Positions 1 to 64,000 of a stretch of 64,000 bases of DNA are shown here, piece after piece. The stretch is from contig NC_052472.1 of assembly GCF_009730915.1 (NCBI RefSeq), positions 496,001-560,000 on the forward strand, in the 5' to 3' direction. The translations under genes and the position numbers were made by a program. The notes under the pieces are model-generated. The model did not search any database. It saw only the letters and a list, made by a program, of their open reading frames with translations, and was not told the DNA's origin. The stretch's first letter is position 1; every line of letters starts with the position of its first letter. Origin of the DNA: Dioscorea cayenensis subsp. rotundata. Taxonomy: Eukaryota; Streptophyta; Magnoliopsida; Dioscoreales; Dioscoreaceae.

Positions 1-3000
1 TTGTGAGATTTTTTGGTGGGTTTATTTATTTATATGTATGATTTATTTATATATATATTGAATAATTTAAGGGGTTTAAAAGGTAGATAGTTTGCCATGT
101 GGGCAAGCTAATGTTAATTGGTTGTAATTAATCCACTCAAAATAATTTTAGAAAAAAATTAAACGCACAGAATGCATTGGAAGATGTGTTCCATTATAAG
201 CCTCACTCAAATTAACAAAAAAATAAAAATATAATTTTAAATTTCCTTTAAAATACAGGACTGGAAAATGCAATGCTTCACAATTCAATAACCAACAAAT
301 GGACTTAAAACATTAATAATTTAGTAGATGAATTACTTTTATTTTTTAAATTTATTTTTTTACATATTTGCACAAGATATATCACATAAAATGAAAAGGG
401 ACAATAAAAATACAAAAAAGAGGAGGAATCAATATTATTATTATTTTTCCAGGAGGGTGATTTAAATTAAAGGTTTTATTTTAGTGGGGGTTGTCCTAAT
501 CCTAAGGACCTTTGTAGTGTTTCACCAACCCACTCAAAAATAAAAACAATAAAAATAAATAAATAAATATAAGAGAAAAAAAAGGTACAATTGTTACATT
601 AGTGATTCTTGAATGATTGGTCACAACTCTGAGTCACACTCAGTTTCACTGGCCGGTCACGAGAGAAAAAAAGAAAAAAAAAAGTAAAATCAAGAAAATA
701 AATATATGAGATGAAACCTCAAAAATAAATATTTTAATACAGTTTATAAACCAAAATATAATAATTATTTTTTTAAAGTTCAAACAACAAAATGAATACT
801 TCAGTAATATTAATAAAAGCATACGAATACAAGACATGTATAAACATATATACAGTAAAATAAAAAAGAGAGCGAACGCAGAGAAAATTACCGGAGACAA
901 TCACAAAACATAAGCATAATTCCAAACATTTCCGATAAAATATGATTTCATGTTACTCAAAGAGTATATATGTATATACGTAAATTTTCCGAACAATTAT
1001 AAGATGAAACCTCAAAAATAAATATTTTTATACAGTTTATAAACCAAAATATTATTAATATTTTTTTTAAGTTCAAACAACAAAATGAATATTTCAGTAA
1101 ATATTAAAAGCATACAAATACAAGACATGTATACACATATACAGAGTTAAGACCTGGACATAGCGAACGCAGAGAAAATTACCGGAGACAATCACAGAAC
1201 ATAAACATAATTCCAAACATTTCCGATAAAATACAATTTCATGTTACTCAAAGAGTATGTATGCATATACGTAAATTTTCCGGACGGAAGTAAACAAGTC
1301 AATACTACAATGACTAACAGGCTTTTAAAAGAAAGAGAACATAAAACAGCACAGTGAAATGAAATGCAATGAGGGAACATACATGGCACACAAAGACAGA
1401 AAAGATAAGTGTGAGTTGACTGACCTGCAAAGGATAGCACCCAAATCAGTAACTCTTCAAAAATGAATAAGCTTGTGATTTGTGAGTGTGAGTCCCTTTT
1501 TCTCCAATTCTAAATTCCAAGCACCAAAAACACCAGACATTGTTCCTTTGAAAAGGTTCTTCAAGGTTTTGTCAGTCCTCAGTCCCACCACTTCACATAA
1601 ATATAGAAATGATAAGACTCATCACTTGTCTTCCAACAAGAGCCAAAAGAAATATATATATATATATATATATACAAATAGGGAGAGAGAGAGAGAGAGG
1701 GAGAGAGACCTTAATGGCAGTGGCATCACTGGCATTGGCAAATGCCATTGATCTGCTAACGGTTACGTTGAAAAAATTTCATTGGAGGGGTGTAGGTCCA
1801 GAGAGTGATAATAGATCATGAGTCATAACATGCATGGGGCCTCCACAAAAGCACAATAGAACAGCGCACTGGCTTCATTTGCTGCAGCTGCAGCAGCAGC
1901 AGCAGCAGCACAATTATGGGACAAGTCATTATTCAGCAACCTGCATTCGCTTCAGCAAAGCATCTTTTTTTAGCTTTGGGCCAACCTGTATCAAACTTAT
2001 GAGTGCTTTTTATATGAATATATTATCATTTATCATCCACTGGTTAAAAGAAAGCCAAACTATTTCAAACATAGCACAAGTGCATAGCATATGACCATTA
2101 TAAATCCATTTGTGGAATTATTAAGTCTGCAAAGGCATAAATAGAGAAAGAAATCAAATTGGTAGAAGAAGGTTACCTCTGGTTGGATGTATGGAAGCAT
2201 GCCAACACACTGTTAATTTACCCAACTGTAGCATCATTCTGAAGATACAAAATGTTTGAAAAGAAATCTAGAAACTCTGATATAAGTATAGCAGGATGAA
2301 CACGGAAATTATGCAACCAAACATAAGCTTGAATGATTTAGGAATATATTATTCAAGTTCAGCAAAAGGGGTGCATAATTTAAAAGTCAGCAGAAAAAAA
2401 CCTGTAGACTAATCTGGGCACTACTGTATACATCATGAATATTAGACAAACAAAGACATTTTTAATATAAAAAAAGAGAAGAAAAGATGCATCCGGAGAC
2501 ATGAAGATATGCAAGTGGATTAAATGGAGATAAAAGTTTTCTTTGTAGAACTATATACAAGACAAACTTAATGGAGGCACACAACACTGCTATATGATAT
2601 GGTGTATTTGTCATGATAACTACCACAATGGACAAAATCAAACAGTATGCTAATGTCCTTACTATTTGCTCTTAAAGACATGTTTTTGTGCTTTAGCTCC
2701 ATATATATCTTTATACACATCATTTTCATAACATAAAACAACCACACAGTTTGAGGTATCATCAACAAATCATCCTTTAGATTTGGATCGAATGAAGTGT
2801 GACGAAGATAGTTCACAGCACCATCAATAGTTTAAGTTACTAGTATGCAAACTTGAGAAGAACACAATAACCTCATGTTCAGAAGGATGCAAATCTTGTA
2901 TATCAGACAAAATGACACTATCCTTAAAGACATGAATGATGAATGTAATAAGAAATTAGATTTTTTTTCACCAACTTTGACCCAGTTTGACTTCTTTTTC

Positions 3001-4250
3001 ATTCAATATGTGTTGCTCTTCTATAGTTAAACCTGATTGTATGAAGTAGATGTGGCCAAAATTGAGAATGCTCAGTTTCTTACACCATGAAATGCAATGT
3101 TCAAAACTAGATGCATCCCACCTCTTCACACAACAGAGCTAACCACATCAAGAATGAACTCATAGCATGCCTTGTTACACCTGCTAAATCTCTCCATGTA
3201 GCCGTAAATAGATTCAGTTCCTCAAAAAATGGAAGATTTTACTTACTGAAATATAATTTAGAAAAATAATCTTCAAATCATACCCAAGATGATCATAAAA
3301 TGATTAACTACATAAAACCTGACAAAAGTAATGTCCCTAGATCATGATAGAACTTATGATATTTGATACCAGGAAATATAAAGGTCCAGCTAGTTTTCTT
3401 CATATCTGCAACTTTTTAATAATCATTCTGATTTACCCCAGAAAACATGAAACTTAATCATTGCAGTTTATTAAGATCCAGTAAGAACATTAGAATTGCA
3501 CATCACAAATGCCATAATTAAATCAATAACTGATCAATCATTCTTGTCCTAAGCTTCCAACATAGCCTCATAATTTCAGATTAAGAGAATAGATAGGTTA
3601 TAGGAGAACATGGAGAGCATAATAACAATAGGAATGTGAGAGGCACAAGAAATTACAATATTAGCAATCAATGAGAGCCATATGCCAAAAAACATAAAAT
3701 AAAATAAAATAAATAATAAAAATAATAATAATAAAAAGCTAAAGGAGGAAGAAGAAGAAAGAAAGAAAAAGGCCCATGTAGATGTAGTCCTCTAAATTTA
3801 GCTAGAAGCACATGTTGGCACTAGCAAAGTAAACAATAACATATGAAAGCCATTATAGACACCTTACGTCTACCATAGAACCTGTATTAATCACCCCCAC
3901 TTCAATGATTTCCGATGGAAATGTAATGAGCGTTGTCCATGTAAACAAATAATGATATCATACAAGTGACCTTTGCATAGGTACTAGTGCAATATCATAA
4001 TGATGATTTTATTATTTCCATAATTTTTCAGAAAGCTAACTCAAGTGGCAGAGGCACAATCGATGGTTCTTGCATAAATTTAAAAGGTACATGTACGGTT
4101 AAACTAATTTAAAGGCCAGAAATGTAAGCATCCATCTCCCAGTTAGCATTTTTTTTTTCTCTTGGTTCTTTCATATGTCAAAAAGATTCCCAAGAGAAAA
4201 AAAAAAAAAAAATCTCTGTTTCACCATAATTTTGTTCCAACTATTTCTAT
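1..4250. other. AT-rich region without a recognised gene
   Basis: No open frame here resembles a family I know. The stretch holds a tandem duplication (708-1290), a TA/GA microsatellite near 1650-1706, a GCA/CTG run at 1882-1911 and poly-A/AAT tracts near 3690-3740. On the minus strand several short open segments are flanked by plausible splice signals (around 1711-1762, 1835-1945, 2182-2215, 2871-2917, 3130-3215 and 4265-4387). I could not join them into one frame-consistent protein, so they are not called as a gene. Downstream transcript of the F-box gene at 5097-6470 probably covers part of 4250-5096. Confidence 0.4.
708..1290. repeat. Tandem duplication of about 290 bp
   Basis: Two adjacent copies (about 708-995 and 1001-1290) share long near-identical blocks, for example the block beginning gatgaaacctcaaaaataaa in both and a later block beginning gagaaaattaccggagaca in both. 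They differ by scattered substitutions and small indels, so the duplication is not recent. Confidence 0.85.
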
Positions 4251-5096
4251 TGTTGCTCCAAGGAAAAAGTACTAATTAACTTTCTTTATGGAGCATCTCA
4301 AGGAACTCAACAATAATCTTGTTTTGCATCATTTCGCAGCTAATAGGGAGAGAAGATTTTATGCTTTCAACAGGATGCTGCTGGATCCTGTTAAAAAAAA
4401 AAAGCATAACATAATACTAACAGTCGGTTATAAACCTTTAGCCAAAAGCAAATAAACAAGAGAAAGCACTGTAAGATCCGAAATAAACACCATAGGGAAG
4501 CAATTTAAAAAAATGTCCTCATTAACATATACAGGATATGAGGTTACACTCCAGCACCAGAATCACCGGTTAAAAGCTCAAAGTTTAAATCATGTAATAG
4601 CCACCAAAGATAAAGTGAAAACAGCAATTATCATCAAAGAACACATAATTTGACAAAATTCATGAAAGTAGCTCATTCCAGCTATGTGACCGAAGAAACA
4701 ATTTGGCATAAGCACCCTCAAGCAAACAAGACCATCATGACAAGACAATGCGGTTTAATATGTTCCTTTGTTTCAAGTTGGCAGTCAGCCAAAAAAGGAA
4801 AAGGAAAAGCAGCCACACAACTTCAGGCATCAAAAACTGTAAGCAACATTAACAAACAGAAAGCACTATCCAAGCAAGCATAAATAAGCAAAACATCAAT
4901 ATCCGATTGATATATTGCTAAAAATATAGTCACATGTTTTATTCAATACAAATGATTGCAAGGTGGAGTACCAACTAAAACTGACTAAAGGTCTACTCGA
5001 CAATCACCATGCAACCTTCTGGCTATATGCACAAACAGACTAAAAACACAAGAGTACCTCCAGCAACGAGAAAAGCAACACATTGGTGAAACACTT

Positions 5097-6470
5097 TCAA
5101 TATCTGAAACCTGCATCATGCTGATCAAAGTCACAATGAAGAGAAATATTACGTCTACGCCGAGGCAGAAAACCTGATCTAGGACCCAATCCAAAATCAT
5201 CAACATCATTTAGGTAAGGCCTTCCGCCTGTAAAGGGTCTGAACCGGATATACCTCCGAAAAGACGAATGAGGTCGCAAAAACAACCTTCCCCTTTTAAT
5301 CTCCTTCATCCTCAGCCAGTGCATTGCATATTTATCTCTCCAACGAGCCACCACCCCTCCATTCTCATTCACCGGCCCAAGCTCCTCTAAAAACTTCTTT
5401 CTCCAGAGCTCATCATTTGAAGTGAGATACCGCATCTCTGAATTCACACATCCAACCCTTGCCAAATCGACACCAGGGAGAAGCTCCAAAATTCTGATCT
5501 TCAGATCAGTCGGTAGACAGGCAAGGCACGGCGGTGGAGGCAGTCCATTCTTATCACAAATATCAATCAAGAGAGGCAGTGATACCCCATCTTTCACACC
5601 CTTCCAGAACTTGAACACCACCTCCTCTTCCATCTCCCCAATGGAATCCATGGGTAAACACAACAAAGGCAGCAGCTTTGACACATCCAAACAAGCACGA
5701 TGAACACCAGAACCACCAACGTTCAAGAACCCGTAAATTGACACATAAGTTCCCATCAAAGAAAACTTCAAAACAGCAACTTTTGCATCCTTCTCAGCAT
5801 CAGAACCAATGAGTTCAGGAAGTGTATAAGAAACCGAGATAGTACCAACCGCAGTTGCCCATCCTCCTGGCAATTTCAATCCAGAACCATCAAGAGCCAC
5901 GAATCCCGATTCCAAGAACACCGCATGAACAGCAATCACAACAAGCCCCAGATTCCCCTTCGCCACCCCCTTCTCCAAATCAAATACCCTCTTCAGGAAA
6001 CACGGGACCGAAGAAGACTTCTCAATCACAAAAGTTTCAACATCCTCCTCCGACAACTCACTTCCATCCTCAACATCTACATCTAGGGTTTCACCTTGAC
6101 TAGACGTCCCCTCCTCCAATTTCTTCTCCGAACCTAACAATTCCTCAACTGAACCAGAAATTGGAGCTACAGGAACAACCTTTTCATTCGAATCGATGCC
6201 CATCGGATCAAGAACAAGAGACGGATCGAAAGAGAAGAAAATGAGATCGCCGGAGGTAATACCGAGGGAGCGGAGAGTGGCCGAGGGGGAATCAGGTGAG
6301 AGCTCGTCCTTGCGGTTGAGGGTGAGACGAATGGATTGAGGAGCGAGGCCATTGGAGGACGATGAGAGCTTGGAAGCGATTAGGGTTTTGAGATCGGAGA
6401 AGGAGCAAGGGTCGGGGATCTCGAACCTCATCGTCTCCTTCGTCTCCTCTGATCGGATTCGGATCTTCAT
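5097..6470 (-). CDS. SKIP22: F-box protein with N-terminal ubiquitin-like domain (SKIP22/FBXO7-type)
   Basis: One uninterrupted 457-codon frame. Residues 1-80 form a ubiquitin-like domain (start MKIRIRSEE, then a pattern of hydrophobic strands ending GDLIFFSF). Residues about 155-280 resemble the PI31/FBXO7-like alpha-beta domain. Residues about 313-365 are an F-box (CLACLPTDLKIRILELLPG, then ELWRKKFLEELG). The tail is arginine-rich (RPFTGGRPYLNDVDDFG, then RRRRN). Family knowledge: such proteins bind SKP1/ASK through the F-box and act as substrate receptors of SCF ubiquitin ligases; the substrate here is unknown. The start ATG is the first in frame and opens directly into the ubiquitin-like fold. 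The acidic segment at about 100-150 is likely a disordered linker. The symbol is by family resemblance; orthology was not tested. Confidence 0.85.
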   Translation of the reverse strand: MKIRIRSEETKETMRFEIPDPCSFSDLKTLIASKLSSSSNGLAPQSIRLTLNRKDELSPDSPSATLRSLGITSGDLIFFSFDPSLVLDPMGIDSNEKVVPVAPISGSVEELLGSEKKLEEGTSSQGETLDVDVEDGSELSEEDVETFVIEKSSSVPCFLKRVFDLEKGVAKGNLGLVVIAVHAVFLESGFVALDGSGLKLPGGWATAVGTISVSYTLPELIGSDAEKDAKVAVLKFSLMGTYVSIYGFLNVGGSGVHRACLDVSKLLPLLCLPMDSIGEMEEEVVFKFWKGVKDGVSLPLLIDICDKNGLPPPPCLACLPTDLKIRILELLPGVDLARVGCVNSEMRYLTSNDELWRKKFLEELGPVNENGGVVARWRDKYAMHWLRMKEIKRGRLFLRPHSSFRRYIRFRPFTGGRPYLNDVDDFGLGPRSGFLPRRRRNISLHCDFDQHDAGFRY

Positions 6471-6544
6471 CGCTTATCGGGTCTGGATCCGCAACAACAA
6501 CAACGAAGAAGAAGATAAAGCGGTGATGATCTCTGAGAAGTAAA

Positions 6545-7390
6545 ACCACAAACGAAACATATATATATATATATATAATAAATTATTATTTTATTTTAAA
6601 ATTAAGTTTATTTTTCATTAATTTACTCCTTTACTTTTATTTCACTTATTTTTTAAAAATTTTATGAAAATTTAAATATTAATTTTCTCATGATTTATAA
6701 TAAATCATATTTAACTATATATTTTATCAAATTATATTTTAAATAAAATAATAATTTTTTTTTATAAATTTTAGATTATCTAACCGACTTTCTTAATTCA
6801 TTTGAATTAGTTAAAATAAACTAGTGAAAAAAACATAAACTATATTAGTAAGAAACAATTTTAATAAGTTTAAGGGTGTCTTCGGCAAAAATGTTATTAA
6901 ATATTGTTTTTTTTTTAAATTTATTTTTTATATTTAATATATTTTTATAATTTTCAATAAATCAAATTCAATTATACATTTTATTAAATCATATTTTAAA
7001 CAAAATTAATATTAAAAAATTAATATAATTTTTTATAAATGTTACATTTTATAACTAACTTTAATCAATTTTTTTAATCTATATAAATTAATTAAAATAA
7101 ACAAATAAAAACAACCACACAGACAAAGTACTTTAAACAAATTACATGTTTTTCCGAGAAAATGAGTAAAGATTCTTTCTTTCGATAAACAATCTTAAAA
7201 ATCTTTAGTTTAAGGAAGACACCCGGTGAAACAAAATTTATTAAGGAGAGAGATGAAAATTACCAAAAGAATGTGGTCGTTTTGCAGTAATGCCCCTGTT
7301 AAATTTAATTAGATAAAGGGTGTTTTTCGCAAAAGTTTTGAACAAGATGGCGGGAAAGAAAATCCTTTTCTTTAGTAGATATATATATTT
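6545..7390. repeat. Very AT-rich spacer with a diverged internal duplication
   Basis: This spacer lies upstream of the F-box gene. Two related segments (about 6690-6840 and 6950-7110) share the order: AATAAATCA-like block, TATATTTTAT-like block, TTTATAAATTTTA-like block, then AATTAGTTAAAATAAAC. They look like an old tandem duplication. The last 70 bp lead into a TATATATAT stretch and a C/T-rich leader at 7390. Confidence 0.55.
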
Positions 7391-7531
7391 CTCAATTCCT
7401 TCTCAAAACCCTACCTTTGATCTACTCGCCCTCTCGCGAACTTCGAACCCTAGCTTCGATTTCTCCTAATCTCTCTCCCATTCCCCAGGCTGACCACCTC
7501 TCTGCATCGCCTTCTAATGGCGAACACCAAG
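7390..7531 (+). other. Candidate first exon of an unidentified plus-strand transcript
   Basis: A TATATATAT stretch at 7380-7388 is followed by a C/T-rich stretch with AACCCTA (telo-box-like) elements typical of plant housekeeping leaders. Then comes ATGGCGAACACCAAG at 7517-7531, ending in AAG before GTACAAAG, a good donor site. One possible phase-compatible acceptor lies at about 10052 (ATGCAG before GATGGAG) but gives only nine more codons before a stop. I see no homologous exon between here and the ANT 3' end, so this is either a non-coding or short-peptide transcript, or a gene remnant whose body is gone. Confidence 0.3.
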
Positions 7532-8084
7532 GTACAAAGCGCCAGCCCTAATTTCATCCATTCTTTGTTTATCTGCTTTCATTTGAAGCGTTTTGTTGTA
7601 GGGTTATCTGGCAAAACTTGATTTCCAACTAAATTTTCAGTATTTTCAATGATTCTTCTTTGTTTTTGTAGTTTCTTCTATTAGAGATTGATTTTCTTTT
7701 GATTTCGATTAGCTTGGATGATGTGCAGTTGATGTTTAACAAGAAACATATATATGAAGTTGGGGCGGTGGTGTTGTTTGGAACTGAAGGTATTGTTTAT
7801 GATGAAAAAGGTTCAATCTTTTTTGTTGGTAATCCTGTTCCTGGTTCTCCACGCTTGATCTTAATGGTAATGGATATAGATTGCCTTGTTTAATTGTCCT
7901 GCTATTATATATATATATATATATAGTTCTTCTTCCATGCTTGATGAACAAGAGCTTGAGAATTGGTAATGGACCTTGTACTGAACTTTGGATTATGAGT
8001 ACAAAGTTTTCTTTTTATTTGTTATAATTATTTACTAGCCCTTTAGTTATGGATTGGTAGCAAATTGGTCTCCCTACTTGATCC

Positions 8085-9150
8085 TAAAGTCTTGAAATCA
8101 TTTTCCAAGGAAGTTACTTGTAATCTTGTATTATCAGATGGAGTAAAACAGTTTGCATTTTGATTAAATCAGAGCATGGATTACCTTTACATGACATGGA
8201 CATTTCCCATCAAGGTTTTTCCATAGGGTTTAAATCATTTTCCAATTAACTTAGTTGTAATCTTGTATTATGAAATGGAGCAAAACTGTTAGCTAATGCA
8301 TTGATTAAATCAGAGCATAGGTTAACACTACAAGATATGGGCATTTATGATGTGTCTCTCCCATCAAGGTTTTCCTATACTGTTGAATTCATTTTCCAAT
8401 AAACTGAGTTGTAATTTTGCTTTAAGAGAAGGAACAAAACTGTTAGCTAATGCATTTTGATTAAATCAGAGCATAAATTAACTGTGCAAGACATGGACAT
8501 TTCTGATGTGTCTCCCCCATCAAGGTTTTCCTATAGTGTTGAATTCATTTTCCAATAAACAGAGTTGTAATTTTCTATTATGAGATGGAGAAAAACTGTT
8601 AGCTAATGCATTTTGATTAAATCAGAGCATAGGTTAACTGTACTAGACATGGAGATGTCTGGTGTGCCTCTCCCACCATGGTTTTCCTATAGTGGTGCAG
8701 TCATTGTTTTATGAGATGGAGCAGAACTGTTAGCTAATGGATTTTGATTAAATCAGAGCATATGTTAACTATGCAAGACATGGGCAATTCTGATGTGTCT
8801 CTCCCATCAAGGTTTTCCTTACAGTGTTGAAGTCATTTTCCAATAAACTTTTGTTGTGATTTTGTTTTATAAGATGGAGCATTACTGTTAGCTAAGCATT
8901 TTGATTAAGTCAGAGCATAGGTTAATTGTACAAGATTAACTGTACGAGACATGGACAATTCTTATGTGTTTGTCCCATCAAGTTTTCCAATAGTTTTGAA
9001 ATCATTTTCATTTGCCAATGGACTTGGGTGTAATTTTGTATTATGCGATTGAGCAGAACTGTTAGGTAATGTTTTTTGAAATCAGAGCACAGATTAACTG
9101 TACAATACATGGACGTCTCTGATGTGCCTCCCCATCAATGTTTTCAACTT
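8085..9150. repeat. Tandem array, about seven copies of a ~155-bp unit
   Basis: The marker ATCAGAGCA recurs at about 8168, 8309, 8466, 8621, 8752, 8908 and 9080, giving spacings of 130-172 bp. Each unit carries in order: TCAGAGCATAGGTTAAC, ACATGGACATTTCTGATG, CCCATCAAGGTTTTCC, TCATTTTCCAATAAAC and GGAGCAAAACTGTTAGCTAA. Copies are diverged by substitutions and short deletions. The array has no coding potential and lies 1.3 kb from the 3' end of ANT. Confidence 0.9.
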
Positions 9151-10493
9151 TTTTATCCTTGTTTAAAGTACCATGTTATGCATGCTTTTTAAGTTCTCCA
9201 AGTGGATGAAAGTCCTTGACTTTTTAACGAGAACAATGCTACTCATCTCGAATAGTCTGTGTGTGAAAAATCACACAAATACTAACTCTAAAATTGAGAT
9301 TATTAATTCCAGAAGTAGAAATGTTAACCCTAAGTTTGAAATTAGTATTCGTATTGAATTTCATAATGAATAGCATTTCTCTTTTAATAATGAGCTTGTC
9401 TTAAACTATTAATTGGAACTGTCTGATTTTGAATCTTAGAGGAAATTCTGGTTATTAGATCCTGGAATTTTTAATTTTTCCTTTTATATTTAGTAAACAT
9501 GAATAAAAAAATATCAGAGATATATATAGATCTAAAAATAATGCTTCAATAATCTGTGTTTTTACTTTGTCTGAACTGAGATTCAAATCCACTTTTTTTT
9601 TTGACAAAAATATGAAAACATTGTATATGAGATTTAGTGTCAATAGACCTAGAAATATTCGCCTCTTAATTATTATTATTTTTGAATAAAGTGGATAAAC
9701 CACAAATTTATTAGAAAAAAAAGAGGAGCAGAGAGAACAAAGTACAGAAGTAAAATAAACCAAACTGGCAAACAACAATAAGAAAAGCTGGTATCCTCAC
9801 CAGGGATGAGAATAACAGTAAACAGAACTAAAATAAAAAACAACAATAATGAAGATGAAGGAAAAGATAGTGAGCTGAGCTGACGAAGTCCGCCATCTGG
9901 AGACAAAGGCCAGTCTAGCAACAAAAGAGAAGCAGATACTCCTGGTCTGGGGTATTCACCTCTTAATTGCATTTCGTCTAAAAATGAAAAATAACTTTTG
10001 AAATGTTATCAATACAATGTTGTATTTTATCAGTAGAAATTGTTAAATGCAGGATGGAGTTTCCACTCACCCTTATGGGTAGATGATATTCTCCATGTGT
10101 TCATATATTTGACAATGCTACGTTTTATTATCTTTTGTTTAACTTTTTGTGTATGTACTGTTTTTAAGCTTAAATTTGAAACCCATGAGTCAAGTTTCTA
10201 GTGAATTTGGAATTTTAAAATGAGCATACTTTTAGTTTAATTTTAGATAGGAATATAAATCACCATGAACAAATTAATGAACCAAAATAAAAGGAATAGA
10301 CATGACAAAAGCAAAGCCACAATAAAGAAATCAGTGATGTGGCTTCAAACCAGTAAGCATTCAACTTGTTACCAAATAACATTCAAAACAAAAAAACAGA
10401 TCAAAGATACACTGTCTGATGATCTCTCTACATCTCACCCTAAAATTTTCTCTTGTTAATGCTCACATTCTTTATATGACTATTGTTAGCACT
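9150..10493. other. Spacer between tandem array and ANT 3' end
   Basis: AT-rich sequence with no recognisable gene. The final few hundred bases before 10494 are probably the ANT 3' untranslated region and polyadenylation zone, read on the minus strand. I see no repeats beyond short poly-A/T runs. Confidence 0.4.
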
Positions 10494-12979
10494 CTAAGCA
10501 TCAGTCCAAGCAGCAAACAATGGCAAGTGAATCCAAGGACTAACAGTAACAGGACTTGCACCAATGAACATTGAAGAAGGCGGCGGCGGTGGTGGCGGCA
10601 GCGGCCTAGAATGAAGCATTGAGAGTTCACCTCCGGCCACTGTCACCGTCCCGGTCCCCTCAGGACTTCTTTCTCTCGATAACTCCACGTTACCAACATC
10701 TCCGGCATCCTCCATTGCTGCAGCAATTCCATGCAGAGATGCTGCTGATACTTGCTGAGGAGACTGATAGAGTGCCATCTTCCAATCAGACCCACCACTG
10801 CTCAACTCTTCATTGCTGCTGTTGTTAACTGCCGGCACATCGATAACAGCATCGGGCAAGGCGGTAATTCTTCTGGCAAGATCGGCGGTGAGCAATGTAC
10901 TACTTGCCATGATCTTCTCTACATCATATCTTGTAATGTCGAAGTTTGTCACTGCATTCACCCCTCTGAATTTGATTGCTGCAATGTCATATGCTTCAGC
11001 TGCTTCCTCTTGAGTGCCTGCGCATTCGATTTATGAAATTCTCTAATTGATTGCATTGTATGAATTTATATCTGAAAAATTTTCTGTGAGATTATATTAC
11101 TGAATGTTCCAAGATAAAGGTCTTTGTTTCCTGCAACTCTTCCAATTCTTGCTTGCCATCTTCCATGTTGATGATGTCTTGAAGAAAAAAAAAAAAAAAA
11201 ACAGAAATCAAAGACAATTTAATTTTACAATAGAGTTATTGTTTGAGTAGTGAATGTAGGCAAAGAAAATCAACCTTGTGACTCCTCGATAAATCGAAGC
11301 TCCGCGTGAAAATCCACTGCTTTTTCTGCAGAAACAAATGCCGTAAAAATGTCTGTCGAAATATATACAACAATCATGTTTGTCATTACTGAGAGTAAAC
11401 AATAAAAACAGATATTACCTTCTCAAATGTGCAACATACTCTTGCCTGCTCATGTTCTTCATTTCTTCAAGTTCTTCATGATAATTCTCCAGCTACATTG
11501 AAAAGCTCAAGATCTCAGCTCTCAAATCTCAACTATCAAATTGATCAGAGCTTGTATTTAAACCATACAGGGAAATTAATGTGAGTGGATGTTCCCCAGT
11601 ACTTCAATGCAGCCAAATCATATGCTCTTGCTGCCTTCTCCTCCATATCATACCCACCTAAATCAACACCAAAGAAATGCTCATCCCTATAATAAAAAAA
11701 TAACATATATATATAATAAATAGCAGAGAGAAACTTACCTAGATAAACTGAGCAGTAGAGTGTATCAAGACATACACCAATCAAACAACAAAACTAAATC
11801 AGTTAAAAAGAAAAGAAGAAACAAAAAGTGAACCAAGAGTGACAAAAAACCTTGTCTTCCTTTCCTAGTTTGGCCTTCTTTTTTGCAGCTGTTATCCCAA
11901 AGATGAGCTTCATATCTTCCAGTCCATCTGTGCCTGGTTTTCAAGCAATGTTACAATGCAATATAAAAAGAAAAACAGTACAAAAAAGCATATCATAAAT
12001 TAGTAATAACACTAATAATAATAACAACCTTGTGACACCTCTATACTGAGATGTTCTCTGGCCAAAGGTATCAATGGATTTCCTATGAACTGGTTGCTTA
12101 TGTCCCCCTTTTCCAGTTCCTCTCTTTTTGGTTGAATCTAAAGCAATGCACTCAGTTGTAGTAGAGAGTTGATGATGATGCTGATGATGATGATGATGTG
12201 GAGCTGTGACACAGCTACTAGACTGAGAGCCAGGACTCATGGACAAGTTCAAAGACTGCAAATCACCATAGTGTCTTGCCACCCAGTTCTTCAAGTTTGG
12301 CATGCCTTCATCCACCATTGATACTTCCTCCAATGGCTGCTGCTGCTGTTGTTGTTGTTGCTGGTGGTGGTTCTGATACATGTCCTGGTTTGGAAGTCCA
12401 GAGCAGATAGGTTCTGGTAATGGCTGGAAATAGGAAGGATGGTGAAGGAGGTCAAGGGGGTGGTTAACTCTAGGGTTGCTCTGATGTTCAGGGTTTTGAT
12501 GGTAGTACATGCTGCTGTCTAAGCTTAATGCCACAGTTTCCCCATCATTGTTGCCATACTGATGGGTCCCTATGTTTGGACCACCAGCACCACCTCCTAA
12601 GAAATCTTCTAGTTTTGGTGATGGAGTTGGCACAATTCCTTCATCACATTCCACCAAATTCATCAACAGTTTTGCAACAAAGAGAAAAACAAGTAGTAGA
12701 AGAAGAAGAAGTAGACAGACCTTCCATGATGCAAAGAGAACCATCAGACTTGAGAGGCATGATAGAGAGTTGTTGAGAGTAGAAGCCACCATGAATGTCT
12801 GGTTGAGCTCCAAAAGGTAAAAAGAAGCTGCATTGAGCTTGGTGTTCATGGTTTGCTGCTTCAGTAGACAAGTCCATGTTCAGTTGAGGAGACAAAGAGA
12901 AACCCAACCAGTTGTTATTGTTGTTGTTGTTGTTGCTGCTGCTACTACTGTTACTACTGTTACTGTTCATAGATTTCAT
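10494..12979 (-). CDS. ANT: AINTEGUMENTA-type AP2 transcription factor (two AP2 repeats)
   Basis: Nine coding exons (minus strand): 12721-12979, 12029-12638, 11851-11933, 11739-11747, 11569-11657, 11419-11492, 11275-11325, 11101-11177 and 10494-11017. They join in phase into 591 residues. N-terminal motifs are WLGFSLSP (residue 24 on), [28 protein letters not shown] and [16 protein letters not shown]2 repeat 1 (about 283-349) runs from [14 protein letters not shown] to [11 protein letters not shown]; the linker and second repeat (about 386-445) include [19 protein letters not shown] and [20 protein letters not shown]. The C-terminus PLFAAWTDA matches ANT rather than other AIL/PLETHORA proteins. 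Family role: nuclear factor that keeps organ-primordium cells proliferating and sets organ size. Odd points are an 82-bp first intron and polyasparagine, polyglutamine and polyhistidine tracts. ANT assignment is strong; each splice site was inferred by eye. Confidence 0.93.
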
Positions 12980-13400
12980 CTTCTTCTTCTTCTTCTTCTA
13001 CTTCTTCTCAGTGAAGCTGGTTGCACAATCATTGTGTCTCCTCCATTAGGAACAAGAAGAAGCTCCAGAAGAGAGAACAAAACTGCTCCCTTTAAACTAA
13101 GCAAAGAGAATGACTGCAATCAGCTCCACAACCCCCACACACCACCACTACTACCACCACCACATATATGGGGATCTGTGTTCCTCCTACATATGCAAGT
13201 AACCAACCAAGAGAGAGTGCTTTGCTTTGCAAGTATGTTGAGAATATGATAGACATGAGAAAAAAATTAGTGTGAGAGAGAGAGAGATATAGATTGAGAA
13301 GGAAGACAATTGTCCCACCAGTCACTTCAACACAGTACAATATCACTGTACCATCCTGCACTGCATAACTCAAAGGATCTATTTAAATCTCTTATTCATT
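12980..13400 (-). promoter_or_regulatory. Probable ANT leader and core promoter
   Basis: Reading on the minus strand, an AATAGATCC/TTTAAATA-like TATA candidate lies at about 13378-13390, followed by a CT-rich leader with a TC microsatellite (13271-13289) and a run of TTC-like triplets just upstream of the ATG at 12979. Assignment rests on position and composition only. Confidence 0.35.
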
Positions 13401-16400
13401 TCACAACTTGTGCCCATATATCTGCCATTCTGCATTCAAATTCAACACCTTAAAGTAAAGAGAGAGAAAAACAGAGACAGAGACACAGCATAACTCATAC
13501 AAAAGATAACATTGATTTTCCATTCTGATATATATATATATATAAAGAAATCAGAAATGCTTGATGTTAATAAAATCTAAAGTGAGTTCAGTTCATGCAT
13601 ATTTTGCATGCATGGTCATCACAAGACAGAATTTCTAGTCTTCATGATTTGGTTGGTGTTATGAGGGCCCTATATAAAACTAGATATAAATATTATATCT
13701 TTTGATTATTGTAATGATGAAAGTTGGGGGATCCCACCAACAACATACCACAAGAACACTTTAGAAAGGAATGATTCTAAAACAAAACACTTTCACTCTT
13801 ACCAACCAAACTCTTTTAACACTTATTTTGCCATCTTTTTTTTTCTTTTCTGAGATCCAAACTGCTGTTCCCTCATTCTAAACCAGAGTTTAGTTCAATG
13901 TGATTTGCTCAAAAAGACAAACAAATCATGCTTTTTTTTTGTAATGTGTGTAATAACTAATAGAGCATTAATTTTTAACATGGTCAAACATTGCATCATT
14001 CTCTCTTCTGAATAAAGATAACTCTTCACTGAGAAATCAATCAAGCATTCCCCTTCACTTTTTCTTCTTTTCAACTCTTGTCAATCTTTGCCAATTATTT
14101 GTTTGACATCCATTAACTATTTAATAATTCATTTTGATATTTTCCTTCTTCAAAGTGAGAAAGTAAACATCCCAAAGATTTATGAATGTTTGTTCACATG
14201 TTGTTGTGTGTACTGTCATCTGATGAATTTTCCCATTTTACCCTTGCAAAAAGGGCATGTCTTCTACAGTTCTACTTATTACATGTTCTCTCTCTCTCTC
14301 TGTGTCTGTGTCTAAAAATAAATAACTGTGACAGTGAGGGGCACCTGGTCAGAATAATGAACTGAAAGATGGATTCAAATGTAAGCATGGACCATTGTTT
14401 ATGCCCCATGTTGTAAAAAAAAAAAAGTAATAAGTGCAAATTTTTAAACTAGATTATGACTTTCCAAACATACTTATTCAGTTATTAATGATCAATAATC
14501 CATAACTTAGTCCATAAACTCTGCACTTCAAATTTCATACTCAAAGTTTATGTAACCAAAGCTCAAGTTTTATATATATATATATATATATAAATTAGAG
14601 CTCTCTCTCTCTCTCTCTTTCTATATATATATATAAATAATATATATATATATAGAAAGGGTTAGGTTTTAGGAGGGGAAAAGGGGGACCTTAGTTTGGA
14701 AGTATGCATGGGAGTGTACTCTAGAGAAAATTTACTAGACAAGATAGAGTTGCCAGTTGGCATTAGTCCCTTCCAATTTCCATGTGAATTTGATGCAGCT
14801 TGTCTCATGTTATATAATATATATATATAATGGGGATGATTTTAATGAGAGTTATATATTTGATTTTTTTAAAATTTATTATGTAAATATTAAAATATAA
14901 ATATAAAAAATAATGTTGACTTTGGAGAGTGAAGTCATTTTAAATGTGTGGAAGTATGATTCTGTAATTATTTACGGTTGATTTTACTCTTGATAGCATT
15001 TGGTTTGGTACTTTTGTAACTTTATTGGTATTAGAAATTAAATATTCAATTGGGAATTTGGGACAGGTTTAATTAATCGCCGCATATCTGTTAGTAAAAC
15101 TCAAATGTATGTATATATTATAAAAAAAAAATTATATAAAATTATAAATCCGTCCATTTTGTGGGTGAGTATTAGCTTGAGAAAATTAGAACCAAAAACT
15201 AAAATTGTTAATTAATTAAGTTAAATAAAGAGAGTGTGCCTGTGCTTGTGCTAATTAAGCGGAACATATATTTATTAATTTATTTTTTAATAAAATAGAC
15301 AAATCACATGCACACGTCACTTGAAAATTAATTGCACAATTCATATGTACTCACTCAAAAAATACAAAGATTTAATTGTAAACTCACTATCTTAGAAATA
15401 AAAATTATATATATATATATATTTACAGTGGCTTAAATTCACTAAATCGAAAGTCTGTTTTAAATATTTAATTCTTCATTATGATAAAATAATATATATT
15501 AAAAATAAAACAGTAAGAAACTATTATACACCATCAAGATCATAGGTGAATAATAACTCAAACAATTTTTTTTTCTTTATAAAAAAAAACAACCTACAAT
15601 AGAAAACAAATTGAAATCCAGGATAAAAACTTAAAAACATCTTCAATTTAAGGCATTCAAATAAAATAAAAGAAAAAAGGTAAATAGAATAGGTACCAGA
15701 ATAGTTTTGGTCAGTGTCACAAAACAACGAGAAACCCACAAGTCCAAACAAGTGTGACTTGACAATTCAAGAGGGGGGCCTATTTGTTTGTTGTTTTCTC
15801 TGCCACTATACTTTATATATATATAAATATAAAGTAAATACATATATAAACCTACAATAAGAAAATTCAATCACACATCTACAGAGCAGTAACTAACTTC
15901 TCTCCCAAATAAAGGTTTCACAGTAGAGTGGTAACTTGGTTTAATAAACCTCTTGTTCATGAATTAAGTCAATAGTGTTTGAGAGAGTTCAATTCATTGA
16001 TATGTTTCACAAGAAAAAGTTGTGTCCTATGTATATATCCTACAACAGTAATGAAGTATTCAATGCAGTCAAATGAGAAGCCCATTCTATGCTTTTCCAT
16101 ACTGCCATACTTTTGTATACTTAATAAGAGTGAAATGAAACTTGCATGGCACTTTCTTGTCTAAGTATAGATAGAAGTATTAGGATGGAAAGAGTAAAGA
16201 AGAAAGGAAAGAATAGGGATGGAAAGGAAAAGCTAAGTTGATGCAAAGGGAATGGGCAGTGGTACACAAAAGAAAGCAAAGAAGAAGAAACTTAAAATAA
16301 ATGAGGAAGGGGAGTTGTTGTCTTAGCAATGGGAAACACAAAATCCAAAGAAAATCCAAGCAAGATCCCTTACAAGAGGTCAGGGAGAGCTCCAAAGGAG

Positions 16401-18200
16401 AAGAAGAGGGTCCCTTAGTGACAAGAGCACTCTCTACTTTCAGTATTCACAAACATAACATAACTAATAAAGTCAATAATACAGACTTCACATGACATTC
16501 TCTCTTCCTTCCTATTACTATTACTACTACTACTACAACCACACTGATTAAAGTTACCATATTAAAGTCTCATCTGACTTTAACTTTAAACACTCTTTTT
16601 TTATTTCAATTATATATATATATATATTTACTTATTTATTACTACAGAGAGAGGAGGTCAAGTCACAATCTGAGATATATGTCCTAAAACAAGCAAAGAT
16701 ACAAAGGTCACTTCATGATCTTTGGGACACCCTTGTTTAAGCTTTTATTTTTTGTTCTTTTTCAGTAAAGAATGTGATGGGAAAGGGGAGGACAAGGTGG
16801 GGTTTAAGGAATTAAAACCTAATCACCAAAACAAGCATGCCTACAAAGGAGGGGGGTGGGTCTAGCTTTCTCTCTCCAAAACTAAATGAGATAGAGATTA
16901 AAGAGGCAGGATGAGAACAGAGGAGGCTTCAATGCAAAAGTTGTCTTTAGGGGGCCCTGCTACTGCTACTGCTGCTACTACTAGAGATGAGAGCTAAGGC
17001 TGAAAAGAAAGCTTGAGTTTTCATTTTTCCCTCCTACTTTTGCTTTATATATATATATGCAATAAAACAATATTCATTTCTCATAAAGAACTAAGCTTTG
17101 TTCTATTAATTGAAGAAAAAAAAAAAGCAAGACACTCCTAGAAGCACCAAGGACCAAAGCTATAGTTTGATGATGTCTTGAATAAGGTATGGTTAACGTA
17201 CAGAATATAATAATACTCATTAAATATTTTTTTAAAGGAAAGAAGAAGAAGAAAAAAAAAAAGATCCTCAATTCAATTGTAATGTGACAAGTGGAGTCCT
17301 ACCGAAGTCCAAAGCGATATAGTTTGATGTCATGAATGAGGGGGTATAGTTATTATGAAGCAAGCAACTTTGACCTACTTTGTTAGTTGGCATCTTGTCA
17401 GGGACTTATTTGGCATGGAACTTGCATGTTGGAAGATGAAATAACAGACAGTGAGTTCAAATTAGAAAAATGCAAAGAAGAAAAAGGAAAAGAGTGGTCT
17501 GGGATATTGAAGGATGAAAAGATACCAACAAGGAGATTCCATTTCCATGCATGATTTGATTGGACAAAGGGTTGGAACAAGCAAGCTCCTTCTGGTCCAA
17601 CAAAAAGACACTGATTTCGCTGCTTTTCTTTAATGAATGAAATTGGAGATACAGTGAAGGGTCCTACATCCATTGAACAGTAGCAATGTCAAGCTGAAAA
17701 ACGATCAAGCGATTGAAACATTTTCCAATACTTTTTCTTTTTCTCAATGAACTCTAGGGATGAGTATTAGCATGGAGATCTGATAATAGAATTTCAATAA
17801 GCTTTGTGTTCAAGAGTAGGACCTCATATGTTTGCTGCTTTTCTCTTATGAATGAACTTAGCAACACATTGGATTTGGAGGGCCCCTACATCCGTTGATT
17901 AGTATTAGCAAGCTGCAAACAAAAGAATTAGTACATTTTCTAATAAATTCCATGACTAAATGATCTCTTTTTGTGAATGTAACTTGATGAGACATTGGAG
18001 GGTCCTGCCTGCATCAGTGAACAGTAGCAATGACAAGCTGCATATCAAAGCATTTTTCAAGAAACTTCCATGTCTAATGCGAGATATTGAGAGATCTGAT
18101 GTAGAGAATAAATGTCAAAATGTTAGGACGGCACAAAATGTTAGGAGGTGAAATAAACAGTGAGATCCTTGGTGGCATATAATACATATATTTATTTATT
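13400..18200. other. Long spacer upstream of ANT
   Basis: No gene seen. The content is AT-rich, with TA microsatellites (14568-14592, 14625-14652, 15406-15421, 16611-16627), TC runs (14602-14617) and a diverged triple repeat at 17620-18050. Because ANT expression is tightly patterned, distal regulatory DNA is expected here, but I cannot point to specific sites. Confidence 0.4.
17620..18050. repeat. Diverged triple repeat
   Basis: Three segments (about 17630-17700, 17845-17925 and 17965-18045) share the order: TGAATGAA-like start, GGAGGGYCCTRCATCC, GTTGAACAGTAGCAATGAC and AAGCTGCAAA. They are spaced about 220 and 120 bp apart, are clearly related and are strongly diverged. No coding frame is preserved across them. 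Confidence 0.6.
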
Positions 18201-18201
18201 T

Positions 18202-18249
18202 ATAATCAACGCATTCAGTGTTGACATAATCAACGCATTCAGTGTTGAC
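18202..18249. repeat. Exact 24-bp tandem duplication
   Basis: A 24-bp unit beginning ATAATCAACGCATTC is present twice in direct tandem without mismatch, about 85 bp beyond the stop codon of the AAED1-like gene (read on the minus strand), so it is probably in the 3' untranslated region or just past it. Confidence 0.85.
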
Positions 18250-18334
18250 AGAATACCAACGGTTTTACAAACGTTACCTTTGATTTTGAAGTTTGACTTA
18301 TTGTGATCTATAATGGCTTATTCACATTCAATGT

Positions 18335-21300
18335 TTATGGAACTGGAGTTTTGCAGCAGATGTTGAGGATATCTTCCAGAGGTGCGTGATCGCCAGTACC
18401 TTCATCTTTCCTAGCATATAACAGCTGCTTCCCTTTAAACACAAACATCCCACCCTGAAATGTAATAGTATATCACGAACTAGAACTAGTCAAGATGTTA
18501 GTTATAAAAAGTCTATTGAATACAAGAGCAGCAGCACATACTTGCTGTAGTACACTGCTTTTATCATCTGGAGTGGCAGCAATTGTATAGTTCTTTAATG
18601 CTTTCTTGATAGATTCGAATCTTGAAAATACTTTCACCTATTGAATGCAAGTTATTTATTAGAGATAATGCAGCAGTGTCATCTTTCTGCAGTACACTTT
18701 TCTTTCTTATGGTTATATTAGGGGGAAAATATCAAGCAGAAAACTCACACTGGCTGGATTGAAGAATGTGCGGCCCAAACCATAATATAGGCCTAGGACA
18801 TCATAAGCCTGAAATAAGTTAAATTGTAAGGACTTCCTGGAATCGGTAAGCTAAGAATATTAACAGGGTGAAAGATCCATTACCTTGTGATTTGGATCTG
18901 CATAAAGGCAATCCAATGGAAATGGAAGCTGCCAATTCCAAATGCAAGACAAGTTCAGCAACACACAAAAGTAGAATAGGAAAATGTTACTAAAAATGAA
19001 AGATGACAAATGATAATATAGTGTATGCCACATCAAGCACAGGATAAGTGACTTTTCTACACAAATTATCAACTAATCAGGTTACAAAGTGAAAAATGTG
19101 AAAATTAAACTGAATGCCCTGGATCAAAAGATAGGCAAAATTATTTCTTGAAAACAAGATTCAGGGCACATCAACAATGTTTGATTTGAAGCAAAATGAA
19201 TTGTTGAAAGTCTGGGTTTTCTTTATTTTTTTTAGTAGAGATTATCTTCAACTTCCTGTCTAGCATCACCTATTTTGCACAATTCAGTAATAAATATTAA
19301 CTAAATCTAAACAAGGCAATATATCTAACTGGTATTTCCAGCTATGCAAGCACTCAACTATGTGAAAACTTAAGCAGGACTAGTTATAAAAGTCTACACA
19401 AAATTATCTGTTTTTTTACCAAAAACCCATGGAAATGTCTGTTACTACAGCTTCTTTATATGTGGAGGAAATTGCAAGAACAGCATATCTGAAAGAGTTC
19501 AATACAAATCATGCCGGTACTTGAGAAAGCTCCACAGAAATACAGAAGATCTCAGATACTTTGATGTTATTGAGCCCTTTTATACAAAGTATTGAATGAT
19601 TCATTCAAGGCACAAATAATGTCATGCTTTAAGTTATTAAAACAACGATAAACGTTTATTTCTGAAGAAGAAAAAGATTAAGTTAGTCACACCGCATTAA
19701 CGATTAGACAATATAAACTTATGTTTGTGTTACCATCTTTTAGGAGTTTTATCTCATCACAATGAATGAAACAAAGAAAAAAAATCCTCATTCCTGTGAA
19801 TAGATTACAAATACCTATTAAACCATTTCTACAAAAGTTCTACAACTTACAAAAGGAGAAAGTCAATAAAACCAAACTGGTCTGATCAAAGGATTATCTG
19901 AAAAACTTCTGTAAATACATACCAGATGCTAATGTAGCAACTTGAAGAAAATAGGGAAACATACCTGTTCAGCAAGAATATGAGCTTTATCAAGGGTCCC
20001 AACACCAACAGCAATTAGTTTAACGCCAGATGAATCAAAGGTTGGATTTGCTTCTTTCAAGACAGAAGCAAGCTCCCAGCTTAAAGAATATGCACAGACG
20101 AAAGTAAGAATTACCACTGCATGATTGGTGAATCCTAGATCATTGGTTATCCTTACCAAAACTGAACTTAAGTTTAGGGAATGAATTCTTACCAGCAGAA
20201 ACATCCAAAATGCCTCAAAAGTGCAACAACAGCCACTCCCTACAAAAGAAAAAAAAAAAAGCTTTCTTGATTGCCTTCCAAAAATCATCGAACTTGTGCA
20301 CTTTTTATTTTTATTTTTTAAACTTACAAGACCATGTGCACATCACTTGACATCTATTTTAATGTGAACAAGTGAAATCATGGCCTAAGATTTTGTGTGA
20401 GGGTTTGCTCCTTGGCTGGCGCCGCCACTACCTTTTTTGCAGGGTTTTCTTTTTCTTCTACAAAGACTACAAGCTCATACAAGACGCCATCTTTCGACAA
20501 ATCTAGCTTGTTTTCTACTTGACACTGGAGCTACTGCCAATATGTTAATCTGATTTCATCTTTCTTTCGAAAAATCTGATCTTGAAACCTGACTCCTTGG
20601 TGTTCAAACAACCACCACCAGGAAAATCACCGCCATTGGAACCCACCACGCGTCTTCACATGCCTCACGTGCTTTCAGTCCTTTCCAACACTTCCATCTA
20701 CCATGTGGACTCACCCTAATTTGGCCTTGGTGATCATCTTTTGTTTTTATCTTCCATTTCAAACAGTATTCATGGATATATCAAAGTTCTATAAGCTTAT
20801 TTAAATTGATTTCAATGGCTCAAATTATCTATTATACACTGATGAAATGTGTCGCTTCCTCAGGGAAGAAGGTTGTGGCATTTTTTTATAGGTGAAGCCA
20901 TTAAACCATTAAAAAAGATGAATTCTATAACTGGTTTGAGGATTGGCATTGCAAAAATAATTATAACATTGCTTTGCAGCACCATTCATCCTCAAATCAA
21001 AAGTCAATTTGGACAGGTTTTGTATTAGCAAAGAAGGTCTAGGATTTTTTGGCTTAGAGGTATTGTAATAAAGACTGAGCACTAGGATATAAATTATTTT
21101 GTGATCTTGCTCATCTTAAACAACATCCTGGTCAATTTGTTCGTGATATTTTATTCCAAATACAGTTCATCTGGGACCAAATATCCTTGATTGAGCCATC
21201 TTGGAAGTGTAAAGATGCCAAAATTATACTAAACTCAAGGAGATATGCAAGTCTAATAGCAATGTATGACTCTTATAGATGACTTTGGTCAATTCATAAT

Positions 21301-24300
21301 TCATTACTTCATAGAGTTTTCACCATCTCTTGATGTTACTATCTCATAATTTCGGTCTAAAAAGAATAGACTTGCTACTTTTAAATCCCAAGGTTCTGCT
21401 CATGCTTCAGATAATCTAGCTGCTAGAGTCTCATCATCATCGACTAGAAATGGCAAAACCTGAGCTGATTCGTGGTTTCCGACCCAATCTACCCCGAATG
21501 GGGCGGTGTTTTCTATTGGAGAGCGGGGCATGGGGCAGTGCAGGATGGGCCAGTTTTGGTTTTAGCTTGCTCCACCCCACCCTGCCCTGATAAGCACTTA
21601 TTTATATTTATATGCCATTATATATATATATATATATATCATTTTAGGTTTTCTTAATTTGCAAATTAAAATATCCACTCAATTAAAACTATTGTATGTT
21701 TAGATTATACTTTTGTATTTTAATGGTTTAGCTTAAAAAATTCAATACTAAAAAAAAGGCATATGTTGTAATTTTAATTTATTAATAAATATCATATATT
21801 ATAGGGGATTGACAAAAAAAAATTCTTAATTTCTTCCCAATTTTAGTTGGTTGTTTGTACCTTTACATTCATAATTATACAATGTAAAAAATAATAATAA
21901 TGGCGGGACGGACGGACGGGCGGGCGGGCGGGGGGTGGGGCGGGCGAGGGATCGGGGAATGGTTCAAGCATGGCAGTGGTGGTAGAAACCTGCCCCACTC
22001 CCGCCCCGCCCCATTGCCATCCCTATCATCGACTGTTTCTACTTCATCTTCCACTGCTTCAAAGAAGAAAGTTTGCAGGTATTGCAAATAGCCTGGTCCT
22101 CTCATCTCTTAATGCTATTATTTGCTGTAAAAACATGTTGCAGAGTTAGGCCATCAAACTTCAAAGAATTCCTATCAAGTGCCAATCACTACTACTAGTG
22201 TCCCCACTACCACTAAGGGATCAACTACTTGCCCTTCCTCACCTTCTTTAATTATTTCTATGGGTGACTTGGAAAATCTTGTCAAACAATTGTTTGAGAA
22301 AACGAGTTCATCCTCTGTTCTTTCTATTACTACAAGTAACCCTATCTCTTGGTATTATGAGCCTGGTTGTTGCAATTACATGACTCTTAACTACAATGTA
22401 TGTCACCAAAAATAAAACTTGTCTTGTTCCCAATCAGTCAGATTGGTAACATATGTAGCTCTAAGTTGAACTTACATGATATTTTCATGTTCCAAAATTA
22501 TTTTTGAATCTTGTCTTTATTGGTGTATTAACTTGATTGGATCTCAAAGATACTTTTTCCAATCATAGTTCTTGCATGCAGGATTCTCAATTGGGAGATA
22601 TTCTTAGGTCCAACAGTACATCATAACACCTGTTTGAACTAATCAACTTGAAGATTTCTCAAAAGAACCTAACTAATTTTGTTACTTTTGCATCTTTTGA
22701 ACTTTGGCATTCTCATTTTAGTTCATGTCTCTTCTTCCAGAGCCAAGTCATTAGTTTCAAGTGGGAAATTAGGATCAGCCACAAAAGAAAATAATGATTG
22801 CACTTCTTCTAACCCTGCTAAACATCATAGTCTTCCTTTTAATTTAAGGGATGTTTCTTTAGCTTCCTTTGGTTTGTGCATTTTGATGTTTTGGGTCATC
22901 ACCTCATGAGACTATAGGAGGTTCTAAGCATTTTGTTACTTTGTTAATGTTTATTCTAATTATACTTGGATCTATCTCATGAAAACTCAATCCACAATTC
23001 CTAAAATTGTATTAATTTTCTCATACTACAGAAGTTCTAAGCATGGACAATGTCATGGAATATAGAGAAACTGATCTAGTTTATTTCTTTCACTTTAGGG
23101 CACTGTGATTCAGCAATCTGGCCCATGAACTTCTAAGCAAAATGGATGTGCAAAACACAAACACAAGCATATCCTAAATATTGCTCATGCTTTGCTCATA
23201 TCTTCAAAATACCTTGAACATTTCTGGGGAAAAGTTGCTCTCACAACCATCTACAATATCAGCTGCATTCCTACACATACCATTGATAATATTTCTCCTT
23301 ATGAACAACTCTATACTTCCTTAATTATAAATTGTTACGTGTTCTCACTTGTATATGCTTTATTCAATTTCAACCTCACGAGCCCAACAAACTTGAGCCT
23401 ATAACCCGTTTATGTTGTTTCTTAAGTTATGGAATTAAGCATAAAGGTTGTTGATGTTGGGATCTTATTTCAAAACAACTTCAAGTCTCACATTATATCA
23501 TCTTTTGGAAGCACAAAATGCTGTTTTTTTTAATCTGATTTTCAAATTTCAAACTTTAGTGTTTTGTATTTTACTAATCCCTCAATTGATTTGTTTCCCA
23601 ATAAAACTTTAGATTCCCTACCTTATAAAAATTTATCTACTAGTTCTTCTAATGATCCTACTACAGCCACACCCACAGAAGTTGTCTCATTTAATGATCT
23701 CACAGATAGTGTTCCACTTGCCTAAGAGTTAGAGCTCTCCTAATATGCTCCTGCACCTTAAAGCATTTAACATAGTAAGTCAACCGCCTTCCCACCTTCA
23801 TGATTGCCATGGTTATTCTGATATCATTTCTTTACATAAACCTAATACTTTTCAAAAAGTAAAGTCTGATCCTCTTTGGCACCAATCAATTGCAGAAGAA
23901 CTATAGGCTTTAGAAAGAACACATACTTGGGATCTAGTTGATTTGTCCCTTGGAAAGTCAATTGTTGGTACAAATGGATTTACAAAGCCAATACCAAATC
24001 TAATAATTCTATTAAACATAATAAGGCTTGGCTAGTTGCCATGGACTTCACCCAAGAGTATGACATTGATTATGAAAAAACTTTGGTTCTTGTTGCCCGC
24101 ATTACCTCTTCGCAACTTACTGGTAGTAGCCACTATTAGACATTAGCAACTCTTTCAAATAGATGCCAAGAATGTCTTTCTCAATGAAAATATTGAAGAG
24201 ATGTACATGCAACCTCCACCTAGTTATGACCATCCTTCTTAATAAGGTATGCCTTCTTCGTTGTGCCTTGTATGGTCTTAAACAAGCACCACATCCTTGG

Positions 24301-27300
24301 TTGACAAAGTCCAGTTTTATTGCAACTCAGTTTGGCTTTAGCTAAAATTCTTATTATCATCCTCTCTTCATTTATCACTCTCAATGCAGATCTATTTTAT
24401 TGTTGCTTTATGTTGATGACATAATTATAACTAAAAGTGATCTTTAAGACATCATTAAAATTAAGTGCTATCTTAACCAACAATTCGAGATGAAAGATGA
24501 AAGATCTTGGTCATCTTGCTTATTTCCTTGAACTAGAGGTTACCTCCGATGCTTCTAACTATGTCCTTTCCTAAGCAAAATATACGACAAATTTTCTATC
24601 TCAAGCAGGCCTTATAGATGTTAAAGTTGCTTCAAACTCCTCTTGAGGCAAAATCAGAAATTCACACCATTAGGTGGCAAACCTTTGAATAATCCCACTC
24701 TTTATCAACAGTTAGTTGGAAGCCTTACCTACCTCATAGTGACTCACTATAACATAGCTTATGCTATACAAGTAGTAAGTCAATTTATGGTTGCTTCTCA
24801 GACTACTCATTACGCAGCTATACTTCACATTATTCGCTATTTATTATGTCAAGGGAACCATGTTTTATAGTCTTAATTACTCTTCTCATTCATCACTGGA
24901 ACTACCACATATTTTGATGCTAACTAGGCTAGTGACCCCATTGATTAAAAAATCACTACTGGTTACTAATTCTTTTTGGGATACTCCCTTATCTAATGAA
25001 GGAGGAAACAAATTGTTGTTGCCTAATCCAACACTCAGGCCAAATATCAAGCTCTTGGTGACACCACCTCGGAGCTTGTGTGATTGTGATGGCTATTTCA
25101 AACAATGTTATCAAAAGCACAACAAGCGCTCACCTAGGTGCCCAGGCGAAGCTACAACGCCTTATAACCCTCTAGGCGAGGCATCATAAAAAAAGAGTTA
25201 CCTAGGTGAGCACCTTGACCCAAGTGCAAGGTAAAAAAAGCAAGAAAAACATTACCTTTATTAGTTCTCTTTTTTTTTAATAAATTTTAAATGTTTTTCA
25301 AGAGATTATATTACAGACCAATAAATATACGTTTATAAAGGACTGATAAATAATTATACTTGGAAAGTGTAATAATTAAGGGAGAGGTTTTCTATTTTTT
25401 AAAAACAAAATTAAAGCAATAAGGGCTATAAAAAGAGACTTTTTAAGAAAGAATAACGTAATAAATAATTATACTTGTTGGGTGTAACAATCAAGAAGAG
25501 AAAAATTTTCTATTTTTTCAAAACAAAATTAAAGCAATAAGAGGAATATAGAGAGACTTTTTAGGAAAGAATAGCATTACATGCTAAGCAAAATAAAGAA
25601 AAAAAAAAGAAACTTCAAAAGAAAACCAAAGGAAAACTTGAGAAATTTCAAGTGAAAGATAGGAAGTTTAATTGGGAAAGATTCTAAATGAAGTTTTGCA
25701 TGCTAAACTTGAACGTTTAGATTGTCTTTTGTGGTTTTATGTTTATATATTTATTTTGGGTCGTCAATAGTTTAGTAGATGATTATTATATTAATTTAAG
25801 TTCAACCTTATGCAATTTCAATATTATTTTCTATATTCTTTCTATTTTTTATTTTTAACTACATCTTCATGTCACTCGGGGGAAGCGCCTAAGGTGGGGC
25901 CTAGCGCCTTAAGCGATTTACATTCTCATCGCCTTAAGGGCACCTAGCGCTTTTAATTACGCTAACTTCAAGATCTTGGTGTTCCTCTTTCCCATTCAAT
26001 GACTCTCCTTTGCGACTATCACAACACTATTCAAATTGCATATAATAATATTTTTCATAAACAAACAAGGCAAATTAATATTGTTTGTCATTTTATTCGT
26101 CAACATTTTCTTCGTGACACTCTACATTTTGAATCAACTCCTTCCACTACATAGATTACATGTCTTTCACTGAGTCACATCCATCCAATCGCTTCCATGG
26201 TTTCTTATCTCCCATCTTGAGTTTGAGGGGGTGTTAAAATTAAAAGATCGCATGCAAATCGTGTGACATCTATTTAATGTGAACAAGTGAAATTGTGGCT
26301 TGAGTTTTTGTGTGAGGGTTTGCTTATTCTTAGTTAGCACTGTCGTTGCTTTCCTTGCAAGGCTTTCTTCTTCTTCTACAAGAATGACAAGCTTATCCAA
26401 GATGCCATCTTCTGCCAAATGTAACTTATATTCTTCTTACTTGCAGGCAGGAGGCAAGTAACATTTATGTATACTTTTCAACAACCTCCATCAAAGCTGA
26501 GTTAGGTTATCTAGTAGCCTCATGTAGATTTTTACATAGAATCAAGTAATATAAATGATACTTTTTTGAATCTAGAGATGGTATTCTGAACTACCATAAC
26601 CTTTGATGCCCTTGTCTTGGTTACACAAAATCAGTGATTTAATACATATTTGATAACCAGAACTCCAAGAGAAAGTAAAAATTACTAATATTATGTAGGC
26701 AATTAACCAGAACGAAAGAAAAAGGTAATTTCAAGAAAAATTGTGTCAGGCAAAATTTTACCTATCCTAATCGTGTGGTCATTTAGAATTTGTTTCAATC
26801 TTTTGAAGGATATGAGAATTGATTTATGGTAAGAGCAGGGTTTAATTTTTAAGCTTTTTGGATAATGGCAAAAACCATGTCATACAACATCAAATCCATC
26901 AATAAAAGCAATCCGGCTTTCAAAGCCAAAAAGTAACTGTGAAGGGAAAATAAAACCTTTCTTTTTCTCGGTGGCAAGACTAATAAAGTTGAACCATCTC
27001 ATGAGTTCAAAAACCTTCACCCATAATTAGCAATCAAACAAGAACGAAGTTGCTTGCTTGACCTTATTTGGTAACTTTAGTTCCACAATCAAGCACTAAT
27101 TTCCATGACCACTAAATGCATTACTTATGTTGGGAGTAAGTATTGTGATAAATGGGTTATTTACCTAAGTTAAACCCTACAAAATATAAATATAATATAA
27201 TGCAATGAAAATATAGATGAAACACAGATATAAGGTGGTTCGGCACTTCTTAACACAGAGAACTTCTTCATAGGTGACAGAACAAATGAAAATCTTAAAC

Positions 27301-28451
27301 TCACACACACACACACAATGCTAGCAAATGATGGGTGTTGCATCCAGGACATCGGAAAACTCCATGAGTATCTCTCCTTTCCCCCTTTTTCTTTCTTTTT
27401 TACTTGCTCTCCAACATCTAGTTTCAAAGTGTTGCACCTTCCGAGATCTAACGATTTGATCAACTCTCACATACATATGTGGGTAAGGGTTACGTCAATT
27501 ACGTAAACACAAAAAACCTTAACTCCTCATGTGATAACCAGTAATCGTCCTTCTTCACCCTTCATCTTCTTTACTTGACCTTACTTAACTTGGAAGTCTA
27601 ATTATTGTACCCTAAAAACGGAGACACCATGACACCTCATGCAAAGAGACAAAATCGATCTGAGGGCAATGATCTATGTGCCTTATGGCCATGCTTAGAA
27701 ATTCTAACCGTTTTACTTAATTTTCAGTTTATCTTGTGCTGATTGCATGCTTATAAGATTCATAACATCATTTTTCCAATCTTTCATCATTCAAAGTTTC
27801 CACTTAAACCTTAGCAACATCGAGGTAATTCAAAGATTTGTCTCCATGGTTGTTTGATTGCATAATTTCATCATCTACATATACCTTCCCTAAAGTTCCT
27901 GTTAATATTACAGAGATTACATCCATACCCCGCATTGCTTCAAAACAATAATATTTTAGTGATGAATTCACACAACTAGAATTCCACAGTGGAATGCAAT
28001 CGTCTACCACTAAACATGCCCATCTACAACGCTCAATTCAACATCCAAATCAATTAAAAAGCAGGCATATTTCAATTATTAAAACGCAATTAACAATCCA
28101 AACATTCAAAAACAAGAAACGATAGAAATTGAAGAAAAGAAAAAAGCCAATGAAATGCCAAACCTCGTTTTGATCCCATAAATCCCGGAAGAAGACCGGC
28201 TCATCGGTGGCGGCAGAGAGGATGCTAACATCACCAAGAGCATCCAAGACACTAGAATCAAACCCAGAAACCGAAGAAGCCATTGAGCGCTCCGTCAAAG
28301 ACCTCGTCCCGGAGATCGTTCTCACCGGCGCCTTTCGGGCAATGGATTGAGCGAAGGGCGAGCTCAAATTGACCGTAGAACGTGACGGAGAAGGGCAGAA
28401 GCTTGATCGAGGAGAGGAGAAGGCTAGGGTTTGGGGAGAGATGAGCGCCAT
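18335..28451 (-). CDS. AAED1: Plastid AAED1/PRXL2-type thioredoxin-fold protein
   Basis: Seven coding exons (minus strand): 28164-28451, 20193-20239, 19965-20079, 18884-18928, 18749-18808, 18542-18637 and 18335-18454. They join in phase into 256 residues. Residues 1 to about 60 are Ser/Arg/Pro-rich with few acidic residues, as expected of a chloroplast transit peptide. The mature part has LGDVSILSAATDEPVFFRDLW, then VVALLRHFGCFCCWELASV with the Cys cluster at the redox-active position, KLIAVGVGT, LPFPLDCLYADP, YYGLGRTFFNPAS and a C-terminal GGMFVFKGKQLLYARKDEGTGDH. This is the AhpC/TSA-like PRXL2 family (AAED1 in plants), presumed to act in plastid redox metabolism; the substrate is not known to me. 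Intron 1 spans 20240-28163 and carries a copia retrotransposon in the opposite orientation. Confidence 0.88.
20320..20530 (+). repeat. 5' LTR of the copia element
   Basis: It aligns with 26232-26446 along nearly its whole length, for example GACATCTATTTTAATGTGAA, GTGAGGGTTTGCT and TTCTTCTACAA in both. Divergence is substantial, so insertion was not recent. The left border is uncertain because the first bases do not show a clear TGT start. Confidence 0.75.
21446..22024. mobile_element. 579-bp MITE with 10-bp target duplication (Mutator/hAT-like), inserted in copia GAG
   Basis: The direct repeat ATCATCGACT flanks the element exactly (21436-21445 and 22025-22034). Its ends are inverted repeats: AGAAATGGCAA at the left, and TTGCCATCCCT at the right, whose reverse complement is AGGGATGGCAA. 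Both flanks are strikingly GC-rich (GGGGCGGTG near the left end, a GGGCGGGCGGGCGG run at 21918-21931 and CCGCCCCGCCCCATTGCC at the right), with an AT-rich middle. No coding capacity is seen. A duplication of 9-10 bp suggests Mutator-like and 8 bp would suggest hAT; I favour Mutator-like. Confidence 0.88.
25102..25960. mobile_element. ~860-bp non-autonomous element with inverted termini, inserted in copia RNase H
   Basis: Copia RNase H similarity stops at about 25101 (after WLFQ) and resumes at 25972 (QDLGV), so the interval is an insertion. The left end reads ATCAAAAGCACAAC, then CACCTAGGTGCCCAGGCGA. The reverse complement of the right end reads GTAATTAAAAGCGC, then TAGGTGCCCTTAAGGCGA. Both ends are therefore imperfect inverted repeats rich in AGGCG/CGCCT. 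The flanks GCTATTTCAA and GCTAACTTCAA may be a degraded target duplication. Inside are two related blocks of about 120 bp (25340-25450 and 25460-25580) containing TTTCTATTTTTT and AATTAAAGCAATAAG. No protein-coding frame. Confidence 0.7.
26232..26446 (+). repeat. 3' LTR of the copia element
   Basis: It begins TGTTAAAATT directly after the purine tract and matches 20320-20530. It ends near CTTACTTGCAGG, where similarity to the 5' copy is lost. Confidence 0.75.
26450..28163. other. Remainder of AAED1-like intron 1
   Basis: No exon-like frame. A (CA)8 run lies at 27301-27317. A segment at about 27185-27260 contains AAGGTGGTTCGGCACTTC, a phrase resembling termini of other plant LTR elements, so a second, fragmentary LTR relic is possible. 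Confidence 0.4.
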
Positions 28452-28640
28452 GGAACCCTAGTGAATTGGATTGAAAACGAAAACCTAATTCGAATTGAAT
28501 GTTTCTTCGCGGATGATGAAGGCTTGTGTGGCGGGAAACGAGGCCCGAAGCCCGAAGATGAACACGTGGAGTTTTATGGGCCTCATGGCTCCAATATGGA
28601 AATAGCTTAATGGGCCTTATTGGGCTCATTAACTTTTTAA
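28452..28640 (-). promoter_or_regulatory. Probable promoter of the AAED1-like gene with TGGGCY (site II) motifs
   Basis: Immediately upstream of the start codon are ATGGGCCTC (28577 on), ATGGGCCTT (28611 on) and TTGGGCTC (28620 on). TGGGCC/T elements (site II, bound by TCP-family factors) are common in promoters of housekeeping and organelle-protein genes. This fits a constitutively expressed plastid protein; function is inferred from motif and position only. Confidence 0.45.
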
Positions 28641-31600
28641 ATATTAATTAATTTCATTAAAAGAAAATGTTTACTTGAATTTTTTGTGAAATTGTAGATA
28701 TAATTTAAATAATTTTTATTAAGATGTTTTTTTTATATATTTTAAGTATTATTTTTTTATATTTTATTTCATTTCTTTTGGTTTTTTTATGGGGCATTTT
28801 AATTTATATGATAAAAAATATATACATGATTTTATGGTGTCTAAAAGAAATATTTAAATTGATTTACATGATAATATTTTCATAATTAAAAAATAATCTA
28901 CTTTAAAACTACTATTTAACCTTCAATTTAGCTTCTCTTTCTCTTTATAAAGCCTTATTATATTTACTACAAGTGAATTTTCAAACCATATTTCATGTTT
29001 ATCATTATTTTTCTGTATTGTTTAGTTTTGTTTTACTTTGTCATGTTTTGTTTTGTAGCCATTTCTTTTTATTTAATAAAATTAAAATTTATTTACTTTA
29101 AGTAAGAAATAAAATAATGAAAAAAACATTTAACATAAAACTCTAAGTAAATGATTATTTATATATATATATATATATAAGAGTTTTTTTTTTCTCTCAC
29201 ACTAAAAGTAAAAAGATTAGTGCTAGTGTTACAAGGCAATATTGTTGTCAACACTAAGTTTAAATAAAATAGAAACAAACTTTTTTAGACTTTGTCATTG
29301 CTTAGCATCAAAGCACATGTTGTGGTTTGTTTAAAGCTCAAATCCCAAAGCCAAGAACATGAAGAAATGGGACTAATTAAGTATGATTAATTTTTTAATT
29401 ACACTCAAGCAAGTGTTAATTATAATTAGCTAATAATAATAATAATAATCAAAAGTTCCCACACACACACTTGCATGTGAGCTAAGGCATGCATGAAGCT
29501 TTGGTTAACGAGAAACGGCCACTCATAATACAACTAATTAAGTTAAAGCAAGAGTGTTAGTTAAAACTTAATTAAAAGATGAAATTTTAATTAAATCCTT
29601 AATTAACTTTTCCCAATGCATGATGTCTTTCTAGGAGTGTGTAAAATAATTTTAGGCATCATTCCTAGGGTTCTCCCCAATCTCACTTGAAGGACTTCTC
29701 TTTTGTTCTCTTCTTCATTGCCAACACTATTAGTGATTATATAATTAATATGATGTTGTTCTTCATTAGTTTAAGATTATTTGATAATGTCCCCAAGATC
29801 AAGGAAGAGAGGTAGAAGGCATATATTGTTGAAGATTTGATGCTTTAGTTGTTTTAGTTTAATAAGGTTTAGGAGCTAATTCTATCTAGATTTGACTAGT
29901 CTTCAGGGTGTAATTAAAAGTATTTTAATTGAAAAATTAATTAAAGATAATTATCAATTTTAATTAAATATGATTTAAATTTGCATTTAGATCTAATAAA
30001 AAAAATCAAATATTGTTTGTGTTTTTCTCAAAATTTTAATAACACACAACTTTGTTTTTCCTTATTTTACATGCGATCGAATATGGAATGAATTAAGTAA
30101 AATATAATTGTTTGGTTTTTTTTTGCCTTGCATACCTTATAAAAATTAAAAAAATTACTTACATATTTGTTTATATACCATTATGAACTTATCTACTTAT
30201 ATACCATCTAGCAAAAAATCATCTAAACACTTCTAGTAAAAAATAAATTATTATTTATCTTCCACCTTCGTCGATTTTGAGAAACCAAAAAAACCAACAT
30301 TAATTTATATTTTCATAAAATTTATAATTCAAGCTTCAAACATAAAAAACGTTTTGTAACAAACATAATTTTTATAATGGTATATTAGCAAATAGCAATT
30401 ACCCACTTGTACAATGGTATGCAAACAAATTGTTTTTTATTTTTATTTTTTATTTGCTTGTTTGATGTTATTGGTGATCATTTAACAAAACATATTAATA
30501 TAAATAAATTAACAAGTTGTTTATATATAATATACTACGTACCTAAGCTAGCTCTATTTCCCTTTCAATTGGAACTTGGTAACATAATTAATTAGCTATA
30601 GGTCATTAACATGTCATTTATATACACTATATGTGTGTAACAAAGTAATATATATAAATACAACTCGGTAGGTCATTGGAAATTCATTTATACAACCCAT
30701 GCATGCATTTGTTGGCATGTGTGTAAGTGTATATATATATATATATATATAAGATTAAAAGGTAGGGGTGGGAATTTTGATGATGGAGAAAGGATGGAAA
30801 TGGTCCCAATGAGAGGTGTTTAATTTCCCAAGCACAAAATAATATTATAAAAGAAGAAGAAGAAGGAGCAGAAGAAGAAGAGCATATAAAACCTAGACAT
30901 TGATATTTGATACTCTCAAAGTGTAAAGGTTAAAGTGAGACATGTTCATGGGGGATGGTGTGTGACCTTGTTTTGGGAATCATTAAACCAACCTACTTTG
31001 CTCATTGTTTTACAACCCGCCACCTTGCATGGCCAACCCTAAAAACATGCACGTGTTCCCATAATCAATTTTTGAGAATAAAAACAAATAACAATATTAA
31101 CAGCGACATATTTATTATATGTGTAATCAATATATATATATATATGAGAAAAGAACTCAATAAAAATACTTAATAAGACAATTATATATTTATACAAAAC
31201 TTCTACTTGAAGCATAAGCAATGAAGTTGTAGTTGTTGAAGTTGTTATTAATTAATCCAGATATTATTTCATTGTTGTTTTATATTGTTTATGTGTTCAT
31301 CTTGTCTGATTTACGTTTAGTGGATGTTGGTGTCTGTTATATATATATATATATTTATATTCTTATTTTTTTTAATTAATTACTTATCTTTTTGAATGAA
31401 ATATGGTTTATTTATTTATTTTAAAATCAGATGGTATCAATAAATCACAAATATATATATGTATATTATACACAATTTTTAAAATCTAAAATTTTATTAA
31501 AAGTAATTTTTATTTTTGTAGAGTTTTTAATTCATATCAATATAGAAAAATATTACTTTATGCTTTCTGTTGTAGAATTTTCCTTCTTTAAAAAATGTGA

Positions 31601-32564
31601 ATAGTTGTGAGAAGCAATATAGTAAAATAAAATAATTCAAATAAAAATTATTTTTTTAAAAAAAGTAAATCACTTATTTATAAAAAAAAAAAACCAAAGC
31701 ATAAAATAATTTGGTGAAAGATTATGGAAAAAGAATATAATATATAGCATGATGATAATAAATATTATTATTAGATGGAGAACCCTTCTCCCTATATAAT
31801 TTTATTTTTTATAAACATAAATATATATATATATTATGAGGATATTTTTTATTTCTAAAACATTATAATAAATAGAGAGACTTTGACCAAAAGAAGACAA
31901 AAGCACACATCATACCTAGGCTCCTAGGCTCTAGAGTATGCTTTTGTTTTGTAAAACCCTAGAGAAAGGATTAGGGTTTTTAGGTTCTCATGTCCTCACT
32001 TCATCCTAGAGACTAGGGCTCACCTCCCAACAATGTCCCTACACCTCCTTTTCTTTTCTTCTATTTATTAATCATTGTGCAAGTGCAACCCTCTAACAAA
32101 CATTTGCATTTGTGTGTTTGATTATCAAAGTGTTCCTAAAGCCTTGCTTAAAATTAGTATTTTATTTAATTATATATAAAATAATATAGAACATATCAAG
32201 TAAATTAATGTTCCAAGAGTTAATATTTGAATATATGAAAAAAATAAAATAAAATAAACTAAACTAAAAATTTAAGTGAAATATAATATAAAAATATATT
32301 AATGTTAAAAATATCTAATAGACTGATAATATTTACATAAAAATAATTTGTTTATTGTTGTATAAAAGTTTATATTAATTAATATTTATAAAAAATTATT
32401 CTTTTAAAATTAAAATTTACTTCATTTTTGGTGCTGATACATTTAAAATAATTATTTTTAAAAAAATATATATTTATAATACATTAATTAGAACATGCTT
32501 GGTTTGTAAATATTTTTTTGTTTTTGGCAAATACGATATGGACGTATGCAGACAGTGACATGCA

Positions 32565-32960
32565 CAAAAACAGTGATAGTTCACTTGTATTTATGAAGAT
32601 TGAATTACAAATCTACTCTAATAACTGTAGACTTTTGATTTTATTTTATTTACTGTGCTTCGGTGTCAGCATTACCACCACACCAAATGTCTTTTAGAAA
32701 AAGAAAAAAAATTCTGCAAATAAATATATTATTAAAGATTTAACACTAATATAAACAGTGATAGTTCACTTGTGTATTCTTACATTATAAATATAAGGAT
32801 TGGATTACAAATATGCTCTAATAACTGTGGACTTTTGGTTAGTTTTATTCTGTTTAATGTGTTTTGGTGTAAACAATACCACTGGATCGAATATTTTTAT
32901 TTGTAAGAAAAAAAAATTCTCCAACTAAATATAACGTTAAAGATTTAGCACTAATATAAA
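32565..32960. repeat. Tandem duplication of about 190 bp
   Basis: Two copies (about 32570-32754 and 32755-32960) each start ACAGTGATAGTTCACTTGT, continue with GGATTACAAATCTGCTCTAATAACTGTGGACTTTTG-like sequence in pieces, and end with TTAAAGATTTAGCACTAATATAAA-like sequence. Similarity is about four in five by eye. Confidence 0.8.
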
Positions 32961-33189
32961 TACAGTGTATATAAATAAAAAATAATATTTCAATATATAA
33001 TATATGGGCTATCCAAGTAGTAAAATAAAATATCAACATCTTCCATGGTAAAACACTTGTAAAAAATAATGCAACTTTTAATGATTTTTTTTTTAAAAAA
33101 AACTTTGATAAAATGTCTTAGAAATGGAAAAATAAATTTCTTATATATATATATATATTAAAAGAAATTAAATAACAGAAAGAAAAAAA

Positions 33190-33890
33190 AAAGAGGTTTG
33201 TAAGGTAGTGGGACCCAGTGACAGCTGAGAATGTTGGGCAAAGGACAAAAGTACACGTCAGCAAAGATGGGGAAAGGGGCAAGATGGTAATTTGAGTGAG
33301 GAGTGGATAGGACAAAGATGTCCACGTTGTGGGTCTCACACGTGTCAAGGTTGATTAAGATGTGACGCCGGAACAGTTTAAATGCGGCTGCTTTTGGGCC
33401 CCACCATCATGTCCCCTACCAGGAGGCGAACATCTTCCTTCCCCTGCCAAGCCATTTACTAACAAACATTTCTAACTCTCTATTTTTCTTTTATTATTTT
33501 TTTTTTTCAAATTTTTTTAAAATATATAAGTACTTTAATGGTCTTGGCAATTCAAAAAAATTTCAAAATTATGGTAGTTGTATATATATATATAAATGGT
33601 AATATATATATGTGTAGATGGAATCATGGAAATATGAGGAAGTGTAGGGGTTTAAATGAGAAAAAAAGAGGAGAGGGGTCCACGTGGGGCCCTGATCTGA
33701 TGACACGTTTACATCAACATAAGTGTTTGATCGCGAGAGAACCACATGATTGATGATGGTCCAAAGAAGGGGAGCAAGAAATGGACGGCTATCGTTTTCC
33801 ATCAGGATTTGCAAAAGATGCGTGTCCTTTTCGGATCCTAAACACCTCATCCCGGATCCGAACTTTAACGCTTACTAGGATCCGATCCGA
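33190..33890. promoter_or_regulatory. Compositional island with ACGT-core motifs, possible regulatory element
   Basis: Within an otherwise AT-rich desert this segment is more balanced and complex. It contains CACGTG at 33339-33344 and 33681-33686, TACACGTCAGC near 33251, GTCCACGTTG near 33321, GGGCCCC near 33396 and several GGATCCG elements (33833-33890). ACGT-core motifs are binding sites of bZIP/bHLH factors. There is no long open frame. It may be a distal enhancer or the promoter of an unseen non-coding transcript. Confidence 0.3.
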
Positions 33891-36272
33891 TAAGCCCCAT
33901 TATTCCTGTGTTTCATCCGGAATTAATTAATTATATATTGGGTACATCCAAATCCCATTTTACTCTTAAAATATATATATGTGTGTGCAGAGAGGGTCGG
34001 TTTTTATAAACTTTCATAAATAAAAATTTTACAAACATCTGTATCTTTATTATTAGATTTAAATTCTATGACTGCAAATCATCATTTATGATAAATAGTT
34101 GACTCGATAATACTCGTGTACAATATTGGTCAACATTGCAACTCAGCAACCAACCAACCTCATACAACCCTCAGCTGCATATTGTTTCTTCACTACTGCT
34201 ACACAGTACTTTTCCTTTCACTATGCTGTCTTTTTTTTTTCTCTTTTTTCTTATCAGTCATATTTTTTATTTTTTACTGACGTTTTATAAATGTCCGCAT
34301 AGAACGTATTGTCATGTATATATATTTATATCATTGTAGCACTGGTTCTAAGTTTAATGAGAAAAGAAAAGTCGCTACTGGTTATCAATGATTAAACATT
34401 TGTTAGAAACACAATGAATATGAATTTTGGTTAAATACATGCTATATAGAGTAACATGAAAGAGAATAATTTATATAACTGACTCCAAATAGTCGGGACT
34501 ATTAGCTTGATGCATGTATATGCATGTGTAATAAAAATAATTTAAATGATGAACTAGCTAGCTAGCTAGAAAAATAATTGACCATATCTCTAGAAATCAA
34601 AGTCCTTACACATTAATGGCATAGTATAGGTGATAATAAATCTTTCCACAAAGTTATGAGGAAATCAAAAAATCAAAAGAAAAGGTAAAAAAGAAGTTGC
34701 AAACATCATTGATTCAACCAAAGGCTTTGCAGAGACAAAGATATAAAAGATCAAAAGCACACATGTTTATGATTTATCATTAGAGTTGTCACAATATAAA
34801 ATATATATATATATATATATAATATAAGAATGATGATGATCAAGAGAGAAGTAGTAAAGATGTGGGTCTTATGAGAACATGATATATATGATACACAAGG
34901 AACCCACACATAAGTACTTATAAGTGATTATAGAGTACAGAGAGGCGTGCATATTAAGTCTTGTCATGAACTCATGTTTCTTCAAAGTCATAGATATACT
35001 TAATAAGAACAAGTGATGGACCATTGGAGTAATGCCAAAAAGTTTGAGATATAAGTTCATAAAAGTGCTTTTTAAGTGGCCTACCATTCAGCTTTCGTTA
35101 TACTTGTCCAACTTTATAATCTCTATGTTTCTATATATATATATATATTCTAAACTTATACCACCTTCATCATCTTGTTGAAAATAAAAAGTCAATGCTG
35201 TGTGTTCTTCTCTATCTTTTTTTAAAAACTTTTTTTATGTTTATTATTATGATTGTTTATTGAATTCATTCAAACTTTGACCTTCCAAAAAAGTACTTCT
35301 TAAGATGGCATGCATGCATGTCATTCAGCTTTTTTGTTTTTATATATGTAATTCTTATCTGCACCACCTTCTCCATGTTTGCTCTTCTCTAGAGTTTGTG
35401 ATTTGAGCCTTAATGACTATTTGCTTTTATCCATTTCTTATTAAAATGTATAAGAATGAAAACAATAACTTTCACTGAAATTGGAATTAATTAAAAATAC
35501 AATCATATATATGCACAACAAAACTCATATAAGAAGTTATATCAGATAGTAAAAGATATATAGATTAGATAGATAAAGAGAGAGAGAGAGATTAGTTATT
35601 AACAAACTTAATATTCATAAGATACATATAAACACATACATATGTATATATATATATATATATATATGGATAGAGAGATTGGTGGAACTATTGAAATGCA
35701 AGATGATAGAGGGAGGGACAAAAGGAATACAAGATAAATAAAAAAGAAAGGAAGGAAGGTGGATGATGGCTAGCAATAGCATGCATGTCAAAATAATATA
35801 ACAAAGTGCATGCTAGGACTCAAATTGTATTATATGTATATATAATAAGTTTTAAATGGAGGAAAGAGAGAGTGGTTTGTGATTTATAAGGTACTAATCT
35901 CACATTTAAATATTGCAAAGATGAATCATCACCACATCTCCCCATTTAGTATTAAGCATTAGTTTGACCACAAATTAAAGCTTAAAAGGATCTCAAAAAC
36001 AAAAGGATCCAAGCAAGCTTTAAGCTTAAACAAAGACACTCACCCATGGATGCAAAAGCATATATGCACACGTGAGAGACCTATAACTTGACTCTCAACT
36101 TGCTAATTATTTATATATATATACATATATAATTGCATGCTTTTCTAATTAACAATGCTTAATCTCGATCTCATGTACACTCATGTGAAGTATAAAAAGT
36201 TTAAATTATAATGCACATATTGATCTATAATTTAGATTAATTTAAGATTAATACTATTCCCTTCAAATTAAA

Positions 36273-36274
36273 TG

Positions 36275-36312
<38 letters not shown>
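36273..36312. repeat. (AC)n microsatellite
   Basis: An uninterrupted AC dinucleotide run of about 20 units, followed directly by a short AT run. Confidence 0.95.
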
Positions 36313-36323
<11 letters not shown>

Positions 36324-38556
36324 AGAGCATCTTGTTCTCCCCATTAATTCTATATTGTTAGTACTCTCAAATAATCTTGGTGTGATATCATCCATTCTTT
36401 TATGATGTTAATGAAGTCCTTAGCATCAAAATTTAAAAAGGAATCAAATCAAGTTGGATATGAGAACATATATATATATAGACACACATATGATGGAAGT
36501 ATTCATTTGGTACAAAACAAAGAAGGAGGACCACTGTCAAAGCTTGCATGCATGAAGAGTAGTGCTGTTAAGTTTTCACTTGGTATTGATAAAGACAAAG
36601 TCCATACCATGCATGGCCAGTGAATATTTACTAGTGTGAAGTTAATAAGTTATATATATATTTAAAATAGGTCAGAAGAAAGAAAGAAGCTGCCAAAGTC
36701 CTCATTCTTCATTGAAGTTTCAAATCATAAATGAATGTACATGTTTGTGTTTTCATGCATGCATAGTGTTACTTATGCATGGATGGAAATAAACGGAAGA
36801 TGAGAGAGTTGAGTTCAATGGGAACACAGCCATGAAATTTAGAGATTTGGTGGGTGGCCTCACGTGCCCATGCGTTTTTATCCATGAACACCCTCCAAAG
36901 TTTAGCAAATTCATGAAGAGAGAGCGAAAGTTGGCAGGGAGGGGGTAAAATTGTAAAATTGATAGTAAAGTTCTTGGGGTGAAAAACAAAAATAGAGCAA
37001 ACAAGTGGACCTCTGCAAATGGAAAACAAAAAATTACAAATTAATTGCTACTCTGGCTAATTATCTTCTTTGGTATCATTGATAAGATAAAAAAAAAAAA
37101 GACTTATATATAATATATGATAAGTATATATATATAGTTTATTTTTACATTTCACCCATTATAAACTTTTAATTTATATTTAACAAACAAAAAGATTTAT
37201 AACCTACCTACATTTGATCTCGCTGTGAAAATCAAATATGGAACATTCAAAAATTTTGAATTTAAAATTTGAAGGAAACAATGATGGTACCGGATCATCA
37301 GTTGTGCGTACAAACTCACAACCCAAACCTGTCATTCTCCGTTAAAGGCATAGCAGTCTAATGATCAATCTCTAGCCTAGACTAACACTTCTGACACATG
37401 ACTTGTCTATATTTTGTAAAAAAAATTATATATGACTATTGTACTAGTAGAATTCAAATAATTCAACACAATATATATATTTCTTAGATAGTGATAGGTA
37501 AAGAAAAATCAATATAAATAACATGAATTCTTCATCACTATTGAATGGTTATTCTTCAAAATATTAGGAGCCATATTTATATGAAAAAAATAATAAATTT
37601 GCAAGGTTTACTACAAGATAATATATAAGAAAAATAATATATATATATATATTCTACATTTAAAAGAGGAGAAGTAAGGGGTTGCAATTTGCATTAGATA
37701 TATAAATAATAAAACATTTGCTGGCTTCCATACACATCCCAAAAGGCCCACAAAGTCCACACAAACTCCAAAAAAGGTGACCATTCATGCATCCAAAAAT
37801 TCTGTACATACCCAAATAATTCACCCTAAAAATAAAAATAAAAATAAACTCATTGCATTTATAGAATTTTTATTTCATCATATAAAATACTCCAATTTAC
37901 CTCCTGACAAAAGACACCAATTCTTTTTCCTGATATTCAACTAAACAAAACCTTGGGTCCTCCCCAAAACGAACACCCACGCAAAGAATCCGATACCAAT
38001 TGACCCAAATGCCGTTAGTCCTTCCCCTCTTTTTCCTTTCTCTTCATGTGTATATATATATATATATATATGTATATATTTATATAGAGAATATATATAA
38101 AAAAAAAGATAAGCCATGATTTAATTAAATACAGAATAGAAGACAGTAAGACATGAAACAAGATAAATACATGAAAAATAAGATATTAAGGAAGAAGATT
38201 TCTTTCATCCAATAATGTTAAATATGAATATTAAAAAATTAAAAATTTTGTATATTAAAAAAATTATCATTATAAATTCTTAGAAGATCTCCTAAGTAAT
38301 ACATAAACGAGTTAATCAGTTGAACACCTTAAATTAAGACTAATGTTTGAAGTAATCTCTTTAAATTCAAAACGAGAGATTGTTTAAATTCAGGTGTATT
38401 TAATATTTGATACGAAATCTTCTGCCTTCCTTAAATATCATTTTTTTTTTTAAAAAAAATGAATTTATTGTATTTATATTAAAAACTACAAGATTTATTT
38501 ATTTATTCATTAAATTGGGAAAAAAAAAGAAGCATTTATTTGTAGGCTTGGTAGCA

Positions 38557-38565
38557 TTATATAAG
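38557..38565 (+). promoter_or_regulatory. TATA box candidate of the GRF gene
   Basis: TTATATAAG sits about 350 bp upstream of the GRF start codon and about 30 bp before a long TC run (38587-38610) typical of plant leaders. Downstream the leader contains CAA and TTC triplet runs. Confidence 0.5.
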
Positions 38566-38779
38566 TGAGATACCTACACATCTGTTTCTCTCTCTCTCTC
38601 TCTCTCTCTTCTCCAATTATTACTTGTTGTCAAGACCACTTCTTTCTTCTTCTTACAATAAACAAATAATTTTTTTATAAAAACTGGTTTGGTTTTTCTT
38701 TGTTTCCTTCCTCAGCTCAAACACCAAAGCACCAGCAACAATAACAATAACAACAACAACAACAACAACAACAAGAGCA

Positions 38780-38890
38780 ATGCTTTTGCTTCTCATTCTC
38801 TTCTTCTCTTCTTCTTCTTCTTCTTCTTCTTCTTCAGCATCACATGAGCATAAAGCTTCTACAATACTTGGTTCTTGTATCTCATTGTAG
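38780..38890 (+). other. Upstream open reading frame in the GRF leader (36 codons)
   Basis: ATG at 38780 opens a 36-codon frame that ends at TAG 38888-38890, 24 bases before the GRF ATG at 38915. It starts with a hydrophobic stretch MLLLILFF followed by a serine run encoded by a TTC/TCT microsatellite. If present in the mature mRNA it would be expected to reduce GRF translation. Whether an intron removes it is unknown. Confidence 0.4.
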
Positions 38891-38914
38891 TGCCACTGGT
38901 TGTGGTTGAAAAAC

Positions 38915-41668
38915 ATGGAGTTTGGAGGGATGGTAGGCATGGAAGGGTTGGTGGTTGGTGGTTCCTCTGAAGCTGCTGGTTCTTCTTCTTGTGGCTTCTT
39001 CCCTTCCTCTTTAGCTTCCTCAGAAGTTGAAACCAGAGCTCAAAAAGGGATCTTTGCTAATGGTAATGGTTTCTTCAAGCATGGGAGAACTTGTGGTCTT
39101 GAAGGACATGACTTGAGAACTCTCAAGATGGCTAGGACTTCTTCATCAGCTTCTCTTCTGAGATCCAGCTTCCATGATGCTGGAGAACATATGCTTAGCT
39201 TTTCATCACCAAAGTCTGATGCTTTGCTTCTAACTAGTGAAGGGACTTTGCCCTTTTATCATTTGCCTTCATCCTCATCAGCATCATCATCATCATCTTC
39301 TTCTTCTTCTTCTTCTTCTTCTTCAACACCAGCTTATTTCAGGACTGCAGGTATATTGCTAAACTTGTTGAACTTTGTTTTGGATCTTTAGTTTTGGTTG
39401 TTTGGGACTTACTGTTGAAATCCCAACAAGCATTGATTGAAGGGGAGGGAGGGGGTCCATTCATGGTATTTTTGGATCTTTGTTTTTTGAGTCTTGTCAA
39501 CAAAAAAAATTACAAAAAAAGGGAAAGTTTTGTGTTTTTCTCATTCTTTTATCCTTTTGTTCATCACTGTTGCAGGGTTGAGTTCTGGAAACACAAGTTT
39601 GATGAACATGCATGGGGTTTTGGCAGGGGTTAGAGGTCCTTTCACTCCATCTCAATGGATGGAGCTTGAACATCAAGCATTGATCTACAAATACATTGAT
39701 GCAAATGCTCCTATTCCATCCAATCTTCTCATTCCAATCAGAAGAAGCCTCTACCAGTCTGGTTTTCCTCCCTTCTCAGCAGGATCCCAAAGATCCAACC
39801 CTTGTAAGTCTTTTCCTGCTTTTTTTTTTCATAAAAAAAAAAGATCCCATTTCTTGATCTTGTGATATGTTATAAACTTGCTTCTGATTGATAACCCAAA
39901 ATAACAAAACAAAACTAAACAAAGGTTACTCTTTGATTCATTTCAGTAGGAAATATGCTTGATATCTGTAACATGGTTTAAGCTTGCTTCTGATTGATAA
40001 AAAATGGAAAGAAATAAGAAAGATACTCTTTTGAATGCATATAAAGTAAAAGAAGTTGCTTCTTTGATTCATTTCAGCTTTGTTTCTGTTTATTCTTACT
40101 TTAAGATGTGTATGTTTGATGTTGGAAATGTTATTATTGTAACAACAGTGGGATGGGGATCTTTCCATCTGGGTTTCACTGGAAATGCTGATCCAGAACC
40201 TGGTCGATGCCGTCGAACTGACGGGAAGAAATGGCGGTGCTCAAGAGATGCAGTTGCCGATGGAAAATACTGCGAGCGACACATGAATCGTGGCCGCCAT
40301 CGTTCAAGAAAGCATGTGGAAGGCCAGAATGGCCATGCCGCGAAAGCGATGCCTATCATTGCTCCTTCACCATCAGCTTCGGCTGTTCCTGGTGGCGGAT
40401 CATCTAATAGCCTAAACATTTCACAGCAACACACCAGAAATTTCCAGTCTAGTGTTGCTGATCCTTCCTCTGCACAGTTCAACAGGTACATTCCGATCAA
40501 CATCCTCTTTCTGTTTCGATCACACATAAAAGTATTCTCATAAAATCGTCTAGAGTTGACAATTTATAGAACAAAATATTATCTTCTATTATGTTGCTGT
40601 AACACTGATTAAATTAATAGTTCGCAGATATGAAAATAGCTTACTTGAACTCCTGTAACAGGAATGATGTTTAGTATTTGAATGCATAAGCTACTAAGAC
40701 AGCATATGTTGATAATCCTTGGTACTTTTCGCCTTCTATTTTCAGCCATATATATGTTTGAAAATAGATGCTGTGTATACTCCAAAAAGAAGCAGAACTA
40801 TAAGTATGCATAATCGGTTTCTCGAGAAAGAAAATGATGATTCCGGTTCTTGCGCAGGATGTTAATGAGCAAAGAGAATGTTAATGGTGGTGTGCCGGAT
40901 TCACAAGGCTTCTCCATGCTAACTTCTGTAAACCCAAAAGCGATGGACAACTCGTTCTCGATATCAAAACAACAGAACCCATTTGAAGGAGCTTCTTCTC
41001 GAACTGATTTCGGACTGTTTTCCACCGATGCGCTTTTGAATACTCCAAGGAACTCGTACTCGGATCATATGGAACTCAAAGACCAACAGACCCAAGCACA
41101 TCCTCTTCGGCACTTCTTCGATGACTGGCCCAAGAACCGTTCTGATCGATCAACAATCACCTGGCCAGAGGTTGAAGAAACTCATTCAAACAAAACTCAG
41201 CTGTCCATTTCCATCCCCATGTCAGATTTCTCATCATCCTCATCGTCTCCCAACCATGAAAAGCTTACACTCTCGCCTCTCAAGTTATCCCGGGAGTTCG
41301 ATCCCATTCCGATGGGTTTAAGCGTCGGAGTTCTGAATGAAGCCAGTCAAAGGCAAGCAAGTTGGATACCGATCTCTTGGGAGTCTTCAATGGGCGGCCC
41401 GTTAGGAGAAGTCTTGACCAACACCAACAACACGACACCGAAGGAATGCAGTAAAAACTACTCATCATCATCTCTAAACCTGTTGACTGATGGCTGGGAC
41501 TCGAGCCCCCGAATGGTGTCATCTCCCACTGGCGTTCTCCAGAAGACCACATTCGGTTCCTTGTCTAGTAGCACCGGCAGTAGCCCGAGGACTGAGAGCC
41601 ATAAAGCTCATGATGAAGATCTTCTTGGTGCGAACCTTGTACATGCGTCAACCATCCCCTCACTGTAA
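38915..41668 (+). CDS. GRF: GROWTH-REGULATING FACTOR (QLQ and WRC domains)
   Basis: Four exons: 38915-39350, 39576-39803, 40149-40485 and 40858-41668, joined in phase into 603 residues. The start is the ATG before [10 protein letters not shown]; frame upstream of it has no ATG. A serine run lies near residues 120-138. QLQ domain (about 166-201): [20 protein letters not shown]; it contacts GIF co-activators. WRC domain (about 236-279): [18 protein letters not shown], then [14 protein letters not shown], with the C3H zinc ligands and nuclear-localisation cluster for DNA binding. C-terminal motifs are LRHFFDDW (FFD), TQLSISIPM (TQL) and GGPLGEVL (GGPL), which place it with the longer GRF1/2-like members. 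Family role: nuclear transcription factor promoting cell proliferation in leaves and meristems. A miR396 site lies at the end of the WRC region. Neighbouring bZIP and PSK genes support the GRF1/2 assignment. Confidence 0.94.
40301..40321 (+). promoter_or_regulatory. miR396 target site in GRF exon 3
   Basis: CGTTCAAGAAAGCATGTGGA plus A is the standard miR396 complementary site of GRF genes at the codons for RSRK-x-VE. The usual GRF site has an unpaired base giving AAAGCCTGTGGAA. Here the position reads A, giving AAAGCATGTGGAA and a His codon. Pairing on both sides of the bulge is intact, so miR396 cleavage is expected. Confidence 0.85.
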
Positions 41669-41699
41669 GCTTACAAGACCAAGGAATGATGGGAATAAA

Positions 41700-43227
41700 A
41701 TACAAGACTAGAAGTTATCGAGGACATGCGAGTATTTAGTTTTGAGTTTGCTGCTGAAGAAGAACATATTGTTAGCTTCGATCGTTCTTGTGTTCTTTAT
41801 TGTTTTTTTTTTCGTGTTGTATGTTAAGTGAAAACTCGCCGTATTTGTTCTGGCGATGTCTTGCCGTGCTGGTAACACCGGTATCGGCCATTTTGGCTTG
41901 TGTTTGTTCTAAAACAATGTATGATCTTATATGTTGTTATGTGTGCTTTGAGTTCATTCTCTGATTCTTTTCATGCATTCACTGTCTGAATTCTTTGATT
42001 TCATGCTGTGAGAACTGTAAAAAGCAAAGGCTAAGAAACGCTTTTAAATTTTTACTGATGATCAACAGATAATGAAACAGAAAAGATTAAAAGCACGTGA
42101 ATTAGAACAAGAACTTCAGAAATTAGATGGGAAGCAAAAGAGAAAAAGGTGGAAAAATAAAAGAGAAAAAAAAAAAAAGGAAGGATTTCATTTCATCACA
42201 AGATCAAATGGAGAGATCTAATCAAAAGTAATTATCATGGAAATAAAGTTCAAGAAGAACCATTAAGGCAAAAGATTTAACTCCACTTATGGTTATCTTT
42301 ATATGTTAAGAGTATCCAAACGTCTTTCAATTGAAATCAAAGGATATCATCCCACTCATAAAGACCACCACCTTCTTGAGTTTTTTTTTCTAATTTTTTT
42401 TAAAAATCAAAATTTAAAACAACTGCCTTCTTATGAACATTAAAGGCAACAAAAACACCCTCTTCTTCACTTGCTTGTGATGAAAACTCCCAACTCTCTA
42501 ATTTTCTTTCCATCAAAATTGTTGAGAAATCGAACAATGATCTAAAAAGAAAAGCACAAGCAATCATACAAAGACACGAGATTTTAATGAAGTTCAGCAG
42601 AATATGCCTATGTCCTCAAGAGTAGAGCGTATGTGAATTCTCTTAGGGTTACATATTACATGAATATATATATAAACTTTACTCGGTACAATTTATCAAA
42701 ATACTACTGTAACTCCGTTCCTACACTATGCTCTGTCTCTCTATTCTACTCTGCTCCAGCATCTGCCCGTTCACGATGAATTATAAAAAATCATGCAACC
42801 ATGAATTATACTTATGAACACAACACTAATCCAATTAAAAGTGGCACAAATTCATATGAAAAAAGAAAAAGCTAAAAGAGTTGTTGTATAATTTAAAACT
42901 AGACCTTATGAGGAACATGCATGAACAATTTGGAAGGAGTAGGAAGAGAAAGAAATCAACACGTGTAATTCTCTCCATCTCTTTCAAGAAAATAAACTTA
43001 AAAGGTGTTGACAATGAACACAAAAATTAAAATGCAAACATATATATATATATATATATGCAAGTGGTGGTTGAGTCAAACTCAAACAGAGGAGCACACT
43101 TGTGTGGACTTGTGCTTTCTCATGAGTTGCTCAAGCACTAAAATCAAATTTGATGTTACTTGTCTGGAATGCCTTTTTTTGTCATGTATATCTTAATTAA
43201 TAGTTCTTTGTTTTCTCTAATAATGGC

Positions 43228-43262
<35 letters not shown>

Positions 43263-43371
43263 CTTACAAAGAATAAAAGAATTGAAACAGTGACAGAAAA
43301 ATTTTAATTTTAAAAGAAGAAAACAAGAGTTTTGGCCTTGTTGATTGGATCTCAAAGTAAACACTCAAGGC

Positions 43372-43409
<38 letters not shown>

Positions 43410-44590
43410 TATGTGTGTGTATAAACAAATATATAGAACTTGGAGTTATGAACAAGAAGTATTGATTTTTTCTTCGATTAGAACTATGTGTCTTAAGCCT
43501 AAAAAATTAAACCAATCTTACTTTTCCAAATAATTTAACACCGCTTGTTCTATATTATATATTATATATATATATATTATATGCATAATGCATCTATCTA
43601 TATAACTATCAATCAGAATATGAAAGGAAGAGTTGGTCGTTTCCAAATGAAAAGGTGAAAAATTATATATTTATTTTTAACATTTTATTTTATAATGTAG
43701 CATAATTTAAATTATGAAAGCAATATCAAAGGTTTCATAGCCTAGTGAACTTGGTCCTACGTGAAAAATGAGGGTAAGATTTAAAAGTCTCAAGTTCAAG
43801 ACTCGTTGGAAGCCTTAGTGATAACAAATCACCAATTGTAAGGATGGACTCACAGTCCAAATCTCTTATTTTTAATTGAGATTCTAATATATATATATAT
43901 ATATATATATAAACGATATAAACATGTCTGTGGAAAGTGACAACCAAATAAAGAACTAATTCGTTGAAAGTGCCAAATTATTATTAGAGTAAAATTTTAA
44001 TTGCACAAAAAAATGGGTGCTATTGTAAAAGTGGTCTTCCAAATTGATTCATCAATCTTGATTAATTAAATTATTATTCTCTCTAAATATTTATAAAGTA
44101 ATGAATGTGCACTAATCCAACTCAAATTTAAACACACAAATATTATGGAAATGGCATCTTTAATAATTAATACTTTTTCACAAGGGGCAATCCATAATTA
44201 TGAATATTTCAAGGGTGTAAAGAGAAAAGACTGCTTAAGAATATCAACCGTTCATCATATTAGATCCTGATAACGAGACAGTTTGTACGGTGAGATGATA
44301 GGGCATTCATTTATGCCCAAAAGTCAAGTGACCACCCAAATTTTCAAATACTTAAATATCTTCATATTTACTAGCGCGGAAAAACATAATTTTAACAAAA
44401 ATATCATATTTACAAGCGAAAAAAAAAGTAAAAGAAAATAAATTTTAAACGATTACTCGCTCCCGTTTCCCCGTTTCCCAAAAAGAGGGAAACGAGGGAA
44501 ACGAGAACGTTGCTCGTTTTTCCGACTAGATATCATTTTTTTTTGAGAATTTTTTCGTGATTAAAAATTCCCGAATTTTATTTTTATTCA
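41700..44590. other. Spacer between GRF and bZIP genes
   Basis: GRF 3' untranslated sequence probably reaches about 41950. The rest is AT-rich with long TA runs (43041-43058, 43231-43260, 43375-43404, 43556-43580, 43888-43911). No gene is seen. A possible LTR fragment lies at 42530-42770. Confidence 0.45.
42530..42770. repeat. Possible LTR-type repeat fragment
   Basis: The segment contains ACACGAGATTTTAATGAAGTTCAGC, here noted as the phrase ACACGAGATTTTAATGAAG, followed by CCTATGTCCTCAAGAGTAGAG. This order resembles the 'dry-to-wet' sequence of many plant LTR or TRIM elements (ACAAGATTTTACGTGGTTCGG... then CCTACGTCCACGG). No second LTR or internal domain was found nearby, so it would be a solo or truncated copy. 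Confidence 0.3.
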
Positions 44591-44595
44591 ATTTT

Positions 44596-45069
44596 TTAAG
44601 CGATTATGGATGATCCAGCGATCGCTGATCCCGAGGCAAAGCCGGGACCGCCACAGACGGGGGATGAGAGCCGTTGGATCTGGCGGAAGATGAGGAAGCT
44701 GTTGATCTCGTTGAACCGGCGGCGCAGAGCGGCTAACTCGGCAATAAGCCGGTTACTATCATGGCGGTAGAGGAGGCAGTGATGGCTGATGGTGGCGAGC
44801 CGGCTCGCCAACTCCCGGTTCTCGGCGCGGAGCCGAGCTGACTGGACCCGGAGCCCTTCGAGATGGCGTTGCTTTCTCATACGAGAGCGACGAGCCGATT
44901 CCCGGTTGGAAACCATACGGCGGCGGCGGCGCTCTTCGACCGGGTCGGGCCCGTCCGAACCGGAGGAGTTGCGGGCCGGGTTATTGTTCGGATTCGGGTA
45001 GAGTGAGTCCCATGATGGGGATCCGAATCCGAAATCGGTCAGGGTTGGTTCGAGTTGGAAGGAGAGCAT
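44596..45069 (-). CDS. Group S basic leucine zipper transcription factor (bZIP6/7-like)
   Basis: Intronless, 157 residues. The basic region at about 46-70 has RMVSNRESARRSRMRKQRHL with the invariant N55-x7-R63 signature. The leucine zipper begins at L73 (exactly ten residues on) and continues with L80, L87 and further hydrophobic heptads to about 115 (LIAELAALRRRF). Small size, single exon and the SNRESARRSRMRKQRHLE signature place it in group S; linkage to GRF and PSK points to the bZIP6/bZIP7 pair. It should bind ACGT-core DNA, probably as a heterodimer. The coding region is far richer in G and C than its surroundings. The leader (45070-45170) contains no ATG, so the sucrose-control uORF of the S1 subgroup is absent. 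Confidence 0.9.
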   Translation of the reverse strand: MLSFQLEPTLTDFGFGSPSWDSLYPNPNNNPARNSSGSDGPDPVEERRRRRMVSNRESARRSRMRKQRHLEGLRVQSARLRAENRELASRLATISHHCLLYRHDSNRLIAELAALRRRFNEINSFLIFRQIQRLSSPVCGGPGFASGSAIAGSSIIA

Positions 45070-45600
45070 GGTGTTAGACCGGGTTTGATTAGAAACTAAA
45101 CCGGGTTTTTTTTAAGCAGGGGATTAAGGGAAGAGAGAAGGGGAAAAGGGAAGAAAGGAGGAGGAGGGGATCGGTATTTAAACTAGTTTAATGGGACCCA
45201 CCAAACAGGGACAAAGAACACGTTTCTGGATTCTATTGGTTCTTTGGATTATACGGTGGGCCCGATGAGTCAGCAAAGCACTTGAACAAAGGACATGGAG
45301 AGGTGACATAAGTTGGGAAACTTTAGATGATGGTTGGTGAAATTGGGGTGAGTCGGGGAATGGGTTTGTTTTTTGGGTGGTTGTTCAGTGAGGAATGGTG
45401 GGCCCGGAGGTATTAGCTTAATCGCGAAGGAATGTTGGGGGAGGGAGGAGTGGGTACGTGGCGAGATGTGGTTGGATAAGACGTTGAGACACGTGACACG
45501 GGTGTGGGCACTAAAACGAAGGCTAATTGATCCGGCGGAACCCTTGTGGGGGATACGTTAGTAATTAAATTTTCCACCGTTGGATGGTTATCCAACGGCT
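45070..45600 (-). promoter_or_regulatory. bZIP leader and promoter region
   Basis: On the minus strand a TTTAAATA candidate TATA box lies at 45175-45183, followed by a C/T-rich leader without upstream ATG. Further upstream are a TGAGTCAGC motif (45268 on), a GTGGGCCC motif (45254 on), ACACGTGACAC near 45491 and a 22-bp palindrome at 45577-45598 with 9-bp arms CCGTTGGAT and ATCCAACGG. Confidence 0.45.
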
Positions 45601-48600
45601 GCTTCCAATGAAAAAATAAAATGAGGTTTAGTTAGTGCTTATACCAAAAATAAACATCGCTTTATTAGTCTTTAATAAGTTGTAATGGGATTGATCTCTT
45701 TACCTTTTAGAAAAATTTTTTTGTTTTTAACCTTTGTGATTCTTAATTACACTAGATCCAATGAAGCAAATAAAATTTATAGATATAACTAACACCCCTG
45801 ACACACACACACACACACACACAGACAGAGAAGTAAAAATGAAAATATGTGTTAGTCTTTACAGTTAGCAGGTAATTAGGTAAAAGTGAAGGTATTAAAC
45901 TTGGAAATGAGTTTAAAGCTGGTAAAAGGAACATATTGATAGGAAGAATAAGGACAGCCGCAAATAAAATGATGAGATTTAAGGAATATATGGTTAAATT
46001 GGTAGTAACTTTGGGTGTCACAAGTCTAACAAAAGACTCATTATAGTACATTGATTTGTCCCTACTTTCATTCTCAGGTTCCTTCATGACAAATCTTTAG
46101 CATCTCATGCTAATCAATATACTGTCTTGTAATTGGCCCAAGGTTTGTATTGTTCTTTCATGTCTTGTATTATATTAAAAAGAACACTCAGAATTAAATA
46201 TTAAAAGCAAGCATGTTACTGCTTTTTTAAAAGAACTCAACTGTGTCCTATTACAGTTTGCTTGCCTGAAGAGCAGGTAAAAAGTTACACCCAGAACAAG
46301 CCAACACAAGAATTTTGTACTGATTGGTTCTTCCTTTGATTTATCCTTGTAATTTTTTTCTTAACATTGATCTAATCTAAATCTATTTATTTCAAAATTA
46401 AGAAAATAGGAGCAGAGGGACTCCAGCAAAGTGGGTCAAAACTCATCTCACCCATTTCCTCAAAAGTAACAATTTAGAAAAATTTAACTTCCTATGTATC
46501 CTCATTTCTTTCCCGGGAGTAATACTACTTTCTGCCCACTTCTATTAACTCACAAACTAAACAAATACAACATACAAACAAGCAAATATATCCCCACACA
46601 TATGTGGTTTTAGGCATCTAAATGTTGTTTAAAATAGTACCAAACATACACAGAAATGTTGTTCAGGTCTCTAATTCTGTCAGTTCATCACACAATATAT
46701 ATATATATATATGGCAAAACATCCTCTATGAACGTCCATAGATAATAAATCTATGAATATCTAATTATCGGCCGTTGGATCGCGATCCAACGGCCGACAT
46801 TGATAAACAACAGTACTATGTGCTGCTGTATTATTCCAAACAGTAACTATATTAACTACTGTTCATCAATGTTGGCCGTTGAAACCATTGGATCTTGATC
46901 CAACGGTTGATAATAGACGTCCATAAATTTCTAGATATATGTATATATATTCCTTATTAATTGATCAACCATACTATAAGCGAAGTGCTGGTATACAACC
47001 CAATCACTTAAACTTGCTCTGTTTTACAGAAGTGAAAAAATGAAGGTGTACTTTTGGTCTCTGACTTGTAAAAACAATGATTTAGTTTTCATCCTTGAGT
47101 GAATTTTGTTTTTATCTTTAGACCAGCACATAAATTTTTTTTGTTTTAAAAGACCACAACACAACAAATATATGAAGGCATAGTTTATAACATCTGAAGG
47201 TTATTTAAAATGGGACAGACTTAGTGATGGGTAATGGGCACCAAACATAAAGGCAGAGATGCTAATAAGGTCTATACTTTTTAAGCTTTCAGTCCAGAGT
47301 CCATGCTACCATGTTACAAGAGATTCATTCATTTGTCATATCCCCCACCTTGCTATGTGTCCACTTCTAACTAGAAAAATTTTAGTACCAAAATCTAGTT
47401 TATGGAACTGTCAGGAAATCTATGGAAAAAGAGGACATGACCCATCACAAACATGCTGCAACAAATGCCTTTATTATAGATTATGAAAAGAAAGCATCTG
47501 TTGGAAAACAAATGATATGGTTGCTTTAGATGATGAGGTGCTAAGACTGGGGAATTTGGCAATTGATGGACATCCATTGATGAAAAAGAATGGTGAGCTT
47601 TAGGAAAGGGTGGTCCTATGTGTGACGCATAAGCATGAAGACAGCCCTACAAACATGAAAGTAAGGTTACACCACATGGCTAAGTTCAGATACTTTGGGA
47701 TACAAGATAGAGTGGAAAAGTAGGAGCTTAAGCTAAAAGTATTCAATTCTAAGGGAAGTCTATAACATTTGGATGGGTAAGTATATAAATCGACAAGCAA
47801 TAGCTGTTTATCCAAAGTAAAAAGATACATTCTTTACCTGGATGGGGTGGCGTATTGGTCTGCGGATGGGTCCGGGTGTGCATGGTGATAAGATTGTGTT
47901 GCCTGCTCGGCGTATGATTTGAAGACCTGTGTATAGATAAGCATTGACTACCAGAAAAAAATGATCACCTTGATGTCGAACATTCAGTTGAAAACAAGCA
48001 AAATTTATCAGATCTCCAGTCTTTCAGAACGTAGCATCTGCGAAATCAACTTGATCAGTCACAATCAGCATCCAATTGGTTATCCAGCATGGTCTTTACA
48101 AAGGAAATAAGAGCAATAATTATGGCCGGTAACCTCCACATCTAATGATCTCCCCATACACTGGGAGAATCAAACTTCCATCAGGGTTATTAATATAAAT
48201 TATTAGAGGATAAAGGTACCAGACATCCATTGAAAAAATTTGCCATACCAAAGTCATGAATGATGATTTCTCATCAGAGCATTTAGATTGTAACTTCCCT
48301 CCTGCTCAATTTCTTTTGTCAAATAAATTCAGACAAAAAAGCTTCAAATAATCGAATGCAGAGTGATTGATGAGGAAACCAGAACCAACCAACCACTTCA
48401 AACATGTTCCTTTATAATTTTGATTTCAAATGAGTTCATTCCAGGAATTGTTATAAGGATAATAGTTACACAGACCATAAAACAACCTGATACTTTCAGG
48501 ATGACTTAACAATCAAGGTTATCTCACAACGACAATTAGAATTTACCAACCATCACAAAAAACGTTCATACATGACATTATCTACTCAAGACACGGCATT

Positions 48601-49198
48601 GTGTTCAAAAGTTCACCAATCTCGATTAATCAGACCGACACTCAAAAGTTCTTAATAAAGGCGCTCATCTCAAGTTCATGCATCAAACACAGGGTTTTAG
48701 TATTTGGTCTATGAATTTAATTCTTGATTGTGACATGCTGATTGAATGTTCACATTTCACAACGACCAAATCTTTGTTTCTATTTTGCAGCAAACTTTTG
48801 AATTGCCAAAAAGATATAAAGCAGAGAAAAAATACAAAAAGATTAGGAAAGAAGCATTTCCATCTCTCTTTACTGGGTTAGATACATATAAACCATTCAC
48901 AAGATCTGCTTTTCAAACAATGCATTGAAGATACACAAGTGGTGGGGATAACAACCCACAATCCACTGCTTTCCAATGTGTTCATTTTCAAAAGGAGTAC
49001 ACAGCCTAATTTCTTATTGCTTGAATCTGTTGGGGAAAAAAATAATAATTGAGAATGGATCAAGAGCATCAAACAGAATTTAATATACATACAGTTCATA
49101 TAGCTGTCTGTACAATGGAGGCATCCTTCAGCACAATTTCATAAGTACCTGTTGTTTGCTCTTCCGAACCCAATGCAAGTTTGGCTAGGGTAGCATGA
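45600..49198. other. Spacer between bZIP and KIAA0930-like genes
   Basis: No gene seen. Contents: an (AC)n run (45801-45822), a foldback element at 46750-46930, and AT-rich sequence. The last part (about 48600-49198) is probably 3' untranslated sequence of the KIAA0930-like gene. Confidence 0.4.
46750..46930. mobile_element. Foldback/MITE-like inverted repeat
   Basis: The left arm (46751-46817) and the right arm (46856-46928) are imperfect inverted copies: ATTATCGGCCGTTGGATC and CGGCCGACATTGATAAACA on the left match ATTATCAACCGTTGGATC and CGGCCAACATTGATGAACA on the reverse complement of the right. A perfect 28-bp palindrome (46769-46796) centred on GATCGCGATC lies within the left arm. No coding capacity; target duplication not evident. 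Confidence 0.7.
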
Positions 49199-52100
49199 TT
49201 ACATATTCACTGGAGGATTCTCCTAAGCAATCAAGCAAGCACATATTTAATAACAAATAGTAGTGGAACATCTAATATTTGTGAAGTTTTATTAATGGGT
49301 TATACTTGAGGATATAGGAACGATCGACATTCGATAGAAAATATTATTCATTTGTCATATAGAAATAAACATCAGAATAATTTTGACTTCATCAGAAGAA
49401 AACACAAAACAGGCAAATATTCATTGAGAAGCAACATGTAAGCGAAAGCAAATGTACTGATTGAAAGATTTTTGTGGCTGAATTTTAAGGGTACACCATC
49501 AAACAAGAACATAGCAGCAAGTTGAAATAAGAAAGTCAAATCAAGCCCCAAAAGTGTGTACCTTAAACAAAAGATCATGTGCAATATAATCCCAGGGTAA
49601 TGCAATCGACATCAAACAGCATTTAAGTGGGATAAGGTCCACATCAGATTTTCTAGTGGAAGAGGCAGCAGCATAGGCTTGCTTTGCCAAAACAGAAGCA
49701 GCCTCTGCTGCTTTGTGGACAACAGTTCCCAAACCAATTCCCAGACCTTTCTTTGACAATTGAAGAGGTGAAGGAGGCCCAGATATCTGGTGGCTTTGAT
49801 CTGCAGCATGGACAAGCAATAATTCAGTACAGATTAGCAAGCATACCAAAGAATCCAAACTATTAAAAAAAGAAGGCCATGCTTGCACTGAATTTCGGAA
49901 AAACCTTTTTCACTTGTCTGGATCTTCTTTTTTTACTATAACAATGAGCGCTTATTCAATGGTGCTAAAAGCATCAAACTAACATAAACAGAGAATGGGA
50001 AGATAGCTCTTCGTTTTCTTTCCCATTGTTTCAAGCATCTATTTCATAATCAACAAGCACATAGAACTAGGTGTTATTTATTCCAATGAACAATATGACA
50101 TGTTGGCACTCGGGCCTTTCTTGTGCACTTGCAGTTCTTGAGATGGAAGTGCAAGGAAATTTAAACATGCAGCTTAAAGAACTCAACACCATCACCCAAT
50201 ATTCTCAACTCTTTGATAAAAATAAAAAATTAAAAATTAAAAATAAAGAATAACACTTTAAACAGATGAAAGTTGCATTTCTTCACCCAATCTAGTAGAT
50301 ACAAAAGAATAATCCAATCGCCGTAATCAAGCACAACTTTTCAAACTAGGTCATTTTGAATAACACTATCTTTACTCATCTGTACAATGTCAATACAGAA
50401 GAAAAGGACATCCAATGATATTCGCAACTCAAAACAAGTCAAGAATAATCCAGGACATGATCATGGATCTGGCATTCAAGAATTCATATAATATATTCAA
50501 TGAAGCGAAGAACAAAAGTTATATTTTATATAGCAAACAAATGAGACTAGAAGAAAGATATTGGCTTAGATGCTAAAATTAAGATATGATATCAAGTAGG
50601 TAGTTAACTAGCCTGCAATTCCAGATACAGCTACTTCAACCTCCCCCCGCCCTCCAGGGCCCCTCATGTAAATTCGGTCTGTTTTTGCTGGAGAATGGCC
50701 AATTGATAAAAAGCTCCCAAACCTAGACCTTCCAGCTGCAAAGTAAGGCAAATAAATAAAAGTTATACGAATCAGCAAGTAAAACCAGAAGTCTAATTGA
50801 TCATATGGATAAATGCTATATATATATATATATCAATTATCTAGACAAAATAATGTTTGCACATTGTTATGGAAAAATATCAACCCTCATAAATCATGAA
50901 TTATTGTTGAAGCATATATTTCTTTCCTATGGTAGGCATTCACAAAGATCTTCAAGAACTAGAGGTTTTTAGTTTAAGTGAGAAACAACCTCTTCACAAT
51001 GAGATTCTCAAAATTTAGCCATCCCAGACCACTTGCACAAGCATTGTATTAGATGAAAACCACACTTATTATTCAGGCCCGATTCAACCCAAAAGCTTAA
51101 ACTAATAAGATGAAAGACCCTAGTTTAAATATTGAAATCCATATTTACCAAATTAACCAAAGTGGGACTACTCTAATATCCATCTTGATACAAGCTAATT
51201 TATTTTAACTTGCATTGTTATAAAGGAACCAAATAAGCCAAGCTTTGATACCAAATTAAATAAAAACCAAACCTATTATTTGGGCCCGATTCAATCCAAA
51301 AGCTTGAGTTGTAGGATGAGAGGCCTAGAGTTATACAGTTAGATTCATATTTACCAAAAATTAACTCATGTCGGATATTAGTTACTCTAATAAACTGCAC
51401 AGTGGCAAACTACTACCATTCCAACAATACAATTCAACTTCTGAAATCAAATAAAGTAGAAGAGTTTAGGGTTTACACCTCTTATAAACAAGAAACACGC
51501 ATAAATCCAGCGATTACTTAGAAGTACAAAAATGGTGATGACTGATATTACAATAATACCAACTACCAAGACAAGTTTATTGCAAGATCAAATTGATGCC
51601 CAATGCAAGAATACAGCAAAAGCAAGCAATATAAATAGTGAACCCTAATCATGCAACACTACTAAGGGCAAAGGTCAGCTATGAGAAAGGAGCTTGAATT
51701 TGTGAAAGGACATTTAGAGAAGGATACGAACTTAACAAAGACAAGCACATGATACAATTAAAAAGAATGAAAGACATCTGATTACTAAGAATCATCAAAG
51801 GATGATAGTAGGCTAAAAGAAGAACATATAGCTTGCAGAACATGTGCTGCTCTCGAAGACAAACATTTCACATATCATGTGCTCCATTGATATCTGCATA
51901 ACCAAGGTCAAATCCAGGCTTTGCTTCCAATGAATAAAAGCACTTAATTTCCCTTCATGTAACCGTGAAGGATTTCGGACCTAAAATTTCCACATTTCAT
52001 GAAACATAAAAAACAAATTGACAATATATTTGATAGCAATTTAAAATTTTATAAGAAACATACTGGGAATCCAGACAAAATTATAATTTGGCTGAACAAA

Positions 52101-55100
52101 GACATAACAAAAATATGGATCTTTATTATGATTTAATTGAAGAGAATCTTATATGTATGCTCTTAAGTCTTGTATACAACACTAAGTCTGATTTCAGAAT
52201 ATAGAAACTTGAAAGTGAACAAATGTACACCTTCGTATGCTTCTCGGATCATTGGGTAGCTAACAAACCCAGAGAAAAGAGTGATCTGCACTATAATAAG
52301 GACAGAGTTAAGATAGTCTCACACAATCAATATAGTAATATTCACAACGTGTTAATAAAAATAATTGAAGTTATATGATTGAAAAGGATGTTGTTTATAT
52401 CTAATTCTAAGCATCTATACCCATGTCCTTCCATAGAAAACTTGAAAAGCAGGACCAACATTAACTTCTTCCAACCTAAAAGAAATTCTAGTACTTACTT
52501 GGCATCACAAAATAAAAATATTGCTCTAAAAATTTAATTCATCAACCGGATAAAGAGTTCCTACTTCCTGGGCTTTTTTATCTACAGAAGTGTATTCTGA
52601 TTTCTAATAGGATTAATACAAGTGTAAAGAAATTCTTTTTTTTCCATAAAAAGTAATGATTTTCAAAGTCAAAACCTTTGCCTTCTTGGCTTGTCTGTCA
52701 TTGTCAACTAAACCACTTTCAGCAGGCAATGCAGCTCCACCATGTGCATTGAGAAGCACACAGTAGCAGTGATCTGTTTCTGTCAGAACCTGAAAAATGT
52801 TGGAGACGACGTGTAAAACCAAAATAAGAAAAATACAGATGAGACTAGGAAAAGAAGATGGTTATGTGGTCTAACCAGAATGAACAGATTAAATTTACTA
52901 ATCTAAAGGAGATATTAATGAACTCAATAAGATGGCAGGGTGACTACAGAAGGCCATGGATTGAAACCGGCCAAGATTTATGAAAAGTTTCTGTCAACTA
53001 GAAGATATGCACAACCAAACTGCAAGTAGCAAGAAAGATTTGGAAAACTCCTAAAAGTTTGAGAAACTCTTAAGGATTCGGAAAAAAAGGCATCTGGCTG
53101 GTGCCTTCCCAAAACACAAGTACCAGACTTTTGGAATGTAAAACAGACCGAAATATCAAGCTATCAGTCTAAACATGAGGCCAGGAACCTAAACGAAAAG
53201 GAACACCAGCTACACTAGTAGTAAAATAAGTTATGATCAAACATCTTCAGAAAAGAAAATAATTTTTTCTTTTTTTTAACAAATCAACACTGCATTTATA
53301 AAAGATTATTTAGTTTTAACACAAGGAATGACAAGTTAAGATGCTAAATGCAGAAAAAGTTACAATCCAATCATCCTATATCAAGGAAAATGACATCATA
53401 CCACAGCATCAAATGTGTCATCAAAGTCATCAACAGCAAAACAAATATTTGGATAGGCAGGTAATGTTTCTACAGCCTGAAATAATGGAGAATTTGAAGT
53501 CAGAAGCAATAAAAACAGAAAAAACATGCCTGAGTGCTTGCTGCACACATTTTCATGTGTCTATGAGGCAAAAGGAAAATAAATAAATTAACATACCTTT
53601 TTGAAGTCTAACTGAAAATTTACACGACTAGGAGATGCATAGACAGTCTTTACAACCTGTTTGAATGATGATATTTCTTGATAAGAATCAAAATTGTTTT
53701 AGTTTATATTTAGCACAGATTGACGGTGTAAAGAAACTTGATGTGCAGGAGAGTAAAAGGGCAGAAAATTCTAGGATAGCATGCAGCATTTGACATAACA
53801 TATACTATCATTAGGAGTAGACTAGAAATAAATATGATCTCTGCCATCCTCATACCTTGTAAATGGGGGATATCTCTAAATTTTCCCCTTCCTGATGTTT
53901 GCGCAGATCCTGAATACTGTATAATACAGTTATAATAACCTCCATAAAATTCCAATAAAGGTTTAAAGAAAATCATCAAAAATGCATTCAATTACATAAA
54001 AATTACATAGAGAATAACATCCTTCAGAGTAGCAGATAAGATAATTCAATAATATACAGGCCTTTTGAACATCTAAAAACCAGCTCATGCAGGGAAAGAC
54101 TGATTTCTAACTTGATCCAAAACCAAATAGAACAAATTGCATAAGATAATAAGTTAAAATGACATTCTTAAGGGATGACACCAACATCAGGAATCTCAAG
54201 TCTAAAGTTTCTATCAATGAATGGCAATATAATCAAGCATATGAACCAACAAATTACCTGCAAATTGCAACTGTTACACTGAATGATGTATGAGCAATCA
54301 AATTCAAGAAGAAGGAGCGCCTCCAATCAACATCTGTAGGATTTTCACCAAAAACTTTTTCTAGCTGAAGAACAATAAAACCAAGACCCTTGTTATTAAT
54401 GACAGCTAACTTTTAGGAGAACAAACTCACTGAATTACTCATGATAGACAAATTTTTCTTTCATAGATTAAATTTTCAATCCATCAGCTCACCAATGCGC
54501 AAATCACACTTGCTCAATATTGCTTTCAATATTATACCAATAGCTGATTACACCTGCAATACTAACACACCTACTGATTCTTACTTGGCACTTATAAATA
54601 TAGCACGATATTCAAATGTGCTTTTTTAGTGCATTTAGCCTCTGTACAACACTAATCTCTAGTACCAAACAATTGTTTAAGGAATCAAGCTAATTCTATA
54701 GTCTGCAAAAACATGATTAAAAATCTATAAAATCTACAATCACATAATATGTCATGTGTATGATATCCAAGTGAAATATCAGTTATTAAGATTGATATTA
54801 GTTTCCAGTAGTTCATTAAAATTATTCAAACAAAAGCCTATATGTGTCTGGCTTGGATGGATTCCTATAGGTGACTAGTGGTAATTCCCAGAAATTCTAG
54901 AAATGGTCCTATGCTGTTATGCAGACATACGTATGTCTCAGGACTCATGGATTCCTGCTAAAACAAAGTTTAAAAGTATTGTCTAAATAAGAGGAAAACA
55001 AAACCAAGGGCTATGTGTTCCTAATAAAGCAAAAATTATATGCATAAACATTGTATACAAACAAAGCATGAGTTTAGATTGTACATAGAACAATTTCAAT

Positions 55101-55793
55101 CCTATAGATACAGTAATGCACTATTACAATCTAACGTTCACCAACTTGAAATTTTTCTCAAAACAAAACCCATTCATCATCTAAAAGGTACTGATTTTTT
55201 GCTCTCTTTGTGGCATTACTAAGAATTATAAATTCACCAAACAGCTAACACTGAACACATGATATGCCTATTAGATGAACAACAGGAATACCTCAGGAGC
55301 CCACCGCCGAACAAAGAATGGAGGAGCTCCTTCCATGCTATCATTGAATCCATACGCATCCATACTCTGCAAAAACAACAAATTCAGCAAAACTCAGATT
55401 ACAACACAAACCATTTCTTTTGAAAAAAAGAAAAGATAAGAAACGAACTTTACCATATTCTTAACAAAAAAGATCATATCATCTTCTTCCCGTCCCTTCG
55501 ACACTCGGCCCCGAACAAAGTACAAATCGAACACCCGATTCCAGAACCGGGAATCCATCTCCACATCCGACGTCTCCTCATCATCCCCTCTAGCTTCCAC
55601 CAAAGACCTCGAGTGCTTCCTCACCATACTCAACAATTCACATCTAAGAACATTCAACTCCATCCATAACTCGGCAATCACAGCACTAAAAACTACAATT
55701 AAGATGGAAAATCAACTGGAAAGCGGTGAGATACCTGGATGGGGAGTCATCGTCGGAGAAGCCGGACGAGATGGTGATCTCCTTGGCAGCCAT
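49199..55793 (-). CDS. KIAA0930 (DUF2045) family protein
   Basis: Twelve coding exons (minus strand): 55735-55793, 55454-55685, 55292-55366, 54258-54364, 53856-53916, 53597-53656, 53402-53476, 52676-52789, 52231-52285, 50613-50735, 49562-49800 and 49199-49222. They join in phase into 407 residues. Matches to the animal KIAA0930 pattern, from memory: FWNRVFDLYFVRG, EDDMIFFVKNM, VDWRRSFFLNLIAHTSFSVT, KTVYASPSRVNFQ, YPNICFAVDDFDDTFDAV, YMRGPGGRGEVEVAVS and the C-terminal LMSIALPWDYIAHDLLF followed by KENPPVNM. Cellular function is poorly known in any kingdom, so none is assigned. No signal peptide or membrane segment is seen. An out-of-frame ATG in weak context lies 11 bases upstream of the start. 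Intron 10 (49801-50612) appears to use a GC donor. The tiny last exon is supported by agreement with the family C-terminus. Confidence 0.85.
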
Positions 55794-55804
55794 CTCTCGA
55801 GCAT

Positions 55805-56480
55805 GGATCTAGGGTTTAGAGAGAGAGAGAGAGAAGAGAAGAGAGAGAGGTTGAAGGACGCCATGCGGCGCGGGACATGACGAGGTTATTCGGAAACCCG
55901 TACGCCGAACACCAGGGTGTCAATGATTGGGTGTGAGGCACCGAACAGGGAACAGCTTTATGCGATGACATGGCATTTATAGTGGTGTTATTTTACTTTT
56001 TAAACCTTGAAAAAGATGGATATTACTTTGGAGTCACTGATCTACTGTTTTGGTGTGGGCCTAAAACTGGGACCGCTGATTGCATATTGGGCTTTGGGCT
56101 CATACGAACACTGGTTGTCCAGGTTGTCAATGATTGGGTGTGAGGTATCGAACAGGGAACAGCTTTATGAGATGACGTGGCATTGTTAGTGGTTTGGATT
56201 TACTGAACTACTGTTTTGGTGTGGGCCTTGAACTGGGACAAGTGATTGGATATTGGGCTTTGGGCTTTGGGCTCATGCGAACACTGGTTGTCCAGGGTGT
56301 CAATGATTGGTGTGAGGCACCGAACAGGGAACAGCTTATGAGATGACGTGGCAGTGTTAATGGTGTTGTTTTACTTTCTAAACCTTGAAAAAGATGGATA
56401 TTACTTTGGAGTCACTGATCTACTGTTTTGGTGTGGGCCTAAAACCGGGCTTTGGGCTCATGCGATGGGCCATCTTTTGT
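55805..56480. repeat. Promoter-side triple tandem repeat with TGGGCY motifs
   Basis: Three copies start at about 55913, 56120 and 56293, each with GTGTCAATGATTGGGTGTGA, CGAACAGGGAACAGCTTTATG, ATGACGTGGCA and, in copies one and three, AAAGATGGATATTACTTTGG. Unit length is 207 then 173 bp. Each copy includes TGTGGGCCT and TTGGGCTTTGGGCTC, so TGGGCC/T motifs are multiplied. The array begins about 110 bp upstream of the KIAA0930-like start codon and therefore lies in its promoter. Confidence 0.88.
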
Positions 56481-57128
56481 TATAGATCTAGACTCGCACC
56501 AGGGCCCATTAATTCGAGCTTTATATATTAATATGGTCCAGAGAATATATTAACACGGTGAGTTAGATTTCTTTTATTTCTTCTTTAATTTTTTATAATT
56601 TATGTGTTTAGAATTTTTCTCATAATCACTGAAGTGAATAATAACATTTATTTATAAACGGGAGTTGATTCAAATGACAGAGGTTTTGATCATTTAAGCA
56701 AGTGATTTTCAGTTTGAATCTTTATATATAAAAAAGCACCCGTCAACACCAGTTAGAAGATCTATCTTTTTATAAATTTTTTATATCCTGCGAGTTAATG
56801 ACAACATAATAATAATAATAATGCATGATTTTTATTAAAAAGAGATTTTTATAATTTTATAAAAACAAATAAAATGACATAATATTTGTAATTTAAAAAG
56901 AAAAAGGTTATGCTCTTTGGTCTCTTTCCCTTATCTTGGATACCCTTCCTCAAGATTTCTTTTATCTAAAAGTAAAATTACATTAAAGTCCTCATTCTTC
57001 CACTTAATTCTTGTCAAGACTCAAGACCAATGGGACTGTCGGCAAACACATACAATCTAATCACTCTAAAATTTAGCAAAAACCCCCTTCAACTTTGACC
57101 AAATTTTCTTTTCCTTCTCATCATCTTC

Positions 57129-57136
57129 TATTTATA
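57129..57136 (+). promoter_or_regulatory. TATA box candidate of the PSK gene
   Basis: TATTTATA sits about 190 bp upstream of the PSK start codon, before a TTC-rich leader. No upstream ATG intervenes in the part of the leader between 57165 and 57327. Confidence 0.5.
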
Positions 57137-57327
57137 CTCTCCCCCTTACTCCCCATTCTTCACTCCTTTCTTCTTCTTCTTCTTCTTCTTCGTCTTTTGT
57201 CAAGGTACTCTATATTATTCCAAGGTTTAGAACCAAGCTACAAGTTTTGATAGGTATATATAGATATATATATATATATATATATCTGAAATATTAATAG
57301 AGAGAAAGAGGGAAAAGAGAAAGCAGC

Positions 57328-57671
57328 ATGAAGAAGCTCACCATTATTTTTGTGATAACTCTCATTCTCATGGTGGCAATAAACCATGCATCAACCAGGC
57401 CACTTCCACCACTCCCAAAGATAAACAAACAAGAGGTACTCTTTATTTTCTCTTTATATATATATATATATAGATAAATACATTTGTGTGTTTGATATAA
57501 AGTCTTAGTTTGTTTTTATTATTTCTGAAAATAAAGGTGGGAGATGAAGAAGGGTGTGATGGAGTTGGAGATGAAGAGTGTTTGATGAGAAGAACTCTCT
57601 CTGCTCACGTTGATTACATCTATACTCAAGGAAAAGGAAATAAGCATTGTGTGTATGAATTTGGGATGTGA
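57328..57671 (+). CDS. PSK: Phytosulfokine (PSK) precursor
   Basis: Two exons, 57328-57435 and 57537-57671, encode 80 residues. Residues 1 to about 22 form a signal peptide ([20 protein letters not shown]). The conserved block is [20 protein letters not shown], then VDYIYTQ, containing the mature pentapeptide YIYTQ at residues 63-67 with the Asp before it that is needed for tyrosine sulfation. Family role: the secreted precursor is tyrosine-sulfated in the Golgi and cleaved by subtilases; the sulfated pentapeptide binds leucine-rich-repeat receptor kinase PSKR and promotes cell expansion and proliferation. The single intron lies before the conserved Cys region, as in other PSK genes. Odd: 13 residues ([13 protein letters not shown]) follow YIYTQ, longer than the few residues usual in the family. 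Confidence 0.93.
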
Positions 57672-58713
57672 ACATTTGGAATAGAAATATAGTCTTGTTT
57701 TTTTCAATCATGCAAAGCATGAAATAATGTATCAGAGTGGGAGGGATGTTGGAGATGATCTTATAGGATCTTATATGATAATAATAATAATATAATATCA
57801 TTTGAATGTATAGACAAAGGGAGCAATCAATATCATACCATAAACTCCATAGTTTTTTTCCTTTTGGTTTATTTTCTCATAGTGTTTGGGCACTTCTTTT
57901 AAGTATTAAAAATGTGGGACAAAATCATGACATTTTATCTTCTAATGGGGGAGTTTTCTTCCAATAGAAATTAATTATTCCTCATCTCTCTTCAAAACTC
58001 TATCTAAAATGGGATTTAATAAGATTGATTTTTTTCCTTCCTTCTTTTCTTTTAAAAAATTAATTAAAAATTATAAGTTTTTTGTTCCATTATACAACAA
58101 AAAAATAGAAGGTTGTTTTGGTATGATGATGCCTTTCAAATCTCTGAATGCATTTTCTTTACTTATTGTGTTTTAAAAATAAACCAAAAGATTTAATTAT
58201 AAACTGTTTTAAAAAATAATGCTAAAAAAAGCCTTCAATTTTTTTATTAAAATAAATAAACTATAAATTTATTGAAAAAAAAATAGCAAGTACAACAAAA
58301 ACAACATAAAAGAACAACAAGCCCTCAATTTTTATGTTGTAAAATTATTTATAATTTAACATTTTTTTTAAAAATTCAGTGTTCAAATTTTGATTTACAA
58401 ATAAAAAAAAAACCTCTCCATTTACTTTGATATATATAGATTCAACAAATTAAAGTAAATGAATTGACATGGACTTCCATCAGAGAAAATTCTAAGAAAT
58501 TACAAAGTTTGGTGGTACACTAAATATTGACCGACAAAGCTTGATAGATCCATTGAGAAAATATAAACCACACAGAGTGCAAATTTAATACGTTCTATTC
58601 AATGTTGATGTGCAACATTACCTAATTTTTGTAACACTCAGTCATATGAATCTATCAATTTCACAAACATACATATTTTTTTCATACCTAACTCAAGAAT
58701 ATGAAATATCGAT

Positions 58714-58761
<48 letters not shown>

Positions 58762-59014
58762 TTTAATCAAGACAAGAAATATCGTCAAAAGGACAAAATA
58801 AAATACAGAGGTACAAATTATTATCTTTTTCATTCAATCTTGTATAAAATAATGAAAATATCTCAATATATAAACACTAGACTAAAAACGCTAATATATT
58901 ATTTAAATTAATTGTAAATTATTACTTTTATAATTATATAATAGTAAAGATATATTACTTTAATAGAAGATCATTTTTATGATACGTTCGAGGAACGTAA
59001 TCACTTGGATACAA

Positions 59015-59062
<48 letters not shown>

Positions 59063-60507
59063 AAACAACTCACTCGTTTTTGGTTTCCCTCTTTTTAAAA
59101 ATAATCAAATAATTTTACAAAATGCAGATAAGTTGCGTGTTAAAGATGTCACAGACATAGAGTTTATATTTCAACTCAATGATGTCTTTACTCTATGTGA
59201 ACTGAGGTTTGAACTCGCCTATTAAACGGGACATAAACAATTTAAAGAGGAGATTCGGTACCAATTGACTAAGTAGTAATTACAGGCAAATAATCAATGA
59301 TTTAACATATAATTTATGTGGAAATTTTACAAAAGTTTCAAATTATTAATTTAGGGAGGAATAATAAGAAAGGATTGGAGGGTGAGTTGAGGCCAACCAA
59401 CCAGTCACTAGAAAAAGGAAAGAAAACAAACAAGCACTTCATGTGCATAAAAACACACTTTTAGAGTCTTGATTGGAAACCATTCCAAGTGTTTGTGAAA
59501 AAGACAGCACTTGATACATTGAGAACAAGAGAAGGTTTTTAATCAGGGATGTGGTTAATAGTGGGAGCAGTCTAAACACCACTTAATGAATCTTTAATGT
59601 CTAAGTAATGAGTATTATTATATTTGGTCTCTGATATTTCATATAGATCTTTTATGCAAATGGGAGTGCATTATGATTGTGATGTCATGAAGCTTATGAA
59701 TTAGAGTGTTTAACTATTATGATTAAGGATTAATCACATTATTATTTGCTGATATCATCCTTAATTACCCACCCACTTGATTTGTTGATATGTTATTATT
59801 CATCCCTTTCAGGTAGTGTTGTGTTTGGTTGGTAGGATTTTGTGAAAACTATCCATTATTTGGGATTAGGAGGTCTAAAACCATTCATGATCAATTTTGA
59901 GATTTCGGCTTTTGTCCTAATCCCGTGTTTTAGCATTAAAAGTGCATCGATCAGACCTACATCGGCAAAATTCAAGATCAATCACTTGCATATATTTTAT
60001 TTCATACCTGAATTTTCAGCTTAATTTGATGGTACAAAACCCTAAATGAGTTTCATAGAACCACACTTTCAAAAGAAAGAAAAGAACTCAAACACTGTAA
60101 CTCAATTTCACCCACCTCACTTTGTAGATACCTTATGCTTGCAATGATATTCATTTAAATGAGAATCAAAGAGAAGAACAAGATTGTACTAAGAATGAAT
60201 CCGTTACTTTGGAAAAGTAAAAGTTTAACAGCAAGAGCACATCAACGACACGACGGCCTTATATATACAGAGACCATGATCATAAGTTTTTGTAAACAGA
60301 ACTTATTCAGGACATTGACATGGCATTACAGCATCAGAAATTCAAACAAATAGTGCGAAACTTCTGGACATCAGCTCCTCATCAAACCCCTTCTGCAGAT
60401 TACTTAAGGCCTGCCGCCTCTCAGATTTTTCGTTCATCATCTACGGCACAATGGTCACTTATCTTAATACCGACAGTAAAACAAATTGATTAAGCTAGTT
60501 GGCAGCA
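57672..60507. other. Spacer between PSK and BSD genes
   Basis: No gene seen. It holds an (AAT)n run (58714-58759) and a long (TA)n run (59019-59059). The final 200 bases up to 60507 are probably 3' untranslated sequence of the BSD-domain gene. Confidence 0.45.
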
Positions 60508-63500
60508 TCAAGGTGCTTTCGGGTCATCAACATCCTCAAGATCACTAAATGATACATCTTCTTCATTTCCTATGGGAATAGTAGGGGCAATTGAGGTTCC
60601 CATGTCCTCGGTGTCTTCTTCCAGCCATTCATCAACATCTTCATCAAACTTTTGAATGGTGATCTCTGATGTAGTGCCAGCATGATCTTTATGCTTAAGC
60701 TGGGTTGGTGGTTCAACTTCAATTACAGACTTGTCAACAACTTCTATCTCAGTGATCTCAACAGGGTGTTTTTCAGTCTCAATGTCAGTTATTGGTATGC
60801 TTATGACTTTTCCAATTTTGGAAGACTGAGGTTCTTCGTTGTTCAGAATGTTTGCTTGCTCCTTAGGTGAAATCGTGACAACAATCTCTTCCCTAGAAAG
60901 TAAATCTTCCTTCAATCGAGCTGATTCTGGCTTTGCCAGATTTTGCAATTCTTGCAACCACTTCGCTCGGGCTTCGACAATCTGCATGAGGGACAGACAG
61001 TATATTTTACTGACAAATGACCAAATTGTTTAAAGAAACTATTAGTAAAGCAAAGTAGACAGAAAGCTTCTGTGTTAGCAGTTATTTCAGAGATTGGGCA
61101 GGCCTGACTGTAGTAGCATATAGCCCTGACTTGGAACATCCATGACCAACTTTTTAAGACAAATTTTACAGGTGCACCAAGGTCTTCCCTGCCCTGTCCT
61201 ATATGGAAGGATATCTATCTTAATGACGCTAATGCTAATAGATATAATAATATAAAAGCGTGGAAGTTGTCTACTCTGGCCACTAACAAATGACATAGGA
61301 TCACTAACTTTGAGTAAATTCTAAACAAGAACCACAATATTTGCAACGAAAAAAAGAAGCAGCATTAAACACAAAGAAGAGGTCAATTCATCATTTTAAA
61401 AAATTTCAATAGAATACCAACAAAAAGAGAAGGGTTGAAGACATGAAACATAAAGTAAGGTACCCATCTTCATTTCCTTTTAGTTTAGGTATACAACACA
61501 TCATAGAAGCATCATCATGAGAGAAAACTAGAACCAAGTCAAAACTATTCACACACCTGAGGTGTTGACAAAAGCTCAGCATCATGCTTGTTGAGTCTAG
61601 AATGCAAAAGAACAAAATAGATCTTCCAAAAGCATCCTTCACTCATATGACTTGGGCAAAGCTCAATCCTCAAAGCAGCCAGTCTTGGTTCAAGATGTTC
61701 AACAGCCAAGGCATGCTCTTGCTGGGCATTCGACATGTTGAAATCTAGAGGAAACATCATAACATAAGTTTAGTTGAAATCCCTTACACACAATGCATGC
61801 ATGCTAATGATGCCTCCGAATGTAAAACAGTGAACAAACTGACTGGTAAAAGCATTTGCAAGACGATGTTAATCAATAATTTCAGTTATTCAGAGTCTTC
61901 TCTTTATCATCTAATAGAAAACTGTCAAAAATATATCCTTAGGGTAGCCAATAAGTATTATACACCAGAACCTAATCCAAATCCAAATCCAAGCCAAGCC
62001 AAGAATATCTTGTAAAGGCCATATAGTTAAAAACCAAAAACCCAAAAAGGAAAGAAAATAAAACTGATGATGCATGAAACGACGGAAAGGTGAGAATGAT
62101 GACGAGGGAATGAAGATTTGGGAAAGTATAAAAAAACAAAATTTAAACATAGGCACTTCCATGACCTACGACATTGATAAATTTTTCTGTTTGTGATATT
62201 CCCTTAACCTTGAGATGATGATCAAAGCTTCAAGATTTAAATAAGCTTTAAAAAAAAGAAGCATATTTGTATAGATAATTGACCACTTTTAAGTTTCACA
62301 GAGACTCTGTGCTTGCTTGATAGTTTTTATTGATATTACTATACAAAATTGTTCAAAAAAGTCATAATGATTATTAACAATTTTTATTTTATTTTTTCAA
62401 ATCATAGCTACCTAGATCCCTATGATTTCTACTGCATAAACACTGACTAGCCTTCTTTACAATATTGCATATACTCCAGAAAGACAAAAAGTGTGTTCCT
62501 GTATTAGTAATTGAAGAGAACTTCCTATGTAGACAGAGGAGAAGAAAAACAATAAAATCCTCGCAAAAACTTGTCATTTCAATTTAAACTGCTTTCATTA
62601 AAATAAATTGATTGAGAAATTAAAATAAATGTATGGTATGATGATTGAAGACAAATTCAAGAAAATTATTTCTAGATAAGCTAAACATCTATGTAAAGTT
62701 GAAGTTGCTACCATGTATTAGTGCGGTTTACTTGAGGAATTATCAAGGCTTAACTTGCTTAACAAAATCTACGGCTAGGGCAAATAGAAAAACACGTTTC
62801 AAGTTGATATTCCTCTACTTGTATTACAATTGTTTTGGATATGCAAAGGCAAATAATAGGAGACTTAAAAACAAGACCATGCTAAAATGTGCCACTAAAA
62901 TACAGCACTGATCACTAAACTTTTTAGGCTCGCCAACTCTATCCATAAATTCACCATTAAATTGCATTCCGACTATTGTTTCCACATTTGCTCAGTAAAC
63001 GTCTATTAGCAAATATTTTCAAGATGAACATTATAACCAAAAACATAACAACTGCATTATATATATATATAGTAATAACAGAATTAAATCAAGAGCATCA
63101 AAGCTGACCTTAAAAAGGGAGCTCCTAAAAGAAGAATTAAATCTACTGCACTGGGATAAAGATTTCAGCAAAAACCACCAAAAAATACGAATTTGAAAAC
63201 TAAAGTCAACATGTAACCACAGTTCACTTCGGCCACAAGGGATAACAAAGACATAATTAAGAGTTATATCAGTTTCCCTAAAAAGCAATTCAATGGAAAC
63301 CTAAATCAGATCCATTCAATGAAAACAATTAAACAAAACAAATAAAAAGGGGGATAAGAAGCAGCAAACCATCGGATTCTTCATCATAGACAAACAATGG
63401 AAAATCCAGCCACGTCTCTGGATGCATTGATATATTCCTCGCGAACACCAGGACTTCGTCAGTGACCCCAATGGCACCGCCACCATCATCCTCCCCTTCC

Positions 63501-63953
63501 TCATCCTCCTCCTCTTCCGCACCGAACGGGAGGAACGTTGACGCGATCTTAGAGATCTCAGTGACCGTCTTGTTGCTGGACAGCTTGGAGATCCCGCTCC
63601 GAAACCTCCCACCAATCTCTGCGAAATCACTCCGGATCCCAGCAATCCGCGGCGATTCCACTGCCTCCAAGGGCTCCGATTCAACATGCTCGGCCGGATC
63701 TGGGCGGGGGTTCGACGTAGACGGGGGAGGAGCCAAGAACGAGGCAACACCCCAGAACTGGCGGCTAATGGTCTTGGTGAGCTCCGAGAAATCATCCTTA
63801 ACGCCACGAGTGGGGGATCCAGGATCCACGGGTCCCCGATCATCATCTAGGGTTTGACTGGTGCTCTGATGGGCATTCTTAGGGTTCAGCTTCGGCTTCA
63901 TCATCGTCAGAAGCCATGAGAGAGCTCGCGAAGGACCTTGAGAACCATGACAT
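60508..63953 (-). CDS. BSD-domain protein, with apparent frameshift near the N-terminus
   Basis: Three exons (minus strand): up to 63370, 61557-61744 and 60508-60981. From the internal ATG at 63904 they join in phase into 398 residues. Conserved parts are DDFSELTKTISRQFWGVASF, ISKIASTFLPFG, the BSD domain across exons 1-2 (VFARNISMHPETWLDFPLF, NAQQEHALAVEHLEPRLAAL, HMSEGCFWKIYFVLLH with the Phe-Trp pair) and IVEARAKWLQEL. The C-terminal 130 residues are acidic. BSD domains occur in transcription/repair factors and synapse-associated proteins; the role of this plant branch is unknown to me. Homologues, as I recall, start MSWxxRS; here an ATG at 63953 gives MSWFSRSFASSL in another frame that stops at 63879. 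The true start is therefore unresolved: assembly indel, allele with a frameshift, or start at 63904. Confidence 0.82.
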
Positions 63954-64000
63954 CGCGCTGTAGTTCTTCGTCCTCGATGGAGAAAAACGTCGATGTTGGG

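Follow-up and report, generated by a model that had tools for sequence, protein, structure and literature searches.

In vertebrate genomes, genomic regulatory blocks combine old gene order with conserved non-coding elements lying between the genes. In animals, developmental regulators in stable linkage with conserved non-coding DNA are well known; plant examples are documented less often. The yam block described here is compared with these vertebrate blocks as something that might work alike. In Arabidopsis, At4g37750 and At4g37740 are ANT (AINTEGUMENTA) and GRF2. Together with bZIP7 (At4g37730) and PSK6 (At4g37720), they are numbered consecutively on chromosome 4 in the same order as the yam genes, and three of the families recur on chromosome 2 as GRF1 (At2g22840), bZIP6 (At2g22850) and PSK2 (At2g22860). 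The original prediction had named both sets of neighbours, and the locus numbers in the accessible parts of three papers agree with it (PSK, PMC11534595; bZIP, PMC7796262; GRF and AP2, PMC3485569, whose tables say AP2/EREBP and GRF). By locus number, the Arabidopsis clusters differ from yam in having no interleaved genes, and PSK6 reads YIYTH where the yam PSK reads YIYTQ (accessible part of PMC11534595). Of the seven Arabidopsis PSK genes listed in the parts available, four have a group-S bZIP gene at a distance of one or two locus steps (PSK1-bZIP58, PSK2-bZIP6, PSK4-bZIP5 and PSK6-bZIP7; PMC11534595, PMC7796262).

A similar linkage is found in poplar, where three of four GRF1/2 genes in the accessible parts of PMC11990005 and PMC6770981 lie 3 to 9 numbers from an ANT homologue (Potri.002G115100/114800, 007G007100/007400 and 014G007200/008100). 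The fourth, Potri.014G012800, is on chromosome 14, some 47 numbers from the ANT homologue there. For non-coding DNA, the nearest comparison is PLETHORA1/2, upstream of which deeply conserved boxes have been described; in this likeness, conserved non-coding DNA controls a related AP2-class gene (accessible part of PMC12545816). That paper covers, in the part available, PLT1/2, PLT3/7, BBM and PLT5, not ANT-GRF, and the yam segments are known from paralogues only. Within limited open-access term searches, no description of an ANT-GRF-bZIP-PSK block was found.

The window analysed here is a 64,000-nucleotide stretch of contig C2 of white Guinea yam, Dioscorea cayenensis subsp. rotundata. Four models were spliced by hand, their splice sites being read from the sequence by eye, and all four were open. 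Together with their Pfam domains, they bear out the arrangement ANT(-) GRF(+) bZIP(-) PSK(+) that had been proposed for 10494-57671 (Table 1). The ANT model, with a microexon of 9 nt (11747-11739) and two AP2 stretches, was 100% identical to the annotated D. cayenensis subsp. rotundata ANT protein. The GRF model contained QLQ (E 1.8e-15) and WRC (E 5.8e-20) domains. The 20-mer GTTCAAGAAAGCATGTGGAA in this gene, at window position 40302, has an identical copy in the GRF gene of contig C13; it is a miR396-type complementary site and a predicted target. The PSK domain was matched at E 9.1e-15, and DYIYTQ is present in the precursor. Two interleaved genes had also been predicted, and both were recovered. 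The KIAA0930-like gene matched DUF2045, and the putative AAED1-like gene is the least certain identity in the window: a single piece matched Pfam AhpC-TSA_2 at E 0.059, under the cut-off, a further set of scanned frames gave no match to that family, and the name otherwise comes from a reading of frames. A BSD-domain gene is situated past PSK and an F-box gene past ANT.

Table 1. Positions of the genes and conserved segments in the window and of the related genes on contig C13
Feature	Position	Strand	Description
ANT (AINTEGUMENTA)	ATG 12979 to stop 10494	-	nine exons, 591 aa
Segment a	16330-16388		85% to C13:471829-471888; about 3.4 kb upstream of ANT
AAED1-like (putative)	18338-28457, approximate limits	-	between ANT and GRF; reading of frames
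Segment b	29316-29364		88% to C13:464139-464189
Segment c	29466-29516		84% to C13:463928-463978
Segment d	29621-29752		80% over 132 columns to C13:463677-463802
GRF, GRF1/2-like	38915-41668	+	four exons, 603 aa
miR396-type target site (predicted)	40302-40321	+	in GRF WRC exon; 20-mer match
bZIP, group-S-type	45069-44596	-	intronless, one exon, 157 aa, Pfam bZIP
Stretch upstream of bZIP start codon	45091-45181	-	80% to C13:451738-451827
DUF2045 (KIAA0930-like)	50620-55552, minimum span	-	between bZIP and PSK; E 2.4e-30
PSK (phytosulfokine precursor)	57328-57671	+	two exons, 80 aa
C13 PSK	443.4 kb	-	second exon only covered by match
C13 bZIP	451.9-452.4 kb	+	C13:400-500 kb stretch
C13 GRF	460.3-457.2 kb	-	C13:400-500 kb stretch
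C13 ANT	about 473.1-475.0 kb	+	C13:400-500 kb stretch

The linkage was surveyed in other plants by locus tags among the best 120 rows of each protein search; Amborella and Nymphaea were absent among the matches listed. The rows were picked by hand (83 bZIP, 84 GRF and 74 ANT), a choice that leans to hits, and the chance baseline was 1000 draws on 12 chromosomes. Among the matches listed, ANT and GRF shared a contig for 37 of 65 ANT records (28 of 40 species; chance mean 9.2, maximum 21), and ANT and bZIP for 12 of 30 ANT records (11 of 19 species; chance mean 4.0, maximum 10). GRF and bZIP shared one for 11 of 31 GRF records in the same lists (9 of 18 species; chance mean 3.7), an excess that is indecisive alone because it falls within the chance maximum of 12. 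Firmer evidence comes from gene-number distances, which were read from numeric tags, those stepping by 100 being counted as one gene per step. Close ANT-GRF pairs (within 6 genes) came from Canna (a monocot), Aquilegia, Stephania, Tetracentron (twice), Jatropha, Nyssa, Rubroshorea, Hibiscus sabdariffa, Pterospermum, Reevesia and Craigia (twice), and the three distant pairs were 89, 118 and 895 numbers apart (Protea, and Liquidambar twice). All six tagged GRF-bZIP pairs among the matches listed were at most 9 genes apart (a second yam, D. zingiberensis, twice, Tetracentron twice, the magnoliid Asimina and Aquilegia), and all four tagged ANT-bZIP pairs were within 18. The order ANT-GRF-bZIP was seen in Tetracentron (tags 9729, 9732, 9735) and Aquilegia (55, 49, 40). 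ANT and GRF were on a common chromosome or scaffold, which does not imply adjacency, in Acorus, Magnolia, Aristolochia, Tasmannia, Nelumbo and palms. In Hibiscus syriacus, one GRF record is named ANT-like and one bZIP record is named phytosulfokines 3-like.

The linkage is not universal. In rice, LOC_Os03g07940 was assumed by us to be an ANT-like gene. LOC_Os03g12950 is labelled ANT in the accessible part of PMC10572191, and none of the 12 GRF loci listed in the accessible part of PMC11990005 is near either of the two genes. On these partial sources, the ANT-GRF link is missing in rice, unless the true orthologue is another rice gene. The original prediction had named unlinked genes in other angiosperms as the finding that would speak against it. 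This is borne out in part, by rice and by the 12 of 40 species that have both ANT and GRF but no common contig among the matches listed. Of the tagged ANT-GRF pairs in these lists, 13 of 16 are close. Outside yam, the linkage of PSK was examined in Arabidopsis alone. Since yam is a monocot, the linkage it has in common with Arabidopsis spans the monocot-eudicot split. The predicted persistence across deep angiosperm divergence is supported by monocots as well as eudicots and, in the case of GRF-bZIP, by a magnoliid. Locus-tag numbers show these genes as neighbours again in unrelated angiosperm species, and a second yam block repeats the arrangement, which is more than chance.

This second ANT-GRF-bZIP-PSK block, which is new, is carried by the same yam genome on contig C13. 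Genome searches placed GRF and PSK matches 15 kb apart there, and the C13 block, when reversed, equals the window block in gene order and relative orientation. With the window bZIP as query, C2 gave 337 bits and C13 153 bits, and the next best match in the yam genome gave 63. When GRF loci were taken with 1.5 kb per side, only C2 and C13 among 21 WRC loci matched most of the last exon of the window GRF; four other yam loci (L005, L006, L009 and L010) matched 39 to 94 residues of it. No shared location was found between the five other yam PSK matches and the eight other bZIP matches reached with the window bZIP as query. In the C13 ANT, the microexon and the exons of the two AP2 domains can be read, and its C-terminus, as read, is different from that of the window ANT and shorter. 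A D. zingiberensis protein (P0331) suggests that yam may have a third ANT. The contents of the two blocks were compared with six-frame window pieces of at least 20 residues at E 1e-3 against C13:400-500 kb. Matches fell in the four regulators, in the conserved segments of the interval and in pieces of retroelements. No coding match to the AAED1-like, DUF2045, F-box or BSD genes was found in this stretch, nor was there one when the F-box protein was used as a separate query. The absence of these neighbours on C13 is either loss there or gain in the window.

The phylogenetic trees are compatible with the clades that had been proposed: the copies fall with ANT, GRF1/2-named and block-linked bZIP proteins, among sequences that include no other AIL or GRF clade as outgroup. 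The C2 and C13 copies were sisters in the GRF tree (SH-aLRT 99) and in the bZIP tree (support 99/97), and each yam copy paired with its own D. zingiberensis relative, indicating that the duplication took place in the Dioscorea lineage before the D. zingiberensis split. The GRF tree, drawn without other GRF clades, includes Populus GRF1/2d and GRF1-like rows. The block-linked bZIPs grouped together in a tree without Arabidopsis bZIP6/7, with eight other yam bZIPs set apart (support 94/97). The ANT trees (120 and 33 rows), rooted at the midpoint with no AIL/PLT outgroup, roughly track plant groups, and the C13 ANT forms a long branch next to the window ANT, without strong support. Ks between the yam copies was 1.05 for GRF exons 3 and 4 (four-fold sites identical at 83 of 151) and 1.13 for bZIP (30 of 58). 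ANT-GRF-bZIP-PSK is an ancient angiosperm neighbourhood that was duplicated whole in the yam lineage, with all four genes kept twice.

The interval between ANT and GRF measures about 25.9 kb in the window and about 12.7-12.8 kb on C13. Comparison of the two yam blocks revealed conserved non-coding elements in this shared interval: four matches below 1e-5 (segments a to d; E 1e-11, 6e-10, 2e-9 and 4e-25), all on the expected strand and collinear. The best control values for the interval were E 2e-3 on the opposite strand and 4e-5 for the reversed sequence, and no match at 1e-5 came from 67.9 kb of C13 sequence beyond the block. The segments are 80-88% identical, versus 55% (GRF exons 3 and 4) and 52% (bZIP) at four-fold sites, a neutral yardstick that is uneven because GRF exon 3 (37/51 sites identical, Ks 0.48) and exon 4 (46/100, Ks 1.58) differ. 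No non-coding match in the block is stronger than segment d, which lies at least 9 kb from the ANT and GRF start codons in the window. In the window, the b-d cluster is about 16 kb from ANT and 9 kb from GRF, upstream of both; on C13 it is about 9 kb from ANT and 3.4 kb from GRF. In a genome search that passes over simple repeats and very common words, 29280-29780 (segments b-d; segment a is outside this query) matched at just two loci of the 584-Mb assembly, the window and C13.

Other origins of the segments were also considered. For the b-d cluster, derivation from a repeat or transposon was rejected because only the two paralogous places match in that search, and a coding origin was rejected because segments b and d contain gaps of 1 and 4 nt, which are unsuited to coding. 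An RNA origin of segment d was likewise rejected, as its fold z-scores (-1.24 and +0.48) were no better than shuffles; in the window, Rfam gave no match at the gathering threshold. One telobox core is present per cluster, yet there are 46 across the window and the full telobox is in neither cluster, so no telobox/CTCT-type claim is made. Around bZIP and PSK, comparison of the window with C13 showed no distal element of a strength like that of the ANT-GRF segments. The purine/pyrimidine-rich stretch at 45091-45181 is, by position, 5′ leader or core promoter of bZIP. Marginal matches at 33353-33427, 43861-43899 and 48795-48871 stand outside the main claim.

Why the order persisted had been put down to either shared long-range regulation or chance retention. 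The conservation within the ANT-GRF interval supports the former and favours a putative cis-regulatory constraint on ANT-GRF, which suggests that regulation may help to hold the gene group together. The explanation we consider best, with a moderate degree of confidence, is that intermingled enhancers in this interval select against breaks in the block. ANT and GRF would be transcribed away from a common upstream interval with intermingled enhancers serving one or both genes, some of them at a distance from ANT of about 16 kb in the window and 9 kb on C13. Because the enhancers are proposed to be intermingled, breaks between ANT and GRF would be costly and selected against, the sharing of elements being inferred. 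The downstream bZIP and PSK may be retained in part through this domain or simply because they are close by, and their linkage may be passive. A segment between ANT and GRF can serve just one of them. The b-d cluster could also be a relic of the AAED1-like promoter, as it lies about 0.9-1.3 kb ahead of the start codon of that gene, though the gene was not found on C13:400-500 kb.

The chance part of the earlier alternative stands as well. Slow decay of gene order and large-scale duplication, with each gene having its own enhancers, would leave linkage without function, and we regard such passive retention as quite possible, if somewhat short of probable. Transcription-factor genes are often kept after duplication, which would fit it. 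The interleaved genes differ between the two blocks while the order is unbroken, the interval differs two-fold in length (about 25.9 vs 12.8 kb), and in the partial sources the rice genes are unlinked. The position of segment d, the top non-coding match, between ANT and GRF and far from both starts, speaks against it. Dosage balance or joint pathway selection would instead have preserved both copies of the four regulators as a set, since a single growth programme uses all their products. This agrees with the presence of all four regulators, and of none of the four other genes sought, in both blocks, but it accounts for duplicate retention and not adjacency, and the C13 ANT has a long branch; we think it very improbable. 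The neighbourhood itself is real, old and well supported, and the analysis makes the reason for its persistence testable without settling it.

Beyond the intermingled enhancers that we prefer, the block might be the plant equivalent of a genomic regulatory block, with long-range elements of the interval driving a growth programme and making the order hard to break. This broader reading appears rather unlikely at present. If it were true, duplicated blocks would differ in bystander genes, yet keep regulators and elements. The four segments, 49 to 132 bp, are short, defined targets for testing whether plants retain gene order for regulatory reasons, and the block, with regulators and interval elements that outlasted a duplication in the yam lineage, is relevant to how organ growth is controlled in a staple crop.

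The second ANT copy in the yam genome, on the contig that carries the other ANT-GRF-bZIP-PSK block (C13), was compared with ANT of the window. Both AP2 domains were retained in the C13 copy, its branch in the tree was long, and its C-terminus, as read from the sequence, differed from that of the window copy. The function of C13 ANT is perhaps relaxed or novel. The F-box gene on the ANT side of the window block encodes a weakly ubiquitin-like N-terminus. Pieces similar to the Copia-like pieces of the window were also observed at C13:427.8-433.9 kb.

Features in and around the two yam blocks
Feature	Position	Placement
F-box gene	5097-6473	past ANT, flanking the four-gene block
Copia-like retroelement pieces (by reading of sequence)	22131-26151	inside the AAED1-like gene span, ANT-GRF interval
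BSD-domain gene	58300-64000	past PSK, flanking the four-gene block
Second ANT copy (L036)	C13:473.1-475.0 kb	

In Dioscorea zingiberensis, an ANT (P0331, J5N97_028481) lies on a contig different from both GRF-bZIP contigs, and no ANT adjoining the GRFs was present among the matches listed. This pattern could reflect a third lineage of ANT, gene loss or gaps in the annotation. In Populus euphratica, the available text on the chromosome 14 sex-linked region names genes best matching GRF1 and ANT (PMC9636151), which are possibly the counterpart of the yam block.

Among the PSK and bZIP matches found in yam, bZIP-PSK pairing was confined to the two blocks. Because a group-S bZIP lies one or two locus steps away from four of the seven Arabidopsis PSK genes listed in the available parts of the locus tables (PMC11534595, PMC7796262), the bZIP-PSK pair may have originated before the four-gene block.
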